A stretch of DNA of 64,000 bases from Sipunculus nudus (taxonomy: Eukaryota > Annelida > Sipuncula > Golfingiida > Sipunculidae): positions 78,445,415 to 78,509,414 of the forward strand of contig CM049317.1 of the NCBI GenBank assembly GCA_026874595.1. The letters run 5' to 3'. Within the stretch, counting starts at the first letter, position 1. Every line of letters starts with the position of its first letter. The notes below the pieces were generated by a model. It worked only from the letters and a program-made list of their open reading frames with translations. It was not told where the DNA came from and made no database searches. The translations under genes were made by a program, and so were the position numbers. Below are positions 1 through 64,000 of the stretch, piece after piece.

Positions 1-1989
1 TAAAGGTTTTATGGTTAATAGCCAGAATAAAAATAACCTGTTCCCAGGCCTGAGTTAATAAATTTTGTCCCCATAGGTTTATAATAATAAAATATACCAG
101 CATGAATTTTTAATTTTTATACATGTTATACGGTGCTACCCTTTCCAAATATTTGATATTTTTTTTTAAATCCTAAATTTAATTGACTCATTCAAATATG
201 TGTCACCATATTTCTTTCAGCACCATTTTAAAGACGATTAATCGCCTCGACGTGATTCTGATTGACACCAACATATTTTGACACAGTTACATTTTACTTT
301 TAACAAAGGTGAAGGTGGATGAAAGTGGTGAAACAATAAGGAGACAATGTGGATATAAAATATAAAGACGACAAACTGACACTGATGGTCAGAATGTAAA
401 AATAAAGGGGATTACTCTTATTCATATTCCTTTAAAGCAGGTCCAAAGTTAAGACTAAATAAAGCCTCACAGCCAGTTTAAGTACACACGATCTGTGGCC
501 AACTTCATTGTACATGGCTCCTTCATTTCCTTTAGCCTAAAGTCACCAAAATAAAATGTGTATTATCTCACACTGTTTGTTTATTTTTCCTCAATTCAAG
601 TGTCCTACAGAACTATCCCGGTATGTGGATTTACTTTCCCCAATCCATCTGTGCAGACATTTTTATGTTTCTGTGTGTGAGTAAATACAATTCACGTGTG
701 TCTGACTATGACGGGCCCGTGTCAACTAGATACTGTTCAGATTGACTCAAACAGAATGACGCTATGAAAAAGTTCAATAAGACACCTTTCATTAAAAGCT
801 GTATTTGCTCATATCAAGAAAAATTTTAGCTAGAATGTTAGCTTTGATAATTCCCCTCCATAAAGACGTCGATTGTAGTTATCACAGTTGCGTGGTTATG
901 TAATGTTCGGCGCTGAATATGAACACTGATAACGATTTTGTTAAATCGGTTCTACCATATTGGATTGGCCTGTTGGATGTATTCAATCAGCCAGGGTTGC
1001 AATCGCCGAGCTTTGTCTAGAATCTTTAAATTACAGTTTCTGATAGTACTAGAGTATTACAAATATTTCATAATTATTGACATATCATTGATATATTATA
1101 TAAATGTAAATTACATTAAGGCGTCTATCTGAAGGGCATGCCGCTCTTATACGGCTTTGTGTATCAGCACAGCGTCTTTTTTCGCTTAGGGCCCATATAA
1201 ACGGCGTCAAGCTGATACAAACAGCTTCCACCTGAAGTGATCTCTGTAACACTGAGCGAAAGTAAGACTGTACGGGGCTGAATAGTCTGCATAACACCTT
1301 AGTCAGGCTGTAGGTTTTATTATTATTATATTCAATTATAAAGCACATTATAAACTGCGAATAAGCATGTCTGCTTAATCAAGGCGGTCTTCATATACTA
1401 AACATTAAATGAATAAAATAGATGTAAAATGTATATAAGTACATTAATTATAAGCATCCCCTGAAACATCAGAAACCACCAAAATACGCTTCTCTATATA
1501 GATGGTTCTTTAAATGAGGTATAAAAGAAATCATTGTGTGTCTGAACAACGAATATTTGACGGGAGCTTATTCAAACTTACTTGTGCCACATTTGCAAAA
1601 GTTCTGCCACCAAACGTGGATCTACAGAATGACTTGCATTAGAATGTTGTTGGCTCTGCTGATAAATTCTTGTTGGGAATTAAAAGTACAATCCGAACCC
1701 AGCTCATATATTTCAGAGAGTTTTTATTATGTTTCCATATTATCCGTAATACTGACCAGTCAGATGTTGATACATGATGTTGGTATTGTGTCGGTATGTC
1801 AACACTACGCTGGGCTTGGATGTTGCGATGTGTGCTCTGCTCACGACTAGACGACGGTAGGACGGCAAGAACAAAAGCATTATATATCGCGTTATCTCCT
1901 TAATGCTGAAAAAAATGTTGTGGCTAAATAACAAGGGCTGGTGAATCCAGTCCGCCATTTTATAAATAAAAACACTGCATAATGCAATG
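1..1989. other. AT-rich low-copy DNA, no supported gene
   Basis: No open frame here exceeds about 104 codons. The frames present (for example near 1536-1850 on + and 1085-1348 on -) show no recognisable domain, no convincing splice-site framework and no sequence bias unlike their surroundings. No tRNA fold or internal repeat was recognised. The stretch holds ordinary AT-rich intergenic or intronic DNA. Confidence 0.6.
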
Positions 1990-3270
1990 ATCATATTTTT
2001 TTACAGAAGACCGTTATTCAACCTTATTGAACGCTCTGAAAAAATTAAAAAAACTAGACGACCATAGGTCGAACGCTTGCCGGAAGTTGAAATTGTAAAC
2101 AGACGGCCAGACAGAACAAACTTTCGGTTTTCTAACAATTGAGTGACTTTCAGGGCGACACAAAAGAACATGAAAGCAGACATAGCTCACAACAACTGAC
2201 AAACAGACAGACATACTGACAAAGTGACACAAGCTTAAGACCAGATGACTTAATCAGGTTACAGATAAGACTCAGTGGAAGAAAATAAAATTAAATATTT
2301 GGGAACGTCGTGTGAAGGGAATATGGCAATATCCGGAAAATGAAGATTCTGTCTCGAGATATTAATGTAAGACATAACATGAATCCGTTTCAAAAGGATT
2401 CCTTCAAAACTGTGGCCTGAAGAATGGCATATGTAAGACACAAGAACCAGCAACCAGGCGAATTTGAGGACAACTGATACACAGACAGACATATAAACAA
2501 AGTAAGACAAGAATGAGACCACATGACTCACTCAGGTTATGGGGAAGACCAAGAGGAAGAAAATAAGTCATACTTTCTGTAATTGAGAATTAAAGATATG
2601 GAGATATGACCAAAAAAAGTGATATGTTGGGGAGGGTCGTTGCAGCGCCCCCAAGCGGCTATATTCAGAAAATGAAAAATTCGTTTCGAGATATTTGTGT
2701 AAGACATAACATGTACCAGTTTCAGAAGGTATTCCTTCAAAAATGTGGCCTGTAGAATGCTATATGTAAGACACAAGAACTAGCAAGCAGGCGAATTTGA
2801 GGACAACTGACAAACAGACAGACATACTAACAAAGTGACACAAGAATAAGACCACATGACCTACTCAGGTTATGGAGAAGACCAAGAAAATAGAAAATAA
2901 GCCATAGTTTTTTGAATTGAGGATTATAGTTATGGAGATATGGCCAAAAAAATATGTTAGAGAGGGTCATGTGCAGCGCCCCATAGCAGCCATATTCGGA
3001 AAATGTGAAATTTATTTCAAGATATTTGATGACCTCCCCATCAACCTTTGACTTATATTAAAAAAAGCAATATGCTCCTGTTATTTTACATTTTACATCA
3101 ACTGGGTAAGTTTCAAAGTGATTGCTGCAAAATTGCAACCTGTAGAGAGGGAACAGACAGACAGACAAACAGACCGACAGACAAACAGACAATCGCGACT
3201 GACCAAAAAGCTTGTCGAAATCGGAGATTTCCGGCAAGCAAAAAACAAAATGAACCTCAGTTGAGTCATA
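1990..3270. repeat. Degenerate tandem family, about 280-335 bp unit
   Basis: The phrase 'agaccacatgac' or a close variant recurs near 2237, 2515 and 2849. Between these points the same order of blocks returns: 'gaagaccaagagg', 'gagatatggcc', a 'gcagcgccc' block, 'tttcgagatatt', 'aagacataacatg', 'ttccttcaaaa.tgtggcctg' and 'acaaacagacagacata'. A shorter partial unit covers about 1990-2230. The last unit ends in an expanded ACAGACAGACAAACAGACCGAC tract (about 3150-3195) followed by 'aagcttgtcgaaatcgg'. The unit changes length (278, then 334 bp) and has diverged, so this is an old tandem duplication of a dispersed repeat. No coding capacity is seen. Confidence 0.75.
3150..3195. repeat. (ACAG/ACAA)n simple repeat
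   Basis: This is a run of imperfect 4-bp units (acag, acaa, accg) at the tail of the preceding degenerate family. Similar tracts occur near 2208-2225, 2812-2825 and 43208-43235, each at the end of an older repeat unit. The tract therefore seems to belong to the repeat families rather than being an independent microsatellite. Confidence 0.8.
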
Positions 3271-3489
3271 TTTACACCTATGTTTGTGTTAGTTCTGAAA
3301 ATTAGTAAATTCGATTACCATCAAAATTTGAATAGTATATAATAAATAAAAACATAATTTATAACTTTTCAAGGTCTTTATGAAGACTATAACGATGTAA
3401 AGGTGTAACTTAAGCAAGGTATTTAACTAGAATTTAATAGGAAAAAAGTTTAATAAAACATAAATTGAAAGTTAAGTTAATAATATATA

Positions 3490-4428
3490 TTATATACCCT
3501 AAGTCGACCGTTAACAGGACACAAATCGTAACCTTTAGTGCTAGAATCTTTTAACATAAAATCACGGGATATCCATGAAATCAAGGAAATCAAGAAATTA
3601 GATGTTTGTTACCCTTATCCTCTGAGCTATTGGGATCGTAAGTATCCCGAAAATAATTAAAAATTTGATACAAAAGTTCCAGTATGTGAATAAGTAATGC
3701 ACTGATTACCATGATTCTTGCATGCATACTGATCATGTAGTGTTTCATGAGATCCTGTAGACTAGTGGCGCCATCTGCATATTTATTTGCATTTTTACTC
3801 ATTTTTCCTCTATATTTGAGACCTTCAAATGAAATGATCGTCCGTTGAAAGGGCACAATTCGGAACCGTTGGACCTAGAATGTTCTCAGGCGACATCCTC
3901 GGAGGGCCATAAAAAATCTCCTTAAAACCTGAAATTAAGTTTCTGTTACCCACTTCCTCTGAGCTATGGGGCTTGTAAATTCCCCCATGGATAATTAAAA
4001 ATTTGGTTTAAAAGCTTCAGTATCTGAACAACTACTTCTTTGACCGCCATGATTTTTGTAGCGTTTCATGAGTTCCTGAAGACTAGGGGTGCCATCTGTT
4101 TTTATCTTCTATTTTATACGCATTTTTCTCTATTTTGAGTCCATCGTAAGAAGCGATCGTCGGTTCACAGGATACAGAGCGTAACCGTTTAATTTTTAAT
4201 TAAAAATCCAGGGAGATCCATGATAAATCTCCTTGGACACCGGAAATTAGGTCTCTGTTACATATATCTTCAAAGTTAAAGGGATCATAAGTATCCCTCC
4301 CCCCAGGATGATTAAAAAATTGACACGAAGCTCCAATAACTGAATAGCTAATATATTAATCACCATTATTCTTTGTATACATATTGATCATGGAATGATT
4401 CATTAGCTTGTTAAATTCATTAGAATGC
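3490..4428 (-). repeat. Degenerate 320-340 bp repeat, three tandem units
   Basis: Three diverged units can be lined up by the block 'cgt.ggttcacagg/ccgttgaaaggg' (near 3505, 3840 and 4155). This is followed by 'cgtaacc', 'gagctat.ggg.tcgtaa', 'ataattaaaaattt', a 'gtttcatgag.tcctg.agacta' block and 'ggcgccatctg'. A related unit lies at 43385-43680 in the opposite orientation: there 'aggtggcgccacc', 'cccatagctcgga' and 'ccaaggag' appear as the reverse complement. I call the window's left copies minus because the 43.4-kb copy reads forward. The last unit runs directly into the satellite array at about 4429. Confidence 0.75.
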
Positions 4429-7261
4429 TTGTTAAAATGTGATATCGAAATTCGAACTTCGTATATGCACCTATTAATACTTATATTTAATATATATATA
4501 AATGGGGCCTATAAGAGTTGTTTGGGTGAACATTGCAGAATTAATTGAAATTCCGCAAATGAGGCCAATAGGCAAAAAACACGCTGCTTGGTACTTTATG
4601 CAATCAAAATTCGAACTTCGTGTATACACTGATTTATACGCATGTTATATGTAAATGCTGCCGAAAAGAGTTGTTTGGGTGAAGATTGCGGATTAACTGA
4701 AATTCCGCATATTAGGCCAATAGGCCCGAACACGCTGCTTGGTACGTTATGTAATCGAAATTCGAACTTCGTATATGCACCTATTTATAGTCATATTATA
4801 TATAAATAGGGTAGGAAAGATTTCTTTTGTGAACATTGTAGAATCAACTGAAACTCCGTATATTAGGCCAATAGGACGAACCACGGTGCTTGGTAAAATG
4901 TGATATCGAAATTCGAACTTCGTATATGCACCTGTTTATACCCATACTAAATATATGTAAATGCGGCCGATAAGAGTTGTTCGGGTGAACATTGCAGAAT
5001 TAACTGAAATTCCGCATATGAGGCCAATAGGCCAAAACACGCTGCTTGGTACGTTATGCAATCGAAATTTGAACTTCGTGTATACACTGATTTATACGCA
5101 TATTATATATAAATGCAACCGAAAAGAGTTGACTGAGTGTACACTGGAGAATTAACTGAAACTCCGCATATAAGGTCTATATATGCCAAAAGACGCTGCT
5201 TGGTAAGTTATGCAATCGAAATTCGAACTTCGTGTATACACCTATTTATACGCATATTATACAGAAATGCAGCAGAGTTGTTTGATTGAAAATTCCAGAA
5301 CCAACTGAAACTCCGCATACAAGGCCAATAGGCCGAAAGACGCTGCTTGGTAAAATGAGATATTGAAATTCGAACTTCGTATATGCACCTATTTATACTC
5401 ATACTAAATATATATAAATGCGGTCAATAAGAGTTGTTTGGGTGAACATTGCAGAATTATCTGAAATTCCGCATATGAGGCCATTAGGCCAAAACACGCT
5501 GCTTGGTACGGTATGCAATCGAAATTCGAACTTCGTGTATACCCTGATTTATACGCATGTTATATGTAAATGCTGCCGAAAAGAGTTGTTCGGGTGAACA
5601 TTGCAGAATTAACTGAAACTCCGCATATGAGGCCAATAGGCCAAAACACGCTGCTTGGTACGTTATGCAATCGAAATTTGAACTTCGTGTATACACTGAT
5701 TTATACGCATATTATATATAAATGCAACCGAAAAGAGTTGACTGAGTGTACACTGGAGAATTAACTGAAACTCCGCATATAAGGTCTATATATGCCAAAA
5801 GACGCTGCTTGGTAAGTTATGCAATCGAAATTCGAACTTCGTGTATACACCTATTTATACGCATATTATACAGAAATGCAGCAGAGTTGTTTGATTGAAA
5901 ATTCCAGAACCAACTGAAACTCCGCATACAAGGCCAATAGGCCGAAAGACGCTGCTTGGTAAAATGAGATATTGAAATTCGAACTTCGTATATGCACCTA
6001 TTTATACTCATACTAAATATATATAAATGCGGTCAATAAGAGTTGTTTGGGTGAACATTGCAGAATTATCTGAAATTCCGCATATGAGGCCATTAGGCCA
6101 AAACACGCTGCTTGGTACGGTATGCAATCGAAATTCGAACTTCGTGTATACCCTGATTTATACGCATGTTATATGTAAATGCTGCCGAAAAGAGTTGTTT
6201 CGGTGAAGATTGCAGGATCAACTGAAACTCCGCATATAAGGCCAATAGGCCCAAACACACTGCTTGGTAAAATATGAGATCGAAATTCAATCTTCGTATA
6301 TGCACCTATTTATAGGCCTATTATATATATAAGCGACAGAAAAAGGTTTGGCTGGGTGTACATTGCAGAATCAACTGAAACTCCGCATATAAGGCCAATA
6401 GGCCAAAACACGCTGCTTGGTAAGTTATGCAATCAAAATTCGAACTTCGTGTATACACCTATTTATACGCATATTATACAGAAATGCAGCAGAGTTGTTT
6501 GATTGAAAATTCCAGAACCAACTGAAACTCCGCATACAAGGCCAATAGGCCGAAAGACGCTGCTTGGTAAAATAAGATATTGAAATTCGAACTTCGTATA
6601 TGCACCTATTTATACTCATACTAAATATATATAAATGCGGTGAATAAGAGTTGTTTGGGTGAACATTGCAGAATTAACTGAAATTCCGCATATGAGGCCA
6701 ACAGGCCAAAACACGCTGCTTGGTACGGTATGCAATCGAAATTCGAACTTCGTGTATACCCTGATTTATACGCATGTTATATGTAAATGCTGCCGAAAAG
6801 AGTTGTTTCGGTGAGGATTGCAGGATCAACTGAAACTCCGCATATAAGGCCAATAGGCCCAAACACACTGCATGGTAAAATATGAGATCGAAATTCAATC
6901 TTCGTATATGCACCTATTTATAGGCCTATTATATATATAAGCGACCGAAAAAGGTTTGGCTGGGTGTACATTGCAGAATCAACTGAAACTCCGCATATAA
7001 GGCCAATAGGCCAAAACACGCAGCTTGGTAAAATGTGATATCGAAATTCGAACTTCGTATATGCACCTATTTATACTCATACTAAATGTATATAAATGCG
7101 GCCAATAAGAGTTGTTTGGGAGAACATTGCAGAATTAACTGAAATTCCGCATATGATGCCAACAGGCCAAAACACGCTGCTTGGTACGTTATGCAATCGA
7201 AAATCGAACTTCGTGTATACACTGATTTATACGCATGTTATATGTAAATGCTGCCGAAAAG
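4429..7261 (+). repeat. SatA left flank: divergent monomers with a 4-mer HOR of 609 bp
   Basis: Monomers from 4446 to about 5062 are single, mutually divergent types with spacings of 159, 151, 151 and 156 bp. From 5063 a four-monomer unit repeats: box positions 5063, 5217, 5364 and 5520 recur at 5672, 5826, 5973 and 6129. This is a period of 609 bp (spacings 154, 147, 156 and 152). A slightly changed third copy runs from 6281 to 6888 (608 bp), and a fourth begins at 6889 and breaks off near 7261. This HOR is distinct from the 20-monomer HOR to the right, so the left edge has its own homogenisation history. Confidence 0.9.
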
Positions 7262-7671
7262 ATATCACATTTTACCAAGCACCGTGGTTCGTCCTATTGG
7301 CCTTATATACGGAGTTTCAGTTGATTCTCCAATGTTCAAAAAAAGAACTCTTTTCAACCCTATTTATATATAATATGACTATAAATAGGTGTAAACACGA
7401 AGTTCGAATTTCGATCCTATATTTTACCAAGCAACGTGTTTCCGCATATTGGCCTTTTATGTGGAGTTTCAGTTGATTCTGCAATGTTCACCAAAACAAA
7501 TCTTTTCGGAAGCATTTATGTATAATATGCCTATAAATATGTGTATATACGAAGTTCGAATTTCGATTTCATAACTTACGAAGCAGCGTGTTTTGGCCTA
7601 TTGGCCTTGCATGCGGAGTGTCAGTTGATTCTGCAATGTACACCCAGTCAACTCTTTTCGGCAGCATTACA
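7262..7671 (-). repeat. SatA inverted block, about 2.7 monomers
   Basis: Here the satellite is read on the other strand: 'cgaagttcgaatttcg', 'ggcctattggcc' and 'cggagtttcagttgattc' are exact complements of the array's boxes. The left junction lies inside a monomer, where the usual 'gccgaaaagagttg' becomes 'gccgaaaaga|tatcacattttacc'. The right junction is in 'cggcagcattacatt|ataagttatgcaatcg'. The block's sequence matches HOR monomers at 8650-9000 in one part. In the other part it matches a monomer with the 'aggacgaaccacggtgcttgg' variant near 4873. It sits exactly where the 609-bp HOR domain meets the 3030-bp HOR domain. Confidence 0.93.
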
Positions 7672-9820
7672 TTATAAGTTATGCAATCGAATTTGGAATT
7701 TTGCGAATACATTTATTTACAGGCATTTATATATAAATACGGCCGAAGAGAGTTCTTTGGATGAACTTTGCAGAACTAACTTAAATTCCACATATTAGGC
7801 CAATAGGCCAAAACACGCGTTTGGTAAAATATGAGATCGAAATTAAAACTTCGTATATACACCTATTTATAGGCATTTTATATATCAATACGGTCGAAAA
7901 GAGTTCTCTGGATGAACATTGCAGCACTAACTGAAGCTCAGTATATAAGGCAAATAGGCCAAAACAATGTGCTTCCTAAGTTATGAAACCAAAATTCGAA
8001 CTTCTTATATACACCTATTTATACGCATACTATATATAAATGCTGCCGAAAAGAATTGTTTAGGTGAATATTGCTGAATCAACTGAAACTCCTAATATAA
8101 GGCCAATATGCCAAAACACGCTGCTTGGTAAATTATGTGATTGAAATTCGAGCTTCGTATATGCACCTATTTATAGGCCTATTATATATAACTGCGACCA
8201 AGAAAGAGTTGTTTTGGTGTACATTACAGAATGAACTGAAACTCCGCATACAAGGCCAAAAGGCCAAAACACGGTGCTTGGTAAAATATGAGATCGAAAT
8301 TAAAACTTCGTATATACACCTATTTATAGGCATTTTATATATCAATACGGTCGAAAAGAGTTCTCTGGATGAACATTGCAGCACTAACTGAAGCTCAGTA
8401 TATAAGGCAAATAGGCCAAAACAATGTGCTTCCTAAGTTATGAAACCGAAATTCGAACTTCGTATATACAGCTAATTATTCTCATACTATATATATAAAT
8501 GCGGCCAAAATGTGTTGTTTGGGTAAACATTGAAGAATAAATTGAAACTCCGCACACAATACCAATAGCCAAAAACAAGCTTCTTAGTAAAATATGAGAA
8601 CGAAATTTGAACTTCCTACATATATTTATTTTAGGCATATTAAATGTAATGCTGCCGAAAAGAGTTGACTGGGTGTACATTGCAGAATCAACTGACACTC
8701 CGCATGCAAGGCCAATAGGCCAAAACACGCTGCTTCGTAAGTTATGAAATCGAAATTCGAACTTCGTATATAGACATATTTATAGGCATATTATACATAA
8801 ATGCTTCCGAAAAGATTTGTTTTGGTGAACATTGCAGAATCAACTGAAACTCCGCATAAAAGGCCAATATGCGGAAACACGTTGCTTGGTAAAATATAGG
8901 ATCGAAATTCGAACTTCGTGTTTACACCTATTTATAGTCATATTATATATAAATAGGGTTGAAAAGAGTTCTTTTTTTGAACATTGGAGAATCAACTGAA
9001 ACTTCGCATATAAGGCCAATAGGGCAAAACACGCGGCTTGGTAAAATATGAAATCGAAATTCGAACTTCGTATATACAGCTATTTATACGCATACTATAT
9101 ATTAATGCTGCCGAAAAGATTTGTTTAAATCAACATCGCAGAATCAAATGAAACTCCGCATATAAGGCCAATTGGCCAAAACACGCTGTTTCGAAAAATG
9201 TGAGAACGAATTCGAACTTCGTATATGCACCTATTTATATTCATACTATATATAAATAGGGTAGAAAAGAGTTCTTTTTGTAAACGTTGGAGAATCAACT
9301 GAAACTCAGCATATGAGGCCAATAGGCCGAAAGACGCTGCTTGGTAAAATGTGATATCGAAATTCGAACTTCGTATATGCACCTATTTATACTCATACTA
9401 TATATATATAAATGCGGCCAATAAGAGTTGTTTGGGTGAACATTGCAGAATTAACTGAAATTCCGCATATGAGGCCAATAGGCAAAAACACGCTGCTTGG
9501 TACGTTATGCAATCGAAATTCGAACTTCGTATATGCACCTATTTATACTCATACTAAATATATATAAATGCGGCCAATAAGAGTTGTTTGGGAGAACATT
9601 GCAGAATTAACTGAAATTCCGCATATGAGGCCAACAGGCCAAAACACGCTGCTTGGTACGTTATGCAATCGAAATTCGAACTTCGTGTATACACTGATTT
9701 ATACGCATGTTATATGTAAATGCTGCCGAAAAGAGTTGTTTGGGTGAAGATTGCGGATTAACTGAAATTCCGAATATTAGCCCAATAGGCCCAAACACGC
9801 TGCATGGTACGTTACGTAAT
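7672..9820 (+). repeat. SatA 3030-bp HOR, first (partial) copy
   Basis: After the inverted block the direct orientation resumes. Box positions 7688, 7838, 7990, 8142, 8295, 8447, 8601 and 8751 have the same spacings as 10718 to 11781 in the next copy (both 1063 bp). The copy is truncated at its left end by the inversion breakpoint. It continues through monomers at 8903, 9055, 9207, 9358, 9514 and 9670 to the anchor at 9821, where 'cttcttgtatccgcc' is used here to start each HOR copy. Confidence 0.9.
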
Positions 9821-12800
9821 CGAAATTCGAACTTCTTGTATCCGCCTATTTATACGCATATTATATATAAATAGGGTATGAAAGAGTTCTTTTGTGAACA
9901 TTGTAGAATCAACTGAAACTCCGTATAAGGCCAATAGGACGAAACACGGTGCTTGGTAAAATGTGATATCGAAATTCGAACTTCGTATATGCACTCATAC
10001 TGTATATATAAATGCGGCCAATAAGAGTTGTTTGTGTGAACATTGCAGAATTAACTGAAATTCCGCATATAAGGCCAATAGGCAAAAACACGCTGCTTGG
10101 TACCTTATGCAATCGAAATCCGAATTTCTTGTATACACTTATTTATACGCATATTATATATAAATGCAGCCGAAAAGAGTTGACTGGGTGTACATTGGAG
10201 AATTAACTGAGACCGCATATAAGGTCAATATATGCCAAAAGACGCTGTTTGGTAAGTTATGCAATCGAAATTCGAACTTCGTGTATACCCCTATTTATAC
10301 GCATATTATACAGGAATGCAGCAGAGTTGTTTGATTGAATTTTCCAGAACCAACTGAAACTCCGCATATAAGGCCAATAGGGCAAAACACGCTGCTTGGT
10401 AAAATATGAAATCGGAATTCCATGTTCGTGTATGGACCTATTTATAGGCGTATTATATATAAAAGCGACCGAAAAACTTTTGACTGCGTGTACATTGCAG
10501 AAACAACTGGAACTCCGCATATAAGGCCAATATAAGCCAAAACACGCTGCTTGGTAACTTATGAGATCGAAATTCGAACTTCGTATATACAGCTATTTAT
10601 AGCATATTATATATAAATGCTTCCGAAAAGAGTTGTTATGGTGAATATTGCAGAATTAAGTGAAATTCCGCATATAAGGCCAACAGACCAAATACGCTGC
10701 TTTTTAAGTTATGCAATCGAATTTGGAATTTTGCGAATACACTTATTTACAGGCATTTATATATAAATACGGCCGAAAAGAGTTCTTTGGATGAACTTTG
10801 CAGAACTAACTTAAATTCCACATATTAGGCTAAAAGGCAAAAACACGCGTTTGGTAAAATATGAGATCGAAATTAAAACTTCGTATATACACCTATTTAT
10901 AGGAATTTTATATATCAATACGGTCGAAAAGAGTTCTCTGGATGAACATTGCAGCACTAACTGAAGCTCAGTATATAAGGCAAATAGGCCAAAACAATGT
11001 GCTTCCTAAGTTATGAAACCAAAATTCGAACTTCTTATATACACCTATTTATACGCATACTATATATAAATGCTGCCGAAAAGAGTTGTTTAGGTGAATA
11101 TTGCTGAATCAACTGAAACTCCTAATATAAGGCCAATATGCCAATACACGCTGCTTGGTAAAATATGTGATTGAAATTCGAGCTTCGTATATGCACCTAT
11201 TTATAGGCCTATTATATATAACTGCGACCAAGAAAGAGTTGTTTTGGTGTACATTACAGAATGAACTGAAACTCCGCATACAAGGCCAATAGGCCAAAAC
11301 ACGGTGCTTGGTAAAATATGAGATCGAAATTAAAACTTCGTATATACACCTATTTATAGGCATTTTATATATAAATACGGTCGAAAAGAGTTCTCTGGAT
11401 GAACATTGCAGCACTAACTGAAGCTCAGTATATAAGGCAAATAGGCCAAAACAATGTGCTTCCTAAGTTATGAAACCAAAATTCGAACTTCGTATATACA
11501 GCTAATTATTCTCATACTATATATATAAATGCGGCCAAAATGTGTTGTTTGGGTAAACATTGAAGAATAAATTGTAACCCCGCACACAATACCAATAGCC
11601 AAAAACAAGCTTCTTGGTAAAATATGAGAACGAAATTTGAACTTCCTACATATATTTATTTTAGGCATATTACATGTAATGCTGCCGAAAAGAGTTGACT
11701 GGGTGTACATTGCAGAATCAACTGACACTCCGCATGTAAGGCCAATAGGCCAAAACACGCTGCTTCGTAAGTTATGAAATCGAAATTCGAACTTCGTATA
11801 TACACATATTTATAGGCATATTATACATAAATGCTTCCGAAAAGATTTGTTTTGGTGAACATTGCAGAATCAACTGAAACTCCGCATAAAAGGCCAATAT
11901 GCGGAAACACGTTGCTTGGTAAAATATAGGATCGAAATTCGAACTTCGTGTTTACACCTATTTATAGTCATATTATATATAAATAGGGTTGAAAAGAGTT
12001 CTTTTTTTGAACATTGGAGAATCAACTGAAACTTCGCATATAAGGCCAATAGGGCAAAACACGCGGCTTGGTAAAATATGAAATCGAAATTCGAACTTCG
12101 TATATACAGCTATTTATACGCATACTATATATTAATGCTGCCGAAAAGATTTGTTTAAATCAACATCGCAGAATCAAATGAAACTCCGCATATAAGGTCA
12201 ATTGGCCAAAACACGCTGTTTCGAAAAATGTGAGAACGAATTCGAACTTCGTATATGCACCTATTTATATTCATACTATATATAAATAGGGTAGAAAAGA
12301 GTTCTTTTTGTAAACGTTGGAGAATCAACTGAAACTCAGCATATGAGGCCAATAGGCCGAAAGACGCTGCTTGGTAAAATGTGATATCGAAATTCGAACT
12401 TCGTATATGCACCTATTTATACTCATACTATATATATATAAATGCGGCCAATAAGAGTTGTTTGGGTGAACATTGCAGAATTAACTGAAATTCCGCATAT
12501 GAGGCCAATAGGCAAAAACACGCTGCTTGGTACGTTATGCAATCGAAATTCGAACTTCGTATATGCACCTATTTATACTCATACTAAATATATATAAATG
12601 CGGCCAATAAGAGTTGTTTGGGAGAACATTGCAGAATCAACTGAAATTCCGCATATGAGGCCAACAGGCCAAAACACGCTGCTTGGTACGTTATGCAATC
12701 GAAATTCGAACTTCGTGTATACACTGATTTATACGCATGTTATATGTAAATGCTGCCGAAAAGAGTTGTTTGGGTGAAGATTGCGGATTAACTGAAATTC

Positions 12801-12850
12801 CGAATATTAGCCCAATAGGCCCAAACACGCTGCATGGTACGTTACGTAAT
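9821..12850 (+). repeat. SatA HOR copy 1, canonical 20 monomers, 3030 bp
   Basis: Twenty monomers with individual spacings of 144-156 bp run from one 'cttcttgtatccgcc' anchor to the next. Each monomer position has private variants: one monomer has 'ggccaattggcc' as a perfect palindrome, one has 'cctacatatatttattttagg', and one has 'cggaattccatgttcgtgtatgg'. These markers let later copies be aligned. This copy carries the A-type start: 'tagggtatgaaagag', and 'ataaggccaataggcaaaaac' near 10071. Confidence 0.93.
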
Positions 12851-15358
12851 CGAAATTCGAACTTCTTGTATCCGCCTATTTATACGCATATTATATATAA
12901 ATAGGGTAGGAAAGAGTTCTTTTGTGAACATTGTAAAATCAACTGAAACTCCGTATAAGGCCAATAGGACGAAACACGGTGCTTGGTAAAATGTGATATC
13001 GAAATTCGAACTTCGAATATGCACTCATACTATATATATAAATGCGGCCAATAAGAGTTGTTTGTGTGAACATTGCAGAATTAACTGAAATTCCGCATAT
13101 GAGGCCAATAGGCAAAAACACGCTGCTTGGTACCTTATGCAATCGAAATCCGAATTTCTTGTATACACTTATTTATACGCATATTATATATAAATGCAGC
13201 CGAAAAGAGTTGACTGGGTGTACATTGGAGAATTAACTGATACTCCGCATATAAGGTCAATATATGCCAAAAGACGCTGTTTGGTAAGTTATGCAATCGA
13301 AATTCGAATTTCGTGTATACCCCTATTTATACGCATATTATACAGAAATGCAGCAGAGTTGTTTGATTGAATTTTCCAGAACCAACTGAAACTCCGCATA
13401 TAAGGCCAATAGGGCAAAACACGCTGCTTGGTAAAATATGAAATCGGAATTCCATGTTCGTGTATGGACCTATTTATAGGCGTATTATATATAAAAGCGA
13501 CCGAAAAACTTTTGACTGCGTGTACATTGCAGAAACAACTGGAACTCCGCATATAAGGCCAATATAAGCCAAAACACGCTGCTTGGTAACTTATGAGATC
13601 GAAATTCGAACTTCGTATATACAGCTATTTATAGCATATTATATATAAATGCTTCCGAAAAGAGTTGTTATGGTGAATATTGCAGAATTAAGTGAAATTC
13701 CGCATATAAGGCCAGCAGACCAAATACGCTGCTTTGTAAGTTATGCAATCGAATTTGGAATTTTGCGAATACATTTATTTACAGGCATTTATATATAAAT
13801 ACGGCCGAAAAGAGTTCTTTGGATGAACTTTGCAAAACTAACTTAAATTGCATATATAGGCATTTTATATATTTTATATATAAATAGGGTCGAAAAGAGT
13901 TCTCTGGATGAACATTGCAGCACTAACTGAAGCTCAGTATATAAGGCAAATAGGCCAAAACAATGTGCTTCCTAAGTTATGAAACCAAAATTCGAACTTC
14001 GTATATACAGCTAATTATTCTCATACTATATATATAAATGCGGCCAAATGTGTTGTTTGGGTAAACATTGAAGAATAAATTGAAACTCCGCACACAATAC
14101 CAATAGCCAAAAACAAGCTTCTTGGTAAAATATGAGAACGAAATTTGAACTTCCTACATATATATATTTTAGGCATATTAAATGTAATGCTGCCGAAAAG
14201 AGTTGACTGGGTGTACATTGCAGAATCAACTGACACTCCGCATGCAAGGCCAATAGGCCAAAACACGCTGCTTCGTAAGTTATGAAATCGAAATTCGAAC
14301 TTCGTATATAGACATATTTATAGTCATATTATACATAAATGCTTCCGAAAAGATTTGTTTTGGTGAACATTGCAGAATCAACTGAAACTCCGCATAAAAG
14401 GCCAATATGCGGAAACACGTTGCTTGGTAAAATATAGGATCGAAATTCGAACTTCGTGTTTACACCTATTTATAGTCATATTATATATAAATAGGGTTGA
14501 AAAGAGTTCTTTTTTTTAACATTGGAGAATCAACTGAAACATCGCATATAAGGCCAACAGGGCAAAACACGCGGCTTTGTAAAATATGAAATCGAAATTC
14601 GAACTTCGTATATACAGCTATTTATACGCATACTATATATTAATGCTGCCGAAAAGATTTGTTTAAATCAACATCGCAGAATCAAATGAAACTCCGCATA
14701 TAAGGCCAATTGGCCAAAACACGCTGTTTCGAAAAATGTGAGAACGAATTCGAACTTCGTATATGCACCTATTTATATTCATACTATATATAAATAAGGT
14801 AGAAAAGAGTTCTTTTTGTAAACATTGGAGAATCAACTGAAACTCAGCATATGAGGCCAATAGGCCGAAAGACGCTGCTTGGTAAAATGTGATATCGAAA
14901 TACGAACTTCGTATATGCACCTATTTATACTCATACTATATATATATAAATGCGGCCAACAAGAGTTGTTTGGGTGAACATTGCAGAATTAACTGAAATT
15001 CCGCATATGAGGCCAATAGGCAAAAACACGCTGCTTGGTACGTTATGCAATCGAAATTCGAACTTCGTATATGCACCTATTTATACTCATACTAAATATA
15101 TATAAATGCGGCCAATAAGAGTTGTTTGGGAGAACATTGCAGAATTAACTGAAATTCCGCATATGAGGCCAACAGGCCAAAACACGCTGCTTGGTACGTT
15201 ATGCAATCGAAATTCGAACTTCGTGTATACACTGATTTATACGCATGTTATATGTAAATGCTGCCGAAAAGAGTTGTTTGGGTGAAGATTGCGGATTAAC
15301 TGAAATTCCGAATATTAGCCCAATAGGCCCAAACACGCTGCATGGTACGTTACGTAAT
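12851..15358 (+). repeat. SatA HOR copy 2, 2508-bp deletion variant
   Basis: This is the same HOR with a 522-bp net loss. The interval corresponding to five canonical monomers (10718-11477, 759 bp) is replaced by one hybrid monomer of about 236 bp (13750-13986). The breakpoint lies at 'aacttaaattgcatatataggcatttt' around 13845-13870. The loss is not a whole number of monomers, so the deletion was out of register. The B-type start ('cgaacttcgaatatgcac', 13008-13025) marks this copy. Confidence 0.9.
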
Positions 15359-18238
15359 CGAAATTCGAACTTCTTGTATCCGCCTATTTATACGCATATT
15401 ATATAAAAATAGGGTAGGAAAGAGTTCTTTTGTGAACATTGTAAAATCAACTGAAACTCCGTATAAGGCCAATAGGACGAAACACGGTGCTTGGTAAAAT
15501 GTGATATCGAAATTCGAACTTCGTATATGCACTCATACTATATATATAAATGCGGCCAATAAGAGTTGTTTGTGTGAACATTGCAGAATTAACTGAAATT
15601 CCGCATATGAGGCCAATAGGCAAAAACACGCTGCTTGGTACCTTATGCAATCGAAATCCGAATTTCCTGTATACACTTATTTATACGCATATTATATATA
15701 AATGCAGCCGAAAAGAGTTGACTGGGTGTACATTGGAGAATTAACTGATACTCCGCATATAAGGTCAATATATGCCAAAAGACGCTGTTTGGTAAGTTAT
15801 GCAATCGAAATTCGAACTTCGTGTATACCCCTATTTATACGCATATTATACAGAAATGCAGCAGAGTTGTTTGATTGAATTTTCCAGAACCAACTGAAAC
15901 TCCGCATATAAGGCCAATAGGGCAAAACACGCTGCTTGGTAAAATATGAAATCGGAATTCCATGTTCGTGTATGGACCTATTTATAGGCGTATTATATAT
16001 AAAAGCGACCGAAAAACTTTTGACTGCGTGTACATTGCAGAAACAACTGGAACTCCGCATATAAGGCCAATATAAGCCAAAACACGCTGCTTGGTAACTT
16101 ATGAGATCGAAATTCGAACTTCGTATATACAGCTATTTATAGCATATTATATATAAATGCTTCCGAAAAGAGTTGTTATGGTGAATATTGCAGAATTAAG
16201 TGAAATTCCGCATATAAGGCCAACAGACCAAATACGCTGCTTTGTAAGTTATGCAATCGAATTTGGAATTTTGCGAATACATTTATTTACAGGCATTTAT
16301 ATATAAATACGGCCGAAAAGAGTTCTTTGGATGAACTTTGCAGAACTAACTTAAATTCCACATATTAGGCCAATAGGCCAAAACACGCGTTTGGTAAAAT
16401 ATGAGATCGAAATTAAAACTTCGTATATACACCTATTTATAGGCATTTTATATATCAATACGGTCAAAAATAGTTCTCTGGATGAACATTGCAGCACTAA
16501 CTGAAGCTCAGTATATAAGGCAAATAGGCCAAAACAATGTGCTTCCTAAGTTATGAAACCAAAATTCGAACTTCTTATATACACCTATTTATACGCATAC
16601 TATATATAAATGCTGCCGAAAAGAATTGTTTAGGTGAATATTGCTGAATCAACTGAAACTCTTAATATAAGGCCAATATGCCAAAACACGCTGCTTGGTA
16701 AATTATGTGATTGAAATTCGAGCTTCGTATATGCACCTATTTATAGGCCTATTATATATAACTGCGACCAAGAAAGAGTTGTTTTGGTGTACATTACAGA
16801 ATGAACTGAAACTCCGCATACAAGGCCAATAGGCCAAAACACGGTGCTTGGTAAAATATGAGATCGAAATTAAAACTTCGTATATACACCTATTTATAGG
16901 CATTTTATATATCAATACGGTCGAAAAGAGTTCTCTGGATGAACATTGCAGCACTAACTGAAGCTCAGTATATAAGGCAAATAGGCCAAAACAATGTGCT
17001 TCCTAAGTTATGAAACCAAAATTCGAACTTCGTATATACAGCTAATTATTCTCATACTATATATATAAATGCGGCCAAAATGTGTTGTTTGGGTAAACAT
17101 TGAAGAATAAATTGAAACTCCGCACACAATACCAATAGCCAAAAACAAGCTTCTTAGTAAAATATGAGAACGAAATTTGAACTTCCTACATATATTTATT
17201 TTAGGCATATTAAATGTAATGCTGCCGAAAAGAGTTGACTGGGTGAACATTGCAGAATCAACTGAAACTCCGCATAAAAGGCCAATATGCGGAAACACGT
17301 TGCTTGGTAAAATATAGGATCGAAATTCGAACTTCGTGTTTACACCTATTTATAGTCATATTATATATAAATAGGGTTGAAAAGAGTTCTTTTTTTGAAC
17401 ATTGGAGAATCAACTGAAACTTCGCATATAAGGCCAATAGGGCAAAACACGCGGCTTGGTAAAATATGAAATCGAAATTCGAACTTCGTATATACAGCTA
17501 TTTATACGCATACTATATATTAATGCTGCCGAAAAGATTTGTTTAAATCAACATCGCAGAATCAAATGAAACTCCGCATATAAGGCCAATTGGCCAAAAC
17601 ACGCTGTTTCGAAAAATGTGAGAACGAATTCGAACTTCGTATATGCACCTATTTATATTCATACTATATATAAATAGGGTAGAAAAGAGTTCTTTTTGTA
17701 AACGTTGGAGAATCAACTGAAACTCAGCATATGAGGCCAATAGGCCGAAAGACGCTGCTTGGTAAAATGTGATATCGAAATTCGAACTTCGTATATGCAC
17801 CTATTTATACTCATACTATATATATATAAATGCGGCCAATAACAGTTGTTTGGGTGAACATTGCAGAATTAACTGAAATTCCGCATATGAGGCTAATAGG
17901 CAAAAACACGCTGCTTGGTACGTTATGCAATCGAAATTCGAACGTCGTATATGCACCTATTTATACTCATACTAAATATATATAAATGCGGCCAATAAGA
18001 GTTGTTTGAGAGAACATTGCAGAATTAATTGAAATTCCGCATATGAGGCCAACAGGCCAAAACACGCTGCTTGGTACGTTATGCAATCGAAATTCGAACT
18101 TCGTGTATACACTGATTTATACGCATGTTATATGTAAATGCTGCCGAAAAGAGTTGTTTGGGTGAAGATTGAGGATTAACTGAAATTCCGAATATTAGCC
18201 CAATAGGCCCAAACACGCTGCATGGTACGTTACGTAAT
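15359..18238 (+). repeat. SatA HOR copy 3, 2880 bp, one monomer lost
   Basis: Length is 3030 minus 150 bp. The loss is at about 17240, where 'gttgactgggtg' runs directly into 'aacattgcagaatcaactgaaactccgcataaaagg'. In canonical copies these two pieces belong to adjacent monomers. The phase is kept, as expected for unequal exchange between neighbouring monomers. The C-type start ('tatataaaaatagggtagg', about 15400) distinguishes the copy. Confidence 0.88.
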
Positions 18239-21200
18239 CGAAATTCGAACTTCTTGTATCCGCCTATTTATACGCATATTATATATAAATAGGGTATGAA
18301 AGAGTTCTTTTGTGAACATTGTAGAATCAACTGAAACTCCGTATAAGGCCAATAGGACGAAACACGGTGCTTGGTAAAATGTGATATCGAAATTCGAACT
18401 TCGTATATGCACTCATACTGTATATATAAATGCGGCCAATAAGAGTTGTTTGTGTGAACATTGCAGAATTAACTGAAATTCCGCATATAAGGCCAATAGG
18501 CAAAAACACGCTGCTTGGTACCTTATGCAATCGAAATCCGAATTTCTTGTATACACTTATTTATACGCATATTATATATAAATGCAGCCGAAAAGAGTTG
18601 ACTGGGTGTACATTGGAGAATTAACTGAGACCACATATAAGGTCAATATATGCCAAAAGACGCTGTTTGGTAAGTTATGCAATCGAAATTCGAACTTCGT
18701 GTATACCCCTATTTATACGCATATTATACAGGAATGCAGCAGAGTTGTTTGATGGAATTTTCCAGAACCAACTGAAACTCCGCATATAAGGCCAATAGGG
18801 CAAAACACGCTGCTTGGTAAAATATGAAATCGGAATTCCATGTTCGTGTATGGACCTATTTATAGGCGTATTATATATAAAAGCGACCGAAAAACTTTTG
18901 ACTGCGTGTACATTGCAGAAACAACTGGAACTCCGCATATAAGGCCAATATAAGCCAAAACACGCTGCTTGGTAACTTATGAGATCGAAATTCGAACTTC
19001 GTATATACAGCTATTTATAGCATATTATATATAAATGCTTCCGAAAAGAGTTGTTATGGTGAATATTGCAGAATTAAGTGAAATTCCGCATATAAGGCCA
19101 ACAGACCAAATACGCTGCTTTTTAAGTTATGCAATCGAATTTGGAATTTTGCGAATACACTTATTTACAGGCATTTATATATAAATACGGCCGAAAAGAG
19201 TTCTTTGGATGAACTTTGCAGAACTAACTTAAATTCCACATATTAGGCTAAAAGGCAAAAACACGCGTTTGGTAAAATATGAGATCGAAATTAAAACTTC
19301 GTATATACACCTATTTATAGGAATTTTATATATCAATACGGTCGAAAAGAGTTCTCTGGATGAACATTGCAGCACTAACTGAAGCTCAGTATATAAGGCA
19401 AATAGGCCAAAACAATGTGCTTCCTAAGTTATGAAACCAAAATTCGAACTTCTTATATACACCTATTTATACGCATACTATAAAAAATGCTGCCGAAAAG
19501 AGTTGTTTAGGTGAATATTGCTGAATCAACTGAAACTCCTAATATAAGGCCAATATGCCAAAACACGCTGCTTGGTAAAATATGTGATTGAAATTCGAGC
19601 TTCGTATATGCACCTATTTATAGGCCTATTATATATAACTGCGACCAAGAAAGAGATGTTTTGGTGTACATTACAGAATGAACTGAAACTCCGCATACAA
19701 GGCCAATAGGCCAAAACACGGTGCTTGGTAAATATGAGATCGAAATTAAAACTTCGTATATTCACCTATTTATAGGCATTTTATATATAAATACGGTCGA
19801 AAAGAGTTCTCTGGATGAACATTGCAGCACTAACTGAAGCTCAGTATATAAGGCAAATAGGCCAAAACAATGTGCTTCCTAAGTTATGAAACCAAAATTC
19901 GAACTTCGTATATACAGCTAATTATTCTCATACTATATATATAAATGCGGCCAAAATGTGTTGTTTGGGTAAACATTGAAGAATAAATTGAAACTCCGCA
20001 CACAATACCAATAGCCAAAAACAAGCTTCTTGGTAAAATATGAGAACGAAATTTGAACTTCCTACATATATTTATTTTAGGCATATTACATGTAATGCTG
20101 CCGAAAAGAGTTGACTGGGTGTACATTGCAGAATCAACTGACACTCCGCATGTAAGGCCAATAGGCCAAAACACGCTGCTTCGTAAGTTATGAAATCGAA
20201 ATTCGAACTTCGTATATAGACATATTTATAGGCATATTATACATAAATGCTTCCGAAAAGATTTGTTTTGGTGAACATTGCAGAATCAACTGAAACTCCG
20301 CATAAAAGGCCAATATGCGGAAACACGTTGCTTGGTAAAATATAGGATCGAAATTCGAACTTCGTGTTTACACCTATTTATAGTCATATTATATATAAAT
20401 AGGGTTGAAAAGAGTTCTTTTTTTGAACATTGCAGCACTAACTGAAGCTCAGTATATAAGGCAAATAGGCCAAAACAATGTGCTTCCTAAGTTATGAAAC
20501 CAAAATTCGAACTTCTTATATACACCTATTTATACGCATACTATATATAAATGCTGCCGAAAAGAATTGTTTAGGTGAATATTGCTGAATCAACTGAAAC
20601 TCTTAATATAAGGCCAATATGCCAAAACACGCTGCTTGGTAAATTATGTGATTGAAATTCGAGCTTCGTATATGCACCTATTTATAGGCCTATTATATAT
20701 AACTGCGACCAAGAAAGAGTTGTTTTGGTGTACATTACAGAATGAACTGAAACTCCGCATACAAGGCCAATAGGCCAAAACACGGTGCTTGGTAAAATAT
20801 GAGATCGAAATTAAAACTTCGTATATTCACCTATTTATAGGCATTTTATATATAAATACGGTCGAAAAGAGTTGTTTGGCTGAACATTGCAGAATTAACT
20901 GAAATTCCGCATATGAGGCCAATAGGCAAAAACACGCTGCTTGGTACGTTATGCAATCGAAATTCGAACTTCGTATATGCACCTATTTATACTCATACTA
21001 AATATATATAAATGCGGCCAATAAGAGTTGTTTGGGAGAACATTGCAGAATTAACTGAAATTCCGCATATGAGGCCAACAGGCCAAAACACGCTGCTTGG
21101 TACGTTATGCAATCGAAATTCGAACTTCGTGTATACACTGATTTATACGCATGTTATATGTAAATGCTGCCGAAAAGAGTTGTTTGGGTGAAGATTGCGG

Positions 21201-21264
21201 ATTAACTGAAATTCCGAATATTAGCCCAATAGGCCCAAACACGCTGCATGGTACGTTACGTAAT
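18239..21264 (+). repeat. SatA HOR copy 4, 3026 bp, internally mosaic
   Basis: The copy still has 20 monomers, but three are out of place. After the box at 20349 the canonical neighbours are absent. Instead, monomers normally found about 1 kb earlier in the HOR (those with 'gcagcactaactgaagctcag', 'gctgaatcaactgaaactct' and 'tacagaatgaactg') occupy about 20430-20870. The order then returns to canonical at 'gagttgtttggctgaacattg'. Six spacings of 152, 152, 153, 152, 156 and 151 bp replace a canonical 918-bp stretch with 916 bp. Confidence 0.85.
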
Positions 21265-24200
21265 CGAAATTCGAACTTCTTGTATCCGCCTATTTATACG
21301 CATATTATATAAAAATAGGGTAGGAAAGAGTTCTTTTGTGAACATTGTAAAATCAACTGAAACTCCGTATAAGGCCAATAGGACGAAACACGGTGCTTGG
21401 TAAAATGTGATATCGAAATTCGAACTTCGTATATGCACTCATACTGTATATATAAATGCGGCCAATAAGAGTTGTTTGTGTGAACATTGCAGAATTAACT
21501 GAAATTCCGCATATAAGGCCAATAGGCAAAAACACGCTGCTTGGTACCTTATGCAATCGAAATCCGAATTTCTTGTATACACTTATTTATACGCATATTA
21601 TATATAAATGCAGCCGAAAAGAGTTGACTGGGTGTACATTGGAGAATTAACTGAGACCACATATAAGGTCAATATATGCCAAAAGACGCTGTTTGGTAAG
21701 TTATGCAATCGAAATTCGAACTTCGTGTATACCCCTATTTATACGCATATTATACAGGAATGCAGCAGAGTTGTTTGATGGAATTTTCCAGAACCAACTG
21801 AAACTCCGCATATAAGGCCAATAGGGCAAAACACGCTGCTTGGTAAAATATGAAATCGGAATTCCATGTTCGTGTATGGACCTATTTATAGGCGTATTAT
21901 ATATAAAAGCGACCGAAAAACTTTTGACTGCGTGTACATTGCAGAAACAACTGGAACTCCGCATATAAGGCCAATATAAGCCAAAACACGCTGCTTGGTA
22001 ACTTATGAGATCGAAATTCGAACTTCGTATATACAGCTATTTATAGCATATTATATATAAATGCTTCCGAAAAGAGTTGTTATGGTGAATATTGCAGAAT
22101 TAAGTGAAATTCCGCATATAAGGCCAACAGACCAAATACGCTGCTTTTTAAGTTATGCAATCGAATTTGGAATTTTGCGAATACACTTATTTACAGGCAT
22201 TTATATATAAATACGGCCGAAAAGAGTTCTTTGGATGAACTTTGCAGAACTAACTTAAATTCCACATATTAGGCTAAAAGGCAAAAACACGCGTTTGGTA
22301 AAATATGAGATCGAAATTAAAACTTCGTATATACACCTATTTATAGGAATTTTATATATCAATACGGTCGAAAAGAGTTCTCTGGATGAACATTGCAGCA
22401 CTAACTGAAGCTCAGTATATAAGGCAAATAGGCCAAAACAATGTGCTTCCTAAGTTATGAAACCAAAATTCGAACTTCTTATATACACCTATTTATACGC
22501 ATACTATATATAAATGCTGCCGAAAAGAGTTGTTTAGGTGAATATTGCTGAATCAACTGAAACTCCTAATATAAGGCCAATATGCCAAAACACGCTGCTT
22601 GGTAAAATATGTGATTGAAATTCGAGCTTCGTATATGCACCTATTTATAGGCCTATTATATATAACTGCGACCAAGAAAGAGTTGTTTTGGTGTACATTA
22701 CAGAATGAACTGAAACTCCGCATACAAGGCCAATAGGCCAAAACACGGTGCTTGGTAAAATATGAGATCGAAATTAAAACTTCGTATATTCACCTATTTA
22801 TAGGCATTTTATATATAAATACGGTCGAAAAGAGTTCTCTGGATGAACATTGCAGCACTAACTGAAGCTCAGTATATAAGGCAAATAGGCCAAAACAATG
22901 TGCTTCCTAAGTTATGAAACCAAAATTCGAACTTCGTATATACAGCTAATTATTCTCATACTATATATATAAATGCGGCCAAAATGTGTTGTTTGGGTAA
23001 ACATTGAAGAATAAATTGAAACTCCGCACACAATACCAATAGCCAAAAACAAGCTTCTTGGTAAAATATGAGAACGAAATTTGAACTTCCTACATATATT
23101 TATTTTAGGCATATTACATGTAATGCTGCCGAAAAGAGTTGACTGGGTGTACATTGCAGAATCAACTGACACTCCGCATGTAAGGCCAATAGGCCAAAAC
23201 ACGCTGCTTCGTAAGTTATGAAATCGAAATTCGAACTTCGTATATAGACATATTTATAGGCATATTATACATAAATGCTTCCGAAAAGATTTGTTTTGGT
23301 GAACATTGCAGAATCAACTGAAACTCCGCATAAAAGGCCAATATGCGGAAACACGTTGCTTGGTAAAATATAGGATCGAAATTCGAACTTCGTGTTTACA
23401 CCTATTTATAGTCATATTATATATAAATAGGGTTGAAAAGAGTTCTTTTTTTGAACATTGGAGAATCAACTGAAACTTCGCATATAAGGCCAATAGGGCA
23501 AAACACGCGGCTTGGTAAAATATGAAATCGAAATTCGAACTTCGTATATACAGCTATTTATACGCATACTATATATTAATGCTGCCGAAAAGATTTGTTT
23601 AAATCAACATCGCAGAATCAAATGAAACTCCGCATATAAGGCCAATTGGCCAAAACACGCTGTTTCGAAAAATGTGAGAACGAATTCGAACTTCGTATAT
23701 GCACCTATTTATATTCATACTATATATAAATAGGGTAGAAAAGAGTTCTTTTTGTAAACGTTGGAGAATCAACTGAAACTCAGCATATGAGGCCAATAGG
23801 CCGAAAGACGCTGCTTGGTAAAATGAAATATCGAAATACGAACTTCGTATATGCACCTATTTATACTCATACTATATATATATAAATGCGGCCAACAAGA
23901 GTTGTTTGGGTGAACATTGCAGAATTAACTGAAATTCCGCATATGAGGCCAATAGGCAAAAACACGCTGCTTGGTACGTTATGCAATCGAAATTCGAACT
24001 TCGTATATGCACCTATTTATACTCATACTAAATATATATAAATGCGGCCAATAAGAGTTGTTTGGGAGAACATTGCAGAATTAACTGAAATTCCGCATAT
24101 GAGGCCAACAGGCCAAAACACGCTGCTTGGTACGTTATGCAATCGAAATTCGAACTTCGTGTATACACTGATTTATACGCATGTTATATGTAAATGCTGC

Positions 24201-24294
24201 CGAAAAGAGTTGTTTGGGTGAAGATTGCGGATTAACTGAAATTCCGAATATTAGCCCAATAGGCCCAAACACGCTGCATGGTACGTTACGTAAT
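21265..24294 (+). repeat. SatA HOR copy 5, 3030 bp
   Basis: Full-length 20-monomer HOR. Its first monomers mix C-type variants ('tatataaaaatagggtagg' near 21306) with A-type variants ('actgtatatataaatgcgg' and 'ataaggccaataggcaaaaac' near 21445-21535). The copy therefore looks like a recombinant between HOR lineages, with the switch within about 150 bp. Confidence 0.88.
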
Positions 24295-27024
24295 CGAAAT
24301 TCGAACTTCTTGTATCCGCCTATTTATACGCATATTATATAAAAATAGGGTAGGAAAGAGTTCTTTTGTGAACATTGTAAAATCAACTGAAACTCCGTAT
24401 AAGGCCAATAGGACGAAACACGGTGCTTGGTAAAATGTGATATCGAAATTCGAACTTCGTATATGCACTCATACTATATATATAAATGCGGCCAATAAGA
24501 GTTGTTTGTGTGAACATTGCAGAATTAACTGAAATTCCGCATATGAGGCCAATAGGCAAAAACACGCTGCTTGGTACCTTATGCAATCGAAATCCGAATT
24601 TCCTGTATACACTTATTTATACGCATATTATATATAAATGCAGCCGAAAAGAGTTGACTGGGTGTACATTGGAGAATTAACTGATACTCCGCATATAAGG
24701 TCAATATATGCCAAAAGACGCTGTTTGGTAAGTTATGCAATCGAAATTCGAACTTCGTGTATACCCCTATTTATACGCATATTATACAGAAATGCAGCAG
24801 AGTTGTTTGATTGAATTTTCCAGAACCAACTGAAACTCCCCATATAAGGCCAATAGGGCAAAACACGCTGCTTGGTAATATATGAAATCGGAATTCCATG
24901 TTCGTGTATGGACCTATTTATAGGCGTATTATATATAAAAGCGACCGAAAAACTTTTGACTGCGTGTACATTGCAGAAACAACTGGAACTCCGCATATAA
25001 GGCCAATATAAGCCAAAACACGCTGCTTGGTAACTTATGAGATCGAAATTCGAACTTCGTATATACAGCTATTTATAGCATATTATATATAAATGCTTCC
25101 GAAAAGAGTTGTTATGGTGAATATTGCAGAATTAAGTGAAATTCCGCATATAAGGCCAACAGACCAAATACGCTGCTTTGTAAGTTATGCAATCGAATTT
25201 GGAATTTTGCGAATACATTTATTTACAGGCATTTATATATAAATACGGCCGAAAAGAGTTCTTTGGATGAACTTTGCAGAACTAACTTAAATTCCACATA
25301 TTAGGCCAATAGGCCAAAACACGCGTTTGGTAAAATATGAGATCGAAATTAAAACTTCGTATATACACCTATTTATAGGCATTTTATATATCAATACGGT
25401 CAAAAATAGTTCTCTGGATGAACATTGCAGCACTAACTGAAGCTCAGTATATAAGGCAAATAGGCCAAAACAATGTGCTTCCTAAGTTATGAAACCAAAA
25501 TTCGAACTTCTTATATACACCTATTTATACGCATACTATATATAAATGTTGCCGAAAAGAATTGTTTAGGTGAATATTGCTGAATCAACTGAAACTCATA
25601 ATATAAGGCCAATATGCCAAAACACGCTGCTTGGTAAATTATGTGATTGAAATTCGAGCTTCGTATATGCACCTATTTATAGGCCTATTATATATAACTG
25701 CGACCAAGAAAGAGTTGTTTTGGTGTACATTACAGAATGAACTGAAACTCCGCATACAAGGCCAATAGGCCAAAACACGGTGCTTGGTAAAATATGAGAT
25801 CGAAATTAAAACTTCGTATATACACCTATTTATAGGCATTTTATATATCAATACGGTCGAAAAGAGTTCTCTGGATGAACATTGCAGCACTAACTGAAGC
25901 TCAGTATATAAGGCAAATAGGCCAAAACAATGTGCTTCCTAAGTTATGAAACCAAAATTCGAACTTCGTATATACAGCTAATTATTCTCATACTATATAT
26001 ATAAATGCGGCCAAAATGTGTTGTTTGGGTAAACATTGAAGAATAAATTGAAACTCCGCACACAATACCAATAGCCAAAAACAAGCTTCTTAGTAAAATA
26101 TGAGAACGAAATTTGAACTTCGTGTTTACACCTATTTATAGTCATATTATATATAAATAGGGTTGAAAAGAGTTCTTTTTTTGAACATTGGAGAATCAAC
26201 TGAAACTTCGCATATAAGGCCAATAGGGCAAAACACGCGGCTTGGTAAAATATGAAATCGAAATTCGAACTTCGTATATACAGCTATTTATACGCATACT
26301 ATATATTAATGCTGCCGAAAAGATTTGTTTAAATCAACATCGCAGAATCAAATGAAACTCCGCATATAAGGCCAATTGGCCAAAACACGCTGTTTCGAAA
26401 AATGTGAGAACGAATTCGAACTTCGTATATGCACCTATTTATATTCATACTATATATAAATAGGGTAGAAAAGAGTTCTTTTTGTAAACGTTGGAGAATC
26501 AACTGAAACTCAGCATATGAGGCCAATAGGCCGAAAGACGCTGCTTGGTAAAATGTGATATCGAAATTCGAACTTCGTATATGCACCTATTTATACTCAT
26601 ACTATATATATATAAATGCGGCCAATAAGAGTTGTTTGGGTGAACATTGCAGAATTAACTGAAATTCCGCATATGAGGCCAATAGGCAAAAACACGCTGC
26701 TTGGTACGTTATGCAATCGAAATTCGAACTTCGTATATGCACCTATTCATACTCATACTAAATATATATAAATGCGGCCAATAAGAGTTGTTTGGGAGAA
26801 CATTGCAGAATCAACTGAAATTCCGCATATGAGGCCAACAGGCCAAAACACGCTGCTTGGTACGTTATGCAATCGAAATTCGAACTTCGTGTATACACTG
26901 ATTTATACGCATGTTATATGTAAATGCTGCCGAAAAGAGTTGTTTGGGTGAAGATTGCGGATTAACTGAAATTCCGAATATTAGCCCAATAGGCCCAAAC
27001 ACGCTGCATGGTACGTTACGTAAT
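24295..27024 (+). repeat. SatA HOR copy 6, 2730 bp, two monomers lost
   Basis: Length is 3030 minus 300 bp. At about 26111-26125 'gagaacgaaatttgaactt' is joined to 'cgtgtttacacctatttatag'. In canonical copies these are separated by two further monomers. The junction falls inside the constant box, so the exchange was in register. Confidence 0.88.
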
Positions 27025-30000
27025 CGAAATTCGAACTTCTTGTATCCGCCTATTTATACGCATATTATATATAAATAGGGTAGGAAAGAGTTCTTTTGTG
27101 AACATTGTAAAATCAACTGAAACTCCGTATAAGGCCAATAGGACGAAACACGGTGCTTGGTAAAATGTGATATCGAAATTCGAACTTCGAATATGCACTC
27201 ATACTATATATATAAATGCGGCCAATAAGAGTTGTTTGTGTGAACATTGCAGAATTAACTGAAATTCCGCATATGAGGCCAATAGGCAAAAACACGCTGC
27301 TTGGTACCTTATGCAATCGAAATCCGAATTTCTTGTATACACTTATTTATACGCATATTATATATAAATGCAGCCGAAAAGAGTTGACTGGGTGTACATT
27401 GGAGAATTAACTGATACTCCGCATATAAGGTCAATATATGCCAAAAGACGCTGTTTGGTAAGTTATGCAATCGAAATTCGAATTTCGTGTATACCCCTAT
27501 TTATACGCATATTATACAGAAATGCAGCAGAGTTGTTTGATTGAATTTTCCAGAACCAACTGAAACTCCGCATATAAGGCCAATAGGGCAAAACACGCTG
27601 CTTGGTAAAATATGAAATCGGAATTCCATGTTCGTGTATGGACCTATTTATAGGCGTATTATATATAAAAGCGACCGAAAAACTTTTGACTGCGTGTACA
27701 TTGCAGAAACAACTGGAACTCCGCATATAAGGCCAATATAAGCCAAAACACGCTGCTTGGTAACTTATGAGATCGAAATTCGAACTTCGTATATACAGCT
27801 ATTTATAGCATATTATTGATATGCTTCCGAAAAGAGTTGTTATGGTGAATATTGCAGAATTAAGTGAAATTCCGCATATAAGGCCAACAGACAAAATACG
27901 CTGCTTTGTAAGTTATGCAATCGAATTTGGAATTTTGCGAATACATTTATTTACAGGCATTTATATATAAATAAGGCCGAAAAGAGTTCTTTGGATGAAC
28001 TTTGCAAAACTAACTTAAATTGCATATATAGGCATTTTATATATTTTATATATAAATAGGGTCGAAAAGAGTTCTCTGGATGAACATTGCAGCACTAACT
28101 GAAGCTCAGTATATAAGGCAAATAGGCCAAAACAATGTGCTTCCTAAGTTATGAAACCAAAATTCGAACTTCGTATATACAGCTAATTATTCTCATACTA
28201 TATATATAAATGCGGCCAAATGTGTTGTTTGGGTAAACATTGAAGAATAAATTGAAACTCCGCACACAATACCAATAGCCAAAAACAAGCTTCTTGGTAA
28301 AATATGAGAACGAAATTTGAACTTCCTACATATATATATTTTAGGCATATTAAATGTAATGCTGCCGAAAAGAGTTGACTGGGTGTACATTGCAGAATCA
28401 ACTGACACTCCGCATGCAAGGCCAATAGGCCAAAACACGCTGCTTCGTAAGTTATGAAATCGAAATTCGAACTTCGTATATAGACATATTTATAGTCATA
28501 TTATACATAAATGCTTCCGAAAAGATTTGTTTTGGTGAACATTGCAGAATCAACTGAAACTCCGCATAAAAGGCCAATATGCGGAAACACGTTGCTTGGT
28601 AAAATATAGGATCGAAATTCGAACTTCGTGTTTACACCTATTTTTAGTCATATTATATATAAATAGGGTTGAAAAGAGTTCTTTATTTTAACATTGGAGA
28701 ATCAACTGAAACATCGCATATAAGGCCAACAGGGCAAAACACGCGGCTTTGTAAAATATGAAATCGAAATTCGAACTTCGTATATACAGCTATTTATACG
28801 CATATTATACAGGAATGCAGCAGAGTTGTTTGATTGAATTTTCCAGAACCAACTGAAACTCCGCATATAAGGCCAATAGGGCAAAACACGCTGCTTGGTA
28901 AAATATGAAATCGGAATTCCATGTTCGTGTATGGACCTATTTATAGGCGTATTATATATAAAAGCGACCGAAAAACTTTTGACTGCGTGTACATTGCAGA
29001 AACAACTGGAACTCCGCATATAAGGCCAATATAAGCCAAAACACGCTGCTTGGTAACTTATGAGATCGAAATTCGAACTTCGTATATACAGCTATTTATA
29101 GCATATTATATATAAATGCTTCCGAAAAGAGTTGTTATGGTGAATATTGCAGAATTAAGTGAAATTCCGCATATAAGGCCAACAGACCAAATACGCTGCT
29201 TTGTAAGTTATGTAATCGAATTTGGAATTTTGCGAATACATTTATTTACAGGCATTTATATATAAATACGGCCGAAAAGAGTTCTTTGGATGAACTTTGC
29301 AGAACTAACTTAAATTCCACATATTAGGCCAATAGGCCAAAACACGCGTTTGGTAAAATATGAGATCGAAATTAAAACTTCGTATATACACCTATTTATA
29401 GGCATTTTATATATCAATACGGTCAAAAATAGTTCTCTGGATGAACATTGCAGCACTAACTGAAGCTCAGTATATAAGGCAAATAGGCCAAAACAATGTG
29501 CTTCCTAAGTTATGAAACCAAAATTCGAACTTCTTATATACACCTATTTATACGCATACTATATATAAATGCTGCCGAAAAGAATTGTTTAGGTGAATAT
29601 TGCTGAATCAACTGAAACTCCTAATATAAGGCCAATATGCCAAAACACGCTGCTTGGTAAATTATGTGATTGAAATTCGAGCTTCGTATATGCACCTATT
29701 TATAGGCCTATTATATATAACTGCGACCAAGAAAGAGTTGTTTTGGTGTACATTACAGAATGAACTGAAACTCCGCATACAAGGCCAATAGGCCAAAACA
29801 CGGTGCTTGGTAAAATATGAGATCGAAATTAAAACTTCGTATATACACCTATTTATAGGCATTTTATATATCAATACGGTCGAAAAGAGTTCTCTGGATG
29901 AACATTGCAGCACTAACTGAAGCTCAGTATATAAGGCAAATAGGCCAAAACAATGTGCTTCCTAAGTTATGAAACCAAAATTCGAACTTCGTATATACAG

Positions 30001-31349
30001 CTAATTATTCTCATACTATATATATAAATGCGGCCAAAATGTGTTGTTTGGGTAAACATTGAAGAATAAATTGAAACTCCGCACACAATACCAATAGCCA
30101 AAAACAAGCTTCTTAGTAAAATATGAGAACGAAATTTGAACTTCCTACATATATTTATTTTAGGCATATTAAATGTAATGCTGCCGAAAAGAGTTGACTG
30201 GGTGTACATTGCAGAATCAACTGACACTCCGCATGCAAGGCCAATAGGCCAAAACACGCTGCTTCGTAAGTTATGAAATCGAAATTCGAACTTCGTATAT
30301 AGACATATTTATAGGCATATTATACATAAATGCTTCCGAAAAGATTTGTTTTGGTGAACATTGCAGAATCAACTGAAACTCCGCATAAAAGGCCAATATG
30401 CGGAAACACGTTGCTTGGTAAAATATAGGATCGAAATTCGAACTTCGTGTTTACACCTATTTATAGTCATATTATATATAAATAGGGTTGAAAAGAGTTC
30501 TTTTTTTGAACATTGGAGAATCAACTGAAACTTCGCATATAAGGCCAATAGGGCAAAACACGCGGCTTGGTAAAATATGAAATCGAAATTCGAACTTCGT
30601 ATATACAGCTATTTATACGCATACTATATATTAATGCTGCCGAAAAGATTTGTTTAAATCAACATCGCAGAATCAAATGAAACTCCGCATATAAGGCCAA
30701 TTGGCCAAAACACGCTGTTTCGAAAAATGTGAGAACGAATTCGAACTTCGTATATGCACCTATTTATATTCATACTATATATAAATAGGGTAGAAAAGAG
30801 TTCTTTTTGTAAACGTTGGAGAATCAACTGAAACTCAGCATATGAGGCCAATAGGCCGAAAGACGCTGCTTGGTAAAATGTGATATCGAAATTCGAACTT
30901 CGTATATGCACCTATTTATACTCATACTATATATATATAAATGCGGCCAATAAGAGTTGTTTGGGTGAACATTGCAGAATTAACTGAAATTCCGCATATG
31001 AGGCCAATAGGCAAAAACACGCTGCTTGGTACGTTATGCAATCGAAATTCGAACTTCGTATATGCACCTATTTATACTCATACTAAATATATATAAATGC
31101 GGCCAATAAGAGTTGTTTGGGAGAACATTGCAGAATTAATTGAAATTTCGCATATGAGGCCAACAGGCCAAAACACGCTGCTTGGTACGTTATGCAATCG
31201 AAATTCGAACTTCGTGTATACACTGATTTATACGCATGTTATATGTAAATGCTGCCGAAAAGAGTTGTTTGGGTGAAGATTGCGGATTAACTGAAATTCC
31301 GAATATTAGCCCAATAGGCCCAAACACGCTGCATGGTACGTTACGTAAT
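27025..31349 (+). repeat. SatA HOR copy 7, 4325-bp expanded chimera
   Basis: It begins as a B-type copy with the same out-of-register deletion as copy 2 ('aaattgcatatataggcatttt' near 28018). Near 28795-28805, 'cagctatttatacgcat' jumps back to 'attatacaggaatgcagcag', a monomer normally found 12 positions earlier, and the HOR then proceeds again. The gain over 2508 bp is 1817 bp, or 12 monomers of about 151.4 bp. This is the reciprocal type of product to the deletions seen in other copies. Confidence 0.87.
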
Positions 31350-34300
31350 CGAAATTCGAACTTCTTGTATCCGCCTATTTATACGCATATTATATATAAA
31401 TAGGGTATGAAAGAGTTCTTTTGTGAACATTGTAGAATCAACTGAAACTCCGTATAAGGCCAATAGGACGAAACACGGTGCTTGGTAAAATGTGATATCG
31501 AAATTTGAACTTCGTATATGCACTCATACTGTATATATAAATGCGGCCAATAAGAGTTGTTTGTGTGAACATTGCAGAATTAACTGAAATTCCGCATATA
31601 AGGCCAATAGGCAAAAACACGCTGCTTGGTACCTTATGCAATCGAAATCCGAATTTCTTGTATACACTTATTTATACGCATATTATATATAAATGCAGCC
31701 GAAAAGAGTTGACTGGGTGTACATTGGAGAATTAACTGAGACCGCATATAAGGTCAATATATGCCAAAAGACGCTGTTTGGTAAGTTATGCAATCGAAAT
31801 TCGAACTTCGTGTATACCCCTATTTATACGCATATTATACAGGAATGCAGCAGAGTTGTTTGATTGAATTTTCCAGAACCAACTGAAACTCCGCATATAA
31901 GGCCAATAGGGCAAAACACGCTGCTTGGTAAAATATGAAATCGGAATTCCATGTTCGTGTATGGACCTATTTATAGGCGTATTATATATAAAAGCGACCG
32001 AAAAACTTTTGACTGCGTGTACATTGCAGAAACAACTGGAACTCCGCATATAAGGCCAATATAAGCCAAAACACGCTGCTTGGTAACTTATGAGATCGAA
32101 ATTCGAACTTCGTATATACAGCTATTTATAGCATATTATATATAAATGCTTCCGAAAAGAGTTGTTATGGTGAATATTGCAGAATTAAGTGAAATTCCGC
32201 ATATAAGGCCAACAGACCAAATACGCTGCTTTTTAAGTTATGCAATCGAATTTGGAATTTTGCGAATACACTTATTTACAGGCATTTATATATAAATACG
32301 GCCGAAAAGAGTTCTTTGGATGAACTTTGCAGAACTAACTTAAATTCCACATATTAGGCTAAAAGGCAAAAACACGCGTTTGGTAAAATATGAGATCGAA
32401 ATTAAAACTTCGTATATACACCTATTTATAGGAATTTTATATATCAATACGGTCCAAAAGAGTTCTCTGGATGAACATTGCAGCACTAACTGAAGCTCAG
32501 TATATAAGGCAAATAGGCCAAAACAATGTGCTTCCTAAGTTATGAAACCAAAATTCGAACTTCTTATATACACCTATTTATACGCATACTATATATAAAT
32601 GCTGCCGAAAAGAATTGTTTAGGTGAATATTGCTGAATCAACTGAAACTCCTAATATAAGGCCAATATGCCAAAACACGCTGCTTGGTAAATTATGTGAT
32701 TGAAATTCGAGCTTCGTATATGCACCTATTTATAGGCCTATTATATATAACTGCGACCAAGAAAGAGTTGTTTTGGTGTACATTACAGAATGAACTGAAA
32801 CTCCGCATACAAGGCCAATAGGCCAAAACACGGTGCTTGGTAAAATATGAGATCGAAATTAAAACTTCGTATATACACCTATTTATAGGCATTTTATATA
32901 TCAATACGGTCGAAAAGAGTTCTCTGGATGAACATTGCAGCACTAACTGAAGCTCAGTATATAAGGCAAATAGGCCAAAACAATGTGCTTCCTAAGTTAT
33001 GAAACCAAAATTCGAACTTCGTATATACAGCTAATTATTCTCATACTATATATATAAATGCGGCCAAAATGTGTTGTTTGGGTAAACATTGAAGAATAAA
33101 TTGAAACTCCGCACACAATACCAATAGCCAAAAACAAGCTTCTTAGTAAAATATGAGAACGAAATTTGAACTTCCTACATATATTTATTTTAGGCATATT
33201 ACATGTAATGCTGCCGAAAAGAGTTGACTGGGTGTACATTGCAGAATCAACTGACACTCCGCATGCAAGGCCAATAGGCCAAAACACGCTGCTTCGTAAG
33301 TTATGAAATCGAAATTCGAACTTCGTATATAGACATATTTATAGGCATATTATACATAAATGCTTCCGAAAAGATTTGTTTTGGTGAACATTGCAGAATC
33401 AACTGAAACTCCGCATAAAAGGCCAATATGCGGAAACACGTTGCTTGGTAAAATATAGGATCGAAATTCGAACTTCGTGTTTACACCTATTTATAGTCAT
33501 ATTATATATAAATAGGGTTGAAAAGAGTTCTTTTTTTGAACATTGGAGAATCAACTGAAACTTCGCATATAAGGCCAATAGGGCAAAACACGCGGCTTGG
33601 TAAAATATGAAATCGAAATTCGAACTTCGTATATACAGCTATTTATACGCATACTATATATTAATGCTGCCGAAAAGATTTGTTTAAATCAACATCGCAG
33701 AATCAAATGAAACTCCGCATATAAGGCCAATTGGCCAAAACACGCTGTTTCGAAAAATGTGAGAACGAATTCGAACTTCGTATATGCACCTATTTATATT
33801 CATGCTATATATAAATAGGGTAGAAAAGAGTTCTTTTTGTAAACGTTGGAGAATCAACTGAAACTCAGCATATGAGGCCAATAGGCCGAAAGACGCTGCT
33901 TGGTAAAATGTGATATCGAAATTCGAACTTCGTATATGCACCTATTTATACTCATACTATATATATATAAATGCGGCCAATAAGAGTTGTTTGGGTGAAC
34001 ATTGCAGAATTAACTGAAATTCCGCATATGAGGCCAATAGGCAAAAACACGCTGCTTGGTACGTTATGCAATCGAAATTCGAACTTCGTATATGCACCTA
34101 TTCATACTCATACTAAATATATATAAATGCGGCCAATAAGAGTTGTTTGGGAGAACATTGCAGAATCAACTGAAATTCCGCATATGAGGCCAACAGGCCA
34201 AAACACGCTGCTTGGTACGTTATGCAATCGAAATTCGAACTTCGTGTATACACTGATTTATACGCATGTTATATGTAAATGCTGCCGAAAAGAGTTGTTT

Positions 34301-34379
34301 GGGTGAAGATTGCGGATTAACTGAAATTCCGAATATTAGCCCAATAGGCCCAAACACGCTGCATGGTACGTTACGTAAT
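31350..34379 (+). repeat. SatA HOR copy 8, canonical 3030 bp
   Basis: Full-length 20-monomer copy with the A-type start ('tagggtatgaaagag' near 31402). It is almost the same as copy 1 at the marker positions I compared, and like copy 1 it is followed by a B-type deletion variant. This supports an ancestral A+B pair. Confidence 0.9.
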
Positions 34380-36731
34380 CGAAATTCGAACTTCTTGTAT
34401 CCGCCTATTTATACGCATATTATATATAAATAGGGTAGGAAAGAGTTCTTTTGTGAACATTGTAAAATCAACTGAAACTCCGTATAAGGCCAATAGGACG
34501 AAACACGGTGCTTGGTAAAATGTGATATCGAAATTCGAACTTCGAATATGCACTCATACTATATATATAAATGCGGCCAATAAGAGTTGTTTGTGTGAAC
34601 ATTGCAGAATTAACTGAAATTCCGCATATGAGGCCAATAGGCAAAAACACGCTGCTTGGTACCTTATGCAATCGAAATCCGAATTTCTTGTATACACTTA
34701 TTTATACGCATATTATATATAAATGCAGCCGAAAAGAGTTGACTGGGTGTACATTGGAGAATTAACTGATACTCCGCATATAAGGTCAATATATGCCAAA
34801 AGACGCTGTTTGGTAAGTTATGCAATCGAAATTCGAATTTCGTGTATACCCCTATTTATACGCATATTATACAGAAATGCAGCAGAGTTGTTTGATTGAA
34901 TTTTCCAGAACCAACTGAAACTCCGCATATAAGGCCAATAGGGCAAAACACGCTGCTTGGTAAAATATGAAATCGGAATTCCATGTTCGTGTATGGACCT
35001 ATTTATAGGCGTATTATATATAAAAGCGACCGAAAAACTTTTGACTGCGTGTACATTGCAGAAACAACTGGAACTCCGCATATAAGGCCAATATAAGCCA
35101 AAACACGCTGCTTGGTAACTTATGAGATCGAAATTCGAACTTCGTATATACAGCTATTTATAGCATATTATATATAAATGCTTCCGAAAAGAGTTGTTAT
35201 GGTGAATATTGCAGAATTAAGTGAAATTCCGCATATAAGGCCAACAGACCAAATACGCTGCTTTGTAAGTTATGCAATCGAATTTGGAATTTTGCGAATA
35301 CATTTATTTACAGGCATTTATATATAAATACGGCCGAAAAGAGTTCTTTGGATGAACTTTGCAGAACTAACTTAAATTGCATATATAGGCATTTTATATA
35401 TTTTATATATAAATACGGTCGAAAAGAGTTCTCTGGATGAACATTGCAGCACTAACTGAAGCTCAGTATATAAGGCAAATAGGCCAAAACAATGTGCTTC
35501 CTAAGTTATGAAACCAAAATTCGAACTTCGTATATACAGCTAATTATTCTCATACTATATATATAAATGCGGCCAAATGTGTTGTTTGGGTAAACATTGA
35601 AGAATAAATTGAAACTCCGCACACAATACCAATAGCCAAAAACAAGCTTCTTGGTAAAATATGAGAACGAAATTTGAACTTCCTACATATATATATTTGA
35701 GGCATATTAAATGTAATGCTGCCGAAAAGAGTTGACTGGGTGTACATTGCAGAATCAACTGACACTCCGCATGCAAGGCCAATAGGCCAAAACACGCTGC
35801 TTCGTAAGTTATGAAATCGAAATTCGAACTTCGTATATAGACATATTTATAGGCATATTATACATAAATGCTTCCGAAAAGATTTGTTTTGGTGAACATT
35901 GCAGAATCAACTGAAACTCCGCATAAAAGGCCAATATGCGGAAACACGTTGCTTGGTAAAATATAGGATCGAAATTCGAACTTCGTGTTTACACCTATTT
36001 ATAGTCATATTATATATAAATAGGGTTGAAAAGAGTTCTTTTTTTGAACATTGGAGAATCAACTGAAACATCGCATATAAGGCCAATAGGGCAAAACACG
36101 CGGCTTGGTAAAATATGAAATCGAAATTCGAACTTCGTATATACAGCTATTTATACGCATACTATATATTAATGCTGCCGAAAAGATTTGTTTAAATCAA
36201 CATCGCAGAATCAAATGAAACTCCGCATATAAGGCCAATTGGCCAAAACACGCTGTTTCGAAAAATGTGAGAACGAATTCGAACTTCGTATATGCACCTA
36301 TTTATATTCATACTATATATAAATAGGGTAGAAAAGAGTTCTTTTTGTAAACGTTGGAGAATCAACTGAAACTCAGCATATGAGGCCAATAGGCCGAAAG
36401 ACGCTGCTTGGTAAAATGTGATATCGAAATTCGAACTTCGTATATGCACCTATTTATACTCATACTATATATATATAAATGCGGCCAAATAGAGTTGTTT
36501 GGGTGAACATTGCAGAATTAACTGAAATTCCGCATATGAGGCCAACAGGCCAAAACACGCTGCTTGGTACGTTATGCAATCGAAATTCGAACTTCGTGTT
36601 TACACTGATTTATACGCATGTTATATGTAAATGCTGCCGAAAAGAGTTGTTTGGGTGAAGATTGCGGATTAACTGAAATTCCGAATATTAGCCCAATAGG
36701 CCCAAACACGCTGCATGGTACGTTACGTAAT
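34380..36731 (+). repeat. SatA HOR copy 9, 2352 bp, deletion variant minus one more monomer
   Basis: It carries the 522-bp deletion of copy 2 (junction near 35380) and a further 156-bp loss near 36485. There 'gcggccaaatagagttg' joins two monomers that normally sit side by side and have near-identical 156-bp spacing. The arithmetic is exact (2508 - 156 = 2352). Confidence 0.88.
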
Positions 36732-39629
36732 CGAAATTCGAACTTCTTGTATCCGCCTATTTATACGCATATTATATATAAATAGGGTATGAAAGAGTTC
36801 TTTTGTGAACATTGTAGAATCAACTGAAACTCCGTATAAGGCCAATAGGACGAAACACGGTGCTTGGTAAAATGTGATATCGAAATTCGAACTTCGTATA
36901 TGCACTCATACTGTATATATAAATGCGGCCAATAAGAGTTGTTTGTGTGAACATTGCAGAATTAACTGAAATTCCGCATATAAGGCCAATAGGCAAAAAC
37001 ACGCTGCTTGGTACCTTATGCAATCGAAATCCGAATTTCTTGTATACACTTATTTATACGCATATTATATATAAATGCAGCCGAAAAGAGTTGACTGGGT
37101 GTACATTGGAGAATTAACTGAGACCGCATATAAGGTCAATATATGCCAAAAGACGCTGTTTGGTAAGTTATGCAATCGAAATTCGAACTTCGTGTATACC
37201 CCTATTTATACGCATATTATACAGGAATGCAGCAGAGTTGTTTGATTGAATTTTCCAGAACCAACTGAAACTCCGCATATAAGGCCAATAGGGCAAAACA
37301 CGCTGCTTGGTAAAATATGAAATCGGAATTCCATGTTCGTGTATGGACCTATTTATAGGCGTATTATATATAAAAGCGACCGAAAAACTTTTGACTGCGT
37401 GTACATTGCAGAAACAACTGGAACTCCGCATATAAGGCCAATATAAGCCAAAACACGCTGCTTGGTAACTTATGAGATCGAAATTCGAACTTCGTATATA
37501 CAGCTATTTATAGCATATTATATATAAATGCTTCCGAAAAGAGTTGTTATGGTGAATATTGCAGAATTAAGTGAAATTCCGCATATAAGGCCAACAGACC
37601 AAATACGCTGCTTTTTAAGTTATGCAATCGAATTTGGAATTTTGCGAATACACTTATTTACAGGCATTTATATATAAATACGGCCGAAAAGAGTTCTTTG
37701 GATGAACTTTGCAGAACTAACTTAAATTCCACATATTAGGCTAAAAGGCAAAAACACGCGTTTGGTAAAATATGAGATCCAAATTAAAACTTCGTATATA
37801 CACCTATTTATAGGAATTTTATATATCAATACGGTCCAAAAGAGTTCTCTGGATGAACATTGCAGCACTAACTGAAGCTCAGTATATAAGGCAAATAGGC
37901 CAAAACAATGTGCTTCCTAAGTTATGAAACCAAAATTCGAACTTCTTATATACACCTATTTATACGCATACTATATATAAATGCTGCCGAAAAGAGTTGT
38001 TTAGCTGAATATTGCTGAATCAACTGAAACTCCTAATATAAGGCCAATATGCCAAAACACGCTGCTTGGTAAAATATGTGATTGAAATTCGAGCTTCGTA
38101 TATGCACCTATTTATAGGCCTATTATATATAACTGCGACCAAGAAAGAGTTGTTTTGGTGTACATTACAGAATGAACTGAAACTCCGCATACAAGGCCAA
38201 TAGGCCAAAACACGGTGCTTGTTAAAATATGAGATCGAAATTAAAACTTCGTATATACACCTATTTATAGGCATTTTATATATAAATACGGTCGAAAAGA
38301 GTTCTCTGGATGAACATTGCAGCACTAACTGAAGCTCAGTATATAAGGCAAATAGGCCAAAACAATGTGCTTCCTAAGTTATGAAACCAAAATTCGAACT
38401 TCGTATATACAGCTAATTATTCTCATACTATATATATAAATGCGGCCAAAATGTGTTGTTTGGGTAAACATTGAAGAATAAATTGAAACCCCGCACACAA
38501 TACCAATAGCCAAAAACAAGCTTCTTGGTAAAATATGAGAACGAAATTTGAACTTCCTACATATATTTATTTTAGGCATATTACATGTAATGCTGCCGAA
38601 AAGAGTTGACTGGGTGTACATTGCAGAATCAACTGACACTCCGCATGTAAGGCCAATAGGCCAAAACACGCTGCTTCGTAAGTTATGAAATCGAAATTCG
38701 AACTTCGTATATACACATATTTATAGGCATATTATACATAAATGCTTCCGAAAAGATTTGTTTTGGTGAACATTGCAGAATCAACTGAAACTCCGCATAA
38801 AAGGCCAATATGCGGAAACACGTTGCTTGGTAAAATATAGGATCGAAATTCGAACTTCGTGTTTACACCTATTTATAGTCATATTATATATAAATAGGGT
38901 TGAAAAGAGTTCTTTTTTTGAACATTGGAGAATCAACTGAAACTTCGCATATAAGGCCAATAGGGCAAAACACGCGGCTTGGTAAAATATGAAATCGAAA
39001 TTCGAACTTCGTATATACAGCTATTTATACGCATACTATATATCAATGCTGCCGAAAAGATTTGTTTAAATCAACATCGCAGAATCAAATGAAACTCCGC
39101 ATATAAGGCCAATTGGCCAAAACACGCTGTTTCGAAAAATGTGAGAACGAATTCGAACTTCGTATATGCACCTATTTATATTCATACTATATATAAATAG
39201 GGTAGAAAAGAGTTCTTTTTGTAAACGTTGGAGAATCAACTGAAACTCAGCATATGAGGCCAATAGGCCGAAAGACGCTGCTTGGTAAAATGTGATATCG
39301 AAATTCGAACTTCGTATATGCACCTATTTATACTCATACTATATATATATAAATGCGGCCAATAAGAGTTGTTTGGGTGAACATTGCAGAATTAACTGAA
39401 ATTCCGCATATGAGGCCAATAGGCAAAAACACGCTGCTTGGTACGTTATGCAATCGAAATTCGAACTTCGTATATGCACCTATTTATACTCATACTAAAT
39501 ATATATAAATGCGGCCAATAAGAGTTGTTTGGGTGAACATTGCAGAATTAACTGAAATTCCGCATATGAGGCCAATAGGCAAAAACACGCTGCTTGGTAC
39601 GTTATGCAATCGAAATTCGAACTTCGTGT
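36732..39629 (+). repeat. SatA HOR copy 10, truncated at array end
   Basis: The A-type copy runs in canonical order to the monomers around 39310-39600 and stops inside the constant box at 'gaacttcgtgta'. The last two 156-bp monomers both carry 'gggtgaacattg' and 'caataggcaaaaac'. In canonical copies the second reads 'gggagaacattg' and 'caacaggccaaaac'. The terminal monomer was therefore converted or duplicated from its neighbour. Confidence 0.85.
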
Positions 39630-40640
39630 ACCCAGCGAGCCAAAAATTGTTACCTTAACGTTGTGCTAACTGTCATGTTGTAGTTGGTAAAACGTTTTTC
39701 CTTTAACAGCAAAACAACGTGAATCAGGAAAGTTTTCTTGTTGTAATAATAACTTTTTTTCACAACAAACGTTTCCACACTGTTTACTCAACCTTACAAA
39801 AACGTTTAAAATGTTATCAGAACGTTTTGTTAACATTAAAAATATGTTTATTGTTCCCACAACAACCTGACAACGTTACCGTAACGCCGCAAAATGGTGA
39901 CCCAACGGCGTCTTGGAGAAGTTTTCACAACGCCATTAGAAGTACACTCATATGCCATCTTAGCAATGTTTCAGCGACATATTAAAGAATATGAAATGGA
40001 GCGTATCTGACGTTTCTGCAATGTTGTAAGGACGTGTTTAGCCCAAAATGGTTATCTCAACGTTGTACTTACTGTCGAGTTTTAGTTGGGAAAACGTTTT
40101 TCCTTTAACAGCAAAACATCGTGAATCAGGAAAGTTTTCTTGTAGTATTAATAACGTTTTTTTCACAACAAACGTTGCTACAATGTTTACTCAACCTTAC
40201 GAAAACGTTTAAAATGATATACAAACGTTTTGTTAACATTTAAAATGGATAATTTATTGTTCCTATAATAATCTAACGTTCCAACAATAATCTGACAACG
40301 TTACCTTAACGCCGCCAAATGGTGATCAAACAGGGTCTCGACGACGTTCTTACTATGGTTTTATCGGGTTCTGAAAGGATGTTTGGACATTTTGTAAACG
40401 TTTCCGTGGGAAACGATCCAGTCACATACAGGAAACATACAACGTTTTACATTAGTTTCCCACAAAACGTTATTGCAACGGCAAAGTGTGCAAAGTGGAA
40501 AGTTTTTTTTTAAAACAGTGTTACAATGTTTTCTCAAGAAAACATTTGAACGACGTTCACACAATACTGAACATGTTTCGACAACGTTCGCACCATGGTA
40601 CTTTCGGGTACTGCTGAAACGGGTAATCAAAGTTATTAGG
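39630..40640. repeat. AACGTT-rich 402-bp tandem element
   Basis: Two clear units share 'tttagttgg.aaaacgtttttcctttaacagcaaaac', 'gtgaatcaggaaagttttcttg', 'cacaacaaacgtt', 'gtttactcaaccttac' and 'aacgttttgttaacatt'. 'ctttaacagc' lies at 39701 and 40103, giving a period of 402 bp. A third, more diverged segment follows (about 40320-40640) with 'gtttccgtgggaaacgatccagtcac' and 'acaacgttcgcaccatgg'. Words built on AACGTT (itself palindromic) occur every 15-40 bp on both strands. No frame of useful length is conserved between the units. Confidence 0.85.
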
Positions 40641-41337
40641 GCGTATTAAAAGGAATACGATCCATTCACCTAACAGAAACATTTATACACAGGATTTAAC
40701 ATTAAAAACAACTTTTATTTAGTGTTTTTAGTTCTACAAATGATAAATGTAACAATATACTCCCTTAACACGTTCTCTCGAACTGGAACAAAATCCAATG
40801 ATTGTTATATTTTTTTTATTATTATAAATATCTGGTCAGCATCTGATACGGAAGTCTATATCACCATTCTGAATGTAATCAGTTCTACTTTACATTTAGG
40901 TCATAGTTTTTAAACATGAGAAACAAATGACCAATAGCCATGTAGATATAACAATCACATATAACGTAAGTGGCAAATGATACAGTGATAAATTCATAGT
41001 TCATGATGATTACATCCTTAACCGCCTTTTCTTTAATAGCTTCCCCTTTGCATAAGTACAATCACTTTACATATATGTCGCATATTACTGTAACTTAAGG
41101 TGCAACAATAAAAAGGTCATGATGTTGCATAAAATTGTTTGTAGGGCTAGTTATTAGGCTAACTATAAACATGGCCAACCATTACCCAAATGTAAATCAA
41201 AATAAGATTCTCTCGTGGAAACACCATTGGTATCATTTATGGATCATTTGGCGTGCCTCAAGTCCTCGGTGATATTTTAATTTTGTGGTCTTTGTTTTAA
41301 ATTCTTGATTAAATGTCCAAGATAAACAGAGAAAGGC
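40641..41337. other. AT-rich low-copy DNA, nothing recognised
   Basis: Apart from short frames of about 60 codons with AT-driven composition (for example near 40722-40913), I see no gene, RNA fold or repeat in this stretch. Confidence 0.55.
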
Positions 41338-41469
41338 TCAGTCATCTTCTTCCTGGCTGTCATCTTGTCCCCTTAAGAACTTCTGTGTCCTCCCAGGGAA
41401 GGATTGCCATCTTCTCAATCTGTGAAGTAACATTATCATATTGATGTTTTTTCCATCCAAGAAACACAC
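41338..41469 (-). CDS. Candidate 3'-terminal exon, unidentified protein
   Basis: On the minus strand an open frame of 43 codons runs from a possible splice acceptor ('ccagatag|GTGTG', 41469) to a TGA stop at 41338-41340. The end is strongly hydrophilic and acidic (LRGQDDSQEEDD-stop), preceded by the basic/aromatic stretch RLRRWQSFPGRTQKF. A shorter alternative exon would start at 41419 after 'ttacttcacag'. No family is recognised. I see no upstream exon that must join to it and no polyadenylation signal that settles the matter. A 43-codon frame can occur by chance, so this is a hint only. Unlike the rest of the region, it lies outside any repeat I can identify. Confidence 0.2.
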   Translation of the reverse strand: MCFLDGKNINMIMLLHRLRRWQSFPGRTQKFLRGQDDSQEEDD

Positions 41470-42239
41470 CTATCTGGACTATCTGATGCATTAGAATCAA
41501 TGATACTCATAACAAATGACACATAGGTCATGACACTCACCGTACTAAGCATGACCAATGACAACAGAGGCTGACATTCACAACTTTCAGTTAAACTTTT
41601 GAAGGACTTGTTTGTCAACATTAAACTTTGCAAATGACTAAAATATATAGGTCTGAATAAGATATAGTTACCTGATGGCTGGTGCACACAACTATTTTAC
41701 TGTTGAATTAACAGGAGCCGCACCTTTGGCCGGGCCTGACTGATACCAGTCAGTCTTGAAAGGACAATTAACCATGCCAAAGTGAAAAAAATAACGTTGC
41801 TAACAGATAAACATAAAAACAAATGCTGGCAACAAGAGCCCCTTAAATGTAAATAATACGCATGTTGTGTATCTGGTGACCTCTGTTCTCTTTAATATGC
41901 ATGGATTTCGATGGAAATCGAACTAAGGGGGGATATTTAATTGATTAACATTTCTGATGAGTTTTATCAAAATCCTTTATATTCTTCTTTAGTTATCTTG
42001 GTGACTCCACAAAGTAGCCTAGTGACCAGTGACCTTATTAAATTTGCGTGGATGTTGCCCATAATCAAATTAGGGTGAGATAATCAGTTGGTAAGTAGTT
42101 ATGGTTAGTAATGGTGAAAATCCATCAAAGCCCTTGTAAGTTACCATAGTGGCACTTATAGTAAACTGAAGGATGGTGGGTATACCATAATACTCCTGTC
42201 ATATGACAGACATTTGAAAACATATCTCCCGCTTGGCAG
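41470..42239. other. Low-copy DNA, nothing firm
   Basis: On the minus strand around 41700-41785 there are two overlapping short frames. One ends '...TDWYQSGPAKGAAPVN.TVK-stop', the other holds a hydrophobic FFTLAWLIVL run. Neither has a family match I recognise. Nothing else in the stretch is supported. Confidence 0.45.
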
Positions 42240-43265
42240 ACTGAAGTAAACTGGGGACCCATGGGTCTCGACACAGTCCTGTGTCCTTAACCAATGACCT
42301 TTTGACGTAAAATCTGAGAACTTATTATCCTTGAACTACAGCATTTAGATTATTGTAACAATCTTTAAAAAAAATTGGGTCCAGTGACCTTGACCCCTGA
42401 CCAGGTAACCTCAAATCTACAGAATCTACAAGTAAGCCATATATGAAAGATGGAAAGATTGGGATGAAAAGTTTGATTTACAGTGCATCTACATCTTTTT
42501 AAAGATGTAGCTCCTGTGACCTTCCCCTTTGATCTCTGGACCCTGAAAATCAAAATGATCCCTACTTAAGTGGTGGGTCATTATTAATTAAGTGTCAATC
42601 CAAAGCAGAATTATCATCCATAAACTAATTTGTGAATGGATGGGCCCTGTGACCTTTGACCCTATGACCCCAAAATCAAATAAAATATTCCCCTATTGGC
42701 AGGTGAGCATTATCTTGAGGATGGAAGGTTTGTAAAAAGTTTGAAATGCATACACATTCATTTTAAAGAAATGGTCCTGTAACCTTGACCTTTGAACCAA
42801 AAAATCGACAGGTTTTTTCTTTAGTGGTGAGCCATATATAAGTTAAGTTTGAAACCATAGTGTCAAACTAAAATGGAGTTATCATCGAGAAACTAATTTT
42901 TGAACAGATGGCCCCTGTGACCTTGACCTTTGACCTTTTGTTCCCAAATTCATTTATGGTCTCCCCATACTGGCAAGTCAGCTAAATGCACAAGATGGAA
43001 AGTTTGGGATGAAAAGCTTGGCTTAAAATGCAGCCATAAACTTTTTAAATAAGGGAGTCCTGTGACCTTGACCTCTGACCTCATGACCCAAATATCAGAG
43101 AGCTTCTTGCTTTAGTGGTGGGCCATATGTAAGTCAAGTTTAAAATCCATGTGTCAATCCAACCTGCAGTTATCATCTAAAAACAATTTGTGTGGATGGA
43201 CGAATAGACAGACAGACAAACAAACAGACAGAGAGACCAGGTGATTACTATAGGGCATCTACTTG
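42240..43265 (+). repeat. GACCTTTGACC-rich degenerate tandem, about 135-bp unit
   Basis: The core 'cctgtgaccttgacctttgacc' or a variant recurs at 42384, 42516, 42649, 42779, 42917 and 43062, spaced 132, 133, 130, 138 and 145 bp. Between cores the same phrases return: 'tggtgggccatatgtaagt', 'gtgtcaatcca', 'ttatcat.caaaaac', 'gatggaaagtttgggatgaaaagc' and 'ctttttaaa'. The last unit ends in 'gtggatggacgaatagacagacagac' followed by 'attactatagggcatctacttgtgatc'. That tail resembles ends of older repeat families elsewhere in this window. No coding frame is conserved. A few relic cores also lie at 47345 and 47715. Confidence 0.85.
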
Positions 43266-43384
43266 TGATCAATAAACACACACGGTTTTGGGACACTAGA
43301 TGAAATCACAGCTGAGAAACTGACATGATTGTTGTTATTTTATGGTAAAACAATTAGAAAAATTTACGTTAAAATAAGAAAGAA

Positions 43385-43700
43385 TGCAGGTGGCGCCACC
43401 ACTTTCGGAAACTGACAAAACTAGTCATGGTCAATATTCAAGGCAAGATTCATGACAATCCATGCATTGATTATTAAGATATTACAGGTTTTGTATCAAA
43501 TTTTTTATTATTCTGGGGGGTAATTTTCAAGGCCCATAGCTCGGAGGAACCATGCCACATTGACCTTATTTCAGGTTTCCAAGGAGTTTTTTATTGACCT
43601 CCCTGGATGATCACTTAAAAGTTTCTAGGTCCAGCAGTTACGATTTATGCCCTGCTAACGGACGCCCAGACTCCCAAACGCGCCATTCCTATTCCTGTTG
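43385..43700 (+). repeat. Single copy of the 3.5-kb repeat family, inverted relative to it
   Basis: 'gcaggtggcgccaccact', 'tattacaggttttg', 'attattctggggggtaattttcaaggcccatagctcgga', 'atttcaggtttccaaggag' and 'cctccctggatgat' reproduce, on the opposite strand, the ordered blocks of the units at 3490-4428. The copy ends near 'ctgctaacggacgcccag...cagtcagctacgct', a tail like that of the 46.5-kb family. Confidence 0.75.
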
Positions 43701-45159
43701 ACTTACAGTCAGCTACGCTAAAAAAACTTTCAGAAGGGTTGGCACCACTGGAATGACACACTAGATACAGCTATCATAAATCAACACACATAACTAAACT
43801 CCATGATATTGAGTATCAGTATTAATGGGAATTTCATGATTTGTATGAATTTTTACTCAAATTACTAGCATAATTGATGAAAAGGAACAATCACAGCATT
43901 ACTAGTTTTATTGAACTCTTTAAAACCATTCATGATCAATTTGCAAACAAAGTTTCAAGAGAATAAATTAACCCTTTTTTGAAAATGACATGAATGAGAC
44001 TACTTTAAAAATAGCAAACTATAACAAGGGACCCATGGGTCACGAAGCTCAGCTTAAGTTTGAAATTTTTGCTAATGCAAAATATTCTATTTTAATGTTT
44101 TTCATTTATATAAGCATATGAGAAGCTGAGAGGAAAGAGTCCCTCCTACTCGGTTATAGTAAAGTCCTAAATATATGATTGCAAACTAATACTCTGACAA
44201 GACTGTCATGAAGAAAAACAGTAAAAGTTTTGAGATACTGTGATGCATATGAAAAATTTACAGATGGACAGGCTAGTGGACAGAATGGACTAATACCTTT
44301 ATTTCACTTTCAAGGGAATAATGCATTTAAGTTTATATATAAGCCTATTATTTAAGCATATCCACTTTTTCTATTAAAATAGTATATGATTATTTTTTTT
44401 TCATTTACAAGTTTTATAAATTTGTATTAAAAACACTGAAAATATAAGTTAAAATATTAGAATTCTAAGTTGCAATCATTATATATCCAAAGTGTAGCTC
44501 ATATTCGGTCATATTATGCATACATATATATTTTTATTATTTTTAAATCACAAATGTTTAAACTGAATTTAAAAGAAAATAATGCCACAACATGCAATCT
44601 ACAAGATTATTCCTTAAATCACTTTAAAAAAGTTTTGCACATTGGAGTTTTCAGTACATGCTTAATCTTATTCACTGAAATAAAATAAAAGATTCAGTTA
44701 ATTTGGTAAAATAAAAACATCTTTTCAAATAAAGTATACACATTGTTGGTTGAATGAGGGACAAACAATATCATTATGTTAATTATAATCTAAGCTATAA
44801 GTTATTACTGGAATTAATAGTCAATTTCACACCTGGTGAAGTTTTTACTCTTCTCAAGTAAGGAAATGCTTATCTGATGAACATCCACACTTTCATAGCA
44901 ATACATCACTTTGTGGACACAATTAAATGTGCACTTTAACCCTGGTGGTAAATACAAAATCTAAAATGTAGCACTGCATAGCCAAGAATAAAATGAAATA
45001 CAGAAAATTATAACATTCATCTAGTTAATGCAGCATCTGGGGGGGTGCAGGGCAGAGGGGAAGCCTGCTAGTAGTGGCCAAGCTGAGCCAAGGCAAGCTG
45101 CCTGGGGTGGGTTACATAATGCAAGTGAAGGCTGTACTACTAGGTGGGCTAGATGTAAA
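43701..45159. other. AT-rich low-copy DNA
   Basis: Long A/T runs and short frames only (for example 44470-44688). The small GC-rich patch at 45035-45110 ('ctgggggggtgcagggcagagg') is the 5' part of the next repeat family. It creates a 62-codon proline/leucine-rich frame on the minus strand that I do not believe is coding. Confidence 0.5.
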
Positions 45160-46590
45160 CAACACTTGACATGGTGTATGAAAACTTGAATAAAAGCTAC
45201 TCTTATCAATCAATTCCTTTAAAATTTCAGATTTTAAAAGATTAAATCCTTATGTATATATACTGTGAAAATTAAATCAACAATGTTTACAGGGAAAAAA
45301 TGTGCCATTGTCAAAGTTTGACAATATTTAAGGTATTGATTTTTTATTTATGCTAATAACTTGAAACATTTGCAAAATTCAGATCTAATTTTGGATAAAC
45401 AATTGAATCTTGATAAAATAAAGTTAGATTCCTGAAAAAAAAGTCTCCAGCTTCAGCATTCTCATCTTAGGTAAGTAAATATATTTCTTGATTTTTTAAA
45501 AAGTGCATTATGTTTGGGCCCATAACTTAAAAAAAATACGCAATACTGACATCATTTCTGGCATGTGCATAGCCAATGTATAGAAAAATATGTATATTAT
45601 ATATGATCAAAGTCAGATCAGTGGTTTTGATATTAGGCAGTCTTAAAGTGTAACAATGGGTTTTTAATGGAAAAAATGAAGTTTTTCATTAATATCTCGA
45701 AGGAATTAAGTCCTAGGTACCAAATTTTTGGCATGATAGGGTATTTTGGAGACATCAAACTGTATGCCAAATTTAAGGAACTTAGAGCTGAAGCTCGGGA
45801 GCTAAGCTCTAGCAAGCTGCATAAAACTAGCATGATGTAAACAAAATGTGACATTGTGCTTGAAAACTTGAATAAAATCTACAGTTTTTGATCATGGTTT
45901 CACATTTTTGGTGTTAACAGTTGAAATGCTAATAAAAACATGCTTTGAAAATTAAATCCACAGCAGTTACAGGAAAACAACGTGCCGTGGTCAAAGTTGG
46001 GCAAAATTTAAGGTACCAATTTTTTATTTTTGCTAATATTTTAAAAAATTTAAAAGATTTTGATCTAATTTTTGGTATACAATTTAATTTTGATTAATAA
46101 AAGTAATATTACTGGAAAAAAGTGCTTAGCTTTAACAAGTTTTGTGTTAAGTGATTTGTGTTAAGTAAATTTTTTTTCCTGATTATTTACAAAATGCATT
46201 ATGTTTGGGCCCATAACTTTTTTAAATTATATAATACAGACCTAATATCTGGCATGTACATAGGAACTATATAAAGGATTATTCATGGTAAATATGAGGA
46301 AAAACAGATGAGTGGTTTTGATATTAGGCAGTCCTGAAGTGTGAAAATAGGTATTTAATAAAAAATTGAGGTTTTTCCTTAATTTCTCAAAGGAACGAAG
46401 TCACAAAGACCCAGTTTTTAGCTTGGTAGGAGATCTTGGGGTCATCTAACATTATGCTGAATTTTGGATTCCTAGGTCTAACGGTTTCAAAACGTGCCAC
46501 ATCTACGGACGGACGGACGGCAAGACAGAAGGACGGACGACGGACAATGGACCACGACTATAGCTCAGATGATTTATAGTCAGCTGAGCT
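45160..46590 (+). repeat. Duplicated repeat family, about 690-bp unit, with GGAC-rich tail
   Basis: The block 'gatgtaaac...tgacat.gtg..tgaaaacttgaataaaa.ctac' occurs near 45150-45200 and again near 45836-45888. Downstream in both units follow 'gaaaattaaatc.aca', 'aggaaaa.aa.gtgcc.tggtcaaagtt', 'taaggta', 'tttttatttttgctaat', 'gcattatgtttgggcccataact' (45505 and 46195) and 'agtggttttgatattaggcagtc' (45620 and 46310). The second unit ends with the tail 'acggacggacggacggcaagac...ctatagctcagatgatttatagtcagctgagctaaaaa'. Divergence is moderate. No frame is conserved. Confidence 0.85.
46500..46545. repeat. (GGAC)n tail tract
   Basis: Imperfect 'ggacggacggacgg...ggacggacgacggac' at the 3' end of the 690-bp family, just before 'aatggaccacgactatagctc'. 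Like the ACAG tracts, it marks the end of a dispersed repeat. Confidence 0.8.
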
Positions 46591-47381
46591 AAAAAGGCAT
46601 ACAAAACATAACCAGTCTATATCAACTGATAAATCTCTCTATAATCAATACACATGCAACATTGTAGGGTTATACAGTTATTCAGTGCAGATAATCTGAC
46701 ACAGTTGATATATTTTGGTAGTTTGGAATGTATGAAAAATATGAAAAATGTTAAAATATAGGTGGCACCACTAGCCTCATTCACCTGATGGCACTTAATA
46801 TGGTCAAGTAGAATGCTGGACAAGTAATACAAGTAATCATAGGGCCATAAAATAAGTGAGGCATGGAATGACTCCAGGAGTAAAAGCCCTTCTGTGAACT
46901 GGGTTCCAGTACTTAGAAAAATAACCTTTAACTAGTAAATTATCCACTGGTGTAATCCCATACTGCAACAGTTTATTACACTGATTAACTATGGAGTAGA
47001 AGGTCATTAATTTGAACCAGATGGTTGTTTGAGCATGTTGCAACAATGATAGATAAATAGGTGGCACCACTGATCTCTAAAAAAGACAAGTCAGTATGAC
47101 AGGAATGCCCCAAAAATCTGTCAATCTTTTTCAGCCAATCATATCCTGAAAAATCAGGTCAGTATCTGGAGGCATTGCACAGAAAAGTGCATGAATATGA
47201 ATATTTCTTGAAAGTTTATATTTTTCATTAAATGTTTCAAGTTAAAAAGCTGCCAAAATCCTCATAAGTAGACAGGCCAACCACACAACAAAAACAAGTC
47301 TGAGGACAACAAGGCTTGCCAGTTTGGGACATTAAGAAAATCCTCGACCTTTAACCCCCAAATTATATGTGGGACTCCTAT

Positions 47382-47385
<4 letters not shown>
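46591..47385. other. Low-copy DNA with two 'aggtggcaccact' relics
   Basis: The short phrase 'ataggtggcaccact' occurs at about 46758 and again at about 47049. It matches the conserved 'aggtggcgccaccact' end of the 43.4-kb family copy, so each is probably the remnant of a diverged unit about 290 bp long. No gene is seen. Confidence 0.5.

Positions 47386-47436
<51 letters not shown>
47386..47436. repeat. (AT)n dinucleotide tract, about 50 bp
   Basis: Uninterrupted alternating AT/TA following 'ctatacaat' and ending in 'gaaatatgaaagc'. Perfectly self-complementary, so able to extrude as a cruciform and prone to length polymorphism. Confidence 0.97.
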
Positions 47437-47443
<7 letters not shown>

Positions 47444-48517
47444 GAAAGCTATATGGTGAGTGGTTGTTGAGTTATAAAGAGTTATCCCTAAACTTTAACC
47501 TGAGATGGGTTTGGTTTTGTACACAGTTTGTTCTGAATTGCTAATTACCTGCCCAGAAATTAAAATACGGGGAACCTTTAATAGCTGTGCTGGGTATTGT
47601 CACTGTACATCTTTTAATAGCTGTGCTGGATATTGTCCTGTATATCAGTCTACTAAGTTTAATTGAAATACCTTCATCACCAAATTGAGCAATGAGCGTT
47701 ACAAAGTTGCACTTGTTCATGAACAATCAGGGCCTGTTACCCTGATCCTTTGATCCATAATCCCCTAATTTGTACAAATTGTATTATTACTGGCCCTAAA
47801 ATTAAAATATGGTAAAATCTTTTAATAGCTGTGGCAGGTATTTGTCATTGTACATCAGTGTTCAATTTGGCTGGACTGTTTCAGAGAAGATTTTAAAGGT
47901 TTTTTTTTAGCTTTTTCCTTTTAAAATCTAGGTAAATGCAGATGGCAAAAAAATAAGCAAAATCCGATAGTGTTTTAGATGACAAAATATTTGCATAAAA
48001 TTTGGAGATGCTAGCTCCAACAGTTTTGAGACAGCATGGTTTAAATTACAGACGGTGGCGGACAGATGATGCTGCAACATAGCATAAGCTCACAGGTTCG
48101 CTGACAAACACACCTTTCAACCTCATTTCTTTACTGACCATAAAATATATATATATACAGATTTATGTACAGGGTTATAGCTAGATAAATTTGAGTGCAG
48201 ACTAAATTTATGGAAACTTGCAAATAGAGGTGGTCCGCGCCGTATCAGTATATATGAGCCGTATCTCTGAGTTGTTCTATATGTTATAACTGATTTTTAT
48301 TGATTATTTTGGCTTTTGATTGATTCATTTTTGTAAACGTCCTGATGAGGTACAAATTTTAATGCAGTTTCGGGTAATAAAGTTTCCAATAAAGTTATCC
48401 AATGTTTTTACTGCTCGTAGCTGTTTTTTGATGATCTTGAAGATCTTTTGTGGTGGTCAGTGGGTTGCAAAGGCCGGCAGTTGCCCATCACAGCTTACCC
48501 CACTGGCATGGCTTTTA

Positions 48518-48519
<2 letters not shown>
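47437..48519. other. Low-copy DNA with relic repeat cores
   Basis: A diverged internal duplication is visible: 'ttttaatagctgtgctgg.tattgtc' occurs near 47577, 47610 and 47819. A relic 'gttaccctgatcctttgatcc' near 47725 resembles the GACCTTTGACC family. Frames such as 48320-48712 run through the next (TA)n tract (giving an Ile-Tyr repeat) and are not credible genes. Confidence 0.5.

Positions 48520-48572
<53 letters not shown>
48520..48572. repeat. (TA)n dinucleotide tract, about 52 bp
   Basis: Perfect alternating TA between 'gcttttacca' and 'ctgattgtggc'. It is the second of two long perfect AT tracts about 1.1 kb apart. Confidence 0.97.
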
Positions 48573-48573
<1 letters not shown>

Positions 48574-49217
48574 TGATTGTGGCAAAGACCATAGGAATTG
48601 TAAATTAATTTACAATAAACATGACAAAGATTATTTAAGCCCAACACATATTACCTCAGGCTTTGCATTAGACATGTTTGTAATTTATGTAGTTCTTTTA
48701 CAAATACACTGAAATTAACTTAAATAATAAGATGTATATCATCAAAATCACCAACATTTATGGTTATGATAAAATCATCAGTGAAGAAATCAAGGAATAT
48801 CAAAATGAAAAAAAATTTAATTCTGTATACTTTTGCACGGTCTTAATCTTACCAGTGGCTTAACAATGATTTCCTTAAAAAGGCCAAATAATAACAGATT
48901 GACAATAATTGACAGTAGTGCTGGGACAATATGAGTTTTTCATATCATGACAAAAGTATAAAGTTTATCACAATATGTCATGATAGCATGATGTTATTAT
49001 CAGTATTTCATTTTTCAGTTTTAAGCAAGAAAAGCCAAAAAACTAGAATTGCTTTGTTTTTGTGTTGCATAAACAGATATATGTTTCCTCCTATGGGCCA
49101 TCCCAAAACATTAGGTGTAAAATATGCACTATCTAAAAACAATGATTGAGATAGGCGGGGAACTGCCGGTTTTCGCTAGCGGCCTGTAGTTAAGCTTATG
49201 GGACTTTTCGGATTTCC
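48573..49217. other. AT-rich DNA leading into SatB
   Basis: No gene or repeat recognised. Composition changes abruptly near 49150, where 'gaactgccggttttcgctagcggcc' begins a GC-richer stretch of about 70 bp that joins the satellite. Confidence 0.5.
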
Positions 49218-52200
49218 GCGGCCGCCAGGGGGAGTGACGGGTGAGCGGCCTGCCAGAGGGTGCTCATACTGCCGCCAGGGGGACTGGATATGAGTGGACA
49301 CAGAGCGGGCTGCCAGAGGTGGCCCCATGAACCGCACGCGCAAATAGCAGCTATTTGCTACCATAAAAAGTGTCAAGACTGCCGCCAGGGGGAGTGGGCA
49401 CAGACCGGGTTGCCAGAGGGGGCCCGTGAATAGCACGCGTAAATAGCAGCTATTTGCTACCTTAAAAGGTGCCAAGACTGCCGCCGAGGGAGTGGATATG
49501 ACAGCGGCCAGACAGAGAGGCCCCCATGAGTCGCAAGCGCAAATAGCAGCTATTTGCTACCTTAAAAGTTGTCAAGACTGCCGCCAGGGGGGAGTGGACA
49601 GAGAGCGGCCAGACAGAGAGGCCCCCATGAGTCGCAAGCGCAAATAGCAGCTATTTGCTACCTTAAAAGTTGCCAAAACTGCCGCCAGGATGAGTGGATA
49701 TGACAGCGGCGAGACAGAGAGGCTCCCATGAGTCGCAAGCGCAAATAGCAGCTATTTGCTACCTTAAAAGATGCCAAGACTGCCGCCAGGGGGAGTGGAA
49801 ATGAGAACAGCCTGACAGAGAGGCCCCCATGAGTCGCAAGCGCAAATTGCAGCTATTTGCTACCATAAAAAGTGTCAAGACTGCCGCCAGGAGGAGTGGA
49901 CACAGAGCGGGCGGCCAGAGTTGGCCCCATGAATCGCAAGCGCAAATAGCAGCTATTTGCTACCTTAAAAGGTGCCAAGACTGCCGCCAGGGGGAGTGGA
50001 TATGAGAGCGGGCTGCCAGAGGGGCCCCCATGAATCGCACGCGCAATTAGCAGCTATTTGCTACCTTAAAAGTTGTCAAGACTGCCGCCAGGGGAAGTGG
50101 ACAAAGAGCGGGCTGCCAGAGGTGGCCCCATGAACCGCACGCGCAAATAGCAGCTATTTGCTACCATAAAAAGTGTCAAGACTGCCGCCAGGGGGAGTGG
50201 GCACAGACCGGGTTGCCAGAGGGGGCCCGTGAATAGCACGCGTAAATAGCAGCTATTTGCTACCTTAAAAGGTGCCAAGACTGCCGCCGAGGGAGTGGAT
50301 ATGAGAGCGTCCAGACAGAGAGGCCCCCATGAGTCGCAAGCGCAAACAGCAGCTATTTGCTACCTTAAAAGTTGTCAAGACTGCCGCCAGGGGGAGTGGA
50401 CAAAGAACGGGCTGTCAGAGGGGCCCAGCTGAATCGCACGCGCAAATACCAGCTATTTGCTACCTTAAAAGTTGCCAAGACTGCCGCCAGGGGGAGTTGA
50501 TATGACAGCGGCCAGCGAAGAGGCCCCCATGAATCGCAAGCACAAATAGCAGCTATTTGCTACCTTAAAAGTTGCCAAGACTGCCGCCAGGGGGAGTGGA
50601 TATGACAGCGGCCAGACAGAGAGGCCACCATGAGTCGCAAGCGCAAATAGCAGCTATTTGCTACCTTAAAAGTTGTCAAGACTGCCGCCAGGGGGAGTGG
50701 ACAGAGAGCGGCCAGACAGAGAGGCCCCCATGAGTCGCAAGCGCAAATAGCAGCTATTTGCTACCTTAAAAGTTGTCAAGACTGCCGCCAGGGGGAGTGG
50801 ATATGACAGCGGCCATACAGAGAGGCCCCCATGAGTCGCAAGCGCAAATAGCAGGTATTTGCTACCTTAAAAGTTGTCAAGACTGCCGCAAGGGGGAGTG
50901 GACACAGAGCGGGCTGCCACAGGGGCCCCCATGAATCGCACGCGCAAATAGCAGCTATTTGCTACCTTAAAAGTTGCCAAGACTGCCGCCAGGGGGAGTT
51001 GATATGAGAACGGCCAGCGAAGAGGCCCCCATGAATCGCAAGCGCAAATAGCAGCTATTTGCTACCTTAAAAGTTGTCAAGACTGCCGCCAGGGGAAGTG
51101 GACAAAGAGCGGGCTTCCAGAGGGGCCCCCATGAATCGCACGCGCAAATAGCAGCTATTTGCTACCTTAAAAGTTGCCAAGACTGCCGCCAGGGGAAGTT
51201 GATATGAGAGCGGCCAGCGAAGAGGCCCCCATGAATCGCAAGCGCAAATAGCAGCTATTTGCTACCTTAAAAGTTGCCAAGACTGCCGCCAGGGGGAGTG
51301 GAAATGAGAACAGCCTGACAGAGAGGCCCCCATGAGTCGCAAGCGCAAATAGCAGCTATTTGCTACCATAAAAAGTGTCAAGCCTGCCGCCAGGAGGAGT
51401 GGACACAGAGCGGGCGGCCAGAGTAGGCCCCATGAATCGCAAGCGCAAATAGCAGCTATTTGCTTCCTTAAAAGGTGCCAAGACTGCCGCCAGGGGGAGT
51501 GGATATGAGAGCGGCCAGACAGAGAGGCCCCCATGAGTCGCAAGCGCAAATAGCAGCTATTTCCTACCTTAAAAGTTGTCAAGACTGCCGCCAGGGGAAG
51601 TGGACAAAGAGCGGGCTTCCAGAGGAGCCCCCATGAATCGCACGCGCAAATAGCAGCTATTTGCTACCTTAAAAGTTGCCAAGACTGCCGCCAGGGGGAG
51701 TTGATATGAGAACGGCCAGCGAAGAGGCCCCCATGAATCGCAAGCGCAAATAGCAGCTATTTGCTACCTTAAAAGTTGTCAAGACTGCCGCCAGGGGAAG
51801 TGGACAAAGAGCGGGCTTCCAGAGGGGCCCCCATGAATCGCACGCGCAAATAGCAGCTATTTGCTACCTTAAAAGTTGCCAAGACTGCCGCCAGGGGGAG
51901 TTGATATGAGAACGGCCAGCGAAGAGGCCCCCATGAATCGCAAGCGCAAATAGCAGCTATTTGCTACCTTAAAAGTTGTCAAGACTGCCGCCAGGGGAAG
52001 TGGACAAAGAGCGGGCTTCCAGAGGGGCCCCCATGAATCGCACGCGCAAATAGCAGCTATTTGCTACCTTAAAAGTTGCCAAGACTGCCGCCAGGGGAAG
52101 TTGATATGAGAGCGGCCAGCGAAGAGGCCCCCATGAATCGCAAGCGCAAATAGCAGCTATTTGCTACCTTAAAAGTTGCCAAGACTGCCGCCAGGGGGAG

Positions 52201-55200
52201 TGGAAATGAGAACAGCCTGACAGAGAGGCCCCCATGAGTCGCAAGCGCAAATAGCAGCTATTTGCTACCATAAAAAGTGTCAAGCCTGCCGCCAGGAGGA
52301 GTGGACACAGAGCGGGCGGCCAGAGTAGGCCCCATGAATCGCAAGCGCAAATAGCAGCTATTTGCTTCCTTAAAAGGTGCCAAGACTGCCGCCAGGGGGA
52401 GTGGATATGAGAGCGGCCAGACAGAGAGGCCCCCATGAGTCGCAAGCGCAAATAGCAGCTATTTGCTACCTTAAAAGTTGTCAAGACTGCCGCCAGGGGA
52501 AGTGGACAAAGAGCGGGCTTCCAGAGGAGCCCCCATGAATCGCACGCGCAAATAGCAGCTATTTGCTACCTTAAAAGTTGCCAAGACTGCCGCCAGGGGA
52601 AGTTGATATGAGAGCGGCCAGCGAAGAGGCCCCCATGAATCGCAAGAGCAAATAGCAGCTATTTGCTACCTTAAAAGTTGCCAAGACTGCCGCCAGGGGG
52701 AGTGGAAATGAGAACAGCCTGACAGAGAGGCCCCCATGAGTCGCAAGCGCAAATAGCAGCTATTTGCTACCATAAAAAGTGTCAAGCCTGCCGCCAGGAG
52801 GAGTGGACACAGAGCGGGCGGCCAGAGTAGGCCCCATGAATCGCAAGCGCAAATAGCAGCTATTTGCTTCATTAAAAGGTGCCAAGACTGCCGCCAGGAG
52901 GAGTGGACACAGAGCGGGCTTCCAGAGGAGCCCCCATGAATCGCACGCGCAAATAGCAGCTATTTGCTACCATAAAAGTTGCCAAGACTGCCGCCAGGGG
53001 AAGTTGATATGAGAGCGGCCAGCGAAGAGGCCCCCATGAATCGCAAGAGCAAATAGCAGCTATTTGCTACCTTAAAAGTTGCCAAGACTGCCGCCAGGGG
53101 GAGTGGAAATGAGAACAGCCTGACAGAGAGGCCCCCATGAGTCGCAAGCGCAAATAGCAGCTATTTGCTACCATAAAAAGTGTCAAGCCTGCCGCCAGGA
53201 GGAGTGGACACAGAGCGGGCGGCCAGAGTAGGCCCCATGAATCGCAAGCGCAAATAGCAGCTATTTGCTTCATTAAAAGGTGCCAAGACTGCCGCCAGGG
53301 GGAGTGGATATGAGATCGGGCCTCCAAAGGGGCCCCCATGAATCGCACGCGCAAATAGCAGCTATTTGCTACCTTAAAAGTTGTCAAGACTGCCGCCAGG
53401 TGGAGTGGACACAGAGCGGGCTGACAGAGGGGCCCCCATGAATCGCACGCGCAAATAGCAGCTCTTTGCTACATTAAAAGTTTCCAAGACTGCCGCCAGG
53501 GGGAGTGGATATGACAGCGGCCAGCGACGAGGCCGCCATGAGTTGCACGCGCAAATAGCAGCTATTTGCTACCTTAAAAGTTGCCAAGCCAGCCGCCAGG
53601 GGGAGTGGGTATCAGAGCGGCCAGACAGACAGGCCCCCATGAGTCGCAAGCGCAAATAGCAGCTATTTGCTACCTTAAAAGTTGTCAAGACTGCCGCCAG
53701 GGGGAGTGAAAATGAGAACTGCCTGACAGAGAGGCCCCCTTGAGTCGCAAGCGCAAATAGCAGCTATTTGCTACCTTAAAAGTTGCCAAGACTGCCGCCA
53801 GGGGAAGTTGATATGAGAGCGGCCAGCGAAGAGGCCCCCATGAATCGCAAGCGCAAATAGCAGCTATTTGCTACCTTAAAAGTTGCCAAGACTGCCGCCA
53901 GGGGGAGTGGAAATGAGAACAGCCTGACAGAGAGGCCCCCATGAGTCGCAAGCGCAAATAGCAGCTATTTGCTACCATAAAAAGTATCAAGCCTGCCGCC
54001 AGGAGGAGTGGACACAGAGCGGGCGGCCAGAGTAGGCCCCATGAATCGCAAGCGCAAATAGCAGCTATTTGCTTCCTTAAAAGGTGCCAAGACTGCCGCC
54101 AGGGGGAGTGGATATGAGAGCGGCCAGACAGAGAGGCCCCCATGAGTCGCAAGCGCAAATAGCAGCTATTTGCTACCTTAAAAGTTGTCAAGACTGCCGC
54201 CAGGGGAAGTGGACAAAGAGCGGGCTTCCAGAGGAGCCCCCATGAATCGCACGCGCAAATAGCAGCTATTTGCTACCTTAAAAGTTGCCAAGACTGCCGC
54301 CAGGGGAAGTTGATATGAGAGCGGCCAGCGAAGAGGCCCCCATGAATCGCAAGAGCAAATAGCAGCTATTTGCTACCTTAAAAGTTGCCAAGACTGCCGC
54401 CAGGGGGAGTGGAAATGAGAACAGCCTGACAGAGAGGCCCCCATGAGTCGCAAGCGCAAATAGCAGCTATTTGCTACCATAAAAAGTGTCAAGCCTGCCG
54501 CCAGGAGGAGTGGACACAGAGCGGGCGGCCAGAGTAGGCCCCATGAATCGCAAGCGCAAATAGCAGCTATTTGCTTCATTAAAAGGTGCCAAGACTGCCG
54601 CCAGGGGGAGTGGATATGAGAGCGGCCAGACAGAGAGGCCCCCATGAGTCGCAAGCGCAAATAGCAGCTATTTGCTACCTTAAAAGTTGTCAAGACTGCC
54701 GCCAGGGGGAGTGGATATGAGATCGGGCCTCCAAAGGGGCCCCCATGAATCGCACGCGCAAATAGCAGCTATTTGCTACCTTAAAAGTTGTCAAGACTGC
54801 CGCCAGGTGGAGTGGACACAGAGCGGGCTGACAGAGGGGCCCCCATGAATCGCACGCGCAAATAGCAGCTCTTTGCTACCTTAAAAGTTTCCAAGACTGC
54901 CGCCAGGGGGAGTGGATATGACAGCGGCCAGCGACGAGGCCGCCATGAGTTGCACGCGCAAATAGCAGCTATTTGCTACCTTAAAAGTTGCCAAGCCAGC
55001 CGCCAGGGGGAGTGGGTATCAGAGCGGCCAGACAGACAGGCCCCCATGAGTCGCAAGCGCAAATAGCAGCTATTTGCTACCTTAAAAGTTGTCAAGACTG
55101 CCGCCAGGGGGAGTGAAAATGAGAACCGCCTGACAGAGAGGCCCCCTTGAGTCGCAAGCGCAAATAGCAGCTATTTGCTACCATAAAAAGTGTCAAGACT

Positions 55201-57371
55201 GCCGCCAGGGGGAGTGGACATTTGTGAGCTGCCAGAGGGTGCCCCCATGAGTCGCAAGCACAAATAGCACCTATTTGCTACCCTAAAACTTGCCAAGACT
55301 GCCGCCAGGGGGAGTGGACACGGAGCGGGCTGCGGGAGGAGGCCCCATGAATCGCAAACGCAAATAGAGAGGCCCCGATGAGTCGCACGCGGAAATAGCA
55401 GCTATTTGCTACCTTAAAAGTTGCCAAGACTGCCGCCAGGGGGAGTGGATATGAGTGCGGCCAAAAAGACAGGCCCCCATGAGTCGCAAGCGCAAATAGC
55501 AGCTATTTCCTACCTTAAAAGTTGCAAAGACTGCCGCCAGGGGGAGTGGATATGAGAGCGGGCTGCCAGAGGGGCCCCCATGAATCGCACGCGCAATTAG
55601 CAGCTATTTGCTACCTTAAAAGTTGTCAAGACTGCCGCCAGGGGAAGTGGACAAAGAGCGGGCTGCCAGAGGTGGCCCCATGAACCGCACGCGCAAATAG
55701 CAGCTATTTGCTACCATAAAAAGTGTCAAGACTGCCGCCAGGGGGAGTGGGCACAGACCGGGTTGCCAGAGGGGGCCCGTGAATAGCACGCGTAAATAGC
55801 AGCTATTTGCTACCTTAAAAGGTGCCAAGACTGCCGCCGAGGGAGTGGATATGAGAGCGTCCAGACAGAGAGGCCCCCATGAGTCGCAAGCGCAAACAGC
55901 AGCTATTTGCTACCTTAAAAGTTGTCAAGACTGCCGCCAGGAGTGGACAAAGAACGGGCTGTCAGAGGGGCCCAGCTGAATCGCACGCGCAAATAGCAGC
56001 TATTTGCTACCTTAAAAGTTGCCAAGACTGCCGCCAGGGGGAGTTGATATGACAGCGGCCAGCGAAGAGGCCCCCATGAATCGCAAGCGCAAATAGCAGC
56101 TATTTGCTACCTTAAAAGTTGCCAAAACTGCCGCCAGGATGAGTGGATATGACAGCGGCGAGACAGAGAGGCCCCCATGAGTCGCAAGCGCAAATAGCAG
56201 CTATTTGCTACCTTGAAAGTTGTCAAGACTGCCGCCAGGGGGAGAGGACACAGAGCGGTTTGCCAGAGGGGGCCCCACGAATCGCACGCGCAAATAGCAG
56301 CTATTTGCTACCTTAACAGTTGCCAAGACTGCCGCCAGGGGGAGTGGATATGAGAGCGTCCAGACAGAGAGGCCCCAATGAGTCGCAAGCGCAAACAGCA
56401 GCTATTTGCTACCTTAAAAGTTGTCAAGACTGCCGCCAGGGGGAGTGGATATGAGTGCGGCCAAAAAGACAGGCCCCCATGAGTCGCAAGCGCAAATAGC
56501 AGCTATTTCCTACCTTAAAAGTTGCAAAGACTGCCGCCAGGGGGAGTGGATATGAGAGCGGGCTGCCAGAGTAGGCCCCATTAATCGCAAGCGCAAATAG
56601 CAGCTATTTGCTACCTTAAAAGGTGCCAAGACTGCCGCCAGGGGGAGTGGGCACAGACCGGGTTGCCAGAGGGGGCCCGTGAATAGCACGCGTAAATAGC
56701 AGCTATTTGCTACCTTAAAAGGTGCCAAGACTGCCGCCGAGGGAGTGGATATGAGAGCGTCCAGACAGAGAGGCCCCAATGAGTCGCAAGCGCAAACAGC
56801 AGCTATTTGCTACCTTAAAAGTTGTCAAGACTGCCGCCAGGGGGAGTGGACAAAGAACGGGCTGTCAGAGGGGCCCAGCTGAATCGCACGCGCAAATAGC
56901 AGCTATTTGCTACCTTAAAAGTTGCCAAGACTGCCGCCAGGGGGAATTGATATGACAGCGGCCAGCGAAGAGGCCCCCATGAATCGCAAGCGCAAATAGC
57001 AGCTATTTGCTACCTTAAAAGTTGCCAAAACTGCCGCCAGGGTGAGTGGACACAGACCGGGTTGCCAGAGGGGGCCCCATGAATCGCACGCGCAAATAGC
57101 TGCTATTTGCTACCTTAAAAGTTGCCAAGACTGCCGCCAGGGGGAGTGGACAGAGAGCGGCCTGACGGAGAGGCCCCATGAGACGCAAGCGCAAATAGCA
57201 GATATTTGCTACCATAAAAAGTGTCAAGACTTCCGCCAGGGGGAGTGGACACAGACCGGGTTGCCAGAGGGGGCCCCATGAATCGCACGCGCAAATAGCT
57301 GCTATTTGCTACCTTAAAAGTTGCCAAGACTGCCGCCAGGGGGAGTAGATATGACAGCGGCCAGACAGAGA
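49218..57371 (+). repeat. SatB: GC-richer satellite array, about 100-bp monomer
   Basis: About 80 monomers in one orientation read 'ctgccgccagggggagtgga', 'tatgagagcggccagacagagag', 'gcccccatgagtcgcaagc', then 'gcaaatagcagctatttgc', then 'taccttaaaagttgccaaga'. Two main subtypes interleave ('gagtcgcaagcgc' and 'gaatcgcacgcgc'). The array is visibly richer in G+C than its flanks. A clear HOR exists: a minus-strand frame recurs at 51262, 52164 and 53067 (902-903 bp, nine monomers), with shorter steps of 804 and 502 bp (53871, 54373). Segment 50000-50520 also recurs at about 55550-56070, offset 5550 bp. Frames across it (up to 106 codons) are by-products of a 100-bp unit and are not credited as genes. 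Confidence 0.96.
55360..55400 (+). repeat. SatB rearranged monomer junction
   Basis: At about 55365-55380 'cgcaaacgcaaatag' joins directly to 'agaggccccgatgagtcgc', skipping the palindrome, the A+T-rich spacer and the 'ccgccagggg' box. This is one of few points where monomer register is broken in SatB and marks an unequal or illegitimate exchange. Confidence 0.75.
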
Positions 57372-57389
57372 ACTCCTTGACAGGTGTCA

Positions 57390-57660
57390 TTGGCTGAGCT
57401 GATGAGTCATCTCGGGTACAGTCGTGATCCTTTGTCCTTCAAATGTGCAACTGCCCGTCCATCAAAAAGGCACATTTTAAACCGTTGGACCTTCAAATCT
57501 GAAATTAGGTATACAGTTAGATTTTCCAAAAGTCTACTAGCATACCATATTTCGGTTACTCTGACTTTCTTCCTTTTAGATATTAAGGAAACCCCTCCGT
57601 TTTCCATTGAGAAGCCATTGTTACGCCTCAAGACTGCCTAAAATCAGAACCATTGTTGTG
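57390..57660 (-). repeat. Fragment of the 690-bp family, inverted
   Basis: 'aaaaggcacattttaaaccgttggacct', 'ccattgagaagcca.tgttacgcct', and 'aagactgcctaaaatcagaaccattg' are the reverse complement of parts of the 45.2-46.6 kb family ('ggttttgatattaggcagtcttaaagtgtaacaatggg', 'aggtctaacggtttcaaaacgtgcc'). The fragment starts about 20 bp after SatB ends. Confidence 0.75.
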
Positions 57661-58083
57661 AGGTTGATCGTAGATAAATGGATATTGCTTCATACATTTC
57701 TTATGAACACACAAAAACAGGGTCAGTATTGCCTATAAGTTGAAGATATGGGCTGAAGAAATGCACCTTTAATAAATCCAAAAGTTTATTTTCCCACTGA
57801 ACCAAAAAATTGCTGAGGGTAGAGACTGTTGTAATCAGGGATAAACTACAATGAATCAAGTTTGAATTGTAAATGAGGTATGAATATTTAAAATAATAAA
57901 TTATTCATATAAATATAAAATTATATTTAAACCACAAATTATGCCCAAATGTGGTCATGGCCCGTTTTTCGCTGTAAGCACAGTAAATTTAATAGCATAT
58001 CATGCACACGTAAGGTTGTCAGCTACTACTTTGTAAAAAAGGAAAGGAATTCACCATAAATTGTAGCTTTTATTACAGTTGTA
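57661..58083. other. AT-rich low-copy DNA
   Basis: No gene, RNA or repeat recognised. Confidence 0.5.
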
Positions 58084-58270
58084 ATGAGACCTTGTCACAC
58101 CAAGGCTATACTGAAGGCAATGTGTATATCCCCTTATGGACCTTTCAGGCCAATTATGCTTGCTTGAAGCATGGCCTCAATACAGCCAGGCAGCTCTCGT
58201 GTGGTTCCAGCTGGACCTATCTGTCCACCCCCTGCAGTAGTAGTAATTGTGGCCAGAAATGTCGAATTAA
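58084..58270. pseudogene. Exon-like island, possibly decayed coding fragment
   Basis: This roughly 185-bp island is GC-richer than its very AT-rich flanks and keeps open frames on both strands with only isolated stops. On minus, a frame reads through TTTAGGGQIGPAGTTREL and PGCIEAMLQASIIGLKGP, stops at TAA (58134-58136), and stays open beyond it (GDIHIAFSIALV) until a second stop. The minus frame is preceded by a fair splice acceptor (ctactactactgcag, ending at 58232). On plus, a frame from ATG 58084 reads MRPCHTKAILKAMCISPYGP, has one internal TGA, then MASIQPGSSRVVPAGPICPP. I recognise no family on either strand. It could be a terminal exon (stop at 58134), a fossil exon, or a domesticated repeat piece. 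Strand is undecided. Confidence 0.25.
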
Positions 58271-59075
58271 ACAAATGATTAAAAATAATTGTTTTAAAAT
58301 AAAGAGTCTAAGAAATATGAATGGAAAGAAATTTTTATTTAATAAATATCCAGGTCTGAACCGGGTGTTTAATTTGTTGATTAATATTTATTACAAAATT
58401 TAAAAAAATATAAAAATATGTGCAAAATATAAAATTTTACTCCGACAAGTGCTAATTGAAGATGCGAATATGTTTGACCAATGGAATTAAGCCTCCTGTC
58501 TGTAGCAGATGGTACATGATACTGGCTAAAAAATCAGAATGTATATTACTGGTTCCTTAACGTTGACTTCAATTAAAAAAAATTTAAAAATGCCAACTCC
58601 AGTTTCCTCCTTGTATAATTGCTCCCTGTTTTGATCATTAGGTTATTTTTAACACCTGTATTAGTTACATAGCTGGATTACTTTTTTTGGCCTGATACGT
58701 GTTAAAAAAATGGAAAGTTATGCAAATAACATAAAATAAAGAAAGCAGATGTGTTCTCATTATAATGTGTATAATGTTAATAATTGTCATAAGTGTCGTG
58801 CTATGTTTAGATTATGGACAGTGGTGTGACAGTATTCATAAGTGAACACACATTTTTTTTAATGACAGCCTTAAAACAGGGTACTTATGATTAAAAATAA
58901 AAATAGTGAAATTGGTATAGCCGAAAAGATCCACAATATCGTAGGACTGAAACTGAAGAAAAAAAAGAGCAATTAGTAAAGACTGTATAATTGTATTTGA
59001 TTATGAATAAAAAAAACTAATATTTCAAGTATGAAAATAAATACAAACACAAATACAAGGAAAAAGATATGACTG
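58271..59075. other. Very AT-rich low-copy DNA
   Basis: Poly-A/T runs only. No supported feature. Confidence 0.5.
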
Positions 59076-59663
59076 TGGAAGTGGTTAATTTGCCGTATCT
59101 GTATTATCGCGCATTTGTCATTTCATGGCATTGGCGCATTTAGGATTTTCGCGCAAATCCGTAAGGTAATAAATGGTGTTTCAAAAATTAAGATATTAAT
59201 AACAGGTAGGTTTATGAAGTAACCTACATCCCACCAAACAAATTATCTACAATAATACTAACCAGTATATGTCAGGACAACAAACAGAACTGACAACAGT
59301 CGCTGGTCTTTCTCAGCTCAGCCGTACTTCAAAGCTATATGGGAAGGCTATGGGTGTCTTAAAAAGCTCCTTATTGTTTCAAAATTGTTTCAACGAATCA
59401 CTATAAAGGAAAGAGGTCTTTCTCGAGAAATCACTTGCTAGGAAGTCTTACGACAATATGACTTCTTTAACAATCTGGTTGAAGAAACCTCAACTAAAGC
59501 GAACTCGATGGCGGGATTACTAGGCCTACATGACTGTGTATCAGGCGAGAACGGTGTAATTTGCCGAACCATCGCATGGAATTTACGCGTGTTCTGATTT
59601 TAGCGCAAATGTACCTGCCGCTAAAAAGGCGAAAATAAAACCCCGCTAACAAAACCACTTCCA
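59076..59663. mobile_element. MITE-like non-autonomous element, 588 bp
   Basis: The 11-bp termini are exact inverted repeats: 'tggaagtggtt' at 59076-59086 and 'aaccacttcca' at 59653-59663. The subterminal parts are similar in style, not identical: both are rich in 'gcgcatttg/gcgcaaat' and 'gccgta/gccgaacc' words, with 'ttttagcgcaaatgtacctgccgctaaaaaggcgaaaataaaaccccgc' near the right end. The interior has no transposase frame (longest about 63 codons). That fits a miniature DNA transposon or a solo fragment mobilised in trans. No clean target-site duplication is visible (flanks 'atgactg' and 'aagtatg'). The superfamily cannot be assigned. Confidence 0.6.
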
Positions 59664-59815
59664 AAGTATGTAAATGCGAGTGCAAATACTTTGAAATTGT
59701 ATTCCTGAATGCTGTCGTGAATAAATTTAATAATAGAATTTTAAAAATCAGTTATTTCATGTATATTATAAACCGAAATATTTTCGGATGTTATTGTTAA
59801 AATTTAACATTTATA

Positions 59816-62800
59816 AAATCAAGTAAGTGTTTGTCACTATCAATATATGCTATATCCGGTATAAGGGTTACCCTAACCCTTCGGGCATGACATACTCCAG
59901 TAAGTGTTTGTGACTATTAATATATGCTATATCCGGAATACGGGTTTCCCTAACCCTTCAGGCTTGAAATGCTCCAGTAAGTGTTTGTCATAAATCATAA
60001 ATGCTGTATCCGAAACACGGGTTACCCTAACCCTCGGGCATGAAATAATCAAGTAAGTGTTTGTCAGTTTTAATAGATGCTATATCCAGGATACGGGTGA
60101 CCTTAACCCTTCAGGCATGAAATACCCCAGTAACTGTTTGTCACTATTAATATATGCCATATCCAGGATACGGGTTACCCTAACCTTTCGGACATGAAAT
60201 ACTCCAGTAAGTGTTTGTCCTAATTCATAAATGCTATATCCGAAACACGGGTTACCCCAACACTTCGGGCATGGAATACTCAAGTAAGTGTTTGTCAGTT
60301 TTAATATAGGCTATATCCGGTATACGGGTTACCCTAACCCTTCGGACATGAAATACTCCAGTAAGTGTTTGTCACTATTATGTATGCTATATCAGGGATA
60401 CGGGTAACCCTGACCCTTCGGGCATGAAATCCTCCTGTAAGTATTTGTCACTATTAATATACGCTATATCCAGGATACGGGTTAACGTAACCCATCGGGT
60501 ATGAAATGCTCCAGTAAGTGTTTGTGACTATTCATATATGCTATATCCGTGACACAGGTTACCGTAACCCACGCGGCGTGAAAAGCTCGAATGTTTGTCG
60601 CTATTAATATATGCTGTATCCAGGATAAGGGTTACCCTAACCCCTCGGGCATGAAATACTCCTGTAAGTATTTGTCACTATTAATATACGCTATATGCAG
60701 TAAACGGGTCTACGTTACCCAGCGGGTATGAAATACTCCAGTTAGTGTTTGTGACTATTCATATATGCTATATCCGTGACACAGGTTACCGTAATCCACG
60801 CGGCGTGAAAAGCTCGAATGTTTGTCGCTATTAATATATGCTATATCCGGGATACGGGTTACACTAAATCTCGGGCAAGAAATACTCCTGTAAGTGTGTG
60901 TCACTATTAATATATGCTATATCCAGGATACGGGTTACCCTAACCCTTCGGGCATGAAATACTCCTGTAAGTGTTTGTCACTATCAATATATGATATATC
61001 CGGGATAGGGGTTACCCTAACCCTTCGGGCATGAAATACTCCAGTAAGTGTTTGTCACTATTGATATATGCTATATCCGGGATACGGGTTACCCTAACCC
61101 TTCGGGCATGAGATAATCAAGTAATTTTTTGTCCCTATTGATATATGCTATATCCGGGATACGGGTTACCCTAACCCTTCGGGCATGAGATAATCAAGTA
61201 ATTTTTTGTCCCTATTGATATATGCTATATCGGGGATACGGGGTACCCTAACGCTCCGGGCATTAGATACCCCAGTAGATGTTTGTCATTATTAATATGT
61301 GCTATATCCGGTATACGGGTAACCCTAACCCTTCGGGCATGAAGTACCCCAGTAATTGTTTGCCATTATTAATATGTGCTATACCCTAACCCTTCGAGCA
61401 TGAAATACTCCAGTAAGTGTTTGTTACTATTCATATATGCTATATCCGGGATACGGGTTACCCTAACCCTTCGGGCATGAAATACTCCAGTAAGTGTTTG
61501 TGACTATTCATATATGCTTTATCCGGGATACGGTTTATCCTAACCCTCGGGCATGAAATAATCCAGTAAATTGTTGTCCCTATTCATATAAGCTGTATCC
61601 GGGATGCGGGTTACCCTAACCCTTCGGGCATGAAAAACCCCTGTAAGTGTGTGTCACTGTTAATATATACTATATCCAGGATAGGGGTTAGCCTAACCTT
61701 TCGGGCATGAAATACTCCCGTAAGTGTTTGTCACTATCAATACATGCTATATCCGAGAAATGTTTGTCATTATTAATATATGCTATATCATGGGTACGGG
61801 TTACCTGAACCCTTCGGGCATGAAATACTCCTGTAAGGGTTTGTCACTATCAATATATGATATATCCGGGATACGGGTTACCCTAACCCTTCGGGCAAGA
61901 GATAGTCAAGTAATTTTTTGTCCCTATTGATATATGCTATATCGGGGATACGGGGTACCCTAACGCTCCGGACATTAGATACCCCAGTAGATGTTTGTCA
62001 TTATTAATATGTGCTATATCCGGGATACGGGTAACCCTAACCCTGCGGGCATGAAGTACCCCAGTAATTGTTTGCCATTTAAAATATGTGCTATACCCTA
62101 ACCCTTCGAGCATGAAATACTCAAGTAAGTGTTTGTGACTATTCATATATGCTATATCCGGGATACGGGTTACCCTAACCCTTCGGGCATGAAATACTCC
62201 AGTAAGTGTTTGTGACTATTCACATATGCTATATCCGGGATACGGGCTACCCTAACCCTCGGGCATGAAATAATCCAGTAAATTGTTGTCCCTATTGATA
62301 TAAGCTGTATCCGGGATGCAGGTTACCCTAACCCTTCGGGCATGAAAAACTCCTGTAAGTGTGTGTCACTGTTAATATATACTATATCCAGGATAGGGGT
62401 TAGCCTAACCTTTCGGGCATGAAATACTCCCGTAAGTGTTTGTCACTATCAATATATGCTATATCCGGGAAATGTTTGTCATTATTAATATATACTATAT
62501 CATGGGTACGGGTTACCTGAACCCTTCGGGCATGAAATACTCCAGTAAGTGTTTGTCACTATTAATATATGCTATGTCCAGGATAACCGGGTAACCCTAA
62601 CCCTGCGGGCATGAAGTACCCCAGTAATTGTTTTCCATTTAAAATATGTGCTATGTGCCCTTCGGGCATGAAGTACTCCAGTAATTGTTAGTCATTATTA
62701 AAATGTGCTATATCCGGGATACGGGTTACCCTAAACCTTCGGGCATGAAATACTCCAGTAAGTGTTAGTGACTATTCATATATGTTATATCCGGGATACG

Positions 62801-62955
62801 GGTTACCCTAACCCTTTGGGCATGAATTACTCCACTAAGTGTTTGTCACTGTTAATATATGCTGTATCGGGGGTACAAGTCCCTAACCCTTCTGGCATGA
62901 AACACCCCAGTAAGTCTGTGTCACTTATAATATGTGCTTTTTCCGGGATACGGGG
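59816..62955 (+). repeat. SatC: 77-bp satellite with telomere-like core
   Basis: About 40 monomers follow the order 'cgggttaccctaacccttcggg', 'catgaaatactccagtaagtg', 'tttgtcactattaatatatg' and 'ctatatccgggata'. Where units are intact the spacing is 77 bp ('ttcgggcatg' at 61024, 61101 and 61178). The core 'accctaaccctt' matches one and a half units of the CCCTAA strand of the common animal telomere repeat, but only once per monomer. Truncated units are frequent (near 61380, 61750, 62100 and 62470). A long-range period of 712 bp is seen: 61231 recurs at 61943, and 61641 at 62353. Short frames here are not genes. Confidence 0.95.
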
Positions 62956-63149
62956 CATTATAAACAGTCATAATATTACGACTCGTTGACATTACATAGC
63001 TTAATATATGGTGTGTACTCAGTATATTATTATACAATCCTTTCAACTTAAATAAATTTCCTACACACATGCTTCTATACAATGTTTGAGCGGGCATCTT
63101 GTTAAATGAAGAATAAATTACGCCATATACATATGAACGGTTAGTAGAG
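62956..63149. other. Spacer between SatC and SatD
   Basis: Short AT-rich stretch with no recognised feature. It includes 'cataatattacgactcgttgac' and ends at 'gttttcggtgaaatgcgcactgc'. Confidence 0.6.
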
Positions 63150-64000
63150 TTTTCGGTGAAATGCGCACTGCGATCGCAGCTTAATATGACCAAAGGCATT
63201 TGCTACCGCGCATATCTATTTGCTACTTTGCGACTGTTAATTGCTACCGCGCATATTGCTTTGAGTGTTCCTGTCCGAGCGACCTCTGGCAGCAAAAACT
63301 TGCACTACGTCAACAGTAGCAGATTTTGCGATCGAAAATTCTTAGTCCCCATTGCGGTCGCAGTGGACAGTAACTTGCGACCGCGCAGGTCTTTTTGCTA
63401 CCGCGCACATTGCGCATTATGATCGCAGCTTAATATGACAAAAGGCATTTGCTACCGCGCATATCTGTTTTCTACTTTGCGACTGTTAATTGCTACCGCG
63501 CATATTGCTTTGAGTGTTCCTGTCCGAGCGACCTCTGGCAGCAAAGACTTGCACTACGTTTTGCTACCGCGCACATTGCGCATTGCGCTCGCAGCTTAAT
63601 ATGACCAAAGGCATTTGCTACCGCGCATATCTGTTTGCTACTTTGCGACTATCAATTGCTACCGCGCATATTGCTTTGAGTGTTCCTGTCCGAGCGACAT
63701 CTGCCAGCAAAGACTTGCACTACGTCAACAGTAGCAGATTTTGCGATCGCAAATTCATAGTCCCCCTGGATAGCAAGGGACAGTAACTTGCGACCGCGCA
63801 GGTCTTTTTGCTACCGCGCACATTGCGCATTGCGATCACAGTTTAATATGACAAAAGGCATTTGCTACCGCGCATATCTGTTTGCTACTTTGCGACTGTT
63901 AATTGTTACCGTGCATATTGCTCTGAGTGTTCCTGTCCGAACGACCTCTGGCAGCAAAGACTTGCACTACGTCAACAGTCGAAGATTTTGCCATCGCAAA
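63150..64000 (+). repeat. SatD: about 248-bp satellite, truncated by the window edge
   Basis: 'ttaatatgac' begins units at 63181, 63430, 63596 and 63843, giving spacings of 249, 166 and 247 bp. Each unit contains 'aaaggcatttgctaccgcgcatatctgtttgctac', 'tttgcgactgttaattgctaccgcgcat', 'ttgctttgagtgttcctgtccgagcgacctctggcagcaaa', 'acttgcactacgtcaacagtagcagattttgcgatcg', and 'acttgcgaccgcgcagg'. The 166-bp unit has lost the 'caacagtagcag...ttgcgaccgcgcagg' part. The word 'tttgctaccgcgca' is itself repeated inside each unit, so the 248-bp unit probably arose from a shorter one. The array continues past base 64000. Confidence 0.9.

Follow-up and report, generated by a model that had tools for sequence, protein, structure and literature searches.

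Organisation of the array

Primate centromeres are the main setting in which higher-order repeats (HORs) of at least 20 monomers have been discussed. The locus studied here carries such a repeat near the end of a contig. In the window, that is, the whole stretch of 64,000 nt that was analysed, a 152-bp monomer is repeated in tandem at positions 4426-39638 (C12:78,449,840-78,485,052, on a contig of 78,550,287 bp), in agreement with a first-pass annotation that had placed a satellite at 4429-39629. Out of 240 monomer matches, 235 were kept, the dropped ones being five minus-strand matches of 5.3 bits. Searches of the window against Rfam and for tRNA genes returned 0 matches and 0 genes, respectively. 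A search for the hemocyanin domain of molluscs had no match here and none in 14 control genomes, and is therefore neutral as to the first-pass suggestion of a mollusc. The HOR order is read from the assembly sequence alone, and the main features are as follows (letters denote monomer types).

4426..7263, + strand: left block of 19 monomers, A B C A D E A B D E A B F E A B F A B (last B partial)
5043..6258, + strand: 4-mer D-E-A-B, two copies of 609 and 608 bp, whose B monomers differ by ~5%
6261-6866, + strand: variant copy F-E-A-B, following the D-E-A-B copies
6869-7263, + strand: truncated copy F-A-B
7264..7701, - strand: inverted block, made up of types G and H plus a portion of O, lying where the 4-mer gives way to the 20-mer
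7674..39590, + strand: 20-mer HOR array, 12 copies, unit J K1 L M K2 N O H G P Q A1 A2 B C A3 D E R S
10698..13728, + strand: canonical 20-mer taken as reference (copy 2), 3,031 bp; the remaining canonical copies start at 7674, 22142, 29197 and 32227
7674..14673, + strand: multi-HOR block that recurs 21,529 bp to the right, 99-100% identical over 14 consecutive 500-bp steps
13730..13962, + strand: J/K2 hybrid junction in a unit ~522 bp shorter than the canonical one, having lost L and M together with roughly one more monomer
39591..39638, + strand: truncated last monomer of 48 bp, where the array ends abruptly

The right part of the array is built from a unit of 3,030 bp and 20 monomers, with five of the 12 copies being canonical; the copies hold, in order, 20, 20, 17, 19, 20, 20, 18, 9, 20, 20, 16 and 13 monomers. 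The unit was established through lags. A spacing of 3030 was the commonest between successive identical 30-mers (4,246 cases) and, in a reference-free comparison of 41 monomer lags, lag 20 showed the lowest mean divergence (0.133), followed by lag 36 (0.182). Computed over the entire array of the window, ungapped lags understate the HOR, since copies with deletions shift the repeats out of register. Also, 202 of 211 neighbour pairs stood in canonical order, while 1,000 shuffles gave a mean of 10.8 and a maximum of 25. The 30-mer lags, monomer lags and neighbour order all agree with the 3,030-bp 20-mer that the first-pass annotation had proposed, and the 20-state periodicity on which that proposal had been staked is present as the minimum of the 41 lags.

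Monomers at the same HOR position diverged by 1.27% and those at different positions by 22.2%. The array therefore has the two properties of a HOR, namely diverged monomers in a fixed order and unit copies far more alike than the monomers inside the unit. The five canonical copies were 98.9-99.7% alike. Across all 66 copy pairs, similarity ranged from 86.4 to 99.7%, the low values involving deleted or rearranged copies, with 42 pairs reaching at least 97% and 29 at least 98.5%.

Common ancestry of the left and right parts

The first-pass annotation had described the 4-mer and the 20-mer as two nested, unrelated systems. The 609-bp 4-mer does exist on the left, but it is small, comprising two copies, one variant and one truncated copy. 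Divergence among the 4-mer copies, variant included, was 0.0 for D, 0.0-0.007 for E, 0.0-0.032 for A and 0.007-0.060 for B. The left block is collinear with the HOR monomers A2-B-C-A3-D-E, and the segment 4426-5343 follows the canonical 20-mer collinearly from 1845 to 2727, at 92.2% identity. Since the same monomer lineages occur in the same order, side by side, the two systems are neither nested nor unrelated: they adjoin and share a common ancestry. Between them, the inverted block, a feature absent from the first-pass annotation, matches canonical positions 977-1384 on the minus strand (408 bp, 97.5%) and has 28 bp in common with the first J monomer.

Deletion copies and block duplication

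The J/K2 junction is nearly repeated at 27902-28134 and 35259-35491. When the three 150-bp junctions were compared, two were identical and the third differed by 2 bases. At the offset of 21,529 bp, 17 steps were examined and the last three, at or past a deletion, fell to 0.86, 0.29 and 0.27. HOR copies were often closer to distant than to neighbouring copies (copy 1 was nearest to copy 9), and purely local exchange is therefore insufficient to explain the array.

Position near the contig end

The array lies 65-100 kb from the end of the 78.6-Mb contig. An imperfect (TTAGGG)n tract of ~304 bp was found 54 kb outward of the array, 11.3 kb from the contig end (C12:78,538,712-78,539,015), on the strand that a telomere at the right-hand end would use. 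Counting against a telomere-associated array, the last 1.7 kb of the contig consist of a different satellite of ~169 bp, and the contig carries no terminal telomere. Of the 16 family pieces outside the window, 3 contained tracts of at least three telomeric units, compared to 0 of 6 control pieces from the interior, a difference that is weak alone; the window and the other 13 family pieces held no tract of three units. The three tracts were on C9, C11 and C13, each at most ~1.5 kb from a monomer, and the one on C9 had only four units. A telomere pattern search gave 1,181 overlapping matches versus 0 in the control, the matches listed forming a single tract at C2:404 kb. Distance to the contig end, the (TTAGGG)n tract and the clustering of relatives near ends give the array the near-telomere location in the assembly that is expected of a subtelomeric satellite; judged by this sequence context, it is probably subtelomeric.

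Relatives on other chromosomes

Elsewhere in the assembly, the box proposed by the first-pass annotation as shared among monomers had 1,077 matches, compared to 6 for a reversed control. Relatives were found near the ends of C2, C9, C11 and C13, and a small interior relic at 18.6 Mb of C8. Among the matches listed, the family was present on 6 of 17 large contigs, and 7 of 8 clusters were at most 1.5 Mb from a contig end (6e-10 by a simple binomial). A fully listed pattern search with one rare variant placed 17 of 17 matches within 0.8 Mb of an end. For C14-C17 and the unplaced contigs, the scope was 40 scored candidates out of 91 plus the search for that variant.

Monomers were chromosome-specific: a tree of 788 monomers from 6 chromosomes required 10 label changes, versus at least 265 in 50 shuffles. 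Long-period repeats also differed between chromosomes. On C13, whose matches run from 304.6 to 407.1 kb in arrays of opposite orientation, we found a 10-mer plus repeats spaced 28, ~34 and 43 monomers (the last two resting on one sample each), together with a palindrome of 2,780 bp at 99.96%. On C2, the long-period repeat is a 7.6-kb composite in which monomers are mixed with nearly 4 kb of other DNA, and its array contains 5 kb of N, either a gap or withheld sequence.

Origin of the array

Taking contig ends to represent chromosome ends, we consider it likely that the array is a telomere-associated satellite, the copy at this chromosome end of a family that was amplified separately at several ends by unequal exchange and block duplication. 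A 152-bp monomer would have been seeded near at least 5 chromosome ends and have diverged into many types ~20% apart. On C12, a 20-monomer stretch would then have been amplified as one unit into 12 copies, presumably by unequal exchange or gene conversion. Mispairing of look-alike monomers (J with K2, A1 with A2) could have produced the deletion copies, and blocks of several HORs may have been duplicated, as at the 21.5-kb offset. With the small inversion dividing it from the 20-mer, the left 4-mer would represent the more diverged margin of this one array, where a piece of four monomers underwent a duplication of its own. At least 2 other ends, those of C13 and C2, would have formed separate long-period repeats out of this satellite family. 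The array itself is presumably structural or selfish DNA with no sequence-specific role.

HORs are typical of active centromeric satellites. The array might accordingly be part of a centromere that is located at the contig end of a telocentric or acrocentric chromosome, in which case its HOR would genuinely correspond to alpha satellite. The monomer comes close to a nucleosome in length, and the long stretch of oppositely oriented arrays on C13 would suit a centromere. However, the restricted occurrence of the family among the matches listed, the mere ~35 kb present on C12 and the telomeric tracts adjoining the family on three contigs make this reading improbable. Nor does the shared box lend the centromere reading significant support. 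It ranks top among 16-20 bp windows in a count over all copies, but loses that rank in a set of 116 representatives, where its columns average 0.914 versus 0.861 overall and the best windows lie elsewhere (p 0.06-0.25 versus column permutations). The shared box is thus not significantly more conserved in the representatives than the remaining monomer, and a CENP-B-like conserved box is unsupported. The first-pass comparison with alpha satellite holds for the long HOR; it also hints at a centromere, but the contig-end position and telomeric tracts point to a subtelomere.

Somewhat less probable still is a transposable element that was inserted near chromosome ends and has the repeats as its internal tandem section. 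Short satellite arrays within bivalve Helitrons are documented in the parts of two reports available (PMC5139131, PMC8268682), and the C2 unit does combine monomers with other DNA; against this, a single array holds ~230 monomers, 7 of 8 clusters among the matches listed lie near contig ends, and no Pfam domain was above cut-off in the flank ORFs scanned (9 of 40, with three matches, all below cut-off). An assembly artefact, with copies collapsed or duplicated, is very improbable: the C13 palindrome resembles a possible fold-back artefact and the C2 array contains its stretch of N, but the longest exact repeat on C12 is 1,367 bp, HOR copies differ in their deletions, and C13 and C2 have other long-period repeats of the family.

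Under the preferred reading of a telomere-associated satellite, different ends would carry several long-period repeats that are independent of one another, in a family that is probably not centromeric. This would offer replicated natural experiments on HOR origin, in which unequal exchange, conversion and break-induced replication could be studied as candidate processes free of selection for kinetochore binding. A more far-reaching idea, which we advance tentatively and would not yet count on, is that one subtelomeric monomer gives rise to private multi-level HORs at single ends (the C12 20-mer, the C13 10-mer with its longer spacings, the C2 composite), some of this being mirrored in large inverted arrays that flank internal telomeric DNA. 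If so, end-restricted recombination would generally lead to HORs, which would then not be a centromere hallmark; their engine, to go by the mirrored arrays, would be break-induced or fold-back repair at chromosome ends.

Comparison with known systems

Primate alpha satellite, with a monomer of ~171 bp, is composed of diverged monomers ordered in a unit, with highly similar unit copies, deletion variants and chromosome-specific types, and the array resembles it in all four respects. It differs in monomer length (171 bp versus 152 bp, the two being set apart by length and not by sequence alignment) and in extent, megabases there versus tens of kb near a contig end here, where there is no significant CENP-B-like box. 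Titles and abstract openings of the open-access papers listed, a scope largely outside subscription journals, named neither a molluscan nor a subtelomeric long HOR. For the orangutan Y chromosome, the available part of one report describes a super-HOR of 58 monomers (PMC12428378).

Like the array, the subtelomeric khipu repeat of common bean is a tandem family at chromosome ends, uneven among ends and locally duplicated. Its clades, however, mix units from most chromosome ends, while those found here are almost chromosome-private; the words 'higher order' are absent from the paper's main text (PMC3797529). Invertebrate satellites with HORs, and large oppositely oriented arrays as on C13, are described for Tribolium, but according to the available part of that report those arrays are multi-megabase and likely (peri)centromeric (PMC13081366), and the HORs named for low-copy satellites of T. 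castaneum in the accessible text are dimers (PMC10218199). The bivalve satellites BIV160 and Cg170 have a similar monomer length, judged by their names alone. They have two conserved motifs in common and 64.6% similarity to each other, and their repeats and flanks are reported as parts of Helitrons in the available sections of the source (PMC5139131).

A 20-monomer higher-order repeat in the C12 satellite

The satellite of 152-bp monomers in the window, which spans 78,445,415-78,509,414 of contig C12, is made up of three parts:

4426-7263: left block, with a 609-bp 4-mer
7264-7701: inverted block
7674-39590: right array, built of the 20-mer

TRF rows with periods of 152 and 456 covered 4426-39627, and a profile HMM derived from the window's own monomers gave 240 matches in the window; 235 were kept, five minus-strand matches of 5.3 bits being left out of the monomer set. 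Hierarchical clustering at 10% divergence resolved 21 monomer clusters, whose order recurred along the array. Among 41 lags tested, monomer divergence was lowest at lag 20 (0.133; 0.182-0.232 at the remaining lags). The canonical order of monomer types, taken from the reference copy at 10698-13728, was J K1 L M K2 N O H G P Q A1 A2 B C A3 D E R S, and 202 of the 211 neighbour pairs kept it, compared with a maximum of 25 in 1,000 shuffles. These results confirmed the 20-monomer periodicity proposed in the first-pass annotation. Mean divergence was 1.27% between monomers at the same position of the higher-order repeat (HOR; 964 pairs) versus 22.2% at different positions (20,151 pairs), although positions were set by the nearest reference monomer, so that the lag test is the fairer test of the 20-mer.

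The array contained 12 HOR copies, with 20, 20, 17, 19, 20, 20, 18, 9, 20, 20, 16 and 13 monomers, respectively. Five were canonical; in one 20-monomer copy L-M-K2 replaced P-Q-A1, and the last, of 13 monomers, was ended by the array border. The longest exact repeat within the array measured 1,367 bp; accurate long reads are much longer than this.

Pairwise identity of the copies over aligned columns spanned 86.4-99.7%, the minimum involving the 9-monomer copy 8, and reached at least 97% in 42 of the 66 pairs and at least 98.5% in 29. Nearest relatives were not simply adjoining copies: copy 1 was closest to copy 9 (99.7%) and copy 3 to copy 11 (99.1%), and a J/K2 hybrid junction was nearly identical in copies 3, 8 and 11. 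Over the initial 7 kb of the HOR array, 14 successive 500-bp steps were 99-100% identical to the sequence 21,529 bp further on, showing that HORs had been copied in blocks.

The left block is related to the 20-mer

Monomers of the left block followed the order A B C A D E A B D E A B F E A B F A B and differed by 3-9% from their canonical namesakes, except for F, which stood 11% from R. The segment 4426-5343 was collinear with canonical 1845-2727 at 92.2% identity, with 1,206 columns aligning at 89.2%, and 408 bp lying between the left block and the 20-mer proved to be an inverted match to canonical 977-1384 (97.5% identity). The two HORs are therefore adjacent and related, parted by an inverted piece, and not nested and unrelated systems as had been annotated. 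Both a 4-mer and a 20-mer on one monomer were indeed present, but the 4-mer amounted to just two full copies, plus one variant and one truncated copy.

Family members concentrate near contig ends

The assembly comprises 1.43 Gb in 153 contigs; C1-C17 span 61-111 Mb and those from C18 onward 52-103 kb (eight contigs sampled). With at most one mismatch, the box common to the monomers, TCGAAATTCGAACTTCGT, had 1,077 matches in the genome, compared with 6 for the reversed pattern; 124 of the 1,077 fell within the window (window shuffles, 0).

Clusters of the family (among the matches listed)
C2: 571-655 kb
C8: 18.6 Mb
C9: 0.78 Mb and 1.42 Mb, two clusters
C11: 0.32 Mb
C12: the array in the window
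C13: 33-66 kb
C13: 304-410 and 481-489 kb, taken together as a single cluster

Among the matches listed, seven of eight clusters lay no more than 1.5 Mb from the end of their contig, a zone that makes up 3.6% of the genome (binomial, 6e-10). When a pattern search was listed in full, 17 of 17 matches were near contig ends. Outside the window, 3 of the 16 pieces with family members (on C9, C11 and C13) contained a tract of at least three telomeric units, versus none of six interior control pieces, a difference that is weak alone; no monomer was found in these six controls. On C2, among the matches listed, a long internal (CCCTAA)n tract at 404083-404774, 404 kb from the contig start, may mark a true telomere or a misjoin.

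Between the array and the C12 end there are 65-100 kb. No monomer was found in the 41 kb of C12 past the window, which carried other tandem repeats. An imperfect (TTAGGG)n tract of ~304 bp was located at C12:78,538,712-78,539,015, and the final 1.7 kb consisted of a ~169-bp satellite without a terminal telomere. Pieces from the last 13 kb of C12 (L002 and L046) carried a tandem ~169-bp family with TTAGGG inserts, together with an 18-bp repeat in 89 copies.

Long periods near other contig ends

Long-period repeats also occurred on C13, with best monomer lags of 10 at 33-43 kb (0.079), 28 at 316-326 kb (0.032; 91.9% ungapped identity at 4,242 bp), 34 at 352-372 kb (0.097, lag 33 being nearly equal at 0.099; 86.9% at 5,158 bp) and 43 at 332-342 kb (0.000; 100% at 6,517 bp, where the 10-kb sample overlaps itself by only 3.5 kb). 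Samples at 400-410 and 481-489 kb showed no clear long period. The C2 composite unit of 7,614 bp joined monomers to nearly 4 kb of other DNA; the two copies compared were 99.3% identical, and 5 kb of N lies nearby. A tree was built of 788 monomers representing six chromosomes, with few from C8 (2), C9 (8) and C11 (3); chromosome labels switched 10 times along it, compared with at least 265 in 50 shuffles.

The C13 arrays change orientation. At 33.0-39.2 kb, arms of 2,780 bp that were 99.96% identical flanked a (CCCTAA)n tract; the best inverted arms elsewhere reached 97.3% (60-66 kb), 92.0% (400-410 kb) and 89.2% (481-489 kb). The 2,780-bp arms, at 1-6180 of the piece C13:33000-42999, make the 10-mer HOR there a nearly perfect palindrome with the internal (CCCTAA)n at its centre, which could be either a recent rearrangement or an assembly fold-back.

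Composition, possible role and precedents

Rfam and tRNA searches of the window returned no Rfam family and no tRNA. Across 116 representatives, conservation of the palindromic-looking box was 0.914 versus 0.861 for all columns, and no window of monomer columns exceeded column permutation (p 0.06-0.25). The CpG observed/expected ratio of the HOR array was 1.28; that of the flank 39641-49300 was 0.46, and six interior pieces ranged from 0.34 to 0.89. The high ratio would be consistent with DNA that is unmethylated or was copied recently. In our view, the array is a recombination product at chromosome ends, with a structural role at most.

Non-primate HORs are already known. Among the titles and abstract openings listed in searches of open-access papers, none dealt with long HORs of molluscs or of subtelomeric regions. 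In the portions of text available, a scallop paper mentions HOR units in its discussion (PMC5874043), HORs were sought and not found in a clam satellite (PMC5537241), a review has the term once, within its reference list (PMC10048060), and neither "higher-order" nor "HOR" appears for the golden mussel satellitome (PMC12818792), nor "higher-order" or "higher order" for that of the oyster (PMC8268682). What is unusual here is the HOR length, the probable subtelomeric location and the independence per chromosome.

Other tandem repeats in the window

Right of the array, further repeats were observed:

39639-40640: degenerate ~400-bp repeat rich in AACGTT (by eye), opening the right flank directly after the truncated last monomer
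49302-57371: second satellite, unit ~100 bp, GC ~0.54, including GCCGCCAGGGGGAG
59822-62954: third satellite, ~77 bp, with internal telomere-like GGGTTACCCTAACCC
63162-63972: ~166/413-bp repeats

The element GCCGCCAGGGGGAG, which resembles the CTCF core motif, matched the window 74 times when one mismatch was allowed (0.01 expected), always on the + strand, two of them just preceding the ~100-bp satellite array. The ~166/413-bp repeats and the 125-bp repeats at 1-300 of another piece, L001, both contained TTTGCTACCGCGCA or a close variant.
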